Source: Burkholderia sp. NRF60-BP8 (GTDB lineage Bacteria > Pseudomonadota > Gammaproteobacteria > Burkholderiales > Burkholderiaceae). From it: a DNA stretch of 64,000 nt. A program made the translations under genes and the position numbers. Positions 1 through 64,000 of the stretch are shown piece after piece. Positions within the stretch are counted from its first letter, which is position 1. Every line of letters begins with the position of its first letter. Location: assembly GCF_001522585.2 (NCBI RefSeq), contig NZ_CP013374.1, positions 787,422-851,421 on the forward strand, in the 5' to 3' direction. The notes below the pieces were generated by a model that saw nothing but the letters and a program-made list of their open reading frames with translations, did no database searches and had not been told where the DNA came from.

Positions 1-1
1 C

Positions 2-223
2 GGCGAAGGGATTCCGGCGGCGCGGCGCGAAGGGTTGTTCCAGCGGCCGCAGCGGCCGATGAGCGTCGGCACGGCGACGAGCGGCGGGCTCGGCCTGTTG
101 ATCGTGCACCGGATGCTGGCGCTCAACGGCAGCGGCATCCGGCTCGTCGACCGGCCCGGGCGCGGCGCGGTGTTCGAGTTTGCGCTGGCGGTGGCGTCGC
201 CGGCGGCGGGCGACGCACGCTGA
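2..223 (+). CDS. Sensor histidine kinase, C-terminal end only (partial)
   Basis: This is the last 73 codons of a gene that begins before the window. The reading frame opens at base 2 with the signature of a GHKL ATPase domain: GEGIP (G1 box), then a LFQ (F-box-like) segment, then GGLGLLIV (G2 box), then a glycine-rich end (RPGRGAVFEFAL). These are known ATP-lid elements of histidine kinases, so the protein is probably the sensor of a two-component system. The input domain and the phospho-accepting histidine lie outside the window. The gene converges on the AraC-type gene at 239 with only 15 bp between them. The signal it senses cannot be inferred. Confidence 0.7.
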   Translation, partial: GEGIPAARREGLFQRPQRPMSVGTATSGGLGLLIVHRMLALNGSGIRLVDRPGRGAVFEFALAVASPAAGDAR

Positions 224-238
224 CCGCGATCGGCGGCG

Positions 239-1339
239 TCATCGGCCGCGCTTGCGCCGCACGTCGCTCGGCGTCGTGCCGGTCCAGCGCTTGAACGCGT
301 GGCGGAATCCCACGGCATCGCTGAAGCCGAGCGTCAGCGCGATGTCCTCGGTGCTGAGCGTGGTCGTGCCGAGGTAGTCGATCGCGAGCGCCTTGCGCAC
401 GCTCGTCAGCAGTTCGCTGTACGACGTGCCTTCGGCTTCGAGCTTGCGGCGCAACGTGCGTGAGGTCATGCACAGGCTTTCGGCGATCGCGTCGATGTCC
501 GGGAATTGTCCCGGCGTGCGGGTGAGCTCCTCGTATACGCGTCGCGTGATACCCGATCGGCTGCGCAATTCGTCGAGCAACTGCGCGCAGTGCGACGACA
601 CCTGCGCGGCGGTGATCGGATTCGCGAGCTGCGGCGCGCGCGTGAGCCAGGCCGCCGGATAGCTGAGCACGTGATGCGGCTGGTCGAACGCGATCGGGCA
701 TTCGAGCGCGTCGGCCAGCAGCGCCCCATGCGGCGGCCGCGGCTGCGCGAACTGCGCGCGCGCGGGCACGCACCATCCGCCCATCACGTCCTTGATGATC
801 GTCACGTGCAGCGCGAACTGCATGTCGATCAGGAAACGGTACAGCGGCTCGTCGAGATCGGGCAGCGCGACTTCGTGGCGGTCCGGAAACAGCCACGACG
901 CGGTGTCGCCGTGTTCGACCCAGCGGATCGGCAGCATCCCGTTCGCGAGCCGATGATATTTGACGGCCGCATCGAACGCGCGCGCGAGCGATTCCGAGCA
1001 CAGCATCGCGTAGCCGTACATGCCGTAGCTCGATGCGTGCAGCAGGCGGCCGACGCGCACGCCGAGGTCGGTGCCGTCGTACCGGCCGACCGCGTTGCGC
1101 GCGGCCGTGAGGAACTGCAGCGGCGACGTGAGCGTGAACGGGTCCGCGACATCGGCCGGCGCGAGGCCGGTGCCGGCGAGCACCGTCGCCGGGTCGAGGC
1201 CGGCTTGCGCGGCCACGTCGACCAGCACGGCCAGCTTGGCCGGCGTGAAGCGCTGCTCGCGCAACGCGTGGGCGGCTTCGGCGTCGGGCAGCCGGGGGGG
1301 ACGGGCGTCCGTCGGTTTCAACAGCGCACTGCGCGACAT
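239..1339 (-). CDS. AraC-family transcriptional regulator
   Basis: The product is about 366 aa. The N-terminal two thirds resemble the arabinose-binding-type domain of OruR/VirS-like AraC regulators, which starts after a segment reading LAVLVDVAAQAGLDP. The C-terminal 100 residues form the double helix-turn-helix (CMTSRTLRRKLEAEGTS, then IALTLGFSDAVGFRHAFKRW), which is diagnostic of the family. I chose the ATG of MSRSALLKP at 1339. An upstream in-frame start at 1381 would add 14 low-complexity residues. It is divergent from the acyl-CoA ligase at 1650 across a 310-bp gap, so it may control that gene. That link is positional inference only. Confidence 0.85.
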   Translation of the reverse strand: MSRSALLKPTDARPPRLPDAEAAHALREQRFTPAKLAVLVDVAAQAGLDPATVLAGTGLAPADVADPFTLTSPLQFLTAARNAVGRYDGTDLGVRVGRLLHASSYGMYGYAMLCSESLARAFDAAVKYHRLANGMLPIRWVEHGDTASWLFPDRHEVALPDLDEPLYRFLIDMQFALHVTIIKDVMGGWCVPARAQFAQPRPPHGALLADALECPIAFDQPHHVLSYPAAWLTRAPQLANPITAAQVSSHCAQLLDELRSRSGITRRVYEELTRTPGQFPDIDAIAESLCMTSRTLRRKLEAEGTSYSELLTSVRKALAIDYLGTTTLSTEDIALTLGFSDAVGFRHAFKRWTGTTPSDVRRKRGR

Positions 1340-1649
1340 GGGGATCCTGCGTCCGAATCGATATCGTTGACGGCTTGCCATTCTGCGCGGGAACGATTCC
1401 GTTCGCCACAGGGTTCACCCTGACGTGCCGACGGGACGGCCCGACCGGACGGGCGTTCGCCGTGCGAAGCGACGTGGGCACCTGCATGCGCGTGTCCGTT
1501 TCGATCATGTTTTCGGCCGGCCGGATCATTTGCAAAGCGCGTCGCGCGGGCGATAGTCGCCGCTCAGGCGGCGGCCCGCGTCCTTCCGGCGTGCAGGCCG
1601 CCGTGCGAACGGCGCGCATGCCGGCGTGCCGTCCCCCGAGGAGCGAGAC
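1340..1649. other. Divergent intergenic region between AraC regulator and acyl-CoA ligase
   Basis: This 310-bp gap contains no convincing gene. It holds a GGCCGGCC-centred palindromic patch near 1512-1522 flanked by ATCAT segments, and the Shine-Dalgarno sequence GAGGAGCG ahead of the ligase start at 1650. It must carry both divergent promoters, but I cannot assign -35/-10 elements with confidence. Confidence 0.4.
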
Positions 1650-3284
1650 ATGACGAACAGACACTGGACCGGGTCGTACGGCTCGATCCCCGCCGAGATC
1701 GACGCCGATCGCCATCCTTCCGTCAGCGCGCTGCTGGACGACGCGATGCGCCGCTTCGCCGAGCGTCCGGCGTTCCATGCGTTCGGCCGCACGCTCACCT
1801 ATGCCGACGTCGACCGCCTGTCGACCGCGCTGGCCGCGTATCTGCAGCAGGTCGTCGGCGTGCGCAAGGGCGATCGCGTCGCCGTGATGCTGCCCAACGT
1901 GCTGGCGTTTCCGGTCGTGTTCGTCGCCGTCGCGAAGATCGGCGCGATCCAGGTCAACGTGAATCCGCACTACACCGCGCGCGAGCTCGAGCATCAGCTC
2001 AACGACGCGGGAGTCGAGGCGGCGGTCGTCTGCGGCGGGTCGATGGGCACGTTCGCGGAGGTGGTCGGCGGCACGCGCGTGCGCACCGTGCTGAGCGTGG
2101 GGCGCGAGGATCTCGGCGTCGTCGATGCGCCGGCCGGCACGTGCGACGCACTGCCGCCCGGTTCGACCGCGCTCGCGCAAGCCATCGCCGCCGGCGAATC
2201 GCTCGCGTGCGAGCCGGTTGCGCTGAGCGGCGCGGACCTGTTGCTGCTGCAATACACGGGTGGCACGACCGGCCTGTCGAAGGGCGCGGCGCTGTCGCAT
2301 CGCAACCTCGTCGCGAACATCGCGCAGTTCGCGGCGATCGTGCCGGATGCGCGCCAGCCGGGCGAAGAGGTCGTCGTCACCGCGATCCCGCTGTATCACA
2401 TCTTCGCGCTGACGGTGAACTTCCTGTCCTACTTCGCGATCGGCGCGCAGAACTGGCTCGTCGCGAATCCGCGCGACATGGACGGGTTCGTCGACGTGCT
2501 GAAGGCCGCGCGGCCGACGGTGTTCGTCGGCGTGAACACAATGTACGCGGGGCTTGCCGGCCATCCGCGCCTGAAGGAGGTCGACTGGTCGCGGCTGAAG
2601 CTGTCGGCCGGCGGCGGCGCGGCGGTGATCGACGTGATCTCGTCGCGCTGGAAGGCGGTGACGGGCAATTTCATCCGCGAGGGCTACGGGCTGTCGGAAA
2701 CGTCGCCGGTCGTGTCGTTCAACCCGCAATCGATCGACCGGTTCACGGGCACCACGGGCCTGCCGCTGCCGTCGACCGACGTGAAGCTGCTCGACGAGCA
2801 GGATCGCGAGGTGGCGATCGGCGAAGCGGGCGAGATCTGCGTGAAGGGGCCGCAAGTGATGAGCGGCTACTGGCAGAAGCCGGACGCGAATGCGGCCGCG
2901 TTCACGGCGGACGGCTATTTCCGCACCGGCGACGTCGGCGTGTTCGACGCGGCCGGCTTCCTGCGGATCGTCGACCGCAAGAAGGACATGATCATCGTGT
3001 CGGGCTTCAACGTGTATCCGAACGAGGTGGAAGCGGTGGCGACCGCGCTGCCGGGCGTGGCCGAATGCGCGTGCATCGGCGTGCCGGACCCGCGCACGGG
3101 CGAGGCCGTCAAACTGTTCGTGGTGCTGGCGCCGGACGCCGACGTGACGGAAGCGCAGATCGTTACCCATTGCCGCGCGAGCCTGGCCGCGTACAAGGTG
3201 CCGAAGTGGGTTCGATTCGTCGACCGGTTGCCGAAGTCGACGGTCGGCAAGATCCTGCGCCGCGAACTCAGCCGCACCGACTGA
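1650..3284 (+). CDS. Long-chain fatty-acid--CoA ligase (AMP-dependent synthetase)
   Basis: This 544-aa enzyme activates a carboxylic acid to its CoA thioester through an acyl-adenylate. Motifs of the ANL superfamily are present in order: the P-loop YTGGTTGLSKG near residue 202, the IPLYH segment, GYGLSETS near 345, GYFRTGDVG near 427, the hinge DRKKDMIIVSGFNVYPNE, and the C-terminal catalytic lysine in STVGKILRREL. Length and motif order match FadD-type medium/long-chain ligases. The ATG at 1650 is preceded by GAGGAGCG at good spacing, so the upstream in-frame ATG at 1626 is less likely. The operon at 4.8-10.5 kb would oxidise such acyl-CoAs. The exact chain-length preference cannot be read. 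Confidence 0.9.
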   Translation: MTNRHWTGSYGSIPAEIDADRHPSVSALLDDAMRRFAERPAFHAFGRTLTYADVDRLSTALAAYLQQVVGVRKGDRVAVMLPNVLAFPVVFVAVAKIGAIQVNVNPHYTARELEHQLNDAGVEAAVVCGGSMGTFAEVVGGTRVRTVLSVGREDLGVVDAPAGTCDALPPGSTALAQAIAAGESLACEPVALSGADLLLLQYTGGTTGLSKGAALSHRNLVANIAQFAAIVPDARQPGEEVVVTAIPLYHIFALTVNFLSYFAIGAQNWLVANPRDMDGFVDVLKAARPTVFVGVNTMYAGLAGHPRLKEVDWSRLKLSAGGGAAVIDVISSRWKAVTGNFIREGYGLSETSPVVSFNPQSIDRFTGTTGLPLPSTDVKLLDEQDREVAIGEAGEICVKGPQVMSGYWQKPDANAAAFTADGYFRTGDVGVFDAAGFLRIVDRKKDMIIVSGFNVYPNEVEAVATALPGVAECACIGVPDPRTGEAVKLFVVLAPDADVTEAQIVTHCRASLAAYKVPKWVRFVDRLPKSTVGKILRRELSRTD

Positions 3285-3397
3285 TGAGGGCGACGCGTCG
3301 CGCGGCCGCGGCTGCGCGGCCCGGTGCGCGGAAAGCCACGAAGGCGGCGCGCGGGCCGCTCAAGTACAATGCGCTCGGTTCGATCGACGGGGACGCG

Positions 3398-4444
3398 ATG
3401 ACCGGCTCAGATCCACTTTCCGCCCGGCCCGGGCGTGCGCTGCCGTCGCCGAGCGCGACGGTGCCGATCTCGCTCGTCAACGGCTTTCTCGCGAGCGCGG
3501 GCGTGCAGCGCGACGTGGTCGAACGCTACCTGCGCGGCGCCGGCATTCCGATCGAGCTGCTCGGCGAGCTGCACGCGCGCGTGACGGAGGAACAGTTCTC
3601 GACGCTGTACCGCACGCTCGCGATCGATCTCGACGACGAGATGCCCGGCATCTTCTCGCGCCCGCTGCGCGGCGGCACGCTGAAGTATCTGTGCCTGAGC
3701 CTGCTCGATGCGCGCAACCTCGAAACGGCGCTGCATCGTTTCGGGCAATTCTTCCATATCTTGCTCGACGACTTCTTCGTCGAATCGAAGCGCGACGATC
3801 TCGTCGCGCAGGTGCTGCTGCGCCCGAACGAGGCCATCGGGCCGATCGGCGCGCTCGGCCAGGAGCTGATGCTCAAGCTCGTGCACGGCGTATGCTCCTG
3901 GCTGATCGGGCAGAAAATTCCGCTGCTGCAGATCGAGTTCGCGTGCCCGCGGCCCCGCCACGCGGTCGATCACCTGTACTTCTTCACCGGCGCGGTGCAG
4001 TTCGACCGCGAGCGCACGCTGATGCGCTTCAGCGCCGATTACCTCGACGCGCCGATCCGGCAGAGCAAGCGCAACCTGCGCAAATTCCTCGCGCGCGCGC
4101 CCGGCGACTGGATCTTCGAATCGTTCAGCGAACAGCTCGTGTGCCATCGGGTGCGGCAGTACCTGTCGGCGGCGCTGCCGGATCTGCCCGTGATCGACCA
4201 GGCGGCCGAGCACCTGCATTGTTCGGTGCGGACGCTGAGCCGCCATCTGGCCGCCGAAGGGACGACGTTCCAGGTGCTGAAGGACGAACTGCGGCGCGAT
4301 ATCGCGATCCAGCGGCTGACCGATACGCCCGACACGATCGCCGCGATCGGCGCGGATATCGGCTTCGACGACCCGAGCGCGTTTCATCGCGCGTTCCGGC
4401 ACTGGACCGGCAGTACGCCGGGGACGTATCGGCGCCGGGCGTGA
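3398..4444 (+). CDS. AraC-family transcriptional regulator (OruR/VirS type)
   Basis: The product is 348 aa, with the arabinose-binding-like N-terminal domain of OruR/VirS regulators (PISLVNGFLASAGV near residue 22) and a C-terminal AraC DNA-binding domain (LHCSVRTLSRHLAAEGTTF, then IGADIGFDDPSAFHRAFRHWTG). The reading frame is open far upstream, but those codons overlap the ligase gene in another frame. The first sensible ATG is at 3398, 113 bp after the ligase stop. The gene lies between the ligase and the beta-oxidation operon in the same orientation, so it may regulate fatty-acid use. That is inference from position. Confidence 0.85.
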   Translation: MTGSDPLSARPGRALPSPSATVPISLVNGFLASAGVQRDVVERYLRGAGIPIELLGELHARVTEEQFSTLYRTLAIDLDDEMPGIFSRPLRGGTLKYLCLSLLDARNLETALHRFGQFFHILLDDFFVESKRDDLVAQVLLRPNEAIGPIGALGQELMLKLVHGVCSWLIGQKIPLLQIEFACPRPRHAVDHLYFFTGAVQFDRERTLMRFSADYLDAPIRQSKRNLRKFLARAPGDWIFESFSEQLVCHRVRQYLSAALPDLPVIDQAAEHLHCSVRTLSRHLAAEGTTFQVLKDELRRDIAIQRLTDTPDTIAAIGADIGFDDPSAFHRAFRHWTGSTPGTYRRRA

Positions 4445-4493
4445 TGCGGGCGCGGGGTTGAGCGTCGCGGATTCGCGCGTGCACGGATTCAAT

Positions 4494-4558
4494 CCCATAA
4501 CCGGCTCCTTTTGTGGTTTTCACGGCCGGTTTTTGAGCGGACACTCCCATAACCGGCT
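4494..4558 (+). repeat. Two direct copies of CCCATAACCGGCT, 52 bp apart
   Basis: The copies occupy 4494-4506 and 4546-4558, each followed by a CCTT run. They are identical over 13 bases and lie in the intergenic region ahead of the acyl-CoA dehydrogenase operon. The function is unknown. They could be regulator sites or remnants of a small dispersed repeat. Confidence 0.6.
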
Positions 4559-4748
4559 TCCTTCGTCGCGCGAGCCGGGCAGGCGCGCGTGCCGCCGGTC
4601 GTTTCCTGTTGGCGCGCATCACCGCGATTGCCGATACCGACGAACCGGGCGCCGACGCCCGTCCGGCGGGCGTTCGCCGCCGGGGAGGTGGTGTCCGCCG
4701 GCACGCGACGTGGCCGGTTTTGTCACCATGTGGGCCGGATATGACAAT

Positions 4749-4764
4749 GGGCATCCGGATGCCC
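4749..4764. promoter_or_regulatory. Perfect 16-bp palindrome (GGGCATCC/GGATGCCC)
   Basis: The palindrome has no central spacer and lies 98 bp upstream of the acyl-CoA dehydrogenase start. This is a reasonable position for an operator or activator site. No regulator can be named from sequence alone. Confidence 0.35.
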
Positions 4765-4861
4765 GGCGTTAGGATGGCCCATCGCGTCGCCCGGCTTGGC
4801 CGGTTTTGCCGTATCGGACCCCGTGGCGCCCCCTATTCACCGCCTGATTGGAACATCGACC

Positions 4862-6652
4862 ATGAGCTATAACGCCCCCGTCAAGGACATGCTGTTCGTG
4901 CTGAAGGAACTCGCGGGTATCGACGCCATTGCGCAGTTGCCGGGCTTCGAGGATGCGGGTTACGACACGGCGCAGGCCGTGCTGGACGAGTCCGCGAAAT
5001 TCTGCGGCGAGGTGCTGGCGCCGCTGAACGTCGAAGGCGACCGCAACCCCAGCAGCTGGAAGGACGGCGTCGTGACCGCGACGCCGGGCTTCGGCGAAGC
5101 GTTCCGTCAGTTCGTCGAAGGCGGCTGGCAGGGGCTGCAGCATCCGGCCGAATACGGCGGCCAGGGGCTGCCGAAGCTGATCGCGACGCCGTGCATCGAG
5201 ATGCTGAACGCGTCGAACCTGTCGTTCGCGCTGTGCCCGCTGCTCACCGACGGCGCGATCGAGGCGCTGCTGACGGCCGGCACCGACGAGCAGAAGCAGC
5301 GCTACGTGCCGAAGCTGATCTCGGGCGAATGGACCGGCACGATGAACCTGACCGAGCCGCAAGCCGGCTCGGATCTCGCGCTGGTGCGCTCGCGCGCCGA
5401 GCCGCAGGGCGACGGCACGTACAAGGTGTTCGGCACGAAGATCTTCATCACGTGGGGCGAGCACGACATGGCGGACAACATCGTCCACCTGGTGCTGGCG
5501 CGCACGCCGAACGCGCCGGAAGGCGTGAAGGGCATCTCGCTGTTCATCGTGCCGAAGTTCCTGGTCAACGACGACGGCTCGCTCGGCGCGCGCAACGACG
5601 TGCACTGCGTGTCGATCGAACACAAGCTCGGGATCAAGGCGAGCCCGACGGCGGTGCTGCAATACGGCGATCACGGCGGTGCGATCGGCTATCTCGTGGG
5701 CGAGGAGAACCGCGGCCTCGAATACATGTTCATCATGATGAACGCGGCGCGCTTCGGCGTCGGGATGCAAGGGATCGGCGTGGCCGACCGCGCGTACCGG
5801 AAGGCGGCCGAATTCGCGAAGGAACGCGTGCAGAGCCGTCCGGTGGACGGCTCGGCCAAGCAGTCGGTGACGATCATCCATCACCCGGACGTGCGCCGGA
5901 TGTTGGGCACGATGCGTGCGCTGACCGAAGGCGCGCGGGCGCTCGCGTATGTGGCTGCCGCGCACAGCGACATCGCCCATCGCCATCCGGACGAGGCGAC
6001 GCGCGCGCGTCATCAGGCCATCTACGAATACCTGGTGCCGGTGGTGAAGGGCTGGAGCACGGAGATGGTGAACGACGTCGCGAGCCTGGGCGTGCAGGTG
6101 CACGGCGGGATGGGTTTCATCGAGGAGACGGGCGCGGCGCAGTACTACCGCGACGCGCGGATCCTGGCGATCTACGAAGGGACGACCGCGATTCAGGCGA
6201 ACGACCTGGTCGGCCGCAAGACGATGCGCGACGGCGGCGCGGTGGCGAAGGCGCTGATTGCGGAGATCGGCGACACGGTCGCGGCGCTCGGCAAGATCGA
6301 CGGTGCGGCGGCCGCTTCGATGAAGGCGCAACTGGAGAAGGGGGCGCGCGCGTTGTCGGCGGTGGTCGACTACGTGCTGGCGAACACGAAGCAGGACCCG
6401 AACGCGGTGTTCGCGGGCAGCGTCCCGTACCTGAAGCTGGCGGGCGTCGTGCTGTGCGGGTGGCAGATGGCGCGCGCGCTGGTGGCCGCGCACGCGAACC
6501 GCGCGAACGACGTCGCGTTCTTCGACGCGAAGATCGCGATCGCACAATGCTATGCGGAGCACGTGCTGGTGCAGGCGGGCGCGCTCGAAGCGTCGATCGT
6601 CGGCGCGAAGGGCAACGAGAGCGTGCTCGCGTTGACGGAAGACCAGTTCTGA
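4862..6652 (+). CDS. Acyl-CoA dehydrogenase with C-terminal extension (DmdC-like branch)
   Basis: This 596-aa FAD enzyme catalyses alpha,beta-dehydrogenation of an acyl-CoA. It is longer than classical 380-aa dehydrogenases and matches the branch with an extra C-terminal helical domain. Visible family motifs are TMNLTEPQAGSDL, the FAD-contacting GTKIFITWGEHD region, and RILAIYEGTTAIQANDL near residue 440. The start at 4862 (MSYNAPVKDM) matches family N-termini. An earlier in-frame start at 4796 lacks support. It is the first gene of a four-gene operon with ETF-ubiquinone oxidoreductase (40-bp gap), thiolase and hydroxyacyl-CoA dehydrogenase. An enoyl-CoA hydratase is not in the cluster. Confidence 0.92.
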   Translation: MSYNAPVKDMLFVLKELAGIDAIAQLPGFEDAGYDTAQAVLDESAKFCGEVLAPLNVEGDRNPSSWKDGVVTATPGFGEAFRQFVEGGWQGLQHPAEYGGQGLPKLIATPCIEMLNASNLSFALCPLLTDGAIEALLTAGTDEQKQRYVPKLISGEWTGTMNLTEPQAGSDLALVRSRAEPQGDGTYKVFGTKIFITWGEHDMADNIVHLVLARTPNAPEGVKGISLFIVPKFLVNDDGSLGARNDVHCVSIEHKLGIKASPTAVLQYGDHGGAIGYLVGEENRGLEYMFIMMNAARFGVGMQGIGVADRAYRKAAEFAKERVQSRPVDGSAKQSVTIIHHPDVRRMLGTMRALTEGARALAYVAAAHSDIAHRHPDEATRARHQAIYEYLVPVVKGWSTEMVNDVASLGVQVHGGMGFIEETGAAQYYRDARILAIYEGTTAIQANDLVGRKTMRDGGAVAKALIAEIGDTVAALGKIDGAAAASMKAQLEKGARALSAVVDYVLANTKQDPNAVFAGSVPYLKLAGVVLCGWQMARALVAAHANRANDVAFFDAKIAIAQCYAEHVLVQAGALEASIVGAKGNESVLALTEDQF

Positions 6653-6691
6653 CCGGCTGACGGTCGGGATGCAGCAGGAGGAGACAGGATT

Positions 6692-8365
6692 TTGACCACA
6701 CAGGACTTGCTCGCGCAATACGGCCCGCGCGAATCGATGGAATACGACGTCGTGATCGTCGGCGGCGGCCCCGCCGGGCTGTCGGCGGCGATCCGGCTCA
6801 AGCAGCTGGCCGCCGAGAAAGGCACCGAGATCGGCGTGTGCGTGCTCGAGAAGGGTTCCGAGATCGGCGCGCACATCCTGTCGGGCGCAGTGATGGACCC
6901 GCGCGCGATCACCGAGCTGTTTCCCGACTGGAAGGCGCGCGGCGCACCGCTCGATGTCGAGGTCACGGAAGACCGCTTCCTGTTCCTGTCCGAGAAAAGC
7001 GCAGTGACCACGCCGAACTGGGCGCTGCCGGACAACTTCAAGAACCACGGCAACTACGTGATTTCGCTGGGCAACGTCACGCGCTGGCTCGGCCAGCAGG
7101 CCGAGGCGCTCGGCGTCGAGATCTTCCCGGGCTTCCCTGCTGCCGAGATTCTCTACAACGACGACGGCTCGGTCAAAGGCGTCGCGACCGGCAACATGGG
7201 CGTGGGCAAGGACGGCGAGCCGACCGAGAACTTCCAGCTCGGCATGGAGCTGCACGCGAAGTACACGCTGTTCGCCGAAGGCTGCCGCGGGCATCTCGGC
7301 CGCCAGCTGATCACGAAATTCAAGCTCGACGCGAACGCCGATCCGCAGGCGTACGGGATCGGCATCAAGGAGCTGTGGGAAATCGATCCGGCCAAGCACA
7401 AGCCGGGCCTCGTGATCCACACGGCCGGCTGGCCGCTGAAGTCGGATACGTACGGCGGCTCGTTCCTGTATCACATGGACAACAACCAGGTCGTGGTCGG
7501 CTTCGTGGTGGGCCTGGGCTACACGAACCCGTACCTGTCGCCGTTCGAGGAATTCCAGCGCTACAAGACGCATCCGTCGATCCGCGCATTCCTCGAAGGC
7601 GGCAAGCGCGTGTCGTACGGCGCGCGCGCGATCACGGCCGGCGGTCTGCTGTCGTTGCCGAAGACGGTGTTCCCGGGCGGCGCGCTGATCGGCGACGACG
7701 CGGGCTTCCTGAACGCGTCGCGGATTAAGGGCAGCCACGCGGCGATCAAAACGGGCATGCTCGCAGCCGACGCCGCATTCGACGCGGTGCAGGCAGGCCG
7801 GCAGTCGGACGAACTCAACGCGTACCCGGACGCGTTCAAGCAATCGTGGCTGTACACGGAGCTGTACCGCGCGCGCAACTTCAAGCAGTGGATGGCCAAG
7901 GGCCTGTACCTCGGCACGCTGATGGTCGGCATCGAGCAGAAGGTGATGGGCGGCAACGTGCCGTGGACGCTGCATCACCAGCATGCGGACCACGAGATGC
8001 TGAAGCCGGCGTCGCAGTGCGAGCCGATCGCGTATCCGAAGCCGGACGGCAAGCTGACGTTCGATCGCCTCTCGTCGGTGTTCATCTCGAACACGAACCA
8101 CGAGGAGAACCAGCCGGCGCACCTGACGCTGAAGGACGCGAGCGTGCCGGTGAACGTGAACCTGCGCACGTACGCGGGGCCGGAGGCGCGGTTCTGCCCG
8201 GCGGCGGTGTACGAGTTCGTGAAGAACGACGACGGCAGCGAGCGGCTCGTGATCAACGCGCAGAACTGCGTGCACTGCAAGACCTGCGACATCAAGGACC
8301 CGGCGCAGAACATCGTGTGGGTCACGCCCGAAGGCGGCGGCGGGCCGAATTATCCGAACATGTAA
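6692..8365 (+). CDS. Electron-transfer flavoprotein-ubiquinone oxidoreductase (TTG start)
   Basis: This 557-aa membrane-associated enzyme passes electrons from ETF, reduced by acyl-CoA dehydrogenases, to ubiquinone. The N-terminal FAD-binding motif DVVIVGGGPAGLSAA is near residue 17. The C-terminal [4Fe-4S] domain has an upstream cysteine in ARFCPAA and the cluster NCVHCKTC near residue 525, then the family ending GGGGPNYP. The length is normal for ETF-QO. The best start is a TTG at 6692, about 8 bases after AGGAGGAG. The next ATG, at 6737, would remove residues before the dinucleotide fold and has no comparable ribosome site. Its place directly after the acyl-CoA dehydrogenase links that enzyme to the respiratory chain. 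Confidence 0.93.
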   Translation: MTTQDLLAQYGPRESMEYDVVIVGGGPAGLSAAIRLKQLAAEKGTEIGVCVLEKGSEIGAHILSGAVMDPRAITELFPDWKARGAPLDVEVTEDRFLFLSEKSAVTTPNWALPDNFKNHGNYVISLGNVTRWLGQQAEALGVEIFPGFPAAEILYNDDGSVKGVATGNMGVGKDGEPTENFQLGMELHAKYTLFAEGCRGHLGRQLITKFKLDANADPQAYGIGIKELWEIDPAKHKPGLVIHTAGWPLKSDTYGGSFLYHMDNNQVVVGFVVGLGYTNPYLSPFEEFQRYKTHPSIRAFLEGGKRVSYGARAITAGGLLSLPKTVFPGGALIGDDAGFLNASRIKGSHAAIKTGMLAADAAFDAVQAGRQSDELNAYPDAFKQSWLYTELYRARNFKQWMAKGLYLGTLMVGIEQKVMGGNVPWTLHHQHADHEMLKPASQCEPIAYPKPDGKLTFDRLSSVFISNTNHEENQPAHLTLKDASVPVNVNLRTYAGPEARFCPAAVYEFVKNDDGSERLVINAQNCVHCKTCDIKDPAQNIVWVTPEGGGGPNYPNM

Positions 8366-8414
8366 CGCAACGCATCCCCGCGCCCCGTGGGCGTGAACGA
8401 ACCGGAGTGAGACG

Positions 8415-9608
8415 ATGAGCAATGCAGCGAAGGAAGTCGTGGTGGTGAGCGGTGTCCGTACCGCGATCGGCGATTTCGGCGGGAGCCTGAAGGATTTCTC
8501 GCCGACCGATCTCGGCGCGAAGGTGGTCGCCGAAGTGCTGGCGCGCGCGAACGTGCCGGGCGATTCGGTCGGCCATGTCGTGTTCGGCCACGTCGTGAAC
8601 ACCGAGCCGAAGGACATGTATCTCGCGCGCGTCGCGGCGATCAACGGCGGCGTCGCGCAGCACACGCCGGCGCTCACCGTGAACCGCCTGTGCGGCTCGG
8701 GCCTGCAGGCGATCGTGTCGGCCGCGCAGACGATCATGCTCGGCGACGCCGACGTCGCGATCGGCGGCGGTTCGGAGAGCATGAGCCGTGCGCCGTACAC
8801 CGTGCCGGCCGCGCGCTTCGGCCAGCGCATGGGCGATGCGAAGCTCGTCGACATGATGCTCGGCGCGCTGCACGACCCGTTCCAGACGATCCACATGGGC
8901 GTGACGGCCGAGAACGTCGCCCGCAAGTACGACATCTCGCGTGACGCGCAGGATGCGCTGGCGCTCGAATCGCATCGTCGCGCGGCGCGCGCGATCGCGG
9001 AAGGGCGCTTCAAGGATCAGATCCTGCCGATCTCGATCCGCACGAAGAAGGGCGAAGTCGCGTTCGACACCGACGAGCACGTGCGGCACGACGCGAGCGC
9101 GGACGATTTCACGAAGCTCAAGCCGGTGTTCGCGAAGGAAAACGGCACCGTGACCGCCGGCAACGCGTCGGGCATCAACGACGCGGCCGCTGCCGTGCTG
9201 ATGATGAGCGCGGACGCTGCGCGCGCGCAGGGCGTGAAGCCGCTCGCCCGCCTCGTCGCGTATGCGCACGCGGGCGTCGATCCTGCGTACATGGGCATCG
9301 GTCCGGTGCCGGCCACGCAGAAGGCGCTCGAACGCGCGGGCCTGAAGATCGCCGATCTCGACGTGATCGAAGCCAACGAGGCGTTCGCCGCGCAGGCCTG
9401 CGCGGTCACGCAGGAACTCGGCCTCGATCCCGCGAAGGTCAACCCGAACGGCTCGGGCATCTCGCTCGGTCACCCGATCGGCGCGACCGGCGCGCTGATC
9501 ACGGTGAAGGCGCTGTACGAACTGAAGCGTATCGGCGGCCGTTACGCGCTCGTGACGATGTGCATCGGCGGCGGCCAGGGGATTGCCGCGATCTTCGAGA
9601 ACATCTGA
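8415..9608 (+). CDS. Acetyl-CoA acetyltransferase / 3-ketoacyl-CoA thiolase (BktB-like)
   Basis: This 397-aa thiolase cleaves 3-ketoacyl-CoA with CoA, or condenses two acyl-CoAs in reverse. The nucleophilic Cys93 lies in NRLCGSGLQ. The other catalytic blocks [18 protein letters not shown] and CIGGGQG are intact. Length and motifs match the biosynthetic-type thiolases (PhaA/BktB/AtoB), so substrate range cannot be separated from short-chain acetyltransferase by sequence alone. It is the third gene of the beta-oxidation operon, 49 bp after ETF-QO, with a GGAGTGAGACG leader. Confidence 0.92.
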
Positions 9609-9646
9609 TAATCGACCGCTCGGCATCCGAATACACAGGAATCGTC

Positions 9647-10501
9647 ATGACCATCGAAACCGTCGGCGTCGTAGGCGCCGGAACCATGGGCAACGGCATT
9701 GCGCAAACCGCGGCCGTTGCCGGACTGAACGTCGTGATGATCGACGTCAGCGACGCCGCGCTCGACAAGGGCCTCGCGACGCTGAAGGGCAGCCTCGAGC
9801 GGCTCGTGTCGAAGGACAAGCTCGACGCGGCCGCGCGCGATGCGGCGCTCGCGCGCATCGCGACGTCGACCGACTACGCGAAGCTCGCGGCGGTCGACAT
9901 CGTGATCGAAGCGGCGACCGAGAACGTCGAGTTGAAGGGCCGCATCCTGAAGCAGATCGAGTCGGTCGCGCGGCCCGACGCGATCATCGCGACCAATACG
10001 TCGTCGATCTCGATCACCGCGCTCGCGGCGCCGCTTGCCGATCCGTCGCGTTTCCTCGGCATGCATTTCTTCAACCCGGTGCCGCTGATGCCGCTCGTCG
10101 AGATCATCCGCGGGCTGCAGACGAGCGACGCGACCGCGTCGGCCGTGCGCGCGCTGACCGAGCGTTTCGACAAATCGCCGATCGGCGTGCGCAATTCGCC
10201 GGGCTTCGTCGTGAACCGGATCCTGGTGCCGATGATCAACGAAGCGTTCTTCGTGCTGGCCGAAGGTATCGCGTCGGCCGAGGAGATCGACGCGGGGATG
10301 AAGCTCGGCGCGAACCACCCGATCGGGCCGCTCGCGCTGGCCGACCTCGTCGGGCTCGACGTGTGCCTCGCGGTGATGGACGTGTTCCTGAAGGACTTCG
10401 GGGATCCGAAGTATCGCGCGTGCCCGCTGCTGCGCGAGATGGTGTCGGCGGGGCGCCTCGGGCGGAAGACGGGACGCGGGGTGTACGACTACGGCAAGTA
10501 A
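9647..10501 (+). CDS. 3-hydroxybutyryl-CoA / 3-hydroxyacyl-CoA dehydrogenase
   Basis: This 284-aa single-function NAD-dependent enzyme oxidises L-3-hydroxyacyl-CoA to 3-ketoacyl-CoA, the step before the upstream thiolase. The N-terminal Rossmann motif [14 protein letters not shown] is at residues 7-20. The catalytic [13 protein letters not shown] segment follows, then the C-terminal helical domain with [11 protein letters not shown] and the ending [13 protein letters not shown]. The length equals PaaH/Hbd-type enzymes and there is no enoyl-CoA hydratase domain. The ATG at 9647 follows ACAGGA. An upstream open frame is only an extension into the thiolase gene. It is the last gene of the operon and is followed by a strong hairpin. 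Confidence 0.93.
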
Positions 10502-10525
10502 GCGGCGCATCGGTGCCTCTTCGCG

Positions 10526-10545
10526 CGGCCGCCTTCGGGCGGCCG
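10526..10545. terminator. UUCG-loop hairpin between convergent genes
   Basis: CGGCCGCC, a TTCG loop and GGCGGCCG form a perfect 8-bp stem 24 bp after the hydroxyacyl-CoA dehydrogenase stop and 28 bp from the end of the convergent TetR gene. There is no long U tract. The cUUCGg tetraloop makes it very stable and able to work in both directions. Confidence 0.75.
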
Positions 10546-10573
10546 TGTGCATTGTGTGGCACGCGCGGCGGGA

Positions 10574-11236
10574 TTACGCGTCGAGTATCGACAGGTCGCG
10601 CGGCAACGCGCGCTTGAACATCGACAGAAGCTGCCGCGCCGCCTTCGGCGGCAACGTGATCGCATGGCGCACGGCCGCCGCGATCTGGATCATCATCAGT
10701 TCCGCGAATGCGCTGCGTTGCGCGCGGGTCGTGTCGGGCGCGACTTCCGCCAGCGCATCCGCGAACAGCCCGGCCAGGAATTCGCCGTCCGCGCGATCCA
10801 GTTCCTGCAGCGCGCGATCGGCCTGCGTCGCGCGCCAGATGTCGCGCATCAGCGGCTCGTCGACGAACATCCGGTAGTAGCTGTCCGTGATGCGTGCGAG
10901 CGTGCCGTGCAGGTCGTCGAGCGTCTTCATCGTGGCGAGATCGCGCCGCACGCAGTCGTGGCCAACCTCGTTGTAGCGCTCCGCGAGCGTGCCGATCACG
11001 GCCGCCTTGTCCGGAAAGTACTGATACAGCGACCCGAACGAAATGCCCGTGCGTTCGACGATGTCGCTCATCCGGAACGCGTCGCAACCTTTCTCGATCA
11101 TCACTTCCGATGCGCACGCGAGGATGCGCTCGAACCGCTCGCGGCTGCGCTGCTGCGTCGGTACCAGCCGCGCACGCGCCGGCGCGTCCGCCGCCGTGTC
11201 GGGCTCGTCGCTCTGCCCCGATTTTTGCCGGCCCAT
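10574..11236 (-). CDS. TetR-family transcriptional regulator
   Basis: The product is 220 aa. The N-terminal TetR helix-turn-helix domain spans roughly residues 28-75 (RFERILACASEVMIEKGCDAF, MSDIVERTGISFGSLYQYFPDK), with a typical ligand-binding helical domain behind it. It is divergent from the NmrA-like gene at 11333 across 96 bp that contains a promoter-like TTGACG and two copies of a GCGAGA-N10-GTGTTTTT block, so autoregulation and control of the neighbour are likely. The ligand is unknown. Confidence 0.9.
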   Translation of the reverse strand: MGRQKSGQSDEPDTAADAPARARLVPTQQRSRERFERILACASEVMIEKGCDAFRMSDIVERTGISFGSLYQYFPDKAAVIGTLAERYNEVGHDCVRRDLATMKTLDDLHGTLARITDSYYRMFVDEPLMRDIWRATQADRALQELDRADGEFLAGLFADALAEVAPDTTRAQRSAFAELMMIQIAAAVRHAITLPPKAARQLLSMFKRALPRDLSILDA

Positions 11237-11253
11237 GCCGCCTCCCGAAAAAC

Positions 11254-11315
11254 TTGACGTTATTAATGCGAGAGTCTATCGTGTTTTTAAAACGCGAGAC
11301 ATTCTCGTGTTTTTT
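11254..11315 (+). promoter_or_regulatory. Promoter with tandem operator-like blocks in the TetR/NmrA intergenic region
   Basis: TTGACG (11254-11259) and TATCGT (11277-11282), 17 bp apart, make a plausible sigma70 promoter toward the NmrA-like gene. Two related 22-bp blocks start at 11268 and 11294, exactly 26 bp apart, each reading GCGAGA...TCGTGTTTTT. The second contains the inverted repeat CGAGA-CAT-TCTCG. The overlap with the -10 region fits repression by the divergent TetR protein. The element assignment is inference. Confidence 0.5.
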
Positions 11316-11332
11316 TCAAAAAGGAGACGCAC

Positions 11333-12157
11333 ATGTCGGCACTTCCCATTCTCATCGTCGGCGGTTCGGGCAAGACGGGCGCCCGCGTCGATGCCCGGCT
11401 GCGCACGCGCGGCCTCGCGACGCGACCGGTGTCGCGCACGTCGGCGGTGCGCTTCGACTGGACGGCGCCCGACACCTGGCCGGCCGCGCTCGATGGCGTG
11501 TCGGCCGCTTACGTGACCTATCAGCCCGATCTGGCCGTCGACGGTGCGGCGGACGCGATCGCCGGATTCGCGCGGCTCGCGCGGGAGCGCGGCGTCGAGC
11601 GCGTGGTGCTGCTGTCCGGGCGCGGCGAGCCGCGTGCGCAGGCCGCCGAGGCTGCGCTGCAGGCGTCGGGCGTAGGCTGGGGTGTCGTGCGTGCAAGCTG
11701 GTTCAACCAGAACTTCTCCGAAGGCTATCTGCTCGACGGCGTGCTGGCCGGCGAAGTCGTGCTACCGGCCGGCGCGGTGCCCGAGCCGTTCGTCGATGCG
11801 GACGACATCGCGGACGTGGCCGTGGCCGCGCTCACCGATGCGCGGTTCGCGGACCGTGTGATCGAGGTCACGGGCCCGCGCGCACTGACGTTCGCCGAAG
11901 CGGTCGGCGAAATCGCACGGGCTGCCGGGCGGCCGATCGCCTATCGCGAGATTGCGCACGACGCGTTCGTCGCGGGGCTGCGCGAGGCCGGCGTACCGGC
12001 GCCGATCGTCGCGCTGCTCGACGACCTGTTCGACGTGGTGCTCGACGGACGCAACAGCGCGGTGACGCACGGCGTCGAGGCCACCCTCGGGCGCCCGGCG
12101 CGCGATTTCGCCGACTATGCGCGTGCGGCCGCCGCGACCGGCGTGTGGAACGCCTGA
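11333..12157 (+). CDS. NmrA-like NAD(P)-binding protein
   Basis: This 274-aa Rossmann-fold protein of the atypical short-chain dehydrogenase (NmrA/ergot-type) group has the dinucleotide motif ILIVGGSGKTGARV at residues 6-19. A conserved VRASWFNQNFSEG block lies near residue 120. The usual catalytic Tyr-x-x-x-Lys is not obvious, which is common in this group. An AAGGAGACGCACATG start gives a clear ribosome site. In related genomes this type of gene is typically followed by a DUF1772 gene. Here a toxin-antitoxin module stands between it and a DUF1772 fragment. Substrate unknown. Confidence 0.8.
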   Translation: MSALPILIVGGSGKTGARVDARLRTRGLATRPVSRTSAVRFDWTAPDTWPAALDGVSAAYVTYQPDLAVDGAADAIAGFARLARERGVERVVLLSGRGEPRAQAAEAALQASGVGWGVVRASWFNQNFSEGYLLDGVLAGEVVLPAGAVPEPFVDADDIADVAVAALTDARFADRVIEVTGPRALTFAEAVGEIARAAGRPIAYREIAHDAFVAGLREAGVPAPIVALLDDLFDVVLDGRNSAVTHGVEATLGRPARDFADYARAAAATGVWNA

Positions 12158-12270
12158 CCGTGATCGTGTTCGTGACTTCAGCGTTGTTGTGAGCGGCCAA
12201 GTTCTTGATTTTCCATGGGGCCAAAGACATCTTTTTCGGCGAGCCGATCTGTCGAAATGACGGCGGTCGA

Positions 12271-12303
12271 TGCGTGGATTACGTATAATACGTATTCCAC
12301 GCA
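12271..12303. promoter_or_regulatory. 33-bp operator palindrome over the -10 element of the toxin-antitoxin promoter
   Basis: The arms TGCGTGGA (12271-12278) and TCCACGCA (12296-12303) are perfect complements, and two TACGTA blocks (12280-12285 and 12289-12294) lie symmetrically inside. Only the TAA centre and one base pair on each side break the symmetry. The centre contains TATAAT (12284-12289), an exact -10 hexamer. Antitoxins of this class bind such palindromes to repress their own operon, and the gene starts 13 bp further on after CAGGAGG. Confidence 0.8.
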
Positions 12304-12315
12304 CAGGAGGCCGCC

Positions 12316-12570
12316 ATGCCGACCATCACCGCCACAGAACTGGCTCGCCATACCCGCCAGATCCTCGATCAGGTCGCCCAGCGTCGCGAAACGATCGTGG
12401 TCGAACGCAATCAGACGGTGATCGCCCGTCTGGTGCCCGCCGAGCCCATGATGCGTGCTGCCGAAGCACTCGCCGATTTGCCAGTGAGCCTGGGCGCCGA
12501 GGACGCGGCACGCTGGCTGCGCGACAGCCGCGAAGGCTTCGAAGACGGGGTGCGTGACCCATGGGCATGA
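12316..12570 (+). CDS. Type II antitoxin, Phd/YefM-like
   Basis: This 84-aa protein opens with an N-terminal Phd/YefM-type DNA-binding fold (ITATELARHTRQILDQVAQ, then a strand with ETIVVERNQTVIARLVP). The acidic C-terminal tail (GAEDAARWLRDSREGFED) fits a toxin-wrapping helix. A GGAGG ribosome site precedes the ATG, and the 3' end overlaps the toxin start by 10 bp. It is expected to neutralise the PIN toxin and repress the operon through the palindrome at 12271-12303. Confidence 0.88.
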   Translation: MPTITATELARHTRQILDQVAQRRETIVVERNQTVIARLVPAEPMMRAAEALADLPVSLGAEDAARWLRDSREGFEDGVRDPWA

Positions 12571-12983
12571 TCATCGATAGCTGCGTGTGGGTCGGGCTCG
12601 CCGGCGGCACGGTCGAATCTCGCGCCGTGATCGACACTGCCGGTGATGCGCCGGTGTTTATCTCGACCATCTCCCTGGGCGAACTGGCGTTCGGCGTGCA
12701 GGCCTGCGCAGACGCTGCGGAGCGCGCGCGTCGAGCTGCGTATCTGCGCCAGCTCGAGCGGCGGCCGGTACTCGACGTCACGCGTCATACCGCAGCCGCG
12801 TTCGGGGTGCTTGCCGCCGCCGTCAAGCAGGCCGGCCGCTCGCCACGTCCGCGTTACAACGACCTGTGGATTGCCGCGCAGGCGATCGAGCGAGGCTATA
12901 CGTTGATGACGCTGAATGTGGCGGATTTTGCCGACCTCCCGGGTCTTACGGTGCGAGTACCGCAAACGTCAGCATCGGCGTGA
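12561..12983 (+). CDS. PIN-domain toxin, VapC-like ribonuclease
   Basis: This 140-aa single PIN domain belongs to a family that cleaves RNA, often tRNA or rRNA, with Mg2+. The four acidic residues are present: Asp6 (IIDSCVW), Glu41 (SLGELAFG), Asp101 (YNDLWIAAQA) and Asp122 (NVADF). The start overlaps the antitoxin gene by 10 bp, so translation is coupled. The module interrupts the expected NmrA-DUF1772 gene order. The RNA target is unknown. Confidence 0.88.
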   Translation: MGMIIDSCVWVGLAGGTVESRAVIDTAGDAPVFISTISLGELAFGVQACADAAERARRAAYLRQLERRPVLDVTRHTAAAFGVLAAAVKQAGRSPRPRYNDLWIAAQAIERGYTLMTLNVADFADLPGLTVRVPQTSASA

Positions 12984-13038
12984 TTGACCTCAAGCTGTGC
13001 GTGTCGCGTACGCGATGCCCACTTTTTGAGGCGCCGTG

Positions 13039-13296
13039 ATGAATCTGGAAGCAGTCGGCGACCGATCCGGACCGCGGGGCTTGCCAGGTGTGCTGTACGT
13101 GTTCGGCATGTTCGCGGTGACGCTGGCCGTCAACGTGCCGCTCAACGATGCGCTCGCCGCGGCCGATCCGGCCACGACGCACGGCGCGGCGCTGTGGGCG
13201 CGCTACCTGCACGACTGGACGAGGTGGAATCACGTGCGCACGATGGCGTCGGCGGCCGCGTGCGTGTCTTTTATCGCAGGGATTGCGGCGCGGTAG
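13039..13296 (+). pseudogene. DUF1772 (anthrone-oxygenase-like) membrane protein, C-terminal fragment
   Basis: The 85 residues match the second half of DUF1772 proteins. They have two hydrophobic helices (LPGVLYVFGMFAVTLAVN, and one ending VSFIAGIAAR) around the family signature NVPLNDAL and the block WARYLHDWTRWNHVRTM. Full-length members have about 155-160 residues and four membrane helices, so the first half is missing. An in-frame stop at 13027-13029 closes the frame just upstream, and the toxin gene ends at 12983. It could still be translated from the ATG at 13039 or GTG at 13036, but a working enzyme is unlikely. Confidence 0.7.
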
Positions 13297-13315
13297 CGCT
13301 GCGCCGATCCGCGCG

Positions 13316-14173
13316 CTACAGCAACCGCTCGGAGAGCACGCGGAACGCGACGTCGGGAACGACGAAGCACATCGGCTCGCCGGTGGCGCCGATGCGTGCG
13401 AGGAAGTCGCTCTCGCCCACGGGGCCGACCGTCTTCAGCGGCCGGACGGCGTCGACGTCGATCGGCAGGTCGATCGACGCGTACGCAAGGCGGTCGCAGT
13501 CTGCGACGTGCGCGATCGCCGAGTGCTGCAGCGACACGGACGCGACGGCATCGCGCCAGTCCCTGAAGAACGGCGCGAACGCGTCGGGCAGCGTTCGATC
13601 GTCCGACGCTTGCGCCGTGCAGCGGAAGTCGGGCGCGCTGCCGCCGCTTCCCGCCAGCAGCGTGTCGTAGCGTCCGTCGCGTACCGTATGCGTAAAGGGC
13701 CGCGCGAGATGCGACGGCAGCGCGTCGCTGAAAAGCCGGCTGCCGAGCGCATAGAGCGGGTGGTCGAACACGTTCTTCACGAACAGCACGGTGCGCTCCG
13801 CCGGCGCGCCGTCCGGCAGCGCGTCGACGTAGAGTCGCCAGTTGCTCTGCAGCGGCGACGGAAAGACGCGCCGCAGCGGACCGGCGAGCCGCGGACCGAA
13901 GTGCCGGTGCCGGTAGGTGAGTGTTGTAAACAGCGTGCGGCCGCCGCGGCTCGCGAGCGTGACGCCGCGCGGCACGAGGTGTGCGACGGCCGCGACATCG
14001 ACGACCCACGTGCAATACACGACATGTTCGACGTCGCTCGCGAGCTGCAGGAACGGTAGCCGCGACAGCAGCGTGCGGCGTGCGCGCAGCAGCGAGCCGC
14101 TCGCGACGATCCGGTTGGCGATCCGGCCGGCGAGGCCGGTGGACGGGTAAACGAAGGCGTTATCGTAGCGCAT
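13316..14173 (-). CDS. DUF2071-like conserved protein
   Basis: The product is about 285 aa. A conserved block near residue 55 (VVDVAAVAHLVPRGVTLA, with LFTTLTYRHRHFGP) resembles the DUF2071/YqjF group, whose fold is related to acetoacetate decarboxylase. No catalytic residue can be assigned. The ATG at 14173 gives MRYDNAF. An ATG nine bases upstream (14182) is equally possible and neither has a strong ribosome site. It converges on the DUF1772 fragment with 19 bp between them. Function unknown. Confidence 0.6.
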   Translation of the reverse strand: MRYDNAFVYPSTGLAGRIANRIVASGSLLRARRTLLSRLPFLQLASDVEHVVYCTWVVDVAAVAHLVPRGVTLASRGGRTLFTTLTYRHRHFGPRLAGPLRRVFPSPLQSNWRLYVDALPDGAPAERTVLFVKNVFDHPLYALGSRLFSDALPSHLARPFTHTVRDGRYDTLLAGSGGSAPDFRCTAQASDDRTLPDAFAPFFRDWRDAVASVSLQHSAIAHVADCDRLAYASIDLPIDVDAVRPLKTVGPVGESDFLARIGATGEPMCFVVPDVAFRVLSERLL

Positions 14174-14445
14174 GGGCGGCATTGTGCCGGGCTTGTCGCG
14201 TGCGCGGAAGAGGGGGCAGCGTCGTTGGCCGAACCGCGTGCGGTTGCCGGGCGCCGCCGTAAGGTGCTGCTCGTGCGATGGATTCCGCCGGCCGGTCTTC
14301 ACGCGTGACGTACGCGTGCGGATGATCGATCGCAATCGGCGTTTCGGATCGAATGCGGATGTCGGCGCGCCGGAATCGACGGAAAAATTGCCGTCGACCC
14401 GCACGTACCGGAGATGTGGCAGCGCTCCAGCGATCCCGCCACGAT
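14174..14445. other. Intergenic region with the first 32-bp repeat
   Basis: This 272-bp gap has no convincing gene. It holds one copy (14289-14320) of a 32-bp repeat whose second copy is at 15576-15607, on the other side of the PhyH gene. Open frames here do not look coding. Confidence 0.45.
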
Positions 14446-15607
14446 TCATTCCGGCCCGGGTTCGTGCATCCGTTGCCGCGACACGCTCAACCAACGCGCG
14501 ATCCTGCCGCCCGCGAGTTGCCACTCGAACGGATTGCGGAAGTCGAACGTGTACAGCTCGCGTCGAAGGTACGGCCAGCACCCCCGTAGACTCCGGGACA
14601 CCCGCGCGCGCTCGATGCGCGAGGGCCGCCACGTGTCGTGCCAGGGGAAGTTCGTCGCGATACTCGAGCGCCGTCGCGGCAACCGGAAATTGAGCGCATA
14701 CGCGTACCGCGGCTGGTCCGAGAAGTTGGCCCCCGCGGCATGCAGCGTGCGCCCCGCATGCACGGTGCAGTCTCCCGGCATCAACGGACACGCCACGGCG
14801 CGCGCCGGATCGAATCCGCCGACACACTCGAGTCCATGGGCGGTCACGTCGCCCCCGAGCGGTGCATGCGGAAGGACGTCGTACCGATGCGATCCGGGGA
14901 TGAACTGCATGCACCCGTTGTCGATCGACACGGCTTGCAACGGAATCCAGAAGTTGATTTCGCGATGGTCGATGCGCGCGTCGGTAAACGCGTCGTCCTG
15001 ATGCCAGGGCGTTACGGTGTCCGTATGCGCCTGCTTCAGGAAAAAACTGTCGCCGGCGAAACGAACGTTCGGGCCTAGCAGCGTCTTGGCGATATCGAAC
15101 GCGGCGCGGCGGATACGGAGCCTCGATAGCCGACGCTCGAAATAGGATGCCCAGTGGAGTTGGAGAAGTTGAGGTTCGAAATCGCGCCCGTTCGACTCGG
15201 GATAGAAATCGAACATCAGGCCCTCGGCGTAGCCCGTGCGGCCGCCGAGCAGACGATGGCCGATTTCGCGCAAGTCTTCGATCTCCGAGGTGTCGATCAG
15301 CCCGTTGATGACCGCAAAGCCGTCGTGATGGAACCGGGACCGAAGATGGGCTTGCATTGGAGCCTTGACGATGAGTTCACGGATCGCGAAGCGATGCAGA
15401 CGGCCTCTCTTTCGATTTTCGTATTTTCGCGCGGGACGCTTCTGTTCGATATCTTACGTTGATTGCCGACGGCGGAGCGGCCGACGAGGCGTCTGCGGGT
15501 GTCCGGCGACCTGGCCGCGCGGGCGCGCACTCGCCGGGCGACGCGGCATGGTCGGGCTCGCGCGAGGTATTTCGACGGCCGGTCTCGACGCGTGACGCAC
15601 GTGCGCG
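14289..15607 (+). repeat. Pair of 32-bp direct repeats flanking the PhyH gene
   Basis: The copies are 14289-14320 and 15576-15607, both on the plus strand, identical at 27 of 32 positions by my count. They share CGGCCGGTCT and ACGCGTGACG blocks. The PhyH gene lies between them. They may be remains of a recombination or insertion event, or members of a dispersed intergenic repeat. Confidence 0.5.
14446..15357 (-). CDS. Phytanoyl-CoA dioxygenase (PhyH) family oxygenase
   Basis: This 303-aa protein is a non-haem Fe(II)/2-oxoglutarate-dependent oxygenase. The metal triad is visible as HQD in TPWHQDDAF near residue 118 and a distal histidine in VHAGRTLHAAG near 210. The following arginine (QPRYAYALNFRL) should bind 2-oxoglutarate. 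PhyH members hydroxylate varied small molecules, so the substrate is open. The sequence upstream of the start, and parts of the gene, are less GC-rich than the surroundings, and the 32-bp repeats flank it. Both hint at acquisition. No operon partner is adjacent. Confidence 0.82.
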   Translation of the reverse strand: MQAHLRSRFHHDGFAVINGLIDTSEIEDLREIGHRLLGGRTGYAEGLMFDFYPESNGRDFEPQLLQLHWASYFERRLSRLRIRRAAFDIAKTLLGPNVRFAGDSFFLKQAHTDTVTPWHQDDAFTDARIDHREINFWIPLQAVSIDNGCMQFIPGSHRYDVLPHAPLGGDVTAHGLECVGGFDPARAVACPLMPGDCTVHAGRTLHAAGANFSDQPRYAYALNFRLPRRRSSIATNFPWHDTWRPSRIERARVSRSLRGCWPYLRRELYTFDFRNPFEWQLAGGRIARWLSVSRQRMHEPGPE

Positions 15608-15626
15608 AAAGCCGGCCGTTCGCGCG
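15358..15626. other. Intergenic region with lower-GC patch and second 32-bp repeat
   Basis: This 269-bp gap lies between the PhyH start and the deoC stop. The part nearest PhyH (15400-15460) is clearly lower in GC (TTTCGATTTTCGTATTTTCG) and probably holds the PhyH promoter. The second 32-bp repeat lies at 15576-15607. No gene is seen. Confidence 0.45.
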
Positions 15627-16307
15627 TCAGTACCCCGACCCGCCGCCGCCCTGATCCGTGACGATCGCCACCCCCGAACTCGTGCCGAGCCGGGTCGCGC
15701 CGGCCTCGAGCATCGCGAGCGCGGCCGCGCGGTCGCGCACGCCGCCCGACGCCTTCACGCCGAGCGTCGGCCCGACCGTGCGGCGCATCAGCGAGACATC
15801 CGCGAGCGTCGCGCCGCCATGGCCGAACCCGGTCGACGTCTTCACGAACGCGACGCCGAGATCGCGGCACATCTCGCACACGCGCACCTTCTCGTCGTCG
15901 GTCAACAATCCCGTTTCGAGGATCACCTTGAGCGGCACCGTGCCGCAGGCGCGGTGCACGGCGTCGATGTCGGCCTTCACGTCGTCGACGCGGCCGCTCT
16001 TCAGCGCGCCGATGTTGATCACCATGTCGATCTCGCCGGCGCCCGCCGCGATCGCGGCGGTGGCTTCGAATGCCTTCGCAGCGGACAGCCCCGCGCCGAG
16101 CGGAAAGCCGACCACGGCACAGACGAGCACGCCGGTATCGGCCAGTTCGCGCGCGGCGAGCGGCACGTTCGCCGAATTCACGCAGACCGAGTAAAAGCGA
16201 TGCTCGGCCGCCTGGCGGCAGAGTTCGCGGATCTGCGCGTCGCTCGCGTCGGGCGCGAGCAGCGTGTGATCGATGGTTTGGGCGAGTTGGGCGTTGGAAA
16301 GCGGCAT
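15627..16307 (-). CDS. deoC: Deoxyribose-phosphate aldolase
   Basis: This 226-aa class I aldolase splits 2-deoxyribose 5-phosphate into glyceraldehyde 3-phosphate and acetaldehyde. The Schiff-base lysine is Lys156 in FVKTSTGFG. The partner residues Asp94 (EIDMVINIG) and Lys185 ([10 protein letters not shown]) are intact. The start is the ATG of MPLSNAQL at 16307. It is divergent from the DeoR-type repressor at 16454. With the permease, epimerase and kinase at 17.3-20.7 kb it makes a complete route for deoxyribose use. Confidence 0.93.
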
Positions 16308-16354
16308 GTGTCAGGACTCCACGGATCGTGTGCGGAAAGGGCACACGGAAAGTT

Positions 16355-16368
16355 GATGTTTTCACATC
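16355..16368. promoter_or_regulatory. Candidate DeoR-type operator in the deoC/repressor intergenic region
   Basis: GATGT-TTTC-ACATC is an inverted repeat midway between the divergent deoC and deoR-type genes. It contains TTTTCACAT, which is repeated at the operator-like palindrome in front of the sugar-kinase gene (20739-20751). The shared core suggests that one repressor acts at both places. Confidence 0.45.
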
Positions 16369-16453
16369 GGTTTGTTACAAATACGACATTCCGGCCGGGC
16401 CTGCGCGCCCGGCACGACGAGCGACTCACGCGACGGGCACGCAGGATACAGGC

Positions 16454-17224
16454 ATGGAAACAAAGAAGGGCGAACGGATCAAGACATTGATGAACGTGCT
16501 GCAAGGGCAGAACGCGATTCATCTGCGGGAAGTCGCCGAGCTGTTCGGCGTGTCCGAAATGACGATCCGCCGCGATCTCGCGGACAACCCGCACGGCCTC
16601 AGCCTGATCGGCGGCTACGTGACGCGCCATTTCGCCGCGCAGCGCAGCGACATCGGCGAATACCTGATCAGCGCCGAGAACAACCGGCAGACCGAGGAAA
16701 AGCGCCGCATCGGCAAGCTGGCCGCGCAGTTCGTGACGACCGGCGACACGATCTTCGTCGACTGCGGGTCGACCACGCCGTTCGTCGTCGATTTCATTCC
16801 GGACGACCTCGAATTCACGGCGGTCTGCAATTCGCTGAACGTGTTCGCGAAGCTGCAGCAAAAGCCGCATTGCAACGTGATCCTGTGCGGCGGCGCGTAT
16901 CACCGCCAGAACATGGTGTTCGAATCGGTCGCCGAAACGGGCATCCTCGATTCGGTGCGCGTGTCGAAGGCGTTCATCTCGGCGGCCGGCGTGAGCGATC
17001 GCTGCGGCGTCACGTGCTTCAACTTCCACGAAGTCGATGCGAAGAAGAAGGTGATGGCGCGCGCGCAGAACCGCTTCCTGCTGGTCGATCACACGAAGTT
17101 CGACGAAGTGCGCGCGGCCTATTTCGCCGAACTGACCGATTTCAACTACGTGATCTCCGACGGGCAACTGAGCCGCCGCTACGAAACGGCGATCCGCGAG
17201 CACGGGATCGCGCTCGTGACCTGA
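16454..17224 (+). CDS. DeoR-family transcriptional repressor of deoxyribose use
   Basis: This 256-aa regulator has the classic DeoR winged helix at residues 1-57 (IHLREVAELFGVSEMTIRRDL) and a C-terminal sugar-phosphate-isomerase-like sensor domain (DTIFVDCGSTTPFVVDFI, then KAFISAAGVSD). The open frame extends upstream, but the ATG at 16454 gives the normal family N-terminus. It stands between deoC and the kinase/permease/epimerase genes. A sugar phosphate, perhaps deoxyribose 5-phosphate, is the likely inducer by family analogy. Confidence 0.88.
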   Translation: METKKGERIKTLMNVLQGQNAIHLREVAELFGVSEMTIRRDLADNPHGLSLIGGYVTRHFAAQRSDIGEYLISAENNRQTEEKRRIGKLAAQFVTTGDTIFVDCGSTTPFVVDFIPDDLEFTAVCNSLNVFAKLQQKPHCNVILCGGAYHRQNMVFESVAETGILDSVRVSKAFISAAGVSDRCGVTCFNFHEVDAKKKVMARAQNRFLLVDHTKFDEVRAAYFAELTDFNYVISDGQLSRRYETAIREHGIALVT

Positions 17225-17258
17225 TGCGGCGCGGGCGTGCAGCGCGCCGAGCGTCGCG

Positions 17259-18323
17259 CTATTCATCGCGTCGAGCATCGCGCGCTTCCGCCGCGCTCAA
17301 GTAGCCGGTGACCACTTCGAAGCGGCGCGACGCGCCCGGCGCCAGCGCCGCGACGTGGCCCTTGCGGCGTTCGGCTTCGTAACCTTCCGGCTCGCAGGTC
17401 GACGGCAGCGCGAACGCGGCGACCTGCTGATCCGCGTTGTGCAGGATCCAGCGCGTCGCGTGCGGGAATTGCGCGGGGCGGTACGCGGTATGGAACGCGC
17501 CGCCGTCCGGATGCGCGAGCCGGAAATGCGCGACGCCGTCGGCATCCGTTTCCACGTCGTTCATGAAGAACACGATCTCCGGGTCGTACAGCGCGGGCGC
17601 ATCGAGCGTCGCGAGCCGCGCCGGTTCGCGCGCGAGCGTCGCCGTGTAGTCGCGCCACGCGGCGGTCGGCTTCACGTGCGCGGGCACGCTGTCGCGCAGC
17701 CGCAGGCCGCCGCTCGGGAGCGATTGCACGAAGCGGCCGCCCGGCACGTACGCGTAGTTCAGGTGGGCCATGTACATCAGGTCCATCGGCGCGCCGCCGA
17801 GATTCGTCACGTCCATCGCGATCGTCATCCGCGCATCGTGCTCCGTCAGCCGCACCGACGGACGCGCGACGTAGTGGCTGCCGAAGCCCTGCACGTACTC
17901 GTATTCGCCTGTCACTTCGACCGTGGCGCCGCGCGCATCCGTGCCGACGACCAGGCTCGCGCGATCCATCGGCGCGCACGGCATCTCGCCGTGCAGCGCA
18001 TGCGTGTCGTCCGGCCCCGGGCAGCCGTTGCGCAGCAGCCCGCTGTGGAACATGAAGCAGCCGTAGGTATCGACGATCGACGTCGCGCGCTTCGGCTGCC
18101 GGAACATGTGCTTCATCGTCAGGTCGCGACCGTCGAATTCGGCGGCCCAGATCATCTGGCCGAGATACGGCAGCACGACGAGATGGCCGCGGCGGTTCTC
18201 GAGCTTCAGCGCCTCGACGCCGGACGGATACGCGAACGCGGTGACGGTGATGCCGTCGGTGCGGTACAGCGTGCGCGGTGCTTCGCGGAAATCGTCGCGC
18301 CGCAGTTCAATCTCGCCGCGCAT
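17259..18323 (-). CDS. Aldose epimerase-like protein of the deoxyribose operon (DUF4432 type)
   Basis: This 354-aa protein has the galactose-mutarotase-like beta-sandwich pattern of aldose-1-epimerase relatives: LVVLPYLGQMIWAAEFDGRDL near residue 50, CFMFHSGLLRNGCPG near 90, and the central histidine block HALHGEMPCAPMD near 108. In enteric deoxyribose operons (deoQKPX) an epimerase-like gene accompanies kinase and permease. The same set occurs here, so it probably supplies the sugar anomer used by the kinase. It starts 2 bp after the permease stop, which implies one transcript. A specific enzymatic test is lacking for this branch. Confidence 0.75.
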   Translation of the reverse strand: MRGEIELRRDDFREAPRTLYRTDGITVTAFAYPSGVEALKLENRRGHLVVLPYLGQMIWAAEFDGRDLTMKHMFRQPKRATSIVDTYGCFMFHSGLLRNGCPGPDDTHALHGEMPCAPMDRASLVVGTDARGATVEVTGEYEYVQGFGSHYVARPSVRLTEHDARMTIAMDVTNLGGAPMDLMYMAHLNYAYVPGGRFVQSLPSGGLRLRDSVPAHVKPTAAWRDYTATLAREPARLATLDAPALYDPEIVFFMNDVETDADGVAHFRLAHPDGGAFHTAYRPAQFPHATRWILHNADQQVAAFALPSTCEPEGYEAERRKGHVAALAPGASRRFEVVTGYLSAAEARDARRDE

Positions 18324-18325
18324 GG

Positions 18326-19699
18326 TCAGGCTCCCGACGTGTGGCGCGTCGCGGCGTAGCGCGCGGACGCGTGCTCGTCGGCCGCCGCGTCGGGCGTGGC
18401 CGCCGGCAGGTGACGCAGGCAGTAGAAGCCGTAGTAAACGATCACGACGAAGCACGCGAGCGGCACGACGAACGCGAGCTGCATGTTGCCGCCCGTGTGA
18501 TCGGAGATCAGCCCCTGGATCAGCGGCACGACCGCGCCGCCGACGATGCTCATCACGAGGATCGAGCCGCCGTATTCGGTGTCCTTGCCGAGGCCGTCGA
18601 TCGTCAGTCCGTAGATCGTCGGCCAGCACGGCCCGAGGAAGATGCTCACGCACACGGCCGCATACACGGCCGTGATGTTGTGCACGCTGATCGTGTACGC
18701 GAGCAGCGCGATGCACAGGATGCCGTAGACGATCAGCACCTTGGCCGGGCCGACGCGTTTCATCACGAGCGTCGCGACCAGTTTGCCGACGAAGAACGCG
18801 AAGAAGGTCGCGAGCAGGTAGCGCGACGCGCCGCGCTCGGTGAGGCCGCCGATCTGCATCGCGAGCCGGATCGTGAAGCTCCACACGCCGACCTGCGCGC
18901 CGACGTACAGGAATTGCGCGACCACGCCCGCGACGAAGCGCCGGTTGCCGAACAGGCGCGCGAGCGTGCCGCGCGCGTCGATCCGGTGCGCGACCGTGCT
19001 CGCGCCGTTGCCCTTGCACGCCGGGTACGGCGTGAGCGCGAACACGACGAACACGGCGGCGAGCACGACGATCAGCCACTTGTACGGTTCGAGCGTGGCC
19101 TGAATCATCGCGAGCTGGTGCGTGTGGGCTTCGGCGGCCGACATCGCCGCGAGCTGCGCGTGCGACGCGTCGCCTTCCTTGAAGATCAGGAAGCTGCCCA
19201 TGTAGACGCCGGCCATCGCGCCGAACGGATAGAACGTCTGCGAGATGTTCAGTCGCCGCGTGCTGGTGTCGCGCGGGCCCATCAGCGTCGAATACGAGTT
19301 CGACGCCGTTTCGAGAAACGACAGGCCCGCGGCGATCACGAACAGCGCGACGAGGAACATCCCGTACTTCGCCATCGACGCGGCCGGGAAGAACAGCAGG
19401 CAGCCGGTCGTGTAGAGCAGCAGGCCGACGAGGATCGTCGTCTTGTAGCTGAACTTCTTCACGACGGTCGCGGCCGGAATCGCGAGGAAGAAGTAGCCGA
19501 GATAGAACGCCGACTGCACGAACGCCGATTCGAAATCGGACAGGAAGAACGATTTCTTGAACTGCGCGATCAGTACGTCGTTCAGGTTCGCGGCGGTGCC
19601 CCACAGCGCGAACAGGCAGCACAGCAGCGTAAACGCGAAGAGCGGCGTGCGATTCAGATAATAGCCGTCGGGTGTGTGTTCGATCCTGGTTCGGCTCAT
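18326..19699 (-). CDS. Sugar/H+ symporter, FucP-type MFS (candidate deoxyribose permease)
   Basis: This 457-aa major facilitator has about 12 hydrophobic helices. Features of the FucP/glucose-galactose group are FALWGTAANLNDVLI in helix 1, QSAFYLGYFFLAIPA in helix 2 and SFLETASNSY near residue 128. The start at 19699 (MSRTRIEH) follows AGGAGACACCC. Upstream codons in frame belong to the kinase end. The neighbours (kinase, epimerase, deoC, DeoR-type repressor) make deoxyribose the most likely cargo, but L-fucose or another sugar cannot be excluded. Confidence 0.85.
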   Translation of the reverse strand: MSRTRIEHTPDGYYLNRTPLFAFTLLCCLFALWGTAANLNDVLIAQFKKSFFLSDFESAFVQSAFYLGYFFLAIPAATVVKKFSYKTTILVGLLLYTTGCLLFFPAASMAKYGMFLVALFVIAAGLSFLETASNSYSTLMGPRDTSTRRLNISQTFYPFGAMAGVYMGSFLIFKEGDASHAQLAAMSAAEAHTHQLAMIQATLEPYKWLIVVLAAVFVVFALTPYPACKGNGASTVAHRIDARGTLARLFGNRRFVAGVVAQFLYVGAQVGVWSFTIRLAMQIGGLTERGASRYLLATFFAFFVGKLVATLVMKRVGPAKVLIVYGILCIALLAYTISVHNITAVYAAVCVSIFLGPCWPTIYGLTIDGLGKDTEYGGSILVMSIVGGAVVPLIQGLISDHTGGNMQLAFVVPLACFVVIVYYGFYCLRHLPAATPDAAADEHASARYAATRHTSGA

Positions 19700-19739
19700 G
19701 GGTGTCTCCTTCCCAATGTCTCGTCGATGAAGGCGCCGG

Positions 19740-20666
19740 TCAGATGCCGGCGTCGCGGAGGAAGCGCTCGAACGTCGCGGCGTCGGCGTACGACTTCTGC
19801 GTGCCGAGGCCCGTGACCGAATGCGCGGCGTAGGCGGACGCGTAACGCATCGCGTCGACGGCGTCGCGCGACGCGGCATAGCAGCGCGCGAAGCAGCCGA
19901 TATACGCATCGCCGGCGCCCGTCGTATCGCGCGCGTCGACCGGCACGCCCGGCACGTGACGCGCACCGTCGCGCGATACCAGCAGCGAACCCTTGTCGCC
20001 GAGCGTGACGAGCACGTGCTTGAGCCCGCGCGCGACCAGCGCTTCGGCGGCACGGGTCGCGCTGTCGCGCGAATCGACCGGCATGCCCGACACGATCGCG
20101 AGCTCGGTCTCGTTCGGCACGAAGAATTCGACGGAACGGATGCGCTCGAAATCGAGGTCGGCGACGGCCGGGGCCGGGTTCAGCAACACGGGAATGCCGT
20201 GCCGTGCGCCGAATTCGATCGCGTGATAGACGGTGTCGAGCTCGATTTCGAGCTGCAGCACGATCAGCGCGCAGTCGGCGAGCATCGGCGCGGCCGCATC
20301 GATGTCGGCCGGTCGCAGATGGCGGTTCGCGCCCTTGACGATCAGGATGCTGTTGCTCGAATCGGGCTCGACGAAGATCGGCGCGACGCCGCTGGGCACG
20401 CCGGCGACCTTGCGCACGTGCGTGGTGTCGATGCCTTCGCGCTCGAAGTTGCGGATCGTGTTGTCGGCGAACACGTCGTCGCCGACCTTCGTGACCATCA
20501 CGACGCGCGCGCCGAGGCGCGCGGCCGCGACGGCCTGGTTCGCGCCCTTGCCGCCGCAGCCGAGTTCGAAGTTCGGCGCCTCGAGCGTTTCGCCCCGGGC
20601 GGGCATGCGCGTGACATAGGTCACGAGGTCGACCATGTTGCTGCCGATGACGGCGATCGTCTCCAT
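19740..20666 (-). CDS. Ribokinase-family (PfkB) sugar kinase, candidate deoxyribokinase
   Basis: This 308-aa PfkB-family kinase carries the N-terminal GGKGANQAVAAARLG signature near residue 40 and the C-terminal DTTGAGDAYIG anion-hole/catalytic-base motif near residue 250. The start at 20666 (METIAVIG) follows AAGAGGAAGAG. A longer frame from 20741 is not supported. The kinase would phosphorylate deoxyribose at O5, giving the DeoC substrate. True ribokinase activity is the main alternative, but the genomic partners favour deoxyribose. Confidence 0.82.
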   Translation of the reverse strand: METIAVIGSNMVDLVTYVTRMPARGETLEAPNFELGCGGKGANQAVAAARLGARVVMVTKVGDDVFADNTIRNFEREGIDTTHVRKVAGVPSGVAPIFVEPDSSNSILIVKGANRHLRPADIDAAAPMLADCALIVLQLEIELDTVYHAIEFGARHGIPVLLNPAPAVADLDFERIRSVEFFVPNETELAIVSGMPVDSRDSATRAAEALVARGLKHVLVTLGDKGSLLVSRDGARHVPGVPVDARDTTGAGDAYIGCFARCYAASRDAVDAMRYASAYAAHSVTGLGTQKSYADAATFERFLRDAGI

Positions 20667-20728
20667 CTGCGTCTCTTCCTTGGTATGGGGGCGCCGCGCG
20701 CGTGGTCGGCGGCGGCTTGCGACAGGTG

Positions 20729-20751
20729 ATAATAAAATCACATTGAATGTG
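20729..20751 (-). promoter_or_regulatory. Promoter/operator of the deoxyribose uptake operon
   Basis: CACATT-G-AATGTG (20739-20751) is a perfect 13-bp interrupted palindrome flanked by A/T-rich bases. On the minus strand it is followed by TATTAT (20729-20734), a good -10 element, so the palindrome sits within the promoter of the kinase-permease-epimerase operon. The half-site TTTTCACAT is also present at 16359-16367. Binding by the DeoR-type repressor is inferred. Confidence 0.6.
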
Positions 20752-20962
20752 AAAATGCAATCCTATGATGTTAGAAGGGTCACTTGTGGGGGCGGGCATC
20801 CGGCCGGACGAATTGTTCGTTCCGCCGCGTTGAAGCGGGTTCGGATTCATCGGGGGGGCTGAGAGTCGTTACGCGAACGATGCCGCGTTCTCGGGTTTTC
20901 GTTGCGCGGCGCGATGCGAGCCATGTCACGCGCTTCGCGGCCGCACGCCAGGATGACCGGCC

Positions 20963-20980
20963 GATTACCGTTTTGTTATC
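20963..20980. promoter_or_regulatory. GATTAC-N6-GTTATC box upstream of the response-regulator gene
   Basis: Read on the minus strand this is GATAAC-AAAACG-GTAATC. The same GATRAC-N6-GTAATC pattern occurs at 29671-29688 (ahead of the RND operon), 30391-30408 and 35855-35872 (ahead of the two DUF4148 genes). Here it is 90 bp upstream of the regulator start, which would allow autoregulation. Confidence 0.6.
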
Positions 20981-21069
20981 TACGCCGTTCGCGCCTGCAC
21001 GGTGAGCGGCCGCGTCGCCGTTTCCGGGTAACATCGCCCGATGTCCCCATGCAAGCGACGGAGCCGGCC

Positions 21070-21747
21070 ATGCGCATCCTGATAGTCGAAGACGAACCGA
21101 AGACGGGCGCGTACCTGAAGAAGGGGCTCGAGGAATCGGGCTTCAGCGTCGATCTCGCGAAGGACGGCGGCGAAGGGCTGACGCTCGCGCAGGAAGAGCG
21201 TTACGACGTGATCGTGCTCGACGTGATGCTGCCCGTGCTCGACGGATGGGGCGTGCTCAAGCGGCTGCGCGACACGCACACGACGCCGGTGCTGTTCCTG
21301 ACCGCGCGCGACGACGTGCAGGACCGCGTGCACGGCCTCGAACTCGGCGCCGACGATTACCTCGTGAAACCGTTCGCGTTCGTCGAGCTGCTCGCCCGCA
21401 TCCGCACGCTCGCGCGTCGCGGGCCGCCGCGCGAGACCGAACGCCTGACGGTCGGCGATCTGGAAATCGACGTGGTGCGCCGCCGCGTGAAGCGCGGCGC
21501 CACGCGGATCGACCTCACGCCGCGCGAATTCTCGCTGCTGCAACTGCTCGCGCGCCGGCAGGGCGAGGTGCTGAGCCGGACGCAGATCGCATCGTACGTG
21601 TGGGACATGAATTTCGACAGCGACACCAACGTCGTCGAGGTTGCGATCCGGCGCCTGCGCGCGAAGATCGACGACGCGTTTCCGGTCAAGCTGATCCACA
21701 CCGTGCGCGGCGTCGGCTACGTGCTCGAACCGAAGGACGACGCATGA
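21070..21747 (+). CDS. OmpR-family response regulator (CopR/IrlR/heavy-metal type)
   Basis: This 225-aa regulator has an N-terminal receiver ([18 protein letters not shown], phospho-acceptor Asp51 in [22 protein letters not shown]) and a C-terminal winged helix ([27 protein letters not shown], with [20 protein letters not shown]). The family includes CopR, CusR and IrlR. An upstream in-frame ATG at 21049 would add seven residues. The stop overlaps the kinase start as ATGA. A nearby RND efflux operon carries the same box in front of it, so pump control is likely. The label heavy metal reflects family only, since the pump is of the drug type. Confidence 0.9.
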
Positions 21748-23204
21748 CGCGCCCGCGCTCGCTGGCCGCGACGCTCGCGCTCGCGTTCGCCGCGACCACG
21801 CTCGCCGCGTTCGCGCTCGTCGGCGCATATGTGTATGCGGGCCTCGAGCGGCAGGTGAATACGCAGGACGATCTCGACATCGTGCTGGCCGCGCGCCACA
21901 CGCGCCGGCTCGCGGGCGAGCTCGAGTCGCTCGATGCGGTTCGCGCGCATGCGGAGCGGCTGACGAGTCAGGTGCTGGGCAACGAGGCGCTGTCGATGGC
22001 CGCCGTCGATGCGCGGGGCGACGTGCTCGCACGTCACAACGTCCGGCTCGCCGCGCCCGACGATGCGCCCGCGGCCGCATCGGTTCCGCTGGCCGATGCG
22101 CAATTGTTCGCGCCGCACGCGGTGCCGGTTCCCGCGGACGACCGGATCACGGCCGACCGGCTCGTCACGTGGACCGCCGACGGCGGCACGCCGATGCGCG
22201 GCGTCGTGATCGAGGCCACGCTCGGCGACCGCACGCCGATCCGCATCGCGATCGCCCGCAACATGCGCGACAGGGCCGATCTGCTCGACGGTTACCGCGA
22301 CCGGCTCAAGCTCGCCGGCGGGCTCGGCGCGCTGTTCGCGCTGCTGCTCGGCTACTGGCTGATCCGCACGGCGCTCGCGCCGCTGCGCGAGATCGTCGAC
22401 AACACCGGCCGGATCACGGTCGACAAGCTCGACACGCGGCTCGACGCGTCGCGCGCGCCGCCCGAATTGCGCGCGCTCGTCGATGCGCAGAATGCGATGC
22501 TCGGCCGCCTGCAGCAGGCGTTCGCGCATCTGTCGCAATTCAGCGCCGATCTCGCGCACGATCTGCGCACGCCGCTGAACAACATGCGCGGCGCCACCGA
22601 AGTCGCGCTCGCGCGGCCGCGTTCGGCCGACGAGTACCAGGCGCTGCTCGAATCGAATCTCGAGGAATACGATCGTCTCGCGCGAATGATCGAGAACGTG
22701 CTGTTTCTCGCGCGTGCCGAGCATCCGAGCTTCGTCACCCGGCAGCGCGCGTTCGACGTGCGCGACGAACTCGAGCGCATCGCGGAGTATTTCGAGGGGC
22801 TCGCCGACGAAGCGGGCTCGACGTTGCGCGTCGAAGGGCAGGGGCAGCTGACCGCCGACGTCGAGCTGTTCCGCCGCGCCGTCGGCAACCTGCTCGCGAA
22901 CGCGCTGCGTTACACGCCCGCCGGCGGCGTCATCACGCTGAGCGTGGACGAAACCGCCGATGCGGTGCGCGTCGGCGTCGCGAATCCGGGCGAGCCGATC
23001 GATCGCGCGCTGCTGCCGCGGATCTTCGACCGGTTCGTGCGCGGCGACCCCGCGCGCAGCGGCGGTGCGCCGGGCGGCACGGCCGGGCTCGGCCTCGCGA
23101 TCGTGCGCTCGGTGATGGAGCTCCACGGCGGTACCGCGCAGGTCGAAAGCGACACGCTCGGCACGCGTTTCACGCTTACGTTCAACCGGCTGGCGGCAGT
23201 GTGA
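21744..23204 (+). CDS. Heavy-metal-type sensor histidine kinase
   Basis: This 486-aa membrane kinase has a first membrane helix around residues 9-30 ([21 protein letters not shown]), a periplasmic sensor of about 150 residues, a second helix near 190-207, HAMP, the H-box [17 protein letters not shown], the N-box [11 protein letters not shown], and the G-box [19 protein letters not shown]. Its start overlaps the regulator stop by 4 bp. The 3' end overlaps the convergent efflux-lipoprotein gene by 23 bp. The periplasmic domain shows no clear metal-binding histidine or cysteine cluster, so the signal may not be a metal. Confidence 0.9.
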
Positions 23205-24717
23205 TGGCGGGTGCGGGTCGCGCGGCCGGTGCGTGTTCCATCGCGCCGGTGTTCGATTCCGCATCCACGCCCACGCTCGCCTGCCAACCGCCGCCCAACG
23301 CCTTCAGCAACCCGACTTCGGCCTCGATCCGGCGCGCGTCGATCTGATCGGCCGTGCGCCGATTCGTCAGCGCGATCGTCTGCGCGGTCACCACGTCCAG
23401 ATAGCTGACGGCGCCCGCGTTGAAGCGATTCGTCGTCAGCCGCAGCGACAGGTCGGCCGCGTCGGTCGCGCGCTGCTGGCTGCCGGCTTCGGACGCGAGT
23501 GCGTCGAGCGCCGACAACTGATCCTCGACCTGTTGGAACGCGACGAGCACGGTGTGCCGATAGTCGGCGACCGCACCGTCGTATTGCGCATGCGCGCCGC
23601 GCAGCGACGCGCTGCGGCGGCCGCCGTCGAACAGCGTGCCGGCGAGCTGCGGGCCGAGCGACCAGAACAGGCTCGGCGCGGTGAGCCACGGCGCGAAGAA
23701 CGAACTCTCGAGGCCGACGCTCGCCGACAGCACGAGATCCGGGAAGAACGCGGCGCGCGCCTCGCCGATCCGCGCGTTCGCGGCCGCGACACGGCGCTCG
23801 GCCGCCGCGATGTCGGGCCGCCGCTCCAGCAGTTGCGACGGCACGCCGGCCGGAATCGCCGGCACGTGGAACGCCTGCACGCGCGGCGGCAGCACGAACG
23901 TCGACGCGCTCTCGCCGACGAGCGTCGCGATCGCGTGCTGCAACTGCGCACGCGACGCGTCGATGTCGGTGTCCTGCGTGCGCGTCGATTCGAGCTGGGT
24001 CTCGGCTTGTGCGACCGCCGACGCATCGATCGCTCCGGCCGCGAGTTGCCGCTTGAGCAGCGTCAGTGCGTCCGCGTACGCGCGGACGGTGTCGTCGAGC
24101 AGCTGCTTCTGCGTGTCGAGCGAGCGCAGCGCGAAATAGTCGGTCGCGAGTTCGGCCGTGACCGACAGCTTCACGGCCTGCAGATCGGCCGCGCTCGCGG
24201 CTGCGTCCGCCTGCGCGCCTGTCACCGCGTCGCGTACGCGGCCGAACACGTCGGGTTCCCAGCTCGCGGCCACGCCCGCCTGATAGTCGGGCGTCGTCTT
24301 GCCGGCGAGCGACGAGCCGAGCCGGTTTTGCGACACGCGCGCGCGGCTTTGCGCGGCGCCCGCGGTGATCGTCGGCAGGAACCCGGCGTGCTGATAGTCG
24401 ACCGTCGCGCGCGCCTGCTGCAACTCGGCGACGGCTTTCTTCACCGTCTGGTTCGACACGTCGATGCGCGCTTCGAGCGCGTTCAGGTCGGCATCGTCGA
24501 AGACGGTCCACCAGGCGCCGCGCGCGGCGGCGTCGGCCGGGCTCGCGGTGCGCCAGCCGGCCTGCGCGGCCGAGGCGCCCGCGTAGTGCGCGGGTACCGC
24601 GACGGCGGGCGGCGAATATGGCGGCAGCGTCGAGCACGCGGTCAACGCGGCCGACGCCGCGGCGGCGCCAAGCGCGACGGCGCGACGGGCGAACGGGAGC
24701 GGATGAGGAAGGCGCAT
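23182..24717 (-). CDS. RND efflux outer-membrane channel lipoprotein (NodT/OprM family)
   Basis: This 511-aa outer-membrane factor has a lipoprotein signal with lipobox LTAC (Cys28) and the two repeated OEP domains of TolC-like trimers (ELQQARATVDYQHAGFLPTI, later GEARAAFFPDLVLSASVG and SYLDVVTAQTIALTNRRTADQI). It is the third gene of an RND operon (permease 26339, adaptor 24750), with 32 bp to the adaptor. The operon converges on the two-component genes, and the last 23 bp overlap the kinase gene. Confidence 0.92.
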   Translation of the reverse strand: MRLPHPLPFARRAVALGAAAASAALTACSTLPPYSPPAVAVPAHYAGASAAQAGWRTASPADAAARGAWWTVFDDADLNALEARIDVSNQTVKKAVAELQQARATVDYQHAGFLPTITAGAAQSRARVSQNRLGSSLAGKTTPDYQAGVAASWEPDVFGRVRDAVTGAQADAAASAADLQAVKLSVTAELATDYFALRSLDTQKQLLDDTVRAYADALTLLKRQLAAGAIDASAVAQAETQLESTRTQDTDIDASRAQLQHAIATLVGESASTFVLPPRVQAFHVPAIPAGVPSQLLERRPDIAAAERRVAAANARIGEARAAFFPDLVLSASVGLESSFFAPWLTAPSLFWSLGPQLAGTLFDGGRRSASLRGAHAQYDGAVADYRHTVLVAFQQVEDQLSALDALASEAGSQQRATDAADLSLRLTTNRFNAGAVSYLDVVTAQTIALTNRRTADQIDARRIEAEVGLLKALGGGWQASVGVDAESNTGAMEHAPAARPAPAITLPPAG

Positions 24718-24749
24718 GGCAGGGATCTCGGGAGTCGTCGTCGAATGGG

Positions 24750-26285
24750 TTAGCCGCGGGCGGATGCCGCAGCGGGCGTCGATGCGGCCGACGCGGTGCC
24801 GGCCGCGTGCGGCAGCGGCATGTCGCGGGCAGTGGCGCCGTATGGTGGTTGCGTGGGCTGCGCGGCGTGCGGGGACGAAGGGGACGCAGTGGACGAACCC
24901 GACGAAGCAGACGAAGCAGACGAACCCACAACCGGCACCGCCGCACGCGCTGTCGACACGACCTTCACGGCCTCCCCGGCCGTGATCGCATCGCCCGGGT
25001 TGTCGATCACGCGATCGGTTGCCGAGAGCCCCGCGACGATCTCGACGCGCGTGCCGAAATCGCGTCCGATCTGAACGGTCTTCAGCGCGGTTCGGCCGTT
25101 CGCGCCGACGGTGGCGACCGTCACGCCGTTCGGCCGGAACAGCAGCGCACTGACCGGCAGATCGAGCGCCGGCGCCGCACTCGGCACGGCGAGATGCGCC
25201 TGCGCATACGCGCCGGGCATCAGCGCGCCGTCGCGGTTGTCGACGTCGATCTCGACGCGCAGCGTGCGCGTGACGGGATCGATCGCGCCCGCGCTGCGCG
25301 CGACCCGCGCGGCAAGCCGCCGTCCCGGATACTGCGGCGTCGTCAGGTAGACCGGCGTGCCGGTCGATACGCCGGCTGCGCTGTCCTGCGGCACGTCGAC
25401 GAACACGCGCAGCGTGTCCGTCTGTTCGAGATGGAACAGTTCGCCGGACAGGCCCGGGCTGCCCGGCGTGCCGCCCGCGGTGACCAGCGTGCCGACGTCG
25501 ACGTTGCGTGCGGTGATCACGCCGTCGAACGGCGCGGTGACGGACTCGTACGACACGAGTTCGGCAAGATGCGCGACGTTCGCCTGCGCGGACGCGAGCA
25601 TCGCGCGCTTCGCGTTCATGTCCGCGACCTTCGTGTCGGTGTCCTGCTGCGACACCGATTGCGTGTTCAGCATGTCCTGCCAGCGCTGCGCGGTCGATTT
25701 CGCGTAGTCGTAGTTCGCCTGTGCGCTCGCTTCGTCGGCGCGCGCCTGGCGCAATTGCGCGTCGAGATCGGGCGCCGAGATTTGCGCGAGCGTCTGACCG
25801 GCCTTCACGCGCGTGCCGAGATCGGCGCTCCAGTGCGCGACGTAGCCGCTCGTGCGCGCATAGATCGACGCGTCCGCATAGGGCGCCACCGAGCCGGGCA
25901 GCGTCAGCGTCTGGTCGGCCGGCGCCGCGCCGGGCACGACGACCGACACCGGCAGCGCCTGCTGCGCGGCCACCTGCGCACGCTGCGCGGCGCGTGCATC
26001 GATACGCGGCACGATGCCGAGCGCGAGCAGCGCGGCGGCGAGCGCGACGGCGGCAAGCGGCACGGCGAGTTTGCGGGCGCCACGGCTTGGCGGCACGTCA
26101 CGTGCCGCGTCACGGGTTGTGTCGTGTGCTGTGGGCGGCACGGCTGCGTTGGCGGTCGGGGTATTCGGAGCGGTCGGTGTGGCCGAAGCAGCCGAAGCAG
26201 CCGAAGCAGCCGGCGTGGCCGGAGTCGCAGACGTTACCGCTTCGGCGGCGGGCGGCGGGGCGACGGGTTCGATCGAGTCGTTCAT
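24750..26285 (-). CDS. RND efflux periplasmic adaptor with low-complexity termini
   Basis: This 511-aa membrane-fusion protein has an N-terminal cytoplasmic stretch of about 75 residues, very rich in Ala/Pro/Thr, then one membrane helix (LAVPLAAVALAAALLALGI), the barrel-sandwich halves (SVAPYADASIYARTSGYVA, SYESVTAPFDGVITARNVDVGTLV), and a C-terminal tail of Ser/Ala/Pro repeats. Typical adaptors are 380-420 aa, so both ends are extended. The DNA for each end contains runs of a 9-bp unit (GCCGAAGCA near 26182-26212; GACGAAGCA-type near 24892-24926). The start is the ATG at 26285. Its place between permease and channel fixes its role. Confidence 0.88.
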   Translation of the reverse strand: MNDSIEPVAPPPAAEAVTSATPATPAASAASAASATPTAPNTPTANAAVPPTAHDTTRDAARDVPPSRGARKLAVPLAAVALAAALLALGIVPRIDARAAQRAQVAAQQALPVSVVVPGAAPADQTLTLPGSVAPYADASIYARTSGYVAHWSADLGTRVKAGQTLAQISAPDLDAQLRQARADEASAQANYDYAKSTAQRWQDMLNTQSVSQQDTDTKVADMNAKRAMLASAQANVAHLAELVSYESVTAPFDGVITARNVDVGTLVTAGGTPGSPGLSGELFHLEQTDTLRVFVDVPQDSAAGVSTGTPVYLTTPQYPGRRLAARVARSAGAIDPVTRTLRVEIDVDNRDGALMPGAYAQAHLAVPSAAPALDLPVSALLFRPNGVTVATVGANGRTALKTVQIGRDFGTRVEIVAGLSATDRVIDNPGDAITAGEAVKVVSTARAAVPVVGSSASSASSGSSTASPSSPHAAQPTQPPYGATARDMPLPHAAGTASAASTPAAASARG

Positions 26286-26338
26286 GGTGGGTCCGGGGTC
26301 GGGCGAATCGAAGGATGAGAAGGGGCGGCCGTCTGCAC

Positions 26339-29300
26339 TCAACGCAGCGCTGGCGTGTCGGGTGCGTGCTGCACACGCCGGGCGGCCGCGGCGTCGCGAC
26401 GCCGCGCGAGCCACGCGTGAACGAAGCCGAACAGCACCGGTACGAACAGCAGCGTCGAGCACGTGCCGAACGCGAGCCCGCCGATCACCGCGCGGCCGAG
26501 CGGCGCGTTCTGCTCGCCGCCGTCGCCGAGGCCGAGCGCCATCGGCAACATGCCGATCAGCATCGCGAGCGCGGTCATCACGACGGGCCGGAAGCGGCTG
26601 AAGCCTGCGTCGAGCGCGGCCTGCCACGGCGGCGCGCCGGCCGCGAGCAGCTCACGTGCCGCGTTCACGACGAGAATGCTGTTCGCGGTCGCGATGCCGA
26701 TGCACAGGATCGTGCCGGTCAGCGCGGGCACCGACAGCGTGGTGCCCGTGACGAACAGCATCCACGCGATGCCGGCGAGCGACGCCGGCAGCCCGCCGAC
26801 GATCACGAGCGGATCGAGCCACGACTGGAAGTTCACGACCATCAGCAGGTAGACCAGCGAGATCGCGAGCGCGAGGCCGCCGAGCAGGCCCGAGAACGAC
26901 TCGTGCATCGCCTGCACCTGGCCGCGCAGCACGATCGACGAGCCGGGCGGCAGCTGCGCGCGCGCGGCGTCGACGAGCTTCGTCACGTCGGCCGTGACGC
27001 CGCCGAGATCGCGCCCCTGCACCGCCGCGAAGATGTCGAGCACCGGCTGCACGTTGTAGTGCGACACCACGGCCTGCTGGGTCGAGCGCGAGAACGTGCC
27101 GAGCGCGCCGAGCAGGTTCTGTGCGGGCGCGCCCGCGGCCGGTCCGCCGGCCGGCGTCTGCGGCGTGCTCGCGGTGCCGGCGGGCAGCGGTACGTTCGCG
27201 AGCGACTGCAGCGAATTCACCGTGTATTGCGGTGTCTGCACGAGCACCGGGTAGCTGACGCCGTTGCGCGGATCGAGCCAGAAGTTCGGCGTCGTCTGCG
27301 AGCTGCCGGACAGCGCGATCAACAGGTTCTGCGCGACGTCGCGCTGCTGCAGGCCCGCCTGGATCGCCTTCGTGCGGTCCACGTTCACGTCGATCGCCGG
27401 TTCGTCGCCGGGCTGCTGGATGCGTGCGTCGACGAGTCCGCGCACGCCGCGCAGTTTCGCGAGCAATGCATTCGCGAGCGCGCGGTTCTGGTCGAGCTTG
27501 TTGCCGACGATCTGGATGTCGATCGGCGCGGGTAGCCCGAAATTGAGGATCTGGCTGACGATGTCGGCCGGCAGGAACGCGAACGTCACGCCGGGGAACG
27601 ACTGCGCGAGCACGTTGCGCAGCGTCGCGACGTAGGCGGCCGTCGATGCGTGGTTCGGCTTCAGCGTGATCAGCACGTCGGCGTCCTCGGTGCCGATCGG
27701 GTCCGACGAATCGTACGTGAGGTTGATCCCGCTCACCGGCACGCCGATGTTGTCGAGCACGCCGGCGAGTTGGTTCGCCGGAATCACGCCGCGGATCTTC
27801 GCTTCGACTTCGTCGGTCAGCCGCGCGGTTTCCTCGATCCGCGTGCCGGTCGGCGCGCGCAGATGCAGACGGATCTCGCCGGTGTCGACCGACGGGAAGA
27901 AGTCCTGACCGGCGAACGCGTAGAGGCCCGTCGATGCGACGCACGCGAGCAGGAACGCGGCCGCGAAGCGGCGCCGCCGCGCGATCGCCGCGGACAGCAA
28001 CGCGCGATAGCGCAGCCGCACGGCCTCGAAGCGATGCTCGAACGCAGCCTGGAAACGCGCGATGCGTGCGAATACGCCGCGCGGCGGCCGGCCGCTCCCT
28101 TTGGCGCGCATCAGCGCCATCGCGAGCGTCGGCACCAGTGTGCGCGAGAAGAAGTACGACGCGATCATCGCGAAGATCACGGCCTCGGCCAGCGGCACGA
28201 ACAGATAGCGCGCGACGCCCGTCAGCAGGAACATCGGCACGAACACGATGCAGATCGACAGCGTCGACACGAAGGTCGGCACCGCGATCTCGCCCGCACC
28301 GGTCAGGATCGCATCCTCGAGCGGCGCACCGCGCTCGAGATGATGCGTGATGTTCTCGATCGCGACGGTCGCGTCGTCGACGAGGATCCCGACCGCGAGC
28401 GCGAGCCCGCCGAGCGTCATGATGTTGATGGTCTGGCCGAGCGCGGACAGCGCGAGCAGCGACGCGAGCACCGCGAGCGGGATCGTGACCGCGATGATCA
28501 GCGTCGCGCGCCAGCTGCCGAGAAACAGCAGGATCATCAGCGCGGTCAGGCACGCGGCGATCAGCGCTTCGCGCACGACGCCCTGGACCGCTGCCTTCAC
28601 GAACACGGACTGATCGTCGAGCGGCGCAATGTGCAGCGCCTTCGGCAGCCCGGCCGCGATCTTCGGCAGCATCGCCTTCACCTGGTCGATGATCGTCAAC
28701 GTCGACGCGCTGCCGGTTTTCTCGACCGTCAGCAGCGCCGCGCGCTTGCCGTCCGCCTGCACGATGTTGGTCTGCGGCGCGTAGCCGTCGCGAACGTGCG
28801 CGACGTCGCGCACGTACACGACATTGCCGCCGATCGTCTTCACCGGCAGGTCGTTCAGCGCGGCGACCGTTTGCGTGCTGCCGTTCATCTGCACGTTGTA
28901 TTCGTGCGTGCCGATCTTCGCGGTGCCGCCCGGCAGGATCAGGTTCTGCGCATTGATCGCGTTGACGACGTCGATCGGCGCGAGTCCTTTCGCCTGCAGT
29001 GCGCGCGTATCGAGGTCGACGACGATCTGGCGGATCTTGCCGCCGAACGGCAGCGGCACGGCCGCGCCCTGGACGGTCGCGAGCTGGGTGCGGATGAAGC
29101 TGTTGCCGAGGTCGTACAGCTGCTGCTCGGCGAGCGTGTCGCTCGACAGCCCGAGCTGCAGGATCGGCACCGTCGACGCGTTGTACGTGATGATGTTCGG
29201 CGGCAGCGTGCCGGGCGGCAGGATGCGCAGGATCGACGCGGCGTTGCTCGCGGCTTCCGCGATCGCGCGATTGATGTCGGCGCCCGGGTGGAAGAAGATC

Positions 29301-29578
29301 TTCACGACCGACACGCCGTTCAGCGACTGCGATTCGATGTGCTCGATGTCGTCGACGTCGGACGTGAGCGCGCGTTCGTAGTTCGACGTGATCCGCTTGG
29401 CCATGTCCTCCGCGGAGAAGCCGTTGTACGACCAGACGATGCTGACGACCGGAATGTCGATGCTCGGGAAAATGTCGGTCGGCGTGCGCAGCAGCGCGAG
29501 CGGTCCCGCGATGAAGATCAGCAGCGCGAGTACGACGAACGTGTAGGGCCTGCGTAACGCCAGCCGGACGATCCACAT
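26339..29578 (-). CDS. RND efflux inner-membrane permease (HAE1 type)
   Basis: This 1079-aa proton-driven pump has 12 membrane helices and two large periplasmic loops. The N-terminus WIVRLALRRPYTFVVLALL is the usual first helix. The proton-relay aspartates are in GILVDDATVAIENI. The N-terminal porter signature PVVSIVWSYNGFSAEDM is present. The double Asp motif is typical of hydrophobe/amphiphile exporters and not of CzcA-type metal pumps. A low-complexity insertion near residue 800 (AGTASTPQTPAGGPAAGAPAQ) is unusual. It is the first gene of the operon, with a GATRAC-N6-GTAATC box 93 bp upstream. Confidence 0.93.
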   Translation of the reverse strand: MWIVRLALRRPYTFVVLALLIFIAGPLALLRTPTDIFPSIDIPVVSIVWSYNGFSAEDMAKRITSNYERALTSDVDDIEHIESQSLNGVSVVKIFFHPGADINRAIAEAASNAASILRILPPGTLPPNIITYNASTVPILQLGLSSDTLAEQQLYDLGNSFIRTQLATVQGAAVPLPFGGKIRQIVVDLDTRALQAKGLAPIDVVNAINAQNLILPGGTAKIGTHEYNVQMNGSTQTVAALNDLPVKTIGGNVVYVRDVAHVRDGYAPQTNIVQADGKRAALLTVEKTGSASTLTIIDQVKAMLPKIAAGLPKALHIAPLDDQSVFVKAAVQGVVREALIAACLTALMILLFLGSWRATLIIAVTIPLAVLASLLALSALGQTINIMTLGGLALAVGILVDDATVAIENITHHLERGAPLEDAILTGAGEIAVPTFVSTLSICIVFVPMFLLTGVARYLFVPLAEAVIFAMIASYFFSRTLVPTLAMALMRAKGSGRPPRGVFARIARFQAAFEHRFEAVRLRYRALLSAAIARRRRFAAAFLLACVASTGLYAFAGQDFFPSVDTGEIRLHLRAPTGTRIEETARLTDEVEAKIRGVIPANQLAGVLDNIGVPVSGINLTYDSSDPIGTEDADVLITLKPNHASTAAYVATLRNVLAQSFPGVTFAFLPADIVSQILNFGLPAPIDIQIVGNKLDQNRALANALLAKLRGVRGLVDARIQQPGDEPAIDVNVDRTKAIQAGLQQRDVAQNLLIALSGSSQTTPNFWLDPRNGVSYPVLVQTPQYTVNSLQSLANVPLPAGTASTPQTPAGGPAAGAPAQNLLGALGTFSRSTQQAVVSHYNVQPVLDIFAAVQGRDLGGVTADVTKLVDAARAQLPPGSSIVLRGQVQAMHESFSGLLGGLALAISLVYLLMVVNFQSWLDPLVIVGGLPASLAGIAWMLFVTGTTLSVPALTGTILCIGIATANSILVVNAARELLAAGAPPWQAALDAGFSRFRPVVMTALAMLIGMLPMALGLGDGGEQNAPLGRAVIGGLAFGTCSTLLFVPVLFGFVHAWLARRRDAAAARRVQHAPDTPALR

Positions 29579-29670
29579 GACGGTGCTCCTCGAAGCAGGG
29601 CTCGGTTTGCGTATTCGATGCGACGAGCGTGCAGTCTGCCGGCGCGGCGTTGACCCGACCCTGACTCGAG

Positions 29671-29688
29671 GATTACGAAACCGTTATC
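29671..29688. promoter_or_regulatory. GATTAC-N6-GTTATC box upstream of the RND operon
   Basis: On the minus strand, toward the permease gene, it reads GATAAC-GGTTTC-GTAATC. It lies 93 bp before the permease start and shares both half-sites with the boxes at 20963, 30391 and 35855. It is inferred to bind the OmpR-type regulator encoded at 21070. Confidence 0.6.
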
Positions 29689-29854
29689 TGCATGGGCGGG
29701 GCGTCGTCGGCCGTGCTGCGTGCGGTGTCGCGCCCGATGTGGGCTGCTCGAGACCGTCCCCGCGACGACGGCGGTGCGCGGCTTCGTCCCTATAATGTCC
29801 GGCGCGCGAACCTTCGCGCGTTCGCCTGTCTCGCCGATTTCAGGAGCCTGACCG

Positions 29855-30322
29855 ATGTCGTTGCGCACCGATGCAAACTTTTACCTTCTTCTTGCCGACT
29901 CCTACCGCCGGCTGCTGAACCGCCCACTCGTTCCGGACGGCATGAACGCATCCGACGGCGCCGCGTGGCTGTACGGCACGGCACCGTTCGGCATTCTTGC
30001 GCACGACGCATCGGCCGATCCGGTGTTCGTGTACGGCAACAAGCGCGCGCAGGCGATTTTCGAATACGACTGGGATGAACTGACGGCGTTGCCGTCCCGG
30101 CTGTCGGCGGAACCGATGGAGCGCCGCGAGCGCCAGTCGTTCCTCGAGAAGGTGACGCGGGACGGCTTCGTGTCTGGATATCGCGGCGTGCGTGTGACGA
30201 AGTCCGGCAAGCGGTTCTGGATAGAACGCGCGACCGTGTGGCAACTCATGGACGCAGACGGAATCGTGCGTGGCCAGGCCGCGATGATCCCGGAAGTGCA
30301 GCCGCTCGACGCGTCTGCGTGA
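29855..30322 (+). CDS. MEKHLA (PAS-related) domain protein
   Basis: This 155-aa protein consists of one MEKHLA domain. The family pattern is present: LLADSYRRLLNRPLVP near residue 12, PFGILAHDASADPVFVYGNKRAQAIFEYDWDEL split over the PAS-like core, and the C-terminal RFWIERATVWQLMDADG. Bacterial stand-alone members are of unknown function but the fold resembles ligand-binding PAS domains. CAGGAG precedes the ATG. It is divergent from the RND operon and shares that 276-bp intergenic region with the regulatory box at 29671. Confidence 0.82.
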   Translation: MSLRTDANFYLLLADSYRRLLNRPLVPDGMNASDGAAWLYGTAPFGILAHDASADPVFVYGNKRAQAIFEYDWDELTALPSRLSAEPMERRERQSFLEKVTRDGFVSGYRGVRVTKSGKRFWIERATVWQLMDADGIVRGQAAMIPEVQPLDASA

Positions 30323-30389
30323 ATGCGACGATCGCCTCGCAACGAGCACGTCGCGGGCCTGCGCCGTGCCCGACGTGCGTCGGCGCCCC

Positions 30390-30645
30390 GGATGACAAAA
30401 CAGTAATCGAAGCCTCACCTTCAGGAAAGCGCGCGAATCGCAGAATGGACACAACTCCTCATCGCATCGATGCGGAGCGGATGTCCGGCCTGATCTGCGG
30501 ACGCAAACATGCCATCTTGTGAGGTGAACATCATGACCAACCTGATTCGTGCAGTCCTGCTTTCCTGTGCGCTGAGCGCACCGATCGTCGCATTTGCGCA
30601 AACCACCGACCATGCGCTCACGCGTGCCGACGTGCGCGCCGATCT
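30390..30645 (+). repeat. 256-bp repeat, copy 1 (leader plus 5' end of a DUF4148 gene)
   Basis: This block aligns without gaps to 35854-36109. It covers 143 bp before the start codon and about 113 bp of coding sequence. I count about a dozen differences in the 143-bp leader, so the noncoding part is as conserved as the coding part. The leader holds the GATGAC-N6-GTAATC box and a 25-codon frame. Confidence 0.85.
30391..30408 (+). promoter_or_regulatory. GATGAC-N6-GTAATC box upstream of the first DUF4148 gene
   Basis: GATGAC-AAAACA-GTAATC lies 125 bp before the start codon of the DUF4148 gene and matches boxes at 20963 (minus strand, 16 of 18 bases), 29671 and 35855. It is a candidate binding site of the OmpR-type regulator at 21070. 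Confidence 0.6.
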
Positions 30646-30838
30646 TGTCCGCGTCGAAAAGGCCGGTTACCGGCCGATCGGCAGCGATCCTTACTATCCG
30701 GAAGACATCCAGGCGGCCGAGGCGAAGGTCGCCGCGCAGCAAGCGCAATCGGCCGCTGCACGGCCGACCGACGCTGCAAAGCCCGCGACCTCATCGTTCG
30801 CGTCGCTCGACACGCAGCAGTTGTACGAGCATCACTGA
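30533..30838 (+). CDS. DUF4148 small periplasmic protein
   Basis: This 101-aa protein starts with a cleavable signal peptide (IRAVLLSCALSAPIVAFAQT, cleavage probably after AFA). It is followed by the DUF4148 core ALTRADVRADLVRVEKAGYRP, and a Tyr/Pro segment YYPEDIQAAEAK. The family is abundant in Burkholderia and of unknown function. The ATG at 30533 follows GAGGTGAAC. The 5' half and the leader are nearly identical to the gene at 35997. Confidence 0.85.
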   Translation: MTNLIRAVLLSCALSAPIVAFAQTTDHALTRADVRADLVRVEKAGYRPIGSDPYYPEDIQAAEAKVAAQQAQSAAARPTDAAKPATSSFASLDTQQLYEHH

Positions 30839-30844
30839 ACGCGG

Positions 30845-30884
30845 CGATCGACCGCCGCCCGCGGTGCCGGCGGCGGATCGATCG
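30845..30884. terminator. Strong inverted repeat between convergent genes
   Basis: CCGCCGCC (30852-30859) pairs with GGCGGCGG (30869-30876). With one bulged A the stem continues for 7 more pairs (CGATCGA with TCGATCG). It lies between the ends of the DUF4148 gene and the convergent permease gene, so it probably acts as a bidirectional terminator. Confidence 0.65.
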
Positions 30885-30906
30885 ACGGCACGCATGCCGC
30901 CGCGAT

Positions 30907-32397
30907 TCAGTGCTCGCCCTTCTCGAGCACGTTCTGCGTGAGCGTGACCGACGGAATCGTCGGCTTGAGCAACGCACGGCGCGCACGGCGGCTCAACCAC
31001 TTCCAGCCCGCTACGAGCAGCAGCGCGACCAGCGGGATCGATGCAATCGTCCATGTCCCGTTCGGGTAGTCGAACGCCATCAGCACCAGCACGCCGAGCA
31101 GGAACAGCAGCGTGAGCCACGACGTCACGGGCGCGCCGGGCATCCTGAACGACACGTCGTCCGCCTCGCCGCGCCGGACCGCGGCGCGGAACCTCATCTG
31201 GCACACGACGATGAAGCCCCATGTGCTGATGATGCCGAGCGACGCGATGTTCAGCACGATCTCGAACACGCTCGACGGCACGAGATAGTTGAGCAGCACG
31301 CCGACCACATAGATCGCGACCGTCACCAGAATGCCCGCGTACGGGACGGATTGCGCGCTCATCCGCGCGAGGAACGCGGGGGCCGAGCCGCCCATCGACA
31401 GCGCGCGCAGCACGCGCCCCGTCGAATACAGGCCGGAGTTCAGGCTCGACAGCGCGGCCGTCAGTACCACCAGGTTCATCACCGAGCCGATGCCCGGCAC
31501 GCCGAGCGCGCCGAAGAACGTGACGAACGGGCTCTGGCCCGCCTTGTACGCGCTCCACGGCAGCAGGCAGACCAGCAGCACGACCGATGCGACGTAGAAG
31601 ATCGCGATGCGCCAGATCACGTTGTTGATCGCGCGCGGCAGCACCTTGCGCGCGTCCTTGCATTCGCCGGCGGCCGTGCCCACCAGTTCGACGCCGGCGA
31701 ACGCGAACACCACGCCTTGCACCAGCACCAGCGCCGGCATCAGTCCGTGCGGAAAGAACCCGCCGTTGTCGGTGATCAGATGCATGCCGGTGCCATGGCC
31801 GGCCACGGGCATGCCCGTGCCGAGGATCGCCGCGCCGATCACGAGAAACAGCACGATCGCGGCGACCTTGACCAGCGCGAACCAGAACTCCATCTCCGCG
31901 AACCACTTCACGCCGATCAGATTCATCGTCGCGACGATGCACAGCGCAACGAGCGCGAAGATCCACTGCGGCACGGCCGCGAACGGCGCCCAGTAATGCA
32001 TGTAGAGCGCGACGGCGGTGATGTCGACGATGCCGGTCATCGCCCAGTTCAGGAAATACATCCAGCCCGCGACGAACGATGCCTTCTCGCCGAGGAATTC
32101 GCGCGCGTACGACACGAAGCTGCCGCTGCTGGGGCGATGCATCACGAGCTCGCCGAGCGCGCGCAGGATCAGGAACGAAAACGCGCCGCACACCAGATAG
32201 ACGATCGCGAGCGACGGGCCGGCGGCCTGCAGCCGGCCGCCGGCGCCGAGAAAGAGCCCGGTGCCGATGGCCCCGCCAATCGCGATCATCTGCACCTGTC
32301 GATTGCCGAGGGTCTTGTGATAACCGGCTTCGTGCGATTCGAGCCAGCTGCGTTTGTCGGTTTCGCCGGTTGTCGACGGTTCGGGAATCGATGCCAT
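30907..32397 (-). CDS. Amino-acid permease (AAT family, GabP/AnsP-like)
   Basis: This 496-aa APC-superfamily transporter has 12 predicted helices. The first helix carries the family signature MIAIGGAIGTGLFLGAG near residue 33. The region FAFAGVELVGTAAGE matches the helix-6 motif, and FSFLILRALGELVMHRPSSG follows helix 2. The family imports neutral or polar amino acids with protons, and the substrate cannot be assigned. The ATG at 32397 is preceded by GAGGAT. An upstream start at 32499 would add a nonconserved 34 residues. Confidence 0.85.
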   Translation of the reverse strand: MASIPEPSTTGETDKRSWLESHEAGYHKTLGNRQVQMIAIGGAIGTGLFLGAGGRLQAAGPSLAIVYLVCGAFSFLILRALGELVMHRPSSGSFVSYAREFLGEKASFVAGWMYFLNWAMTGIVDITAVALYMHYWAPFAAVPQWIFALVALCIVATMNLIGVKWFAEMEFWFALVKVAAIVLFLVIGAAILGTGMPVAGHGTGMHLITDNGGFFPHGLMPALVLVQGVVFAFAGVELVGTAAGECKDARKVLPRAINNVIWRIAIFYVASVVLLVCLLPWSAYKAGQSPFVTFFGALGVPGIGSVMNLVVLTAALSSLNSGLYSTGRVLRALSMGGSAPAFLARMSAQSVPYAGILVTVAIYVVGVLLNYLVPSSVFEIVLNIASLGIISTWGFIVVCQMRFRAAVRRGEADDVSFRMPGAPVTSWLTLLFLLGVLVLMAFDYPNGTWTIASIPLVALLLVAGWKWLSRRARRALLKPTIPSVTLTQNVLEKGEH

Positions 32398-32859
32398 GAC
32401 GGTATCCTCGCGCACGGATGGGATTGAATTCATCCCGACCGCGGATCGATCGGGACCACCGGTACCGGAGGAGCAGGGCGCGGAATCGAGCGCACTCATC
32501 CGGACTGCGATTCGCCGGGCGCGGCGAAAGGCACGGTACGCCGCGAACGTATTCAGCCGTAATTCCGGTCACAAACGGCATGCAAATTTGGACTAAGCCT
32601 GTTCGAATCCGTGCATGGGACCACGGTGGCGGATGAACCAGCCAGTTAATCTGGTGCGCCGGCGCGCGCTGCGAGGGCACCCGCTGCCGCGGGTGGCGGC
32701 GCGCGCACCGAAATGGGGAATGCGGTTCCGCCGAAATTCCGTCGCGGGTCCGAGCAGCAAGCGTTTCATGGCGATGGCCTGGTTTTTGCTGGAGTGGTGT
32801 CGGCCGCGCAATCGTTGCGCGCTGCCCGAAGACGACACACCAGACAAGGAAGATTCACC
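32398..32859. other. Divergent intergenic region between permease and amino-acid ABC operon
   Basis: This 462-bp gap is less GC-rich in its middle. It contains ACCAG-N9-CTGGT around 32636-32655 as a short inverted repeat and no convincing gene. The promoters of both neighbours should be here, including the AAGGA ribosome site before 32860. Confidence 0.4.
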
Positions 32860-33665
32860 GTGAGACCGACGACCCGACCGTTCCCCCGCCGCACCTGGCT
32901 GGCTGCACTGATCGCCGCACCCGTGATCGCGCTGTTCGCCGCCGCGCCGGCCCATGCCGATGCGCTCGACACCATCGCGAAAAACGGCACGCTGCGCGTC
33001 GCGGTGCCCGAGGACTATCCGCCGTTCGGCTCGGTCGGCACGGACATGCAGCCGCAGGGCTACGACATCGACATGGCAGGACTCCTCGCCAAGGCGCTCG
33101 GCGTCAAGCTGAAGCTGGTGCCCGTGAACAGCGCGAACCGGATCCGTACCTGACGACCAACAAGGTCGACATGGTGATCTCGTCGCTCGGCAAGACGCCG
33201 GAGCGCGAGAAGGTCATCGATTTCTCGAGCGCTTACGCACCGTATTTCCAGGGCGTGTTCGGGCCTTCCGACGTGAAGGTGAGCGCGCCCGCCGACCTCA
33301 CCGGCAAGACGGTCGGCGCCACACGCGGCGCGCTCGAGGAGATTGCGCTGTCGCAGCTCGCGCCGAACGCGACGATCAAGCGCTTCGAGGACAACAACGC
33401 GACGATCCAGGCGTTCCTGTCGGGGCAAGTACAACTGATCGCGGCCGGCAACATCGTCGCGGCGGCGATTCTCGCGAAGAATCCGCCGCGCCGCCCCGAG
33501 GTCAAGTTCGTGATCAAGAATTCGCCGTGCTTCGTCGGCGTCAACAAGAACGAGCCGCGCCTGCTCGCGAAGATCGACGACGCGATCGCGCATGCGAAGC
33601 AGGACGGCACGCTGGGCGAGATGTCGCGGAAGTGGCTCGGCCAGCCGTTGCCGGTCGGACTGTGA
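32860..33665 (+). pseudogene. Polar amino-acid ABC substrate-binding protein, frameshifted
   Basis: Two frames together encode a complete family 3 solute-binding protein. The first part runs from a GTG at 32860 with a signal peptide (RRTWLAALIAAPVIALFAAAPAHA) and the core NGTLRVAVPEDYPPFG, and ends at a premature TGA (33151-33153). The second begins in the next frame with TTNKVDMVISSLGKTPEREK and runs to 33665. Restoring one C near 33144 (ATCCGTAC to ATCCCGTAC) reconnects both. The protein would deliver an amino acid to the permeases that follow. The cause may be a real mutation or a sequence error. Confidence 0.8.
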
Positions 33666-33754
33666 CGAAACGCCGTGTCGCCTGACACGTCGCCGCGGCC
33701 GGCATGGCCGGCGCGGTGCGTGTCGTTGTCCGAACCCAAATCGACCCATTTCCC

Positions 33755-34441
33755 ATGAGCTACCAGCTTCAATTCGGCGAGCTCGCCGAGTACGCCGGCG
33801 TGTTCGCGAGCGGCGCGGCGATCACGCTCGCATTGACCGCGGTCGCGACCGTGCTCGGCGTGGCGCTCGGCGTGCTCGGTGCAGCCGCATACAGTGCCGA
33901 CGCGCGCGCGGCCGTGCGATTGCGCCCGCTGATCGGCGCGTATGTCGAGGCGATTCGCAATACGCCATTCGTCGTCCAGCTGTTCTTCATCTTCTTCGGC
34001 TTGCCGGCGCTCGGTGTGCACATCGACGAATACACGGCCGCGATCCTGGCGATGACGCTCAATCTCGGCGCGTACTCGGTCGAGATCGTCCGCGCGGGCG
34101 TAGCCGCCGTGCCGAACGGGCATCTGGAGGCGGCGTCCGCGCTGGGGATGTCGCACGCGCAGATGCTGCGCCACGTCGTGCTGCCGCAAGCGCTCGCCAA
34201 GGTGTTTCCCGCGCTGTCGAGCCAGATCGTGATCACGATGCTCGGTTCGGCGGTCGTGTCGCAGATCTCGGTGGCCGACTTGACCTATGCGGCCGGCTAC
34301 ATCCAGTCGCGCAACTTCCGCGCATTCGAGACGTACTTCGCGATCACGCTCGCGTATCTGGCCATGGCGCTGTTGCTGCGCGCCACGCTCGGCGCGATGG
34401 GACGCCGCCTGTTCTCCCGCCGCGTGCGAGGTGCGCGATGA
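33755..34441 (+). CDS. Amino-acid ABC transporter permease (HisM/GlnP type), first
   Basis: This 228-aa membrane protein of the polar amino-acid uptake family has membrane segments throughout and the EAA-loop motif GHLEAASALGMSHAQMLRHVVLPQA near residue 130. The early segment YVEAIRNTPFVVQLFFIFFGLP is typical of GlnP/HisQM. The stop overlaps the next permease start as ATGA. The start at 33755 (MSYQLQF) was chosen over an upstream in-frame ATG at 33704 that would add a nonmembrane stretch. Confidence 0.9.
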   Translation: MSYQLQFGELAEYAGVFASGAAITLALTAVATVLGVALGVLGAAAYSADARAAVRLRPLIGAYVEAIRNTPFVVQLFFIFFGLPALGVHIDEYTAAILAMTLNLGAYSVEIVRAGVAAVPNGHLEAASALGMSHAQMLRHVVLPQALAKVFPALSSQIVITMLGSAVVSQISVADLTYAAGYIQSRNFRAFETYFAITLAYLAMALLLRATLGAMGRRLFSRRVRGAR

Positions 34442-35088
34442 TCGATTTCACGTTTGGGCAAATTCTCGCGAACCTGCTGCTGGCCGCGCGCTGGACGATC
34501 GTGCTGTCGCTCGTGTCGTTCGTGACGGGCGGCCTCGTCGGTCTCGGGCTGCTCGTGATGCGCGTATCGAGCTCGACGGTGCTGCGTGGCGTCGCGAAGC
34601 TCTATATCGAAGTGTTTCAGGGCACGCCGTTGCTGATGCAACTGTTCATCGTGTTCTTCGGCCTGCCGCTCGTCGGGCTCGACGTTTCGCCGTGGGTCGC
34701 GGCCACGGCCGGGCTCACGTTCTTCACCAGCGCGTATCTGGCCGAAATCTGGCGCGGCTGTGTCGAGGCGGTGCCGAAAGGGCAGTGGGAGGCGTCGGCG
34801 AGCCTGGCGATGAGTTACGTCGAGCAGTTGCGTCACGTGATCCTGCCGCAGGCCGCGCGCATCGCGATCGCGCCGACGGTCGGCTTCGGCGTGCAGGCGG
34901 TGAAGGATACGGCGCTGGTGTCGATCATCGGCTTCACCGAGCTGACGAAGGTCGGCATCGCGATCTCGAACGCGACGTTCCGGCCGTTCGTCGTGTATGG
35001 CCTCGTCGCGCTGATCTATTTCGCGCTCTGCTATCCGCTGACCCGTTATGCGCGCACGTTGCAAAGGAGATGGCATGCCGCTCGTTGA
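34438..35088 (+). CDS. Amino-acid ABC transporter permease (HisQ/GlnP type), second
   Basis: This 216-aa partner permease has the signature YIEVFQGTPLLMQLFIVFFGLP and the EAA loop GQWEASASLAMSYVEQLRHVILPQAAR. It should form a heterodimer with the preceding permease. It begins in a 4-bp ATGA overlap and ends 14 bp inside the ATPase gene, so all three are co-translated. Confidence 0.9.
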   Translation: MIDFTFGQILANLLLAARWTIVLSLVSFVTGGLVGLGLLVMRVSSSTVLRGVAKLYIEVFQGTPLLMQLFIVFFGLPLVGLDVSPWVAATAGLTFFTSAYLAEIWRGCVEAVPKGQWEASASLAMSYVEQLRHVILPQAARIAIAPTVGFGVQAVKDTALVSIIGFTELTKVGIAISNATFRPFVVYGLVALIYFALCYPLTRYARTLQRRWHAAR

Positions 35089-35827
35089 AACCCGGGGTGT
35101 CGAGAAGCATTTCGGCACCCATCATGTGCTCAAGGGCATCGATCTGTCCGTCGAGCGCGGGCAGGTCGTATCGATCATCGGCCGCAGCGGCTCGGGCAAG
35201 AGCACGCTGCTGCGCACGCTCAACGGGCTCGAGAGTATCGACGCGGGCACGATCTCGATCGACGGAGAACGCGTCGATGCACGGCACGCGGACCTGCGTG
35301 CGCTGCGGTTGAAGGTCGGCATGGTGTTCCAGCAGTACAACCTGTTTCCGCATCTGAGCGCCGGACAGAACGTGATGCTCGCGCAGTCGGTGGTGAAGAA
35401 GGCGCACCGTCAGCAGGCACGTGCGATCGCGGAGCTGATGCTCGAGCGCGTCGGCCTCGGCGACAAGTTCGACGCGTTTCCGGAACACCTGTCGGGCGGC
35501 CAGCAGCAACGCATCGCGATCGCGCGTGCGCTCGCGATGAAGCCGAGCGTGCTGCTGTGCGACGAGATCACGTCCGCGCTCGATCCCGAGCTGGTCGGCG
35601 AGGTGCTGGGGGTCATCGAGCAGCTCGCGCGCGAGGACATGACGCTGATCATGGTCACGCACGAGATGAACTTCGCGCGTGCGGTGAGCGACAGGATCGT
35701 GTTCATGCACCAGGGGCGCGTGTGGGAGAGCGGGACGCCCGACGAGATCTTCGAGCGGCCGCAGACCGTGGAGTTGACGCGGTTTCTGGGCACCGTCCGG
35801 CACACGGCGCCGTTACGCGTCGACTGA
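35075..35827 (+). CDS. Amino-acid ABC transporter ATP-binding protein (GlnQ/HisP type)
   Basis: This 250-aa ATPase has Walker A GRSGSGKST near residue 35, the signature LSGGQQQRIAIARAL near 137, Walker B VLLCDEITSALDPE and the H-loop THEMNFARA. The Q-loop is VFQQYNLFPH, which is typical of the polar amino-acid group. AAAGGAGA gives a strong ribosome site for the ATG at 35075, which overlaps the permease gene. Energy coupling is for the transporter whose binding protein is frameshifted upstream. Confidence 0.92.
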   Translation: MPLVETRGVEKHFGTHHVLKGIDLSVERGQVVSIIGRSGSGKSTLLRTLNGLESIDAGTISIDGERVDARHADLRALRLKVGMVFQQYNLFPHLSAGQNVMLAQSVVKKAHRQQARAIAELMLERVGLGDKFDAFPEHLSGGQQQRIAIARALAMKPSVLLCDEITSALDPELVGEVLGVIEQLAREDMTLIMVTHEMNFARAVSDRIVFMHQGRVWESGTPDEIFERPQTVELTRFLGTVRHTAPLRVD

Positions 35828-35853
35828 TGCTGCCGTGCGGCCGGGCCGCGATC

Positions 35854-36109
35854 GGATGACAAGACCGTAATCGAAGCCTCACCTTCCGGAAAGCGCGCGA
35901 ATCGCAGAATGGATACCACTCCTCGTCGCATCGATGCGGAGCGGATGTCCGGCCTGATCTGCGGACGCGAACACGCCATTTTCGGAGGTGAACGTCATGA
36001 GCAAGCTGATTCGTGCAGTCCTGCTGTCCTGTGCGCTGAGCGCACCGATCGTCGCATTCGCGCAAACCGCCGACCGTGCGCTCACGCGCGCCGACGTGCG
36101 CGCCGACCT
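35854..36109 (+). repeat. 256-bp repeat, copy 2 (leader plus 5' end of a DUF4148 gene)
   Basis: This copy aligns gaplessly with 30390-30645. It follows the ABC ATPase gene by 26 bp and includes the box at 35855-35872 and the start of the second DUF4148 gene. Confidence 0.85.
35855..35872 (+). promoter_or_regulatory. GATGAC-N6-GTAATC box upstream of the second DUF4148 gene
   Basis: GATGAC-AAGACC-GTAATC lies 125 bp before the ATG, exactly as in copy 1. Two of the six spacer bases differ from copy 1 while both half-sites are unchanged, which is what a binding site would show. Confidence 0.6.
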
Positions 36110-36275
36110 GATTCGTGCGGAGCGCGACGGTACGCTGCCGACGCCGAAATCGGACTATCCGCCGAGCACGGAGACGATTGCGCGCAATCGCGAACTGTAT
36201 GCGATCGCACATGGCGACCGGCACATGGCAACGGCCGCGACGTCGGCGTCCGTCCCAACCGCGAGCGCGCAATGA
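35997..36275 (+). CDS. DUF4148 small periplasmic protein, second copy
   Basis: This 92-aa paralogue of the protein at 30533 has the same signal peptide (LIRAVLLSCALSAPIVAFAQ) and core ALTRADVRADLIRAERDG. It then has its own C-terminal half (PTPKSDYPPSTETIARNREL). The leader and 5' third are nearly identical to the other copy, while the 3' half has diverged completely apart from the Tyr-Pro element. Its stop overlaps the next small gene as ATGA. Confidence 0.85.
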   Translation: MSKLIRAVLLSCALSAPIVAFAQTADRALTRADVRADLIRAERDGTLPTPKSDYPPSTETIARNRELYAIAHGDRHMATAATSASVPTASAQ

Positions 36276-36526
36276 AGCGCCGAGCGAAGGGGCTGGCGAT
36301 CGCCGCGTGGCTGGCGGCAGCCGCGACCCCGGCTTTCGCGCGCGGGCAGCCGCAACTGCCCGCGGACGACGGCGGGCGCGCGAGCGTGTTGCGTGCGCTG
36401 AATCCCGAGGGCGATCCGTACCGCGCGGCGGCCGACAGACGGCCGGCGCACCTTCACGCGGTGCCCATCAGCCGCGCGCCGAGCGCGATCCCGCGCGCGG
36501 ACAGCAGCGCACCGGCCGCACGCTGA
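36272..36526 (+). CDS. Small secreted protein coupled to the DUF4148 gene
   Basis: This 84-aa frame starts in a 4-bp overlap with the DUF4148 stop. It has a clear signal peptide (Lys/Arg start, LAIAAWLAAAATPAFARG) and the segment RALNPEGDPYRAAADRRP. No family was recognised. The 3' end overlaps the convergent monooxygenase gene by 73 bp, so the true end or reality of the gene is uncertain. The first DUF4148 locus lacks this partner. Confidence 0.5.
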   Translation: MKRRAKGLAIAAWLAAAATPAFARGQPQLPADDGGRASVLRALNPEGDPYRAAADRRPAHLHAVPISRAPSAIPRADSSAPAAR

Positions 36527-37596
36527 CGGGCGTCCCAGCCTGCCAGCGCGGCATCGAACGCGGCGCCGCGTGCGACGTCGCGCAATGCTTCGGCGAGACC
36601 GACCGCGTCGTCCGCCGCTTTCGCGACGCCCGCCGCCGTGTGCGGGCGCACGATGCGCGCGGCGTCGCCGAGCAGCACCGCGCGCCCGAAAGCCATCCGC
36701 TCGACCGCGAGATCGAGAATCGCCTGCGCGAACGGCGCGGGTGTCGCATCGACGAGCGCGGCGAGCGTCGGCGCGAGCATCCGGTCGGCGGCGTCGACGA
36801 GTGCCGCGCGGTTGTCGTCGCGCATCGCGCCGGGCGGCAGCGACCCGTCGCGCTGCGTGCCGTCGCGCGCAAGGAACAGCGACGGCAGCCGGTCGGACGC
36901 CAGACGCCGGTACCACACCCAGTTCACGCGCCGTTTGCCCGGTTCGGTCGCACCGTCGGCGCCGGGCACCAGATAGGTGAGGAACAGGTGCCGGTCGCCT
37001 TGCTGGAACGTGAAGCGTTCGCGCAGCAGATACAGCACCTGCTCGGGCAGCGTGCGTTCGTCGACGAGCCCGCGCCACGCGACATAGCCCGCATACGTCG
37101 GGCGCAGGTCCGGCAGCAACTGCGCGCGCACGGTCGAGCGGCCGCCGTCCGCGCCGATCAGCAGGTCGGCCGTCTCGGCGCGGCCGCTCGCGAAATGCGC
37201 GACGATCCGCTCGCCGTCCTGCTCGAACCGCGCGAACGCGTCGCCGGCCTGGATGACCCCGGCCGGCAGCGCGCGCTTGAGCGCCGTGTAGATCACGTTC
37301 CACGCGGTCTGCGTCTGCGGCATCGCGACGCGCTGCACGATCCGGTCCTGCGTGTCGACGTAGATCCGGTCGACCGAATCGACGCCGGCGTCGCGCGGCA
37401 GCGCTACGCCGCCGAACGCGAACGCGCGCTCGATCGGCGGCTGCAGCACGATGCCGCCGCCGCGGCTGTCGAGCGCGTACGGCGACTGCTCGAATACGCG
37501 GACGTCCCAGCCGGCCGCGCGCAGCGCGGTCGCCGCGAACAGCCCGCCGACCGATCCGCCGGCGATGACGGCCTTGCGGCCCGATCCGTGTTCCAT
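36454..37596 (-). CDS. FAD-dependent aromatic-type monooxygenase
   Basis: This 380-aa class A flavoprotein hydroxylase has the N-terminal FAD motif KAVIAGGSVGGLFAATALRAAG near residue 8, the DG motif DLLIGADGGRSTVRAQLLP near 150 and the second FAD motif RAVLLGDAARIVRPHTAAG near 305. It resembles salicylate- and 2,6-dihydroxypyridine-type hydroxylases, which use NAD(P)H and O2. The start is the ATG of MEHGSGRK at 37596. It is the second gene after the alpha/beta hydrolase (41-bp gap). The pair suggests hydroxylation and hydrolysis of one ring or ester compound. Confidence 0.85.
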   Translation of the reverse strand: MEHGSGRKAVIAGGSVGGLFAATALRAAGWDVRVFEQSPYALDSRGGGIVLQPPIERAFAFGGVALPRDAGVDSVDRIYVDTQDRIVQRVAMPQTQTAWNVIYTALKRALPAGVIQAGDAFARFEQDGERIVAHFASGRAETADLLIGADGGRSTVRAQLLPDLRPTYAGYVAWRGLVDERTLPEQVLYLLRERFTFQQGDRHLFLTYLVPGADGATEPGKRRVNWVWYRRLASDRLPSLFLARDGTQRDGSLPPGAMRDDNRAALVDAADRMLAPTLAALVDATPAPFAQAILDLAVERMAFGRAVLLGDAARIVRPHTAAGVAKAADDAVGLAEALRDVARGAAFDAALAGWDARQRAAGALLSARGIALGARLMGTA

Positions 37597-37637
37597 CCGG
37601 TGTTCCTCCGATGACGCCGCGTGCGGCGCGCGTTGCG

Positions 37638-38513
37638 TCAACCGGCCCAGCCGCGCAGGAAGTCGAGCAGCAGCGCGTTCACGCGCTCGGGCTGTTCCTC
37701 GTGCGGCAGATGTCCGCACTGCGCGATCGGCTCGGCGCGCAGGTTCGTCGCCATGCTTTCCCATACGGCCTGCATGTCGAACATCTTGCCGACCGCGTAG
37801 AAATCCTCGCCCCAGATCGCCATGGTCGGGCACGCGATCCTGACGTCGGCATCGACGAGGTCCTGCTGCACGTCTTCCGCGTTCGCGCGATAGTCGGCCA
37901 GTGCGCCGCGCACGGCCCCCGGGCGCCGGTACGCGCGCACGTAGGTGTCGAACGCGTCGCCCGCGATGGCGTGCGGGTCGTAGCACCAGTCCGCGAAAAA
38001 ATAGCCGAGCCATTCGGCTTCCTTGCCGGCGATCAGCGCCTCCGGCAGGTCGGGCACCTGATGGAACAGGAAAAACCAGTATGCGCGCGCCGTTTGCGCG
38101 GTCATGTTCTGCGCGACGATGCGCGTCGGCACGTTGTCCATCACGACGAGCCGGTCGACGCGTTCGGGGAAGTCCTTCGCGAAACGCGTCGCGACACGTG
38201 CGCCGCGATCGTGCCCGACGAGCGCGATGCGCTCGATGCCGAGCGCATCGAGCAGCGCGGCGAGATCGCGCGCCATGTTGCGCTTGTCGTAGCCGGCCGC
38301 GGGCTTGTCGGTTTCGCCGTAGCCGCGCAGGTCGGGCGCGATCACGCGATAGTGCCGCGCGAGCGCCGGAATCTGGAAGCGCCACGCGAAGCTGGTTTCG
38401 GGGAAGCCGTGCAGCAGCACGACGACGGGCCCGGCGCCGGCGTCGATGACGTGCTGGCGGATGCCGTTCGCCGTAACGGTGTGATGGGTGAGTGCAAGCG
38501 TGTCGGTCGTCAT
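37638..38513 (-). CDS. Alpha/beta hydrolase, haloacetate-dehalogenase-like
   Basis: This 291-aa hydrolase has the oxyanion motif HGFPETSFAW near residue 35 and the nucleophile elbow VGHDRGARVATRFAKDFP near 100, where Asp replaces the usual Ser. It has a catalytic histidine in QCGHLPHEEQPE. An Asp nucleophile in GHDRG is typical of fluoroacetate/haloacetate dehalogenases and epoxide hydrolases, so either activity is possible. The start is the ATG at 38513. The promoter region carries the ATTCAG direct repeat (38599-38614). It precedes the FAD monooxygenase in the same operon. Confidence 0.85.
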   Translation of the reverse strand: MTTDTLALTHHTVTANGIRQHVIDAGAGPVVVLLHGFPETSFAWRFQIPALARHYRVIAPDLRGYGETDKPAAGYDKRNMARDLAALLDALGIERIALVGHDRGARVATRFAKDFPERVDRLVVMDNVPTRIVAQNMTAQTARAYWFFLFHQVPDLPEALIAGKEAEWLGYFFADWCYDPHAIAGDAFDTYVRAYRRPGAVRGALADYRANAEDVQQDLVDADVRIACPTMAIWGEDFYAVGKMFDMQAVWESMATNLRAEPIAQCGHLPHEEQPERVNALLLDFLRGWAG

Positions 38514-38845
38514 GGGGGAATCCCGGTTCTGCGGGCGGTGCGCGATACGGCACGCGTCCGGTGCTGTCCGAGCATAGGGCAGGCGACGCGCGTCGCGGCT
38601 GAATCGTTCTGAATCGGCTCGAGCGTGGCGCCGCTGCGTCGCTTGCGGCGCGTGCGCGTCGCGGATGCGTCGGACGCGACACGCTTCAGCGCGGCCGGCG
38701 TGCCGTTGATGAACGCGTCGATCTGCCGTTCGATTTCCGCGTTGCGCTGTGCTTCGGAGGTCGGCGTCGCGATGTCGTACGCGCGCCCCGCCGCGGCCGG
38801 CCACGCGGGCGGGCGCCGTGCCGAGCCGCGCGTCGTGCGGCGCTT
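38510..38845 (-). pseudogene. Open frame without start codon, possible 3' gene remnant
   Basis: The minus strand stays open for 111 codons with strong third-position GC and protein-like composition in the middle (AQRNAEIERQIDAFINGTPA, then ALKRVASDASATRTRRKRR). It ends in a TGA overlapping the hydrolase ATG. There is no ATG, GTG or TTG before the last 30 codons, and a stop lies directly upstream at 38846-38848. It may be the C-terminal end of a lost gene or a chance frame. The hydrolase promoter repeat lies inside it. Confidence 0.3.
38571..38614 (-). promoter_or_regulatory. ATTCAG direct-repeat promoter of the hydrolase-monooxygenase operon
   Basis: Minus strand: ATTCAG-AACG-ATTCAG (38614 to 38599), 22 bp, then TATGCT (38576 to 38571) as -10 element, about 60 bp before the hydrolase start. 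Tandem 6-bp repeats with a 10-bp period upstream of a -10 box are the usual layout for OmpR/ToxR-type winged-helix activators. The same pattern recurs at 38844, 41501, 47740 and 61343. Confidence 0.6.
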
Positions 38846-38897
38846 TCAGGAAAATTCAGTTCGCCGCCATGACTTTCAGGCGGGCGTTCCCTAGTCT
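38844..38897 (+). promoter_or_regulatory. TTTCAG direct-repeat promoter ahead of the XapX-like/DUF1275 pair
   Basis: TTTCAG (38844), ATTCAG (38854) and TTTCAG (38874) are all in 10-bp phase, followed by TAGTCT (38892-38897) as a -10-like element. The first -10 base is 38 and 18 bp after the second and third repeat starts, in helical phase with the 28 bp seen at 38599. It lies 71 bp before the small gene at 38968. Confidence 0.55.
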
Positions 38898-38967
38898 TGC
38901 GTCAGAACCGCCGCACGGGTCGGGCGCCATCCTGTCGGCCCGGCCGGCGGCGCAATCGGAACGGACC

Positions 38968-39180
38968 ATGCCTCATCTGATCTCGCCGGGAGCCGCCATC
39001 GCAGTCGGCTTCCCGTACCACCGCGTGCGCGTGCAATCGCCCGCGGCGCCGCTGATCGCGCTCGCGTGCCGGCTCGGCATCGTCTTCGACGAGCGGGCGA
39101 CCCCGCCCGCCGCACCGGTCCGCGATGCGGACACCGCCTACACAACCGCGGAAGCCACGACATGCAGCCCGTGCAAGTAA
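38968..39180 (+). CDS. Diverged XapX-domain (DUF1427-like) small protein
   Basis: This 70-aa protein aligns without internal gaps to the XapX protein at 42554 after its first residue. It keeps the core SPAAPLIAL (SPAPPLIAL there), the preceding glycines and the tyrosine at the end of the first helix. Unlike true XapX proteins, both hydrophobic helices carry charged or proline residues (FPYHRVRVQ, ACRLGIVFDER), so membrane insertion is doubtful. The 3' end overlaps the DUF1275 gene by 19 bp. It may be a decayed copy or a new soluble variant. Confidence 0.55.
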   Translation: MPHLISPGAAIAVGFPYHRVRVQSPAAPLIALACRLGIVFDERATPPAAPVRDADTAYTTAEATTCSPCK

Positions 39181-39899
39181 CGACAGCGGGCGCGGCGGCC
39201 CCCGATCACCTGCGCGGCGAGGATGTGTTCCTCGCATCGATCGCCGGCTATGTCGACACGCTCGGCTTCGTCGCGCTGTTCGGGCTCTTTACCGCGCACG
39301 TCACCGGCAACTTCATCCTGATCGGCTCGGGCCTCGCCGGTGTCGGTCAGGGCCTCATGATCAAGTGGCTCGCGTTTCCGGCATTCATCGCGGGGATCGT
39401 GGCCGCCCGCCTGCTCGATCACCGGATGCGCGTGCGCGGGCATGGCCCGCGGGCGCGCGCGCTGTACGCACTGCAGACGATCCTGCTGGCCGGATTCATG
39501 CTCGCCGGCGTCGCGGCGTCGCCGATCGGCAGCGCCGACGCGCCCGCGACGATCGTCTGCGGGCTGCTCGGTGCGGCGGCAATGGGCGTGCAGAACGCGC
39601 ACGGCCGGCTGACCGCGCGCACCGTCGTCGCGAACACCGTGATGACCGGCAACGTCACGCAGGCGGTCATCGACGCGTTCGACTGGCTCGTGCCGATCGC
39701 CGCGCCGGCCGAACGGGAAGCCGCACGCGCGCGGCTGCGGCGCACGCTGCCGCCGGTGGCCGGATTCGCGCTCGGCGCGGGCGCCGGGGCGAGCGCCTAC
39801 CTGTACGCCGGGTTCTGGGCACTGGCGCTGCCGCTCGCGGCGCTCGGCTTCCTCACCTGGCGATCCGGTCGGACCGACGAGCCGTCCGTGTCGCGCTGA
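39162..39899 (+). CDS. DUF1275 (YoaK-type) membrane protein
   Basis: This 245-aa integral membrane protein has six or so helices. The family signature is present: FLASIAGYVDTLGFVALFGLFTAHVTGN near residue 20 and MGVQNAHGRLTA near 140, with NTVMTGNVTQAVID. Function is unknown in the family, and a transport role is often assumed. The start at 39162 overlaps the preceding small gene by 19 bp, so they are likely co-translated under the TTTCAG promoter at 38844. A hairpin follows the stop. Confidence 0.85.
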   Translation: MQPVQVTTAGAAAPDHLRGEDVFLASIAGYVDTLGFVALFGLFTAHVTGNFILIGSGLAGVGQGLMIKWLAFPAFIAGIVAARLLDHRMRVRGHGPRARALYALQTILLAGFMLAGVAASPIGSADAPATIVCGLLGAAAMGVQNAHGRLTARTVVANTVMTGNVTQAVIDAFDWLVPIAAPAEREAARARLRRTLPPVAGFALGAGAGASAYLYAGFWALALPLAALGFLTWRSGRTDEPSVSR

Positions 39900-39905
39900 A
39901 CGCCG

Positions 39906-39937
39906 ATTCCGCACGCGACGTCGGCTGCGTGCGGAAT
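39906..39937. terminator. Perfect 11-bp stem after the DUF1275 gene
   Basis: ATTCCGCACGC (39906-39916), a 10-base loop and GCGTGCGGAAT (39927-39937) form a strong hairpin 6 bp after the stop. A second smaller GCGGC-GAA-GCCGC hairpin follows at 39941-39953. It separates the gene from the convergent LysR gene. Confidence 0.75.
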
Positions 39938-40045
39938 GGGGCGGCGAAGCCGCTCCGCTCTTCATTCTTTCGACGCCGATTTCGGGAACGGTTGATGCAG
40001 GTCGGCAAACGCTCGACCGCTCGACCGTTCGCAGAAAGCGCAGCG

Positions 40046-40954
40046 TCACGCGCGCGCGGTGAACCGGTCGACGAGGTCGTGGTGACCGAGCTGTTCGACC
40101 CACCAGCGTAGCGCGCGCCCGGCTTCGTTGGCGCGCCACGCGATATAGCAACGGGTCGTGTCGCGCATGCCGATGACTTCCCGCGCGACGAGCCTGCCTT
40201 GCGCGATCGCGGGCGCCGCGATGCAGTCCGGGAGCGTACCCACCGCGAGCCCCTCGCATTGCGCGGCCAGTTTCGCAGCGAGCGTCGGCACCGCGAGATA
40301 CGGTTGGCCAGGGTCAAGCGCGGCCGACTGCGGCTGAAGTTCGCGGGACGTGTCGGAGATCACCGCGCCGCGATACGCGACGATCGATGCCATCGACAGC
40401 GGTTCGGGCAGCGCGGCGAGCGGATGGGTCGGGGCGACCACGAACACGTGCCGCAGCGTGCCGATCGGCTGCGCGACGATGTCCGGCAGTTCCGGCGGCT
40501 CGCCGGCCGCGCCGACGATCAGATCGGCCCGCCGCGAAATCAGCGCGTCCCAGGTGCCGCCGAGCACTTCGGTGGAGAGTCGCAGCCGCGTATCCATTTC
40601 GAGATCGTAGAACGCGTGGACATATGGCCACAGCATGTCGAAGGGCAGTATCTCGGCGATGCAGACGCGGATCTCGGTTTCCCAACCTTGCTGCGCGCGC
40701 TGCGCCTTCCGTTCAAGCTGTTCGGCAGCGTGAAGCAGACGACGGCCTTCCTCGACGACGATGCGGCCCGCGTGCGTGAGCTTCGCACGACGCCCGCTGC
40801 GATCGAACAACGCGACGCCGAGATCGCTCTCGAGCTTCCGTACGACGTATGTCAGTGCGGACGGCACGCGGTGCACCAACTCCGCGGCGTCGGCAAACGT
40901 ACCGGTGCGGTCGATCGCGTCCAGTGCCTCGAGTGCTTCGAAAGACAGCTTCAT
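40046..40954 (-). CDS. LysR-family transcriptional regulator
   Basis: This 302-aa regulator has an N-terminal winged helix (ALEALDAIDRTGTFADAAELVHRVPSALTYVVRKLE spread over residues 6-42, DLGVALFDRSGRRAKLT) and a C-terminal substrate-binding domain (ALISRRADLIVGAAGEPP). The start at 40954 (MKLSFEAL) matches family N-termini, and an earlier in-frame start at 41017 is less likely. It lies next to the XapX/hydrolase/amidohydrolase cluster, but its target cannot be fixed. Confidence 0.88.
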   Translation of the reverse strand: MKLSFEALEALDAIDRTGTFADAAELVHRVPSALTYVVRKLESDLGVALFDRSGRRAKLTHAGRIVVEEGRRLLHAAEQLERKAQRAQQGWETEIRVCIAEILPFDMLWPYVHAFYDLEMDTRLRLSTEVLGGTWDALISRRADLIVGAAGEPPELPDIVAQPIGTLRHVFVVAPTHPLAALPEPLSMASIVAYRGAVISDTSRELQPQSAALDPGQPYLAVPTLAAKLAAQCEGLAVGTLPDCIAAPAIAQGRLVAREVIGMRDTTRCYIAWRANEAGRALRWWVEQLGHHDLVDRFTARA

Positions 40955-41113
40955 GGGGAATGTCGCGACGGCAAGGGCATCGGGCGATGTCGCGCCGTCG
41001 AGCGACGCTGAATCCAATACGGTTCAAAACGGGTCGTCACCCGACGTGCCGGGACACGCACGCATGCGCGCCAACGGTCAGGGGCGACGCCGCGTTCGCT
41101 CGACATCTACACG

Positions 41114-41392
41114 TCACGTCGGCGTCGATTCGCGGCGCTTCACGGCAGCGTCGGCGTGTGCGCCGGGCAGCGCGCCGAACATGTGCTGGCTGCACTTGGC
41201 GTCGCGCCACGCGGTTCCCAGTCGGATGCCGTCGAACATCCGTCGCACCACGGGAAGAATCTGCTCGCCGGCCAGGATGCCGAGCAGGCCGACCAGCGCG
41301 ATGGCGGGCGGCGCCGGCGATTGCACGCCGATCAGCGCATAAACGACGCCGGCGAGGATGCCGGCGAGAAGTGAAGCAATGTACGGTTTCAT
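41114..41392 (-). CDS. XapX-domain (DUF1427) membrane protein with C-terminal extension
   Basis: This 92-aa protein has two hydrophobic helices separated by the family core QSPAPPAIALVGLLGILAGEQ. The N-terminus is YIASLLAGILAGVVYALIG. A nonhydrophobic tail of about 40 residues (CSQHMFGALPGAHADAAVKRR) extends beyond the usual 50-55 aa. Function unknown. It is divergent from the isochorismatase-like gene across the 306-bp region with the TTCAG repeats, and it is one of three XapX relatives in 4 kb. Confidence 0.85.
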   Translation of the reverse strand: MKPYIASLLAGILAGVVYALIGVQSPAPPAIALVGLLGILAGEQILPVVRRMFDGIRLGTAWRDAKCSQHMFGALPGAHADAAVKRRESTPT

Positions 41393-41698
41393 GGGTCTGG
41401 AAGGGAATGACGGCCGTTGAAGATACGGATAACTACCGGGCTGGCGTCGATCCGAAAGTCTTGGGCCAGCCTATCAGGTCCGCGCGTTCGTCGTCAGTGC
41501 ATTCAATGAAATTCAGATCTTTTCAGTCTGAATTCGGCGCGTGGCGAAAATCAGAACAATTAACTGGTGCGGCCGCAAGTTCACGTATTGAATGGCGCAG
41601 GCCGGCTGCCGACGCTTGCGACTCGGCGCATTGGACGCTTCGTGGATTCGTCGGCCAGGCAAGCCTCATCTTTCTTCGCGTCAAAGGACATCACCATC
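41393..41698. other. Divergent intergenic region of the XapX / isochorismatase genes
   Basis: This 306-bp gap is lower in GC, with three phased TTCA(A/G) repeats at 41501-41526 and an inverted CTGAAT at 41528-41533. No gene is seen. It is the control region for both divergent units. Confidence 0.6.
41501..41526 (+). promoter_or_regulatory. Three phased ATTCAA/ATTCAG/TTTCAG repeats
   Basis: ATTCAA (41501), ATTCAG (41511) and TTTCAG (41521) recur at exactly 10-bp steps upstream of the isochorismatase-like gene (start 41699). A good TANNCT -10 box at the usual 27-28 bp is not seen; TTAACT at 41560-41565 is the nearest candidate. The repeats match those at 38599, 38844, 47740 and 61343. Confidence 0.55.
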
Positions 41699-42385
41699 AT
41701 GAGCAATCCCAAGCTTGAAGTACTTACTCCGCACAACAGCCAGCTGATCTTCATCGACCAGCAGCCGCAGATGGCGTTCGGCGTGCAGTCGATCGATCGC
41801 CAGACGCTGAAGAACAACGTCGTCGGGCTCGCGAAGGCCGCGAAGGTCTTCAACATTCCGACCACGATCACGACGGTCGAAAGCGACAGCTTCTCGGGCC
41901 ACACCTATCCCGAGCTGCTCGACGTGTTCCCGAACCAGAAGACGCTCGAACGCACGTCGATGAATTCGTGGGACGACCAGAAGGTGCGCGACGCGCTCGC
42001 CGCGAACGGCCGCAAGAAGGTGGTCGTGTCGGGCCTGTGGACCGAAGTCTGCAATACGACGTTCGCGCTGTGCGCGATGCTCGAAGGCGACTACGAGATC
42101 TACATGGTCGCCGACGCATCGGGCGGCACGACGCAGGCTGCGCACGACTTCGCGATGCAGCGCATGGTGCAGGCCGGCGTGGTGCCGGTCACGTGGCAGC
42201 AGGTCCTGCTCGAATGGCAGCGCGACTGGGCGCACCGCGAGACGTACGACGCGGTGATGGCGATCGCGAAGGAGCATTCGGGCGCATACGGGATGGGCGT
42301 GGACTACGCGTACACGATGGTCCACAAGGCGCCGCAGCGCACCGCGACGCCGCACGAGTCGATCCCGGCCGTTCCGGCGAAGTAA
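41699..42385 (+). CDS. Isochorismatase-like hydrolase (YcaC type)
   Basis: This 228-aa cysteine hydrolase of the isochorismatase superfamily has its catalytic aspartate in QLIFIDQQPQMAFGV (Asp20) and nucleophilic cysteine in GLWTEVCNTTFAL (Cys118), after the cis-peptide-type strand KKVVVSG. The length and C-terminal extension match YcaC-like hydrolases, whose natural substrate is unknown. Amide- and imide-hydrolysing relatives exist. AAAGGA precedes the ATG at 41699. It heads an apparent operon with a XapX gene and an amidohydrolase. The repeat promoter at 41501 is upstream. Confidence 0.88.
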   Translation: MSNPKLEVLTPHNSQLIFIDQQPQMAFGVQSIDRQTLKNNVVGLAKAAKVFNIPTTITTVESDSFSGHTYPELLDVFPNQKTLERTSMNSWDDQKVRDALAANGRKKVVVSGLWTEVCNTTFALCAMLEGDYEIYMVADASGGTTQAAHDFAMQRMVQAGVVPVTWQQVLLEWQRDWAHRETYDAVMAIAKEHSGAYGMGVDYAYTMVHKAPQRTATPHESIPAVPAK

Positions 42386-42553
42386 GCGCGGACGGCCTGC
42401 AACGGCGGGTGCCGGTGCGGCGGGTTCGATGCGAACGCGCCGCATGGGCGCCATGGCCGCGGGCGGCGGACGTGAAAGAGACGCGAATGCCGCCCGCGGC
42501 ATGCCGTTCGGAACACTACGCCTGCATTTGAATTTGTCCGGGAGATTTATCGC

Positions 42554-42721
42554 ATGGAACCTTATCTGGTTTCCCTTGGTGCGGGCCTGCTGATCGGTGT
42601 GATTTACAGCGCCATCAAGATTCGCTCTCCCGCACCGCCGCTGATTGCGCTGGTCGGGTTGCTCGGCATGCTGATCGGCGTGCAGGCCTTACCCACCGTG
42701 AAACAGCTGTTTGGCTTTTGA
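42554..42721 (+). CDS. XapX-domain (DUF1427) small membrane protein
   Basis: This 55-aa protein is the canonical length for XapX. It has helix one YLVSLGAGLLIGVIYSAI, the core RSPAPPLIALVGLLGMLIG and a short basic end. The ATG follows GGGAGATTTATCGC. It lies 168 bp after the hydrolase and 19 bp before the amidohydrolase, so it is part of that operon. A role as a small inner-membrane transporter or partner is possible but unproven. Confidence 0.85.
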   Translation: MEPYLVSLGAGLLIGVIYSAIKIRSPAPPLIALVGLLGMLIGVQALPTVKQLFGF

Positions 42722-42740
42722 TCAACAAGAGGTGATGCAC

Positions 42741-44630
42741 ATGACCGCAACCGTGACCCAGCCGGATCTGATCCTGCACAACGGGCGATTCACGACGCTC
42801 GACCGCGCGAACCCCGTCGCCACGGCCGTCGCGATTGCCGCCGGCCGCTTCGTCGCGGTGGGCAGCGACGCGGACGTCATGCCGCTCGCGGGCCGCGCGA
42901 CGAAGACGATCGATCTCGGCGGCCGCGGCGTGCTGCCGGGCCTGATCGACAACCACTGCCACGTGATTCGCGGCGGACTGAACTACAACATGGAACTGCG
43001 CTGGGACGGCGTGCCGTCGCTCGCGGTCGCGATGGAGATGCTCAAGCGTCAGGTCGCTGTGACGCCCGCGCCGCAGTGGGTGCGCGTGGTCGGCGGCTTC
43101 ACCGAACATCAGTTCGTGGAGAAGCGGCTGCCGACGATCGACGAACTCAATGCAGTCGCGCCGGACACACCCGTATTCATCCTGCACCTGTACGACCGCG
43201 CGCTGCTGAACGCGGCGGCGCTGCGGGTGGTCGGCTACACGAAGGACACGCCGGAGCCGCCGGGCGGCACCATCCTGCGCGATGCCGCCGGCAACCCGAC
43301 CGGCCTGCTGCTCGCGAACCCGAACGCGACGATCCTCTACGCGACGCTCGCGAAGGGGCCGAAGCTGCCGTTCGAGTATCAGTACAACTCGACGCGCCAC
43401 TTCATGCGCGAGCTGAACCGGCTGGGCGTGACCGGCGTGATCGACGCGGGCGGCGGGTCGCAGAATTATCCGGAGGATTACGAAGTGATCCGCAAGCTGC
43501 ACGACGCGGGCGAGATGACGATCCGCATCGCGTACAACCTGTTCACGCAGAAGCCGAACGCGGAGAAGGAAGACTTCGTGAACTGGACGAAGAGCGTCAA
43601 GTACCACGACGGCACTGACTACTTCCGCAATAACGGCGCGGGCGAGATGCTGGCGTTTTCCGCGGCCGACTTCGAAGACTTCCGCGTCGCGCGTCCGGAC
43701 CTGCCCGAGCAGATGGAGGACGATCTCGAAGGCGTCGTGCGCGTGCTCGCGGAAAACCGCTGGCCGTGGCGCATGCACGCGACCTACGACGAAACCATCA
43801 GCCGCGCGCTCGACGTGTTCGAGAAGGTCGACAAGGACATCCCGCTCGAAGGGCTGAACTGGTTCTTCGATCACGCGGAAACGATCACCGAGCAATCGAT
43901 GGACCGGATCGCCGCGCTCGGCGGCGGCGTCGCGGTGCAGCATCGGATGGCGTACCAGGGCGAGTACTTCGTCGAGCGCTACGGCGCGCAAGCCGCGGAG
44001 GCGACGCCGCCGGTCGCGAAGATGCTCGGCAAGGGGCTGAAGGTGTCGGCCGGCACGGATGCGACGCGCGTCGCGTCGTACAACCCGTGGGTATCGCTCG
44101 CGTGGCTCGTGACGGGCAAGACGGTCGGCGGCATGCGCCTGTATCCGCAGCGCAACCTGCTCGATCGCGAAACCGCGCTGCGGATGTGGACCGAGTACGT
44201 GACGTGGTTCTCGAACGAGGAAGGCAAGAAAGGACGCATCGCGGTGGGGCAGCTTGCCGACCTGATCGTCCCGGATCGCGATTTCTTCGCGTGTGCGGAA
44301 GACGATATCGCCGCCACGACCGCGTTGCTGACGGTGGTCGACGGGAAGATCGTGTGGGGGGCGGGGCCGTTCGCATCGCACGACGCGCCGATTCCGCCGG
44401 CGATGCCGGACTGGTCGCCGGTGCGCGAGTTTGGCGGCTACGGCGGCTGGGGCGCGACGCAGCGCAACGGCGCGCCGTTGCAGCGCGCGGCGGCCGCCGC
44501 GATGTGCGGCTGCGCGAATGCATGCACCGTTCACCAGCATGCGCACGCGAGCGCATGGGCAAGCGCGTTGCCGACGTCCGACGCGAAGGGCTTCTGGGGC
44601 GCGTTCGGCTGTTCGTGCTGGGCGGTCTGA
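42741..44630 (+). CDS. Amidohydrolase family 3 (YtcJ-like) with Cys/His-rich tail
   Basis: This 629-aa metal-dependent hydrolase has the first metal motif HCH (His72, His74) in GLIDNHCHVIRGG. Later ligand candidates are His378 in FFDHAETI and an Asp near 440 in SAGTDATRVASYNPW. YtcJ relatives hydrolyse amides, formamides or N-acyl compounds. The C-terminal 45 residues are unusual: MCGCANACTVHQHAH, then a linker, then GAFGCSCWAV. The ATG at 42741 has better spacing from AAGAGG than the one at 42735. A paralogue lies at 53315, with a similar tail but lost ligands. The substrate is unknown. Confidence 0.85.
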   Translation: MTATVTQPDLILHNGRFTTLDRANPVATAVAIAAGRFVAVGSDADVMPLAGRATKTIDLGGRGVLPGLIDNHCHVIRGGLNYNMELRWDGVPSLAVAMEMLKRQVAVTPAPQWVRVVGGFTEHQFVEKRLPTIDELNAVAPDTPVFILHLYDRALLNAAALRVVGYTKDTPEPPGGTILRDAAGNPTGLLLANPNATILYATLAKGPKLPFEYQYNSTRHFMRELNRLGVTGVIDAGGGSQNYPEDYEVIRKLHDAGEMTIRIAYNLFTQKPNAEKEDFVNWTKSVKYHDGTDYFRNNGAGEMLAFSAADFEDFRVARPDLPEQMEDDLEGVVRVLAENRWPWRMHATYDETISRALDVFEKVDKDIPLEGLNWFFDHAETITEQSMDRIAALGGGVAVQHRMAYQGEYFVERYGAQAAEATPPVAKMLGKGLKVSAGTDATRVASYNPWVSLAWLVTGKTVGGMRLYPQRNLLDRETALRMWTEYVTWFSNEEGKKGRIAVGQLADLIVPDRDFFACAEDDIAATTALLTVVDGKIVWGAGPFASHDAPIPPAMPDWSPVREFGGYGGWGATQRNGAPLQRAAAAAMCGCANACTVHQHAHASAWASALPTSDAKGFWGAFGCSCWAV

Positions 44631-45044
44631 CATGGCGACGCATACCGCGTGCGGCTCCGCGGCACGGGTCCGCACGCGGGTGTCACAACCGTGGGTGCGG
44701 CCGAGTTCTGGAACATGACACGCATCGCGCGCTTCATGGCCCTTGACGCATTTTTCGACCATCCGGGACCGATCGGTGGGTTCATCCTCGTCACCGTGCC
44801 CGACGATGGACGAGACCCCGCTCGCAGCGGTCCCGCCATGCGGTGATGTTGAGACGACCGTGCCGAAGCGATGCGTCTGCTCCGTCTGCCGCCGCGCGCG
44901 TCCGCTTGCGGTGCACGCTGCCGCGCGCGATGCGCGTGTTTCCCGCCTGTCGTCCGGGCCGCCCGAGCGAGTAGCCCGCATCCCGCTGAATCCGAATCCG
45001 CGCGCGGCGCCAGGCCGCGCGCGTCACCATCAAGGAGAAAACCG
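44631..45044. other. Intergenic region before the VOC/porin operon
   Basis: This 414-bp gap begins with an imperfect GC-rich inverted repeat (CCGCAC near 44670 with GTGCGG near 44694) that may end the amidohydrolase transcript. Open frames here have no recognisable family. AAGGAGAAA at 45032-45040 is the ribosome site of the next gene. No TTCAG repeat was seen. Confidence 0.4.
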
Positions 45045-45998
45045 ATGAGTTCACTGAATCTGCGCAACCTGCTGCGCATGACCGCCGCGTCGTCGGCCGT
45101 GCTCGCCGCGCTGCTGGCCGGCGCGCCGGCGCTCGCCGACGAAACCCACCTCGACGACATCGCGTCGCCGGCCGCCGCGGCGCGCTTCCCCGCAGTCGCG
45201 GTCGGCCCGCAGTACGACACGACGCACGTGTGCGTCGCACCCGAAGACTTCGACCGCTTCACGGACAGCTTCGTCGCGACGTTCGGCGGCAAGAAGTCGA
45301 AGCAGGGCGTGTTCCAGGTCACGCCGACGCCGAGCCAGACGATGTCGCAGCTCGTGCTGACGCCGGTCGGCACGATCTCGGTGTTCGGCTTCAAGACGCC
45401 GATCCCGTATCCGTTCTGCGAGGAACGCACCGGCTATCTCGTCACCGACATGGACGTCGCGGTGAAGTCGGCGCGCGCGCATGGTGCGGACATCGTCGTG
45501 ACGACGTTCCCCGATCCGATCGGCCGCGATGCGATCGTCCGCTGGCCGGGCGGCGTGAACATGCAGCTGTACTGGCACACGCAGGCGCCGAACTACGACC
45601 CGCTGCAGACGGTGCCGGAGAACCGCGTGTACGTATCGCCGGAAAGCGCGAGCAAGCTCGCACGCAACTTCGCCGCGTTCTCGCATGGCAAGATCGTGTC
45701 GGACGTGCGCCATGCGCCGGGCATCGAGATCGGCCGGCCGAACGATACCTACCGCCGCATTCGCATCGAATCGGGCTTCGGCAAGATGACCGTGCTCGCG
45801 ACCGACGGCCACCTGCCGTACCCGTTCGGGCGCGAGATGACGGGCTATGAAGTCGCCGATCTCGCCGCGACGCTGAAGCAGGCCGAAGCCGCGGGCGTGA
45901 CGGTGCTCGTGCCGCCGTTCAAGTCGGACGGCCGCGACGCGGCGCTCGTGCAGTTCCCGGGCGGCTACGTCGCTGAAATCCACGCGCGGTCGAAATGA
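45045..45998 (+). CDS. Secreted VOC/glyoxalase-fold protein
   Basis: This 317-aa protein has a signal peptide (LLRMTAASSAVLAALLAGAPALA, cleavage near residue 31) and two repeated vicinal-oxygen-chelate modules (DTTHVCVAPEDFDRF near 60 and the later SGFGKMTVLATDGHLP). The ends WPGGVNMQLYW and FPGGYVAEIH are typical VOC edge strands with metal-ligand-like residues. VOC enzymes are usually cytoplasmic, so export is unusual. The strong AAGGAGAAA site supports the start at 45045. Its stop overlaps the porin start, so both probably act in the periplasm and outer membrane on one compound. Confidence 0.75.
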   Translation: MSSLNLRNLLRMTAASSAVLAALLAGAPALADETHLDDIASPAAAARFPAVAVGPQYDTTHVCVAPEDFDRFTDSFVATFGGKKSKQGVFQVTPTPSQTMSQLVLTPVGTISVFGFKTPIPYPFCEERTGYLVTDMDVAVKSARAHGADIVVTTFPDPIGRDAIVRWPGGVNMQLYWHTQAPNYDPLQTVPENRVYVSPESASKLARNFAAFSHGKIVSDVRHAPGIEIGRPNDTYRRIRIESGFGKMTVLATDGHLPYPFGREMTGYEVADLAATLKQAEAAGVTVLVPPFKSDGRDAALVQFPGGYVAEIHARSK

Positions 45999-47479
45999 CG
46001 GTGCGCCGGCCGATGAAGCGATCGTGGCGCGGCGCGCTGCCGTGCGTCATGCTGGCGGGCAGCGCCGCGTTGCACGCGGGGTCGGCCGTCGGCGCCGATG
46101 CCGACGCCAATGGAGCGGCGGCAGGCGCGGCCGCGTCGCCGGCCGCTGCCGCGGCGTCGTGCACCGCGAAACGTCCGACGGTGTCGTTCAACCGCTGGCA
46201 GGAGGACTGGTCGGCGCTCGCGAATCCGTGCGTGCCGCGCAAGCCGTTCGACGCGCTGAAATACATACGGCTCGGCGACGACCCGTCGACCTACCTGTCG
46301 CTCGGCGCGAACCTGCGCGAGCGCTTCGAACTGAACGACGCGCCGCTGTTCGGCCTCGGCGCCGCGCACGACGACAACTACGTGATCCAGCGCGCGAACG
46401 TGCATGCGGACCTGCGCTATCGCGGGCATCTGCAGGCGTTCGTGCAGTTCGTCGATGCGCGGCCGTTCGGCAAGGACACGGTCGGCCCGGTCGACAAGGA
46501 TCAGCTCGACCTCGAGCAGGCGTTCGTCGCGTACGTCGATCAACTGGGGCCCGGCACGTTCAAGACGCGGATCGGCCGGCAGGAGATGGCGTTCGACTTG
46601 CAGCGTTTCGTGTCGGTGCGCGACGGCCCGAACGTGCGGCAGGCATACGACGGACTGTGGACCGATTACGAAATCGGCAAATGGCGCTTGATCGGCTATG
46701 TGACGCGCCCGGTGCAGTATCGCAATGCGGCCGTGTTCGACGACGTGTCGAACCGGCACCTGCGATTCGACGGCGTGCGCGTCGAGCGCAACGGAACCGG
46801 GCCCGGCGATCTGTCCGCGTACTGGTCGCGCTATACGCGCGACAGCGCGCGCTATCCGGATGCATCCGGCACCGAGCGGCGCGACGTGTTCGACATGCGC
46901 TACGCGGGCAAGACCGGCGGGGTCGACTGGGACGTCGAGGCGATGCTGCAGACCGGCCACGTCGGGCAGGACACGGTCGGCGCATGGGCGTTCGGCGCGC
47001 TGGGCGGCTACACGTTCGCGAAGACGGCCGGCACGCCGCGCATCGGCATCCAGGTCGACGGCGCATCGGGCGACGCGCATCCGGGCGACCGGCGGGTCGG
47101 CACGTTCAACCCGCTGTTTCCGAACGGCTATTACTTCACGCTCGCCGGCTACACCGGATACAGCAACCTGATCCACGTGAAGCCGTCGCTGACGTTCAAG
47201 CCGGCCAGCTCGGTGACGGTGCTCACCGCCGTCGGCTTCCAGTGGCGGCAGACGACCGCCGACGCGATCTACGGGCAGGGGATGTCGGCGGTGCCGGGCA
47301 CGGCCGGCAAGGGCGGCGCGTGGACCGGGATGTACGCGCAGGCGCGGGTCGACTGGCTCGTGAACGCGAACGTCGCGCTCGCGCTCGAAGCCGTGCACTT
47401 CCAGCTCGGCTCGTCGATTCGCGCGCTCGGCGCGCACAACGCCGACTATCTCGGGATGGAAGCGAAGTTCGGCTGGTGA
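45995..47479 (+). CDS. Outer-membrane porin, alginate-export (AlgE-like) family
   Basis: This protein of up to 494 aa has a signal peptide and a low-complexity Ala linker, then a beta-barrel pattern with alternating residues and aromatic belts, ending in Trp (YLGMEAKFGW). The family block SLGANLRERFELNDAP near residue 105, FKTRIGRQEMAFDLQRFVS near 190 and a YSRYTRD-like strand match alginate-export-domain proteins. It starts in a 4-bp overlap with the VOC gene. An internal ATG at 46013 (MKRSWRG) is an alternative. It probably imports or exports the substrate of the neighbouring enzymes. Confidence 0.83.
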   Translation: MTVRRPMKRSWRGALPCVMLAGSAALHAGSAVGADADANGAAAGAAASPAAAAASCTAKRPTVSFNRWQEDWSALANPCVPRKPFDALKYIRLGDDPSTYLSLGANLRERFELNDAPLFGLGAAHDDNYVIQRANVHADLRYRGHLQAFVQFVDARPFGKDTVGPVDKDQLDLEQAFVAYVDQLGPGTFKTRIGRQEMAFDLQRFVSVRDGPNVRQAYDGLWTDYEIGKWRLIGYVTRPVQYRNAAVFDDVSNRHLRFDGVRVERNGTGPGDLSAYWSRYTRDSARYPDASGTERRDVFDMRYAGKTGGVDWDVEAMLQTGHVGQDTVGAWAFGALGGYTFAKTAGTPRIGIQVDGASGDAHPGDRRVGTFNPLFPNGYYFTLAGYTGYSNLIHVKPSLTFKPASSVTVLTAVGFQWRQTTADAIYGQGMSAVPGTAGKGGAWTGMYAQARVDWLVNANVALALEAVHFQLGSSIRALGAHNADYLGMEAKFGW

Positions 47480-47502
47480 CGCGTCACGCCGCGCGGCGCG
47501 TG

Positions 47503-47739
47503 TCAGGGCTGTGCGCGGGCGAGCGATGCGACGAAATCGATGAACGCGGTCACGCGCTTCGAGCCGCGCCGGTTCGGCAGGTACAGCGCGGCGATCACCG
47601 CGCGTGCCGAGCCGGGCGTCACGTCGTACCGATCGAACAGCCGCTGCAGGCGGCCTGCTTCGATGTCCGCATCGACCAGCCGGTCGGGCAGCAGCGCGAT
47701 GCCGGCGCCGTCGAGCGCGACTGCGCTCGCGCGCCGTGT
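47503..47739 (-). pseudogene. LysR-family regulator, C-terminal remnant
   Basis: The minus strand encodes about 78 residues typical of the end of a LysR effector domain: DGAGIALLPDRLVDADIEAG, then RLQRLF, then VIAALYLPNRRGSKRVTAFIDF. No DNA-binding domain or start codon is present. The sequence turns into the promoter region of the metallo-hydrolase gene at about 47740. It is a decayed regulator whose 5' part has been deleted. Confidence 0.65.
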
Positions 47740-47793
47740 CTTCAGGACAATTCAGGCGCCGCTCAGGATTTTCGCCGCGGCGCCCGATAAGCT
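47740..47793 (+). promoter_or_regulatory. CTTCAG direct-repeat promoter of the metallo-hydrolase gene
   Basis: CTTCAG (47740), ATTCAG (47750) and GCTCAG (47761) are followed by TAAGCT (47788-47793), which begins 27 bp after the third repeat starts. This is the same spacing as at 61343. It lies 73 bp before the ATG at 47866, at the break point of the LysR remnant. Confidence 0.58.
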
Positions 47794-47865
47794 GCGCGGC
47801 ATCGCGTGTCGTGCGGGTCGTTCCGTTCATGGCCGGGCGCGCGCACGGTTCGTCGCGGAGATCGC

Positions 47866-48909
47866 ATGAAGACCCTGTTCCGGCACGCGTGCGTTGCGCA
47901 TGCGGCCCGTTTGCTGATCGTGGCCGGATGCGCGGGCCTGTCGACGCCGGCGGCGTTTGCGCAGGCCGGCGTGCAGTCCGACGCCCACGCCGACGCGCAA
48001 CCCGAAGCGCAATCCACGCCGGCCCCCGCCGCCGGCCCACAGCCTCCCGGCTTCTATCGGCAGAAGATCGGCGACTTCACGGTGATCGCGCTGTCCGACG
48101 GCACGCATCCGTTTCCGGTCGACACGGTGTTTCGCGACGTCTCGAAGGACGAGATCCGGCGCGACCTCGACCGCGCCTTCCTGGAGCCGCCCGTGCAGGG
48201 ATCGATCAATGCGTTCCTGGTCGATACCGGATCGAAGCGGATCCTCGTCGATGCGGGCGCCGGCACGCTGTACGGCGACTGCTGCGGCAAGCTGCTCGAC
48301 GATCTGCGCGCGGCCGGCTATGCCCCCGAACGGATCGACGAAGTGCTGCTCACGCATCTGCACAAGGACCATGTCGGCGGCATTGCGTCGAACGGTGCGA
48401 TGACGTTTCCCAATGCCGTCGTGCGAGTCAATGCCGTCGAAGCCGCGTATTGGCTCGATCCCGCCAACAAGGCGCAGGCGCCGGCGTTCCTCGCGTCGTT
48501 CTTCGATGCGGCCGCCGCGGCGGTCGCGCCTTACGTCGCGGCCGGCCGCTTCAGGACGTTTCGCGGCGAAGCGACGCTCGCGCCCGGCATTCGCGCGGTG
48601 CCGATGCCCGGCCATACGCCGGGCCACACGGCTTATCTGATCGAGAGCGGCCACGCGGGCCTGCTCGCGTGGGGCGACATCGTGCACGTGGCGGCGATCC
48701 AGTTGCGCGACGTCGACGCGACGGTCCAGTACGACAGCGATGCCGGCGCCGCCCGCCGCACGCGGCGGGCCACGCTGAAGCGCGTCGCCGATCGACGCTA
48801 TCTCGTCGGTGCCGCGCATATCGCGTTTCCCGGGCTCGGGCACTTGCGCCGGGACGGCGCGCAATACGACTGGGTGCCGGTCAACTACGACGCGACGCCG
48901 GTGCGCTGA
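47866..48909 (+). CDS. Secreted metallo-beta-lactamase-fold hydrolase
   Basis: This 347-aa protein has a signal peptide (LLIVAGCAGLSTPAAFAQ) and an MBL domain with the zinc motif THLHKDHVGG (HxHxDH at 164-169), a later histidine in PGHTPGHTAYLI and the aspartate in LLAWGDIVHV. It resembles the secreted group near N-acyl-homoserine lactonases and penicillin-degrading relatives, so quorum-signal or lactone hydrolysis is a possible but unproven activity. The start is the ATG of MKTLFRH at 47866. The TTCAG-type promoter precedes it, and the AraC gene converges 24 bp beyond its stop. Confidence 0.83.
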   Translation: MKTLFRHACVAHAARLLIVAGCAGLSTPAAFAQAGVQSDAHADAQPEAQSTPAPAAGPQPPGFYRQKIGDFTVIALSDGTHPFPVDTVFRDVSKDEIRRDLDRAFLEPPVQGSINAFLVDTGSKRILVDAGAGTLYGDCCGKLLDDLRAAGYAPERIDEVLLTHLHKDHVGGIASNGAMTFPNAVVRVNAVEAAYWLDPANKAQAPAFLASFFDAAAAAVAPYVAAGRFRTFRGEATLAPGIRAVPMPGHTPGHTAYLIESGHAGLLAWGDIVHVAAIQLRDVDATVQYDSDAGAARRTRRATLKRVADRRYLVGAAHIAFPGLGHLRRDGAQYDWVPVNYDATPVR

Positions 48910-48933
48910 CGGCCCGGCGTGCGTGCATGCCGG

Positions 48934-49854
48934 TCAGCGCGACCGGGCGCGCCGCCACGCGCCGGGCGGATGCCCGACGATCCGCGCGAATACGCGGTTC
49001 AGATGGCTCTGGTCGGCGAAGCCGCACGCGACCGCGATGTCGGCCAGCGTCATGTCGGACGTCTCGATCAGCTCGCGCGCGCGCGTCACGCGTTGCTCCA
49101 GCAGCCACTGGTGCGGCGTGCGGCCCGTGGTGCGCGAGAACGCGCGGATGAAATAGCCGCGCGACAGGTCGCATTCGTTCGCCACTTCCTCGATCGACAC
49201 GCCGAGGTCCGCCTTTTCCATCAACAGCTCCTGGGCGCGCGCCACCTTCGCGGGGGACAGCACGCCCTTGCGCTCGAGCTCGTGCGTGCGCGCGTTGCCG
49301 TAGCGCCGCACGAGATGCGTGCCCATCGCGAGCCCGACCTGTTCGATGAACAGCGCGTTCAACGGGCCGGGCGCGTCGAGGCTGTCGGCTACCGCGTGCG
49401 CGAGATGGCCGAGTACCGGGTCGCGTACGTCGGGGCGGCACGCGAGGCCGCCGACCGGTTGGCCGCCGTGCTCGGGGCCGACGCGTTCGAGATACGCATG
49501 CGGCAGCTCGACCAGCACGAAGTCGAAGTTGCCGTACAGGTCCGCGTGGAAATGACGGGAAAAATCGCGAATGTAGATCGAGTGATGCTGGAACCGGCGT
49601 TCGCTCGCGCCGGTGCGCCCATAGAGCGTGCGGCGGTGGCCGCCGCCCAGCGACACGCCGACCAGGAAGCCGCGGTCGCACGGCGGCATCTCGATGCGCT
49701 CGACGTGCGCTTCGCGCATGCATTTGCGGTGGAGCTTCAGGCCGCCGGACGTCGTTTCGACATCCTTTGCCAGCAGGCTCGACACGCAGCCGAGCGTATC
49801 TTTCGGCCGCCGCGGAGACGATGCCACCGGCGCGGCGATGACGGAGTCTGACAT
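48934..49854 (-). CDS. AraC-family transcriptional regulator
   Basis: This 306-aa regulator has a C-terminal AraC DNA-binding domain (VSIEEVANECDLSRGYFIRAFSRTTG, then LADIAVACGFADQSHLNRVFARIVG). Its N-terminal domain has cupin-like strands (LVGVSLGGGHRRTLYG). The ATG at 49854 follows GGGGAATTCC; a TTG at 49869 is an alternative start. It is divergent from the winged-helix/STAND regulator at 50255, across a 400-bp region, so the two regulators may be linked. Confidence 0.88.
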   Translation of the reverse strand: MSDSVIAAPVASSPRRPKDTLGCVSSLLAKDVETTSGGLKLHRKCMREAHVERIEMPPCDRGFLVGVSLGGGHRRTLYGRTGASERRFQHHSIYIRDFSRHFHADLYGNFDFVLVELPHAYLERVGPEHGGQPVGGLACRPDVRDPVLGHLAHAVADSLDAPGPLNALFIEQVGLAMGTHLVRRYGNARTHELERKGVLSPAKVARAQELLMEKADLGVSIEEVANECDLSRGYFIRAFSRTTGRTPHQWLLEQRVTRARELIETSDMTLADIAVACGFADQSHLNRVFARIVGHPPGAWRRARSR

Positions 49855-50254
49855 GGAATTCCCCAGCAAGGGACTCGGAGCGTGAAATGACGAGTCCAGT
49901 TTAGATGCGCACGCGAACGTTCAAAATGAATTTGCATAAACGTCCGCTGGCAATCGTTACAAATTGCTTTCAATGCGTGTGCGCGGCGCGTGCGCAGCCC
50001 GGCTCGACGCCTGCGCGGGCGGCCCGGCAGAGTATAGCGCCCCACTTTTACACGCAAGCGATCGTGCCGGTCGCGCCCGCCCGACATCCGCGGACAGAGC
50101 GCATTTTCTTTCAAGATTTTCAGCGGCCACCCGTCTACACTCGGTCCGGAATTCGACATTTTCCGTCCGGCGCAAGGGTGCGCCGGACGCGGACTTCCCG
50201 CCGGGTGAACTGCCGCGTTCATCGGGCGGTCATCCCGAGGGACCGGAGGCGGCC
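49855..50254. other. Divergent intergenic region of the two regulators
   Basis: This 400-bp gap contains an A/T-richer stretch at 49910-49975, including GCAAT-N8-ATTGC near 49950-49967, and the degenerate TTTCA repeats at 50109-50123. No gene is seen. It carries the promoters of the AraC gene and of the STAND regulator. Confidence 0.5.
50109..50141 (+). promoter_or_regulatory. Degenerate TTTCAA/TTTCAG promoter of the STAND regulator
   Basis: TTTCAA (50109) and TTTCAG (50118) with a 9-bp step precede TACACT (50136-50141). The -10-like box begins 27 bp after the first and 18 bp after the second repeat, the same distances as at 47740/61343 and 38874. The weaker match could allow autoregulation. 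Confidence 0.4.
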
Positions 50255-53170
50255 ATGATTCAGATCGGAACTTTGTCGGTGGATTTCGAGCAACGCGACA
50301 TTCGCCGTCACGGCGCGTCGCTGCGCATCGGCGGGCGCGCGCTCGACATTCTCGAAGTCCTGCACCGCGCGAGCGGTTCGGTCGTGTCGAAGGACGACAT
50401 CATGGACGCGGTCTGGCCGGGCCTGATCGTCGAGGAAAACCGGCTCCAGGTGCATGTGGCGACGCTGCGCAAGGCGCTCGGCGCGAGCCGCGATCTGATC
50501 AAGACGGTGCCCGGGCGCGGCTACCTGCTGGTGGCGAGCGCGTCGCCCGTCCCGGACCCCGTGTCGGCCGCCGAAGCGCCGGCCGTCGCCGTCCCGCCCG
50601 ATGCCGCCGTGTCGTCGCCGATCGCGCCGCTCGTCGGGCGCGACGCCGAACTCGCGCAGATCGTCGACATGCTCGAATGCACGCCGGTCGTCACGCTCGT
50701 CGGCGCGGGCGGGATCGGCAAGACGAGTCTTGCCGTGCGCGTCGCGCACCGCGTGCGCAGCCGCTCGCGCGAGCGCGTGCTGTTCGTGGAGCTGGCGCGC
50801 GCGTCGACGCGCGACGACATGCTGATCGCGCTCGCCGCCGAGCTCGGCCTCGATATGCCGGGCGTGCCCGCCATCGACCGTATCGTCGACGCGTTCGCGA
50901 CGTCGCGCTGCCTGCTCGTGCTCGACAACGCGGAGCACATCGTCGATCTGGTGGCGAGCCTCGTCGAAACGCTGACGTCGAGCGCCGGCTCGCTGCGCGT
51001 GCTCGTGACGAGTCGCGAGCCGCTGCACATCTCGGCCGAAGCGGTGCTGCGCATGAGCCCGCTCGCGGTGCCCGACGGCGACGCGTCCGCCGACGAAATC
51101 GTCCGCTGTTCGGCCGTCGAGCTGTTCCTGGAGCGCGTGCGTGCGGCCGCGCCGGATTGCACGGTCGACGAAGCCGGCATGCGGCTGATCGGCGACATCT
51201 GCCGGCGCCTCGACGGGCTGCCGCTTGCCATCGAACTGGCCGCGGCGCGCGTGGCGACGCTCGGGCTCGCGGTCGTCGCGTCGCGTCTCGACGATCGGCT
51301 GAACCTGCTGACGGGCGGGCTGCGTTCGGCGCTGCCGCGTCATCAGACGCTGCGTGCGACGTTCGACTGGAGCTACGTGCTGCTCGATCGGGCCGCGCGC
51401 GCGCTGTTTCGCCGGATGGGGTGCTTCATCGGGCCGTTTTCGTTCGATGCCGCGTACGCGGTCGCCGCCGAGCCCGGCACGTCGGCCGCGGACATGATCG
51501 CGGTGCTCGGCGAGCTGGTGGCGAAATCGCTGGTGACCGTCGAGTTCCATGGTGCCTATGCGCGCTACCGGCTGACCGAATCGACGCGCGCGTACGCGGT
51601 CGAAAAACTGCACGACGAAGGCGAATTCGAGCGCATCGCCGCGCGCCATGCGGAGTATGAGCGCGAGCGCGCGCCCGTGCGGCTCGTGGCGCCCTTGATG
51701 CCCGTGATGCCCGCCGACGTGCCGCCTGCCGATGCGCCCGCGTTGGCCGTGGACGAACCGGCGGACGCCATCGAGGCAGCCGCAGCCGTGCCCGAGCCCG
51801 ACCGGCTGGCGCGCGCGCTGCTGGAGCCGTCGCGGATGCGCGCGTGCACGGCGCGCGCGAGAGCGGTGCTCGACGCACTCGACACGGACGCGGCAGACCC
51901 GGTCGACGCCGCGCGCGAGATGCGGCTGCGGGCGGCCTGCGCGTCGGCGCTGCTGCATACCGACGGCGACGCGCTGGCCGCGGCCGCGATGTGGGATCGC
52001 ACGCTCGGTCTCGCCGCGCACATCGGCGACGACGCGTTCGACGCACGCGCGCTGGTCGGGCTGTGGAACACGATGCTGACGCTGTCGGACATTCACGAAT
52101 CGCTGCGCTATGCGACGCGCTTCGAGCGGGCGGCCGAGCGGCGCGGCGATCGGTCGCAGCGGTTGCTGGCCAACACGATGGTCGCGACGTCGCTGCATTA
52201 CTTCGGCGAGCATGCGCAGGCGCGCGAGCGGCTGGAAGCGGCGACGGCCGAGCTCGCCGACGCAGGCGAATCGCCGTGCGCGCAGGCCGCGCTGGGCGTC
52301 GACATGGCGACGCTGGGCCGCACGATGCTGATCCGTCTTCTGTGGATGCAAGGCGAGCCCGAGCACGCGATGCGCGTCGCCGCGCAAGCGGTCGAGCATG
52401 GGCGCCGCAGCCCGTCGCCGCTCACGCTGTGCATCGTGCTCGGCGCGGCCGCCGTGCCGATCGCGCTGCGCTACGGCGATCACGACATCACCTCCGACTA
52501 TCTCGCGACGCTGCGCGCGACCGCCGACGCGCACGGTTTCGACATCTGGCGCAGTCACGCGGAATGCCTGACCGGCCAGTTCGACATCCAGGCCGGCCAT
52601 CCCGGCGCCGGCCTCGCCCGGCTCGAACCCGCGCTGCGGCGCATCGAGGCGAGCGGATTCCGGCGCGTGCTCGCGCCATTGACCGTCGCGTATGCGGAGG
52701 GCCTCGTGCGGACCGGCCGCGCGGATGAGGCGCGCCTCCGGCTCGATGCGACGCTCGCGCGCTGCCGCGCGCACGGCGAGCACCTGTTCGTCCCCGAGCT
52801 GCTGCGCGTGCGGGGCGTCGCGATGCTCGAGCAGGCGCGTACCGTCGGCGCGAATCTCGCGGTGGCGTACGAGGCCGACGGGCATCGTCATCTGCAGATG
52901 GCGATCCAGACCGCGAACGCGCAGGGCGCCGCGATGTGGGCGCTGCGCGGCTCGCTCGATCTCGCCGATCATCTGATCGAGCGCGGGCACACCGCGCAGG
53001 CGTCGGCGCTGGTCGCCGGGGTCGCGCGGCACTTCGATCCGCATTCGCGCGCACACGACGTGCGCCGCTTGCTGCGCGTGCAGAACTTCGTCCGTCAGGA
53101 TGCGCCGCCCGCGCCATGCCTGACCCGCGCGCGGCGCGATGCCGCCGACGCGGCCCAGCAGGCGGCATGA
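50255..53170 (+). CDS. Winged-helix / STAND-ATPase transcriptional regulator
   Basis: This 971-aa protein has an OmpR/ToxR-type winged helix at residues 1-95 (GGRALDILEVLHRASGSVVSKDDIMDAVWPG spread over 24-55, VHVATLRKALGASRDLIKTVPGRGYLL) and a short linker. Next comes a STAND NTPase with P-loop VGAGGIGKTS near residue 150, Walker B CLLVLDNAEHI near 225, the VTSREPL block and GLPLAIELAAARVATLG near 325. The C-terminus is a long helical, TPR-like sensor. An Ala/Pro-rich linker lies near 490-520. GGAGG precedes the ATG at 50255. It is the best candidate to bind the TTCAG direct repeats around it. Confidence 0.85.
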   Translation: MIQIGTLSVDFEQRDIRRHGASLRIGGRALDILEVLHRASGSVVSKDDIMDAVWPGLIVEENRLQVHVATLRKALGASRDLIKTVPGRGYLLVASASPVPDPVSAAEAPAVAVPPDAAVSSPIAPLVGRDAELAQIVDMLECTPVVTLVGAGGIGKTSLAVRVAHRVRSRSRERVLFVELARASTRDDMLIALAAELGLDMPGVPAIDRIVDAFATSRCLLVLDNAEHIVDLVASLVETLTSSAGSLRVLVTSREPLHISAEAVLRMSPLAVPDGDASADEIVRCSAVELFLERVRAAAPDCTVDEAGMRLIGDICRRLDGLPLAIELAAARVATLGLAVVASRLDDRLNLLTGGLRSALPRHQTLRATFDWSYVLLDRAARALFRRMGCFIGPFSFDAAYAVAAEPGTSAADMIAVLGELVAKSLVTVEFHGAYARYRLTESTRAYAVEKLHDEGEFERIAARHAEYERERAPVRLVAPLMPVMPADVPPADAPALAVDEPADAIEAAAAVPEPDRLARALLEPSRMRACTARARAVLDALDTDAADPVDAAREMRLRAACASALLHTDGDALAAAAMWDRTLGLAAHIGDDAFDARALVGLWNTMLTLSDIHESLRYATRFERAAERRGDRSQRLLANTMVATSLHYFGEHAQARERLEAATAELADAGESPCAQAALGVDMATLGRTMLIRLLWMQGEPEHAMRVAAQAVEHGRRSPSPLTLCIVLGAAAVPIALRYGDHDITSDYLATLRATADAHGFDIWRSHAECLTGQFDIQAGHPGAGLARLEPALRRIEASGFRRVLAPLTVAYAEGLVRTGRADEARLRLDATLARCRAHGEHLFVPELLRVRGVAMLEQARTVGANLAVAYEADGHRHLQMAIQTANAQGAAMWALRGSLDLADHLIERGHTAQASALVAGVARHFDPHSRAHDVRRLLRVQNFVRQDAPPAPCLTRARRDAADAAQQAA

Positions 53171-53314
53171 CGATGCGCGAATCCGGTGCAACCGCGCGGT
53201 CGCGTGATCGCAGCCTGCGTGCCGACGTGCGCGGTGCGGCCGCGTTCCCGGCCGCGGCGAGAAGCAGGGCGTGCCGCGCGGCGTCGCGTGCCGGCACGCA
53301 CGGGAGGCCCGACG

Positions 53315-55213
53315 GTGCTTAGAGCGACGGAACCCGCGCGTTCGGCGGACCTCGTCGTCTTCAACGGCAAGATCGCGACCCAGGACGAACAGCGTTCGTT
53401 CGTCCGCGCGCTCGCCGTGAAGGACGGGGCCATCGTCGCGACCGGCGACGATCGCGACGTGCTGCGCCATGCGCACGACGGCACGACCCGGATCGATCTG
53501 CACGGCCGTACCGTGATTCCGGGCCTGATCGACGCGCATCTGCAGGCGATTCGCGGCGGCATGAACTTCAACCTCGAGGTGCGTTGGGACGGCGTGTCGT
53601 CGCTGGCCGACGCGCTCGACCTGCTGAGCCGGCAGGTACGACGCACACCCGCGCCGCAATGGGCGCGCGTGGCGGGCGGCTGGACCGCGCTGCAGTTCGC
53701 GGAGAAGCGCGGCCCGACCGCGGCCGAGCTCAATGCGATCGCGCCCGACACGCCGGTATTCATCCAGCATCTGGGCGACTGCGCGTGGCTGAATGCGGCC
53801 GCGCTGCGCGCGCTCGGCTATGGACGCGACACGCCCGATCCGCCCGGCGGCGAACTGCGGCGCGACCGCCATGGGCGGCCGACCGGGTTGCTGCTCGCGC
53901 ATGCGGACCCGGCGGTGCTGTTCGCGGCGCTCGCCCGCGCACCCACGCTCGATGCGGCCGACCGGGTCAACTCGACGCGGCAGTTCATGCGCGCGCTGAA
54001 CCGCGTCGGCGTGACGAGCGCGATCGACGCCGGCGGCGACGGCCTCGCGTACCCGGACGACTATGCGGCGGTCGCGACGCTCGCGCGGCGCGGCGAATTG
54101 ACGACACGCATCGCCTATGCGCTGGGCGCGCGGCATGCCGGCCGGGAACTCGACGACTTCGCGAAATGGATCGCGCTGACGGCGCCCGGCGACGGCGACG
54201 CGTTCCTGCGCGCGAACGGCGCGGGCGAGCGGCTGCTGTTCTCGGCGGTCGATCTCGGGAATTTTCTCGAGCCGCGCGTCGACCTGCCCGCGTCGATCGA
54301 GATGGAACTGGCGGCCGTCGTCCGGCTGCTCGTGCACCACCGCTGGCCGTTCCGGCTGCATGCGACCTACGACGAATCGATCGGCCGCTTCCTCGACGTG
54401 TTCGAAGCGGTGGATCGCGACACGCCGTTCGACGGGCTGCGCTGGTGCTTCGATCGCTGCGAGACGATTTCGGATGCCAATATCGCGCGGGTCGCGGCGC
54501 TCGGCGGCGGCATCACCGTGCAGCCGCGCATGGCGTTCCTGGGCGAAGCGTTCATCGCGCGCCACGGTGCGGCGGCGGCCACGCGCGCGCCGCCGATCCG
54601 CGCGATGCTCGCGGCCGGGCTGCCGGTCGGCGCCGGCTCGGGCGCGACGGTCGCAGCGAGCTACAACCCGTTCGTCGCGCTGTACTGGATGGTGTCGGGG
54701 CGCTCCGTCGGCGGCACCGCGCTGTATCCGGCGCGCAACCGGCTCGGCCGGATGGAGGCGCTGCGCCGCTACACGGTCGGCAGCGCGTGGTTCTCCGCCG
54801 ACGAGCATCGCAAGGGCGCGCTGGTGCCCGGCCGGTACGCCGACTTCGCGGTGCTGAGCGACGACTACTTCACGATCGACGCGCGGCGTATCCCGGCGTT
54901 GTCGTCGGTGCTGACGGTCGTCGACGGCAAGGTCGTGCACGCGGAGCAGGAATTTTCGCCGCTCGCGCCGCCGCCGCCGCCCGTCAGCCCCGCATGGTCG
55001 CCGGTCGCCGCAGGCGGCGTCGCCGATGCGGCGGGCCCCGGAGGGCGCGACGCGCCGCACGCGTCGGCGGCGGGCGACGCGTGCGCGGCTGCCGGCATCG
55101 ACGCGTGCCGGGCGCACGGTCACGGACGCCGCTTCGCGCGGCCGCGCTATCCGACGGCAAGTGCGGCCGCCGAACGCTGCGAAGCCTTCGGCCGCTGCTG
55201 CGTCGCGTTTTGA
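53315..55213 (+). CDS. Amidohydrolase-family-3 paralogue lacking metal ligands (GTG start)
   Basis: This 632-aa protein is clearly paralogous to the enzyme at 42741 along its length (GLIDAHLQAIRGGMNFN against GLIDNHCHVIRGGLNYN). The first metal motif HxH has become HLQ (His75, Gln77). The FDHAE histidine is Arg in WCFDRCETI, and the Asp of GTD is Gly in GAGSGATVAASYNP. A metal-dependent reaction is therefore unlikely unless ligands are replaced. It ends with a Cys/His tail (DACAAAGIDACRAHGHG, then CEAFGRCCVAF). The GTG at 53315 follows GGGAGG. It lies 144 bp after the STAND regulator, possibly as its sensor partner. Confidence 0.8.
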   Translation: MLRATEPARSADLVVFNGKIATQDEQRSFVRALAVKDGAIVATGDDRDVLRHAHDGTTRIDLHGRTVIPGLIDAHLQAIRGGMNFNLEVRWDGVSSLADALDLLSRQVRRTPAPQWARVAGGWTALQFAEKRGPTAAELNAIAPDTPVFIQHLGDCAWLNAAALRALGYGRDTPDPPGGELRRDRHGRPTGLLLAHADPAVLFAALARAPTLDAADRVNSTRQFMRALNRVGVTSAIDAGGDGLAYPDDYAAVATLARRGELTTRIAYALGARHAGRELDDFAKWIALTAPGDGDAFLRANGAGERLLFSAVDLGNFLEPRVDLPASIEMELAAVVRLLVHHRWPFRLHATYDESIGRFLDVFEAVDRDTPFDGLRWCFDRCETISDANIARVAALGGGITVQPRMAFLGEAFIARHGAAAATRAPPIRAMLAAGLPVGAGSGATVAASYNPFVALYWMVSGRSVGGTALYPARNRLGRMEALRRYTVGSAWFSADEHRKGALVPGRYADFAVLSDDYFTIDARRIPALSSVLTVVDGKVVHAEQEFSPLAPPPPPVSPAWSPVAAGGVADAAGPGGRDAPHASAAGDACAAAGIDACRAHGHGRRFARPRYPTASAAAERCEAFGRCCVAF

Positions 55214-55294
55214 GCGGCGCGTGCCGGTGCGCGCCGCACGCCGCCGTGCATTGAACGATTTTCCGCCCCGGGTACGGGGCATGAAGGAGACAGG

Positions 55295-55969
55295 ATGAAT
55301 GCTGCGCACCCGCGCGCATCGGCCACCGGCGACGAAGTGGCCGGCGTTCGCATTCCGCGCACGCCCGTTGCGGTCGAGGCAGCCGACGCGGCCCGCGCGT
55401 CGTTGCCCGCCGCGCTCGTCGATCACGCGGCGCGCGTGTTCGTGTTCGCGTCGCTCGGCGCGCGGCGTGCCGGCGACGCGTGCGACGCCGACGCACTGTA
55501 CGTCGCCGCGATGTACGCGAACATGGGGCTGAGCCCCGCGTACGGCCGTTCGACCGGACGCTACGAGCTCGACGGCGCGGACGCAGCGCACGCGCTGCTG
55601 TTGCGGCATCGCCGGTCGCGGCGCATGCGCGACGACGTGTGGCAAGCGATCGCGCTGCATACGACGCCGGGCGTGGCCGTCCGCGCGTCGCCGCTCGCGC
55701 GTGCGTTGGCGTGCGCGGTGTCGACGGACCTGATGGCGACCGACTTCGACGCCTATACGCCGGACGAGCGCACGGCGCTGCTCGCGACTTACCCGCGCGG
55801 CAGCGGCTTTTGCGAAGCGTATCTCGACATGGTCGCGCGCGGCGTCGAGCACCGGCCGCAGACGACCTTCGGCACGTGGAGCGCCGACGTGCTCGAACGC
55901 GCGGATCCGGATTTCCATCGGCCGAATTTCTGCGGGCGCGTGCTGGGCGCGCGGTGGAACGACGCCTGA
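55295..55969 (+). CDS. HD-domain protein with altered HD motif
   Basis: This 224-aa protein has the layout of small HD phosphohydrolase/cyanamide-hydratase-like proteins: VDHAARVFVFASLGA near residue 42, DADALYVAAMYANMGLSP near 65, and AIALHTTPGVAVR near 122. The defining His-Asp pair is Ala75-Asn76 here, so the metal site is probably lost. GGAGACAGG precedes the ATG at 55295. It follows the ligand-less amidohydrolase by 81 bp, and both are probably co-transcribed. Two adjacent enzyme-like proteins without metal ligands suggest binding or regulatory roles. Confidence 0.7.
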   Translation: MNAAHPRASATGDEVAGVRIPRTPVAVEAADAARASLPAALVDHAARVFVFASLGARRAGDACDADALYVAAMYANMGLSPAYGRSTGRYELDGADAAHALLLRHRRSRRMRDDVWQAIALHTTPGVAVRASPLARALACAVSTDLMATDFDAYTPDERTALLATYPRGSGFCEAYLDMVARGVEHRPQTTFGTWSADVLERADPDFHRPNFCGRVLGARWNDA

Positions 55970-56050
55970 CCGCGCCGGTCCGGCGTGCGGCGCCCGCGCG
56001 TTCGACCGGCTGCGGCGCGCGGCCGCGCCCGGCGTGCCGCGCCGTGCGGT

Positions 56051-56968
56051 TCAGCCGCGTTTGCCCTGCAGCGTCGGAATCTGCTCGAACAGGCCCGCGA
56101 GCCAGTCGACGAACACCTTCAGCTTGACCGGGATGTGGCGATTGGGCGGATACAGCACCGAGATCGGCTTGGGCGGCGCGTTGAAATCGGTCAGGACTTC
56201 GCGCAGCCGGCCCGACTTCAGGTAGGGCTCGACGAGGTACAGCGACGTCTTGATCAGGCCTATGCCGGCGACGCCGCACTCGATGTAGTTGTCCGCGTCG
56301 TTCACGGCCACCGTGCCGCACATCTGCACGATGCGCGGCTCGCCGTCGACCACGTAATCCCACACGCGCGGCCGCCCGGTGTCGGCCGAGATGTGGCTGA
56401 CCGCCACGTGCTGCGCGAGATCGTCGACGGTCTCGGGCTCGCCGCATCGCGCGAAATACGCGGGCGACCCGCAGGTGCAGGTGGTCAGGCTGCCGATGCG
56501 CCGCGCGATCATCCCCGAATCGTCGAGCGCGCCGATGCGCACCACGCAGTCGACCCCTTCGCCGACGAGGTCGATCTGCCGGTCGGTCACGCCGAGTTCG
56601 ATCATGATGCCCGGATGGGCGTCGAGAAACGCCGGCAGCGCGGGCACCACGACCTGCTTGGCCATCGCGGGCGGCAGGTTCACCTTCAGCCGGCCGCGCG
56701 GCACGTTGCGCGCCTGCGAGACCGACGCCTCCATGTCGTCGATCTCGCGCAGCACCGCGACGGAGCGTTCGTAATAAGCCTGACCGTCCTCGGTCAGCGA
56801 GATGCGGCGCGTGGTGCGGTTCAGCAGCCGGCAGCCGAGATGCTGCTCGAGTGCGCTCAGCAGCGCGGACACGCGCGGCGTGGTGAGGCCGGTCGTGTCG
56901 GACGCGCGCGTGAAGCTGCCGGTTTCGACGATGCGCGTGAACACGCGCATCGAAAGCAAGGTATCCAT
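56051..56968 (-). CDS. LysR-family transcriptional regulator
   Basis: This 305-aa regulator has an N-terminal helix-turn-helix (MRVFTRIVETGSFTRAS, ALEQHLGCRLLNRTTRRISLTEDG) and an effector domain of the group related to DsdC/PtxR-like LTTRs (VTDRQIDLVGEGVDCVVRIG). It is downstream of the molybdenum-hydroxylase operon in the same orientation, 105 bp after the large-subunit stop, and may regulate it. No effector can be named. Confidence 0.9.
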   Translation of the reverse strand: MDTLLSMRVFTRIVETGSFTRASDTTGLTTPRVSALLSALEQHLGCRLLNRTTRRISLTEDGQAYYERSVAVLREIDDMEASVSQARNVPRGRLKVNLPPAMAKQVVVPALPAFLDAHPGIMIELGVTDRQIDLVGEGVDCVVRIGALDDSGMIARRIGSLTTCTCGSPAYFARCGEPETVDDLAQHVAVSHISADTGRPRVWDYVVDGEPRIVQMCGTVAVNDADNYIECGVAGIGLIKTSLYLVEPYLKSGRLREVLTDFNAPPKPISVLYPPNRHIPVKLKVFVDWLAGLFEQIPTLQGKRG

Positions 56969-57073
56969 CGTCGGAAGTTCTCCAGCCTGTCGGCATGCGG
57001 CGCCGGTGCGTGCCGGCGCCCGTCTGGTCGGGTATCGGGTATCGCGTCGCGCGTAGCGGGTGCGGCCAGGCCG

Positions 57074-59335
57074 CTATGCGTCGATGCGCTTTCTCAGTGC
57101 GTCGCCGGCGAACGGCATTTCGCGCATGCGCTGGCCGGTCGCGTCGAAGATCGCGTTGGCGAGCGCGCCGGCGGTCGGCCCCATCGACGCCTCGGCTGCC
57201 CCGAGAAACGGCGCGCCGGGGCGATCGATCAGATGGACCGTCACGTTCCGCGGCACGGCCAAGAAGCGCAGGATCGGGTAGCTGCTCCAGTCGAAGCTGC
57301 GGATCCGCTCGGTGTCGTACTGCAGCGCCTCGTACAGCGTCCAGCTCGCGGCCTGCACGATGCCGCCCTCGATCTGGTTGCGGATCCCGTCCGGCGACAC
57401 GATCTGGCCCGCGTCGACGGCGGCTTCCGCGTGTTCGAGCGTCACCTGGCCGGTTTCCGGCACGACCGACACCTCGACCGCGATCGCGACGTAGGCCATC
57501 AGGTTCTTGTACTTGCCGAACGCGAAGCCGACGCCGCGGTTGCGTGCGCGCGGCGGTCTCGGCCAGCCGAAGTGCTTCGCGGCGAGCCGGATCACCTGGC
57601 TCGCGCGATGGTCTGCCATGTGACGCAGCCGGAATTCGACCGGATCGACGCCGGCCGCGTGCGCGAGTTCGTCCATGAAGCTTTCGATCGCCCAGATGTT
57701 CGTGTGCGCGCCGAGCGAGCGCATCGCGGACGTCTGCAGCGGCATCGTCGGCGAGAAGTGGTTGACGATGTGCTGGTTCGGCAGCGCATACAGCGGAATC
57801 GCGTTGCGGTCGGCGCCCCCCTCGGGCTGCAGCATCGGCGTGGACGGCGCGGGCACGAACGGCGGCTCCAGCATGCGCGCGGGCAGCAGCCGGCCGGCGT
57901 TGACGATCCGCTCGTTGTGCGAGCTGCTCCACAGCGCGTAGTTCCAGTCGACGATGCGGCCGCTCGCATCGAGCGATGCGCTGACCTCGGTCACCATCGC
58001 CGGCGTGAAGTGATCCCACGTGTGTTCCTGTTCGCGCATCCATTGCACGCGGATCGGTTTGCCGGGCATCGCGGCGGCGATCAGCGCGGCATGCGCGGCC
58101 GCGTCGTCCGCCCCGTTGTGTCCGTAACAGCCCGACCCTTCGGTGTGAATGCAGCGGATGCTCGCCTTCGGCATCGACAGCATCTCCGCGAGCGCGTCGC
58201 GCAGCGGGTAGACGCCCTGCGAGTGGGTCCAGACCGTCATCGTCCCGTTCTCGAGATGCGCAACCGAACACGATGGCCCGATCGACCCGTGCAGCAGGTA
58301 GTTCTTCAGGAACGTCGCGTTCAGCGTCTTCACGGACGGCGCGGCGGCCGCGTGCGTGTTCGCGATCTCGATGCGCTGCGTCGCGATCCGCTTCAGATCC
58401 GCGTGCACGGTGCCGCGCTCGGGCAGCTTGCGGCCCGGCGACCACCGGCAGCCGGCGGCGAGCGCGCGCTGCGCGACCACCGCCTGCCATTCGCCCTGCG
58501 CGACCACCGCGAGCATGCTGCCGTTGCGCACGATCCGCACGACGCCCGGCAGCTTCAGGATCGCAGCTTCGTCGAACGACAGCAGCTTCGCGTCGTACAC
58601 CGGCGGCATCACGACGCGCGCGTGCAGCATGCCGGGCAACTGCATGTCCTGCACGTAGCTGACGCCGCCCGTGACCTTGTTCGGGATGTCGACGCGCGGC
58701 AGCGACGTGCCGATCACGGCGAACGTCGCCGGGTTCTTCAGCGGCGACGTGGGCGCAGCATTGCGGTGCAGGTCGACGGTGCGGATCGCGTCGCCGTAGG
58801 TCATCGTGCGGCCGTCCGGCGCCTTGATCACCGCGTCGGCGGTCGTCAACGTGCGCGGATCGACGCCGAAGCGTTTCGCCGCGCCTTCCACCAGCAGCGC
58901 GCGCACCTGCGCGGCCGCGTTCAGCAGCGCGGAGCCGCTGTCCGCCATCGTATGGCTGCCGGCGGTCAAGCCTTCGTCGGGCGACGCGCCGGTGTCGGCG
59001 GTCAGGAACGTGATCAGCGACGGCTTCATGTCGAGTTCCTCGGCGGCCACCTGCAGCAGCGCGGTGCGCACGCCGGTGCCGAGCTCGACCTTGCCGGTGA
59101 ACACGGTGACCTTGCCGTCGGGCGCGATCCTGATCCACGCGTCGAGCAGCGGATTGGTCTTCAGGCTGCCGGCGAGCGTCTGGGTGGCTTTCGCCACATG
59201 CACGGCCGCGCCTTCGTCGGCGATCACCAGTTGCGCGGCCGCACGCGAGGCAGGCGCGAGACTGAACGCGACGAACAGCGCCCCGGAGACGATGAAGTGC
59301 CGGCGGCCTTCGTCGATGTCGTCGTGGGAATTCAT
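57074..59335 (-). CDS. Molybdenum hydroxylase large subunit (IorB / aldehyde-oxidase type), Tat-exported
   Basis: This 753-aa xanthine-dehydrogenase-family molybdopterin subunit starts with a twin-arginine signal (GRRHFIVSGALFVAFSLAPA). It continues with two aldehyde-oxidase-like repeats (VTVFTGKVELGTGVRTALLQVAAEELD near residue 75; FLKNYLLHGSIGPSCSVAH near 345; GCYGHNGADDAAAHAA near 415). C-terminal GGIVQAASWTLYEA and GAAEASMGPTAGALANAIFDA complete the family. It resembles isoquinoline-1-oxidoreductase and membrane-bound aldehyde dehydrogenases with a cytochrome c partner. It begins in a 1-base overlap with the 2Fe-2S subunit stop. Confidence 0.9.
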   Translation of the reverse strand: MNSHDDIDEGRRHFIVSGALFVAFSLAPASRAAAQLVIADEGAAVHVAKATQTLAGSLKTNPLLDAWIRIAPDGKVTVFTGKVELGTGVRTALLQVAAEELDMKPSLITFLTADTGASPDEGLTAGSHTMADSGSALLNAAAQVRALLVEGAAKRFGVDPRTLTTADAVIKAPDGRTMTYGDAIRTVDLHRNAAPTSPLKNPATFAVIGTSLPRVDIPNKVTGGVSYVQDMQLPGMLHARVVMPPVYDAKLLSFDEAAILKLPGVVRIVRNGSMLAVVAQGEWQAVVAQRALAAGCRWSPGRKLPERGTVHADLKRIATQRIEIANTHAAAAPSVKTLNATFLKNYLLHGSIGPSCSVAHLENGTMTVWTHSQGVYPLRDALAEMLSMPKASIRCIHTEGSGCYGHNGADDAAAHAALIAAAMPGKPIRVQWMREQEHTWDHFTPAMVTEVSASLDASGRIVDWNYALWSSSHNERIVNAGRLLPARMLEPPFVPAPSTPMLQPEGGADRNAIPLYALPNQHIVNHFSPTMPLQTSAMRSLGAHTNIWAIESFMDELAHAAGVDPVEFRLRHMADHRASQVIRLAAKHFGWPRPPRARNRGVGFAFGKYKNLMAYVAIAVEVSVVPETGQVTLEHAEAAVDAGQIVSPDGIRNQIEGGIVQAASWTLYEALQYDTERIRSFDWSSYPILRFLAVPRNVTVHLIDRPGAPFLGAAEASMGPTAGALANAIFDATGQRMREMPFAGDALRKRIDA

Positions 59336-59835
59336 CACAGCCCCTTGCTGATCGTGACGGGAGCGGAGGCGGGTTCGGGCGCCGGCAGCCCCGCGGCCGA
59401 GCGCACCGCCGCGAGAATCCGCATGTGCGTGCCGCAGCGGCACAGGTTCGGTTCCATGTGCGTGCGCAGTTCCTGCTCGCTCGGCTTCGGATTGCGTTCG
59501 AGCAGCGCCTGCGCGCGCATGATCATTCCGGCGATGCAGTAACCGCACTGCGCGGCCTGGTGCTCGATGAACGCGCGTTGCAGCGGGCCGGGATGCTCGG
59601 CGGTGCCGAGGCTCTCGATGGTGCGCACGCTGCGCGCACCGAGCGCGGCCACCGGCATCAGGCACGAGAAGGTCGGCTTGCCGTCGACGATCACGGTGCA
59701 GGCACCGCATTGTCCGAGGCCGCAGCCGAACTTCGCGCCGTGCAGGTGCAGGTCGTTGCGCAGCGCGTACAGCAGCGGCGTGGACGGATCGATGTCCAGC
59801 GTGTGCCGCACGCCGTTGACGGTGAGGGTGATCAT
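59335..59835 (-). CDS. 2Fe-2S subunit of the molybdenum hydroxylase (IorA type)
   Basis: This 166-aa protein has an N-terminal plant-type ferredoxin cluster (KFGCGLGQCGACTV, then FSCLMP) and a C-terminal all-helical 2Fe-2S domain (AQCGYCIAGMIM, PNLCRCGTHMRI). It carries electrons from the molybdenum centre to the cytochrome c. The ATG at 59835 overlaps the cytochrome stop as ATGA, and the stop shares one base with the next start. The three genes are therefore tightly coupled. Confidence 0.93.
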   Translation of the reverse strand: MITLTVNGVRHTLDIDPSTPLLYALRNDLHLHGAKFGCGLGQCGACTVIVDGKPTFSCLMPVAALGARSVRTIESLGTAEHPGPLQRAFIEHQAAQCGYCIAGMIMRAQALLERNPKPSEQELRTHMEPNLCRCGTHMRILAAVRSAAGLPAPEPASAPVTISKGL

Positions 59836-61118
59836 CGTGCGGTGTCCTCTTTTCTGAGCTTCGCGGCCAGCGCGTCGACGCCCGACCAGGCGGGACGATC
59901 GGTATAGGTCTCGCGCACGTATGCGGCGAGATCGGCGATCTGCGCGTCGTCGTACTGGTCGATGAACGACGGCATGTAGTTCAGCGTGTCCGCGCCGTGC
60001 CAGCCGATGCCGTTGAACATCATCTGGATCGCGTTGCGCGGCGTATCGGCGTTGACCGCCGTACTGAACGCGAGCGTCGGCCGCTCGCCGATCGACTGCA
60101 TCGGCGCGGCCGGCCCGTGGCACTGCGCGCACGACGCCTGGAACAGCGTCGCGCCGCGCTGCGCGGCCGGCGTCGTCGCGGCGCGCTCGACCGGATTCGC
60201 GGCCGCGGCGGCACGCGCGCCCGCCGGCTTCTGGATCGACAGGATGTACGCGGCGATCGCCTCGACGTCCTCCACCGGCACCGTCGCGAGGTCGCGCGTG
60301 ACGGGCAGCATCGGCCCGGCCGCCGCACCGTGCTCGCTCGCGCGGCCGGTGCGCAGGTAGGCGACGAGCTGCGCCTGCGTCCACGGGCGGGCCGCATGGC
60401 CCAGCGTATTGAGCGGCGGCGCTTCCCAGCCGTCGACGATGCCGCCGTCGAACGCGCGGCCGCGCTGCTCGCCACCGATCGCGTTCAGCGGCGAATGGCA
60501 CGACGCGCAGTGGCCGAGCCCGTCGACGAGCATCCGGCCGCGGTTCCATTGCTCGGACTGTGCGGGGTCCGGTCGATGCGCGCCTTCGCGCAGGAACAGC
60601 ACGTTCCAGAACGCGACCAGCGGCCGGAAGTTCAGCGGGAATATCAGGTCGTTGGCGGGCGCCGTCGCGTGTACCGGCTCGCGCGTCATCAGGTACGCGT
60701 ACGCGGCGGCGATGTCGTCGTCCGACATCCGCGTGAAATGAATGTACGGAAACGCCGGGTAAAGCGGCTGGCCGTTGCGTCCGATGCCGGTGCGCAGCGC
60801 GCGGGCGAATGCGTCGCGCGACCAGCGGCCGATCCCCGTTTCGGCGTCCGGTGTGATGTTGGTCGCGTAGATCGTGCCGAACGGCGTCGCGAGCGGCAGC
60901 CCGCCCGCGAACGGCTTGCCGTCCTTCGCGGTGTGGCACACGACGCAGTCGCCGAGCGCGACGACGCGCGCGCCGGCACGTACCAACTGCGGATCGAACG
61001 AAGCAGGGGCGGGCGGATCGATCGGCGCGATCGACGGCCGCACCATGATGCCGATCGCGACCGCGACGCCCACGATCGCGATGCCGGCCGCGCCGAACCA
61101 GAGTCGTTTGTGCATCAT
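59832..61118 (-). CDS. Tri-haem cytochrome c electron acceptor of the hydroxylase
   Basis: This 428-aa protein has an N-terminal membrane anchor or signal (WFGAAGIAIVGVAVAIGIMV) and three haem-c motifs: CVVCH near 57, CASCH near 205 and CAQCH near 330. The layout matches AdhB-type tri-haem subunits of periplasmic dehydrogenases. It should pass electrons from the IorAB-like enzyme to the respiratory chain. GGAG precedes the ATG at 61118; the next ATG (61115) is equivalent. It is the first gene of the operon. The TTTCAG repeats and a TAGACT box lie about 200 bp upstream. Confidence 0.9.
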   Translation of the reverse strand: MMHKRLWFGAAGIAIVGVAVAIGIMVRPSIAPIDPPAPASFDPQLVRAGARVVALGDCVVCHTAKDGKPFAGGLPLATPFGTIYATNITPDAETGIGRWSRDAFARALRTGIGRNGQPLYPAFPYIHFTRMSDDDIAAAYAYLMTREPVHATAPANDLIFPLNFRPLVAFWNVLFLREGAHRPDPAQSEQWNRGRMLVDGLGHCASCHSPLNAIGGEQRGRAFDGGIVDGWEAPPLNTLGHAARPWTQAQLVAYLRTGRASEHGAAAGPMLPVTRDLATVPVEDVEAIAAYILSIQKPAGARAAAAANPVERAATTPAAQRGATLFQASCAQCHGPAAPMQSIGERPTLAFSTAVNADTPRNAIQMMFNGIGWHGADTLNYMPSFIDQYDDAQIADLAAYVRETYTDRPAWSGVDALAAKLRKEDTAR

Positions 61119-61315
61119 GTGCGCTCCAGGCGACGCGGTGCGCCGCAAGCGATGCGATGCGCGGCAACGCCGGACGATGCGGGCCGGGCGTGCGCGGCCG
61201 TCCGATGCGGCCGCGACCGTCTTGCCGCGCGGCGGTGATTGGCGACGGGGATCATGTTGTCACTCCAGGTCGATAACGGGCGCAAGCGCCGTCCTGCGCG
61301 GCAGCTCATGAACGC

Positions 61316-61369
61316 AGTCTACGCAGAGGCCGCGATCATTGCCTGAAGCGACGCTGAAACGTTCTGAAA
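61316..61369 (-). promoter_or_regulatory. TTTCAG-type triple repeat upstream of the cytochrome/hydroxylase operon
   Basis: Minus strand: TTTCAG (61369), TTTCAG (61359, 10-bp step), CTTCAG (61348, 11-bp step), 21 bp, then TAGACT as -10 (61321 to 61316). The repeats lie inside the last codons of the outer-membrane-factor gene, pointing at the cytochrome gene 200 bp downstream. They match the other TTCAG promoters in repeat sequence, phasing and -10 hexamer. Confidence 0.6.
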
Positions 61370-62793
61370 GGTGTCCGGCCCTCGACCGGCCCGGTTCGGC
61401 CGCGGGGCGCCGGCGGCGTCCACCCGCCGCCCAGCGCACGCACGAGGCTCACCGTCGCGACGGCCAGCGCCTGCCGGCTGTGAATCAGCTGGCGCCGCGC
61501 GTTCAGCGCATCGCGATCGGCGTCGATCACTTCCAGGTAGCTGACGTAACCGTGCGCGTAACGGCTCAGCGACAGCCGCGCCGCGGCGTCGGTCGCGTGC
61601 GCCGCGTGGTCGTAGCGCGCGATCCGCTCCTTTTGCGCGGCGATGTCGTTGAGCGCATCCTGCACGTCGCGCAGTGCGCCGATCGCGGTCGCGCGATAGT
61701 TTGCGTCGGCGATCTCGGTGCCGGCCCGCGCGGCGGCCACCGCGGCGTCGCGCTTGCCGCCGTCGAACAGCGTCAGCGCGACGTTCGCGCCGAGACCCCA
61801 CAGCGAGCTGTTGCGGTCGAGAAACGACCGCAGGTCGCGGGTGGCGAAACCGCCGTCGGCGGTCAGCGTCAGCGTCGGCAGCCAGGCGGTGCGCGCGATG
61901 CCCAGTTCGAGCGATGCGGCGTCGGCGCGCCGTGCCGCCGCGAATACGTCCGGGCGTTGCGCGAGCAGCGCGGACGGCAGCCCGGCCGGCACATCCGGCA
62001 CCTGCACGGGCACGGCGCCCGTGTCGACGTCGAACGCGGTCGGCGACACGCCGGTCAGCACCGCGATCGCGTCGACGAGGTTCTCGCGCAGCCGGCGGCT
62101 CTCCGCGAGATCGGCCTGCGCGGTATCGAGATCGGCCGACGCGCGCAGCCCGTCGAGATCGCTCGCCGCGCCGGCCCGCACGCGTGCGGCGATCACGTCG
62201 AGCGCGGTACGCCGCAGCCCGATCGCGCGCGTGAGGGTCACGAGATCGTCGTCGACGTAGCGCAGCGTCAGGTAATCGACGGCCACGTCGGTTGCGATCC
62301 GCAGACGCATCGCGTCGCGGTCGGCCGCCGCCTGCAGCACGTTCTGTTCGCCGACGTCGGCGTCGCCGCGCAAGCGCCCCCATAGATCGACTTCATAGCT
62401 CGCGGCCACCGGAACCGACCAGTTGTGCATCGTGCGCTTCGGCAGCGCGTTGTCGACCGTGCCGGAGACGCGCGTGCGGCTGAACGACGGATCGACGCGC
62501 ACGGTCGGCGCCAGCGCGGCATCGCGCACGCCGAGCAGCGCTTGCGCCTGGTCGACCCGCGCGGCCGCCGCGCGCAGATCGAGGTTGTGCGCGAGCGCGG
62601 CGTCGACGAGGCGGCCGAGCTGCGGGTCGCCGAACCAGGCTGGCCATGCCGCGAGCGACGGCGCACGCGCATCGGTCGACGGATCGGCATGACGGAACCG
62701 GTCGGATCCGACCGGGACGGGCGCGAGCGGCTGCGGCGCGATCGAGCATGCGGCCAGCAGGCTCGCGGCGAGTACGGCGAAGGCGCGCTTCAT
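61336..62793 (-). CDS. Outer-membrane efflux lipoprotein (NodT/OprM family)
   Basis: This 485-aa outer-membrane factor has a lipoprotein signal (FAVLAASLLAAC, Cys16) and two OEP repeats (VPVAASYEVDLWGRLRGDADVGEQNVLQ spread near residue 130, GYVSYLEVIDADRDALNARRQLI near 425). It overlaps the upstream EmrA-type adaptor by 4 bp, forming an adaptor-channel pair. Its 3' end carries the TTCAG repeats of the next operon. Confidence 0.9.
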   Translation of the reverse strand: MKRAFAVLAASLLAACSIAPQPLAPVPVGSDRFRHADPSTDARAPSLAAWPAWFGDPQLGRLVDAALAHNLDLRAAAARVDQAQALLGVRDAALAPTVRVDPSFSRTRVSGTVDNALPKRTMHNWSVPVAASYEVDLWGRLRGDADVGEQNVLQAAADRDAMRLRIATDVAVDYLTLRYVDDDLVTLTRAIGLRRTALDVIAARVRAGAASDLDGLRASADLDTAQADLAESRRLRENLVDAIAVLTGVSPTAFDVDTGAVPVQVPDVPAGLPSALLAQRPDVFAAARRADAASLELGIARTAWLPTLTLTADGGFATRDLRSFLDRNSSLWGLGANVALTLFDGGKRDAAVAAARAGTEIADANYRATAIGALRDVQDALNDIAAQKERIARYDHAAHATDAAARLSLSRYAHGYVSYLEVIDADRDALNARRQLIHSRQALAVATVSLVRALGGGWTPPAPRGRTGPVEGRTPFRTFQRRFRQ

Positions 62794-63818
62794 CGCGCTT
62801 CGCCGCCGGCTTGCAGCGTGACGACGACCGACAGCCCGGGCCGGATGCGCGGTTCCGTCGCGGCCGGGCCGTCGAGCAGGATCTTCACGGGGACGCGCTG
62901 CGTGACCTTCGTGAAATTGCCGGTTGCGTTGTCGGGCGGCAGCAGCGCGAACTGCGCGCCCGTCGCGGGCGACAGGCTGTCGATGCGGCCGGTGAACGCG
63001 CGCTGCGGCAGCGCATCGAAGCGCAATTGAACGACGTCGCCGGCGCGCACGTGCCGCAGTTGCGTCTCGCGGAAATTGGCGACGATCCACGGATGCGGCT
63101 CGACCAGCGTGAGCAGCGCCTGGCCGGGCGCGACATGTTCGCCGGTCTCGACGGTCTTCTTGCCGACGTAGCCGTCCGACGGCGCGACGACCGCCGTGTA
63201 GCCGAGTTGCAACAGCGCGTCGTGCAATTCGGCATCGTTCTGGCTCGACGCGGCGTCGGCGGCCCGGGCGGCGGCGATCGCGCTGCGCCGTTGCGCGTCG
63301 GCCGCCGCGACGCGTGCGCGGGCGGATTTGCGGGCGGCATCGGCCGCATCGAACTCCTGCTTCGACAGGCCGCGCGGCGTCTCGCGGGTCAGTTCGCGTG
63401 CACGCGCGTAATCGAGTTCGGCCTTTTCGGCATCGGCGTGCGCCGACACGAGCGCCGCGTCCGCCTGCTCGATCTGTGCGCGGGCGCGTGTCGCGTCGGC
63501 ATGCGCCTGCGCGACGCGTGCGCGCTGCGCCGCGACGCGCACGTCGAAGTCGCGCCGGTCGATCTGCACGAGGGCGTCGCCCGCGTGCACGAACTGGTTG
63601 TCGTCGACGAGCACGCGCTCGACCGTGCCCGCGACGCGCGGCGAGATCACGTGCAGGTGGCCGGTCACGTAGGCGTCGTCGGTGCCGCGATCGCGTGCGT
63701 CGAACGCGTACACGAGCAGCGCGACGAGCAGCAGCGCGATCGCGGCGATCGCGACGATGGCCGGCTTGCGGGAACGCACGGGCACGGCGGGCGACGGCGC
63801 GGGGGTGGGTGGGGTCAT
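62790..63818 (-). CDS. HlyD/EmrA-type efflux adaptor
   Basis: This 342-aa membrane-fusion protein has a short cytoplasmic tail, one membrane helix (AIVAIAAIALLLVALLVYAF), the EmrA-type entry DDAYVTGHLHVISPRVAGTV, a long coiled-coil hairpin of Ala/Arg-rich heptads (residues about 85-190), and the C-terminal barrel (VAPSDGYVGKKTVETGEHVAPG). EmrA-like adaptors serve MFS (EmrB) pumps, and the divergent gene at 63902 may encode one. The ATG at 63818 was preferred to a GTG at 63857. Confidence 0.88.
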   Translation of the reverse strand: MTPPTPAPSPAVPVRSRKPAIVAIAAIALLLVALLVYAFDARDRGTDDAYVTGHLHVISPRVAGTVERVLVDDNQFVHAGDALVQIDRRDFDVRVAAQRARVAQAHADATRARAQIEQADAALVSAHADAEKAELDYARARELTRETPRGLSKQEFDAADAARKSARARVAAADAQRRSAIAAARAADAASSQNDAELHDALLQLGYTAVVAPSDGYVGKKTVETGEHVAPGQALLTLVEPHPWIVANFRETQLRHVRAGDVVQLRFDALPQRAFTGRIDSLSPATGAQFALLPPDNATGNFTKVTQRVPVKILLDGPAATEPRIRPGLSVVVTLQAGGEAR

Positions 63819-63901
63819 GATCGGCAAACTCCATCGTACGGGCAGGATTCGACGCACCGCGTTATGCTTGCGCCAGCTTGACAGGCGGGAGCCGCTCGAC
63901 G

Positions 63902-64000
63902 ATGAACACGACGTTCGCCACCGGCAGTGCCGTGCCGGCGCCGGCCGCAGGCCCGGCCTCCGACATCCCGACGTTTCGGTCGATCGCCGCGATCGCGGCC
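63902..64000 (+). CDS. Start of a gene divergent from the efflux operon (partial, possibly EmrB-type MFS)
   Basis: The 33 codons that fit in the window read as a Pro/Ala-rich N-terminus followed by IPTFRSIAAIAA, which could be the entry to a first membrane helix. The ATG at 63902 follows GGGAGCCGC. Divergent placement from an EmrA/OMF pair would suit an EmrB-type drug/proton antiporter, but too little sequence is present to be sure. Confidence 0.4.
   Translation, partial: MNTTFATGSAVPAPAAGPASDIPTFRSIAAIAA

Follow-up and report, generated by a model that had tools for sequence, protein, structure and literature searches.

The direct repeats TTCAG-N5-TTCAG in the 64,000-nt stretch of Burkholderia sp. 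NRF60-BP8 DNA analysed here (the window) are very probably operators of winged-helix-STAND regulators, which would activate a local cluster of detoxification-type genes. The analysis directly established that the sites exist, are enriched, go with the regulators and have a promoter-like geometry, and it also established how the regulators are composed of domains. In the open-licence PMC literature, we found neither a published description of this regulon or its site, nor a DNA site, regulon or mode of action for the regulator family.

The original prediction had claimed five exact TTCAG-N5-TTCAG repeats. A direct scan of the window found all five, correctly placed except that the given coordinates were off by one base at one end. 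No exact repeat occurred in 100 dinucleotide shuffles of the window, and the five repeats are real and well beyond chance. They are listed below (gene calls throughout were made with a simple script written for the analysis).

38599..38613, minus strand: box 1, upstream of the alpha/beta hydrolase (37638-38513) and FAD monooxygenase (36454-37596) genes, 85 bp to the start codon
38845..38859, plus strand: box 2, upstream of the XapX/DUF1427 (38968-39180) and DUF1275 (39162-39899) genes
41512..41526, plus strand: box 3, 172 bp upstream of the isochorismatase-family hydrolase gene
47741..47755, plus strand: box 4, 110 bp upstream of the metallo-beta-lactamase-fold gene, with a third copy CTCAG at 47762
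61354..61368, minus strand: box 5, upstream of the cytochrome c / [2Fe-2S] / molybdenum hydroxylase operon, with a third copy TTCAG at 61343-61347

Each of the five boxes is followed, at 85-235 bp, by the start of a gene on its own strand, and 4/5 are intergenic according to the simple gene caller. Box 5 overlaps the final bases of the outer-membrane efflux gene at 61336-62793 and faces outwards from it. A third copy in 10-11 bp phase had also been claimed, and such a copy, weaker than the others, is real in several sites. In box 2, the weak third copy CATGACTTT follows the pair; box 3 carries a near copy, TTCAATGAAATTCAG, one period upstream of the pair. A box 1 orthologue lies 87 bp upstream of a 97%-identical gene in locus L086, box 3 keeps its position 172 bp upstream of the orthologues in loci L079 and L086, and box 4 is kept at 110 bp in loci L086, L098, L100 and L103. 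A matrix built from other genomes, among them near relatives, recovered the window's own sites, and box 2 scored 40.6 with a matrix trained without its own genome.

Putative promoters, as read from the sequence, carry the following -10-like hexamers.

38571..38576, minus strand: TATGCT of box 1, offset +37
38892..38897, plus strand: TAGTCT of box 2, offset +47
47788..47793, plus strand: TAAGCT of box 4, offset +47
61316..61321, minus strand: TAGACT of box 5, offset +47

Offsets were counted from 0 at the first T of the box, over 81 non-redundant of 132 sites. A TANNNT hexamer started at +47 (31 sites) or +48 (10 sites) in 41 of the 81, and at most two started at any other offset from +15 to +68. 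The claim that a -10 follows the repeats is thus borne out as a preferred position, and the hexamer of box 1, described as one helical turn off, is indeed closer than the norm. At box 3 (41512), no TANNNT occupies the usual position. With the -10 taken to start at -12, the repeats would lie at about -59 to -28. The fixed +47/+48 distance suggests polymerase recruitment at promoters where the repeats stand in place of the -35, and therefore a regulator acting as an activator.

The probable target genes in the window are as follows.

36454..37596, minus strand: FAD-dependent monooxygenase-like, second gene, probable target of box 1 (Pfam)
37638..38513, minus strand: alpha/beta hydrolase, probable target (Pfam; 37638-38510 searched)
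38968..39180, plus strand: XapX-like DUF1427 small protein, probable target (Pfam)
39162..39899, plus strand: DUF1275 protein, probable target (Pfam; longer frame searched)
41699..42385, plus strand: isochorismatase-family hydrolase, probable target (Pfam; longer frame searched)
47866..48909, plus strand: metallo-beta-lactamase-fold hydrolase, probable target (longer frame searched)
59832..61118, minus strand: cytochrome c, first gene of the Mo-hydroxylase operon, probable target (Pfam; 59832-61148 searched)
59335..59835, minus strand: [2Fe-2S] subunit, target operon of box 5 (Pfam)
57074..59335, minus strand: molybdopterin-binding large subunit, target operon of box 5 (Pfam; longer frame searched)

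The best NCBIfam resemblance of the 47866-48909 product is to AidB lactonase (212 bits, below the 360-bit cut-off). The original prediction had made conservation upstream of the same genes a point on which it could fail. In other genomes, counted over non-redundant upstream regions, a same-strand TTMAG-N5-TTMAG was found before 15/25 isochorismatase, 7/9 cytochrome c/Mo-hydroxylase, 7/15 DoxX and 11/27 Tat alpha/beta-hydrolase homologues, and the reversed-letter control gave 0 in each of 30 listed families. Many target homologues have no exact box, for example 10/25 isochorismatase and 16/27 Tat hydrolase regions. As to the proposal of one catabolic or detoxification regulon, the regulon is supported by clustering and conservation; its role is suggested by the enzyme types only.

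The 7.08-Mb genome contains 11 exact TTCAG-N5-TTCAG sites, compared with 2 for the reversed-pattern control. Five of them lie in the window and three at the beginning of the same replicon, within its first 7 kb; the other three resemble background (C3:228431 and two on C2), and all of these lack the RANNW spacer. If the 851-kb replicon is circular, its first 7 kb are contiguous with the window. The pattern is therefore not equally common in coding DNA genome-wide, the other outcome named as refuting, since 8/11 exact sites fall within one cluster. A 26-position extended pattern with at most 2 mismatches matched five places in the genome, all in the cluster; at exactly 3 mismatches, 13 more appeared (2 in the cluster, 11 elsewhere), a level that we regard as noise because the reversed control gave 6. 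The bare pattern does have a background, since Burkholderia genomes without the regulator also contain a few such sites, mostly with other spacers, and TTCAG-RANNW-TTCAG is a more diagnostic form than the bare pattern. Some boxes lie away from gene starts, for example the array between emrB and the Tat hydrolase. In the fetched regions, 19/74 exact sites do not face a same-strand gene start, including the array at C3:1499-1523, which sits between convergent genes.

Two paralogous proteins, 45% identical, are the candidate regulators.

50255..53170, plus strand: REG_L, candidate regulator of 971 aa, with an N-terminal OmpR/PhoB-type winged helix, a STAND/AP-ATPase core and a long C-terminal region
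C3:4675-6480, just past the replicon end: REG_S, candidate regulator of 601 aa, paralogue of REG_L

The Trans_reg_C profile (PF00486) matched the two proteins with 64.2 and 56.4 bits (cut-off 26.2). The winged helix of REG_S is N-terminal (residues 23-92), and the secondary structure in the model agrees. Pfam gave no match in either protein to a Response_reg receiver, a BTAD domain or the C-terminal LuxR-type HTH (GerE) of MalT/LAL regulators. ATPase matches in REG_S begin at about residue 117, and the NB-ARC profile scored 28.6 bits for REG_L and 19.8 bits for REG_S (cut-off 23.5). Walker A, Walker B, TSR and GLPLA motifs are present in both, and most columns of these motifs are invariant in alignment A2. 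The top Kyte-Doolittle windows (2.2 at 511-529 of REG_S and 1.9 at 324-342 of REG_L, hydropathy only) fall in predicted helical or ATPase parts, not right after the winged helix, where CadC/ToxR membrane regulators have their transmembrane segment. Relatives of these regulators are common, with at least 558 confirmed stretches. A box was found in 0/77 non-redundant regions upstream of REG_S/REG_L homologue genes; autoregulation was therefore rejected and lends no support to the link between box and regulator. In some rhizobia and Rokubacteria, the intergenic region between the regulator and a divergent gene does hold a box, which faces that other gene. A defence (Avs-like) STAND function was also rejected, as PADLOC matched 0 families for both proteins. 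The original prediction had included neither the regulator, nor the extension of the cluster past the replicon end, nor a family link beyond Burkholderia.

The occurrence of sites was compared with that of the regulator in 61 congeneric genomes, a match at E<1e-40 being taken as presence. Core sites numbered 171 in 41 genomes with the regulator against 9 in 20 genomes without it, that is 4.2 versus 0.45 per genome. At least two core sites were found in 36/41 and 2/20 genomes, respectively. Since genomes of one genus are not independent, p-values throughout overstate the evidence. Seven of the 20 regulator-less genomes carried one or two core sites, accounting for all nine, and among genomes with a regulator-like match, G006, G008 and G052 had no core site and G044 and G057 had one each. 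Control patterns totalled 7 in the 61 genomes. With regulator rows down to E 6.7e-41 included, 126 of the 150 core sites listed lay within 30 kb of the regulator, and 15 of the 141 listed in regulator-bearing genomes lay beyond that distance.

We also scanned intergenic repeats around 79 regulator loci for any pentamer and spacing, without bias. TTCAG-N5 ranked first in 14 Burkholderia loci (25 observed versus 0.32 expected) and in the 36 'other' loci, which belong neither to Burkholderia nor to its close relatives (14 observed, in 9 loci, versus about 0.5 expected), the latter including one Burkholderiales and one betaproteobacterial MAG. In 29 Paraburkholderia-group loci, TTAAG-N5 ranked first instead (13 observed versus about 0.08 expected). 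Boxes recur beside homologues in alphaproteobacteria and Rokubacteria, and in a Rokubacteria MAG of 6.0 Mb the only three exact sites adjoin the regulator. This MAG is the one example used from a multi-genome set chosen for having sites, the site densities of which were otherwise kept out of the proof. Five loci with distant homologues (L097, L108, L111, L112 and L113) had no exact TTCAG site in 20 kb.

In Burkholderiales loci, the box type goes with the predicted recognition helix. The ENxLQVH helix was accompanied by 33 TTCAG, 7 TTAAG and 11 mixed pairs, versus 1, 7 and 1, respectively, for the EN[NT][IV][QH]VHLS helix. Among the 'other' loci, a box of any type was present in 12/18 with an x-L-Q-like helix versus 1/12 with an L-R helix (Fisher p 0.002, the grouping having been done by hand once the counts were known). 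In locus L132, the gene of a paralogue whose helix is of the L-R type is itself preceded by a TTAAG box, which may speak against the helix reading.

The mechanism that we infer involves physical binding, activation, an ATP switch and a signal. N-terminal winged-helix monomers would occupy adjacent repeats, each on one TTCAG (in relatives, TTMAG), at a spacing of 10 bp and then 11 bp, the third, weaker copy covering the -35 position. The bound regulator would recruit sigma-70 RNA polymerase where the repeats replace the -35, and the STAND ATPase would most likely hold it off until signal and ATP are bound, as for AfsR. The regulon would be mostly local, comprising alpha/beta hydrolases, the isochorismatase-type hydrolase, the flavin monooxygenase, the Mo-hydroxylase with its cytochrome c, as well as the metallo-hydrolase, XapX/DUF1275 and DoxX. 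The pathway looks like one that oxidises and hydrolyses a toxic or reactive small molecule.

REG_L and REG_S share their DNA-binding domain family with PhoB/PmrA-type response regulators, and PhoB chains are among the PDB matches. These response regulators bind direct repeats with a period of about 11 bp, and PmrA boxes contain TTAAG repeats. Unlike them, REG_L and REG_S have no receiver and carry the winged helix at the N terminus, joined to a STAND ATPase. The Walker A, Walker B, TSR sensor and GLPLA motifs are those of Apaf-1, CED-4 and bacterial STAND-TPR proteins (PDB 1z6t, 6mfv), but the effector part is here a DNA-binding winged helix. STAND NTPases are among the Foldseek matches to the model, with a whole-chain TM of about 0.4 at best. 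Among SARPs, the SARP domain of PimR includes a BTAD.

According to PMC10936776, AfsR, a large SARP from Streptomyces, has an N-terminal OmpR-type DNA-binding domain, a middle STAND/NOD ATPase and a helical C-terminal part; it binds 11-bp direct repeats overlapping the -35, at -40 to -19, and its ATPase and TPR parts inhibit it until ATP binds. Compared with that description, REG_L and REG_S have the same order of winged helix, ATPase and C-terminal part, but no BTAD/BTA domain was found by Pfam, the TTCAG/TTAAG pentamers are 10 bp apart with a weak third at 11 bp and lie further upstream, and such proteins were found in Proteobacteria and Rokubacteria, not in actinobacteria. The operator of PimR (a SARP-LAL), as given in PMC5930380, consists of two or three tandem direct repeats of the heptamer CGGCAAG with a 10-11 bp period and does not overlap the -35. 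To that extent, winged helix, ATPase-type region, tandem repeats and a probable role as cluster-situated activator are common to both systems, whereas REG_L and REG_S have no LAL-type C-terminal part and a pentamer instead of a heptamer. Tandem direct repeats with a 10-11 bp period, predicted here to overlap the -35, also recall the SARPs (AfsR/PimR). REG_L and REG_S apparently work in AfsR/PimR fashion, but without the BTAD of the SARPs. Winged helices are also mentioned in PMC13101487 and PMC4324302, but in other protein families.

Repression, or activation and repression both, through the same operator and regulator is an unlikely alternative: a site over the -35 could also block polymerase and some boxes, such as the emrB/Tat hydrolase array, lie away from a gene start, but the -10 is fixed at +47/+48 in 41/81 sites and the repeats cover the -35 position as at AfsR-activated promoters. 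We give still less credit to a separate OmpR/PhoB-family two-component response regulator, encoded elsewhere, that would bind the box while the STAND genes are there for another reason. This family binds similar direct repeats with a period of about 10-11 bp, and the genomes hold further weak winged-helix matches, probably response regulators. However, core sites are frequent only in genomes with the STAND regulator and adjoin its gene, they recur beside STAND homologues in alphaproteobacteria and Rokubacteria, and the box type tracks the helix of the STAND regulator. That the candidate itself is a two-component response regulator was rejected, given that it has no receiver domain and that core sites are rare without the STAND gene.

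That a LysR or AraC regulator conserved in the cluster binds the repeats is very improbable. LysR genes (40046-40954 and C3:8784-9692) do travel with the cluster, but LysR operators are usually interrupted palindromes, not 10-bp direct repeats, and STAND regulators of rhizobia and Rokubacteria have the same repeats next to them. Moreover, no LysR was present among the divergent genes Pfam-scanned in 7 loci (one gene was without match), and the box was found before LysR_b and LysR_c homologues in 0/35 upstream regions. Chance, coding bias or a mobile repeat can hardly be entertained. The bare pattern does occur at low background in all 61 Burkholderia genomes searched, but 73/74 exact sites in 43 fetched regions are intergenic when only 21.6% of that DNA is, spacers and flanks vary from site to site, and control patterns were rare, as above, or absent (0 upstream of target families).

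Activation by the winged-helix-STAND regulators would link a computable operator to a regulator family, making regulons predictable from sequence, and would provide a gram-negative system for STAND ATPase control of transcription, open to direct biochemical test. It also offers a first idea of what XapX, DUF1275, DUF3331 and several hydrolases may do, as members of a single co-regulated cluster of detoxification type. A broader joint reading, to which we give an even chance, would set the wHTH-STAND proteins beside the SARPs as their widespread gram-negative counterpart. They would share a readable, family-wide operator code, from Burkholderia to rhizobia and Rokubacteria: TTMAG-N5-TTMAG with a third copy lying over the -35, and with C or A chosen in line with the recognition helix. 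Hydrolase/oxidoreductase clusters would then be controlled via an intracellular ligand sensed by the STAND part, with antisense coupling at emrB in addition. Much less certain is this coupling itself, in which the conserved array at the emrB 3' end might drive a long transcript that is antisense to emrB and then runs on, now in sense, into emrA and the outer-membrane gene, an excludon-like arrangement.

All five exact TTCAG-N5-TTCAG direct repeats (hereafter boxes) that the original prediction had located in the window were confirmed at 38599, 38845, 41512, 47741 and 61354, one end being shifted by one base. The exact repeat was never obtained in shuffles of the window and, with one mismatch allowed, 9 occurrences were found against 0.86 expected. 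The genome totals 7.08 Mb in three contigs, and the window (G000:C3:787422-851421) takes up the final 64 kb of one of them, C3 (851,421 bp). Scanning this whole genome, as had been proposed, returned 11 exact sites, five of them inside the window, versus 2 for a reversed-pattern control. At the start of C3 lie a triple TTCAG (C3:1499-1523, counted as two overlapping sites) and another site at C3:6508; since these are on the same replicon as the window, the cluster would extend over about 32 kb on a circular C3. The site at C3:228431 and the two on C2 have spacers differing from those of the cluster and look like background.

Two paralogous regulators with 45% identity were considered, the longer one being found by a genus search with the shorter:

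C3:4675-6480, REG_S, 601 aa, winged helix (Trans_reg_C) at the N terminus, then a STAND/NB-ARC-type ATPase (weak profile recognition)
window 50255-53170, REG_L, 971 aa, same architecture

Both carry Walker A, Walker B, TSR and GLPLA motifs, and their recognition helices are nearly identical (VEENNLQVHIASLRKAL and VEENRLQVHVATLRKAL, respectively). Foldseek with the AlphaFold model of REG_S (mean pLDDT 82.9, pTM 0.49) retrieved Apaf-1, CED-4 and plant NLRs, with a bacterial STAND-TPR protein ranking lower; whole-chain TM was about 0.4 at most, so this resemblance is at domain level only. The solved structures nearest in sequence are winged helices of response regulators and CadC. Classification of the two proteins as SARPs was rejected on the BTAD domain, as two-component regulators for lack of a receiver domain, and as MalT-like proteins for lack of a LuxR HTH. 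The open-licence literature yielded no description of the TTCAG box, its regulon or a DNA site for a wHTH-STAND regulator. REG_S orthologues are about 600 aa long in many fetched Burkholderia and 866-949 aa in others (L090, L094, L109, L110), a difference that could reflect loss of the C-terminal helical region within one lineage.

Within the genus, occurrence of the box is associated with that of the regulator. When 61 congeneric genomes were scored for regulator presence at E<1e-40, 171 core sites (TTCAGRANNWTTCAG) were found in 41 regulator-bearing genomes versus 9 (in 7 genomes) in the 20 without, and at least two core sites in 36/41 versus 2/20, counts that are not independent as genus members share ancestry. 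The reversed control occurred 7 times across all 61 genomes. Three genomes with a regulator-like match (G006, G008, G052) have no core site and two (G044, G057) have a single one each. Among the core sites listed, 126 of 150 (38 genomes) were at most 30 kb from a regulator gene, and 15 of 141 in regulator-bearing genomes lay beyond 30 kb of any regulator.

An alignment of 14 regulators, used as query, gave 79 named loci (from the best 80 of more). These were submitted to an unbiased scan for direct repeats of all but low-complexity pentamers, at six spacings, in predicted intergenic DNA, each repeat and its complement in the pentamer listing being counted once. TTCAG-N5 ranked first in the 14 Burkholderia loci (25 observed versus 0.32 expected, in 12 loci). 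In 29 Paraburkholderia, Caballeronia, Trinickia and Pararobbsia loci, TTAAG-N5 came first (13 versus 0.08, 10 loci) and TTCAG-N5 second (9 versus 0.48, 6 loci). The 36 other loci, from alphaproteobacteria, Rokubacteria, Pseudomonas and some MAGs (including one betaproteobacterial and one Burkholderiales), again gave TTCAG-N5 (14 versus 0.5, 9 loci), then TTAAG-N5 (4 versus 0.04). A 6.0-Mb Rokubacteria MAG has just three exact sites, all adjoining its regulator in the interval that separates this gene from an alpha/beta hydrolase; beyond the hydrolase come an ECF sigma factor and a cytochrome P460. One box precedes an epoxide hydrolase in Phyllobacterium. In L182 and L188, the rhizobial loci that were scanned, a box is located in the gap separating the regulator from a LuxR-type gene of divergent orientation.

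A matrix trained on other genomes only, near relatives among them, was applied to the window and two 20-kb C3 stretches. Scores were 18 to 41 for the five window sites and 10.2 and 9.1 for the next ones in the window, with a single site, at 12.8, on the reversed window. Over the initial 20 kb of C3 the matrix recovered the triple array, C3:6508 and a further pair of opposite-strand sites separated by 33 bp:

C3:2735-2749, minus strand, ahead of a Tat-signal alpha/beta hydrolase (also found by mismatch pattern search)
C3:2782-2796, plus strand, ahead of DUF3331 and a second hydrolase

Non-redundant upstream regions (350 bp upstream plus 60 bp) of homologues with at least 40% identity in other genomes carried a same-strand box for isochorismatase-type hydrolase (15/25), cytochrome c (7/9), DoxX (7/15), Tat hydrolase (11/27), metallo-hydrolase (4/10) and DUF1275 (5/18). 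None was found ahead of the regulators themselves (0/77) or of LysR_b and LysR_c combined (0/35), in the same kind of non-redundant set, and the reversed-letter control gave 0 in each of the 30 families listed. Opposite-strand boxes were scarce except ahead of genes divergent from targets, such as XapX beside isochorismatase (10/11) and DUF3331 (5/15). Judged from these sequence comparisons, boxes are positioned in a target-specific way. Intergenic DNA makes up 21.6% of 43 fetched regions and contains 73 of their 74 exact sites; of the 74, 53 face a same-strand gene start, 19 do not and 2 have no gene ahead within the region; as the regions were picked around regulators or sites, these counts describe placement and do not test it. 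The target enzymes suggest a role in processing some small molecule, either reactive or xenobiotic.

Promoter geometry was examined on sites selected for two copies 10 bp apart (132, reduced to 81 by removal of near-duplicates). A weak third copy, CAnGA..TT, occupies positions 24-32 (first T = 1), 11 bp past the second. TANNNT starts at +47 (0-based) in 31/81 sites and at +48 in 10/81, with at most 2 at each remaining offset from +15 to +68. This fixed position therefore places the third copy over the -35 position, as is expected for activation through contact with sigma region 4, the route solved structurally for the SARP regulator AfsR (PMC10936776). The arrangement is also similar to that of PimR operators, which consist of two or three repeats (PMC5930380). 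Most likely, neighbouring winged helices would occupy adjacent repeats and bring polymerase to promoters that lack a -35, the STAND part gating recruitment by ligand and ATP, a mode of working that would resemble that of large SARPs.

Box letters appear to follow the recognition helix. In the 43 Burkholderiales loci, the ENxLQVH helix (27 loci) accompanies 33 TTCAG, 7 TTAAG and 11 mixed pairs, EN[NT][IV][QH]VHLS (10 loci) 1, 7 and 1, and the other 6 loci 0, 1 and 1, respectively. Among the 36 other loci, a box was present anywhere in 12/18 with an x-L-Q-like helix versus 1/12 for an L-R helix (p 0.002 by Fisher's test), the groups being assigned by eye, loosely, with counts already known; L154, L186 and L206 deviate from N-x-L-Q, the counted box of L175 sits within a gene, and six loci were excluded (L184, L187, L192, L193, L196, L203), two of them (L184, L196) with a box. 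Such a specificity code is a lead and not proof because the comparison carries no tree correction. A third wHTH-STAND paralogue, with helix EEGALRVH, occurs near REG_L in two fetched Burkholderia (L100:3831-6404, L103:13118-15679), and at L132:4444 a TTAAG-N5-TTAAG box is located 112 bp ahead of the gene for the third paralogue (L-R helix).

The array at C3:1499-1523 (minus strand; locus L012, the start of C3) is located at the emrB 3′ end, antisense into emrB. A box or array is also kept there in L074, L077, L080, L085, L095, L099, L101, L102 and L104, usually between emrB and a convergent Tat hydrolase; past emrB, emrA and an outer-membrane gene run in the direction of the box in loci where both are visible. 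A clear -10 is absent downstream of this array in the window's own genome and present in several relatives. The box-bearing target at window 47866-48909 resembles AidB-type AHL lactonases (212 bits versus a cut-off of 360), and quorum-quenching activity would be only a possibility. Each half of the cluster carries one of two closely similar LysR regulators (MKLSFEALEALDAIDRTGTF...), at window 40046-40954 and L012:8784-9692, the nearest NCBIfam model for the latter being PunR, below cut-off.
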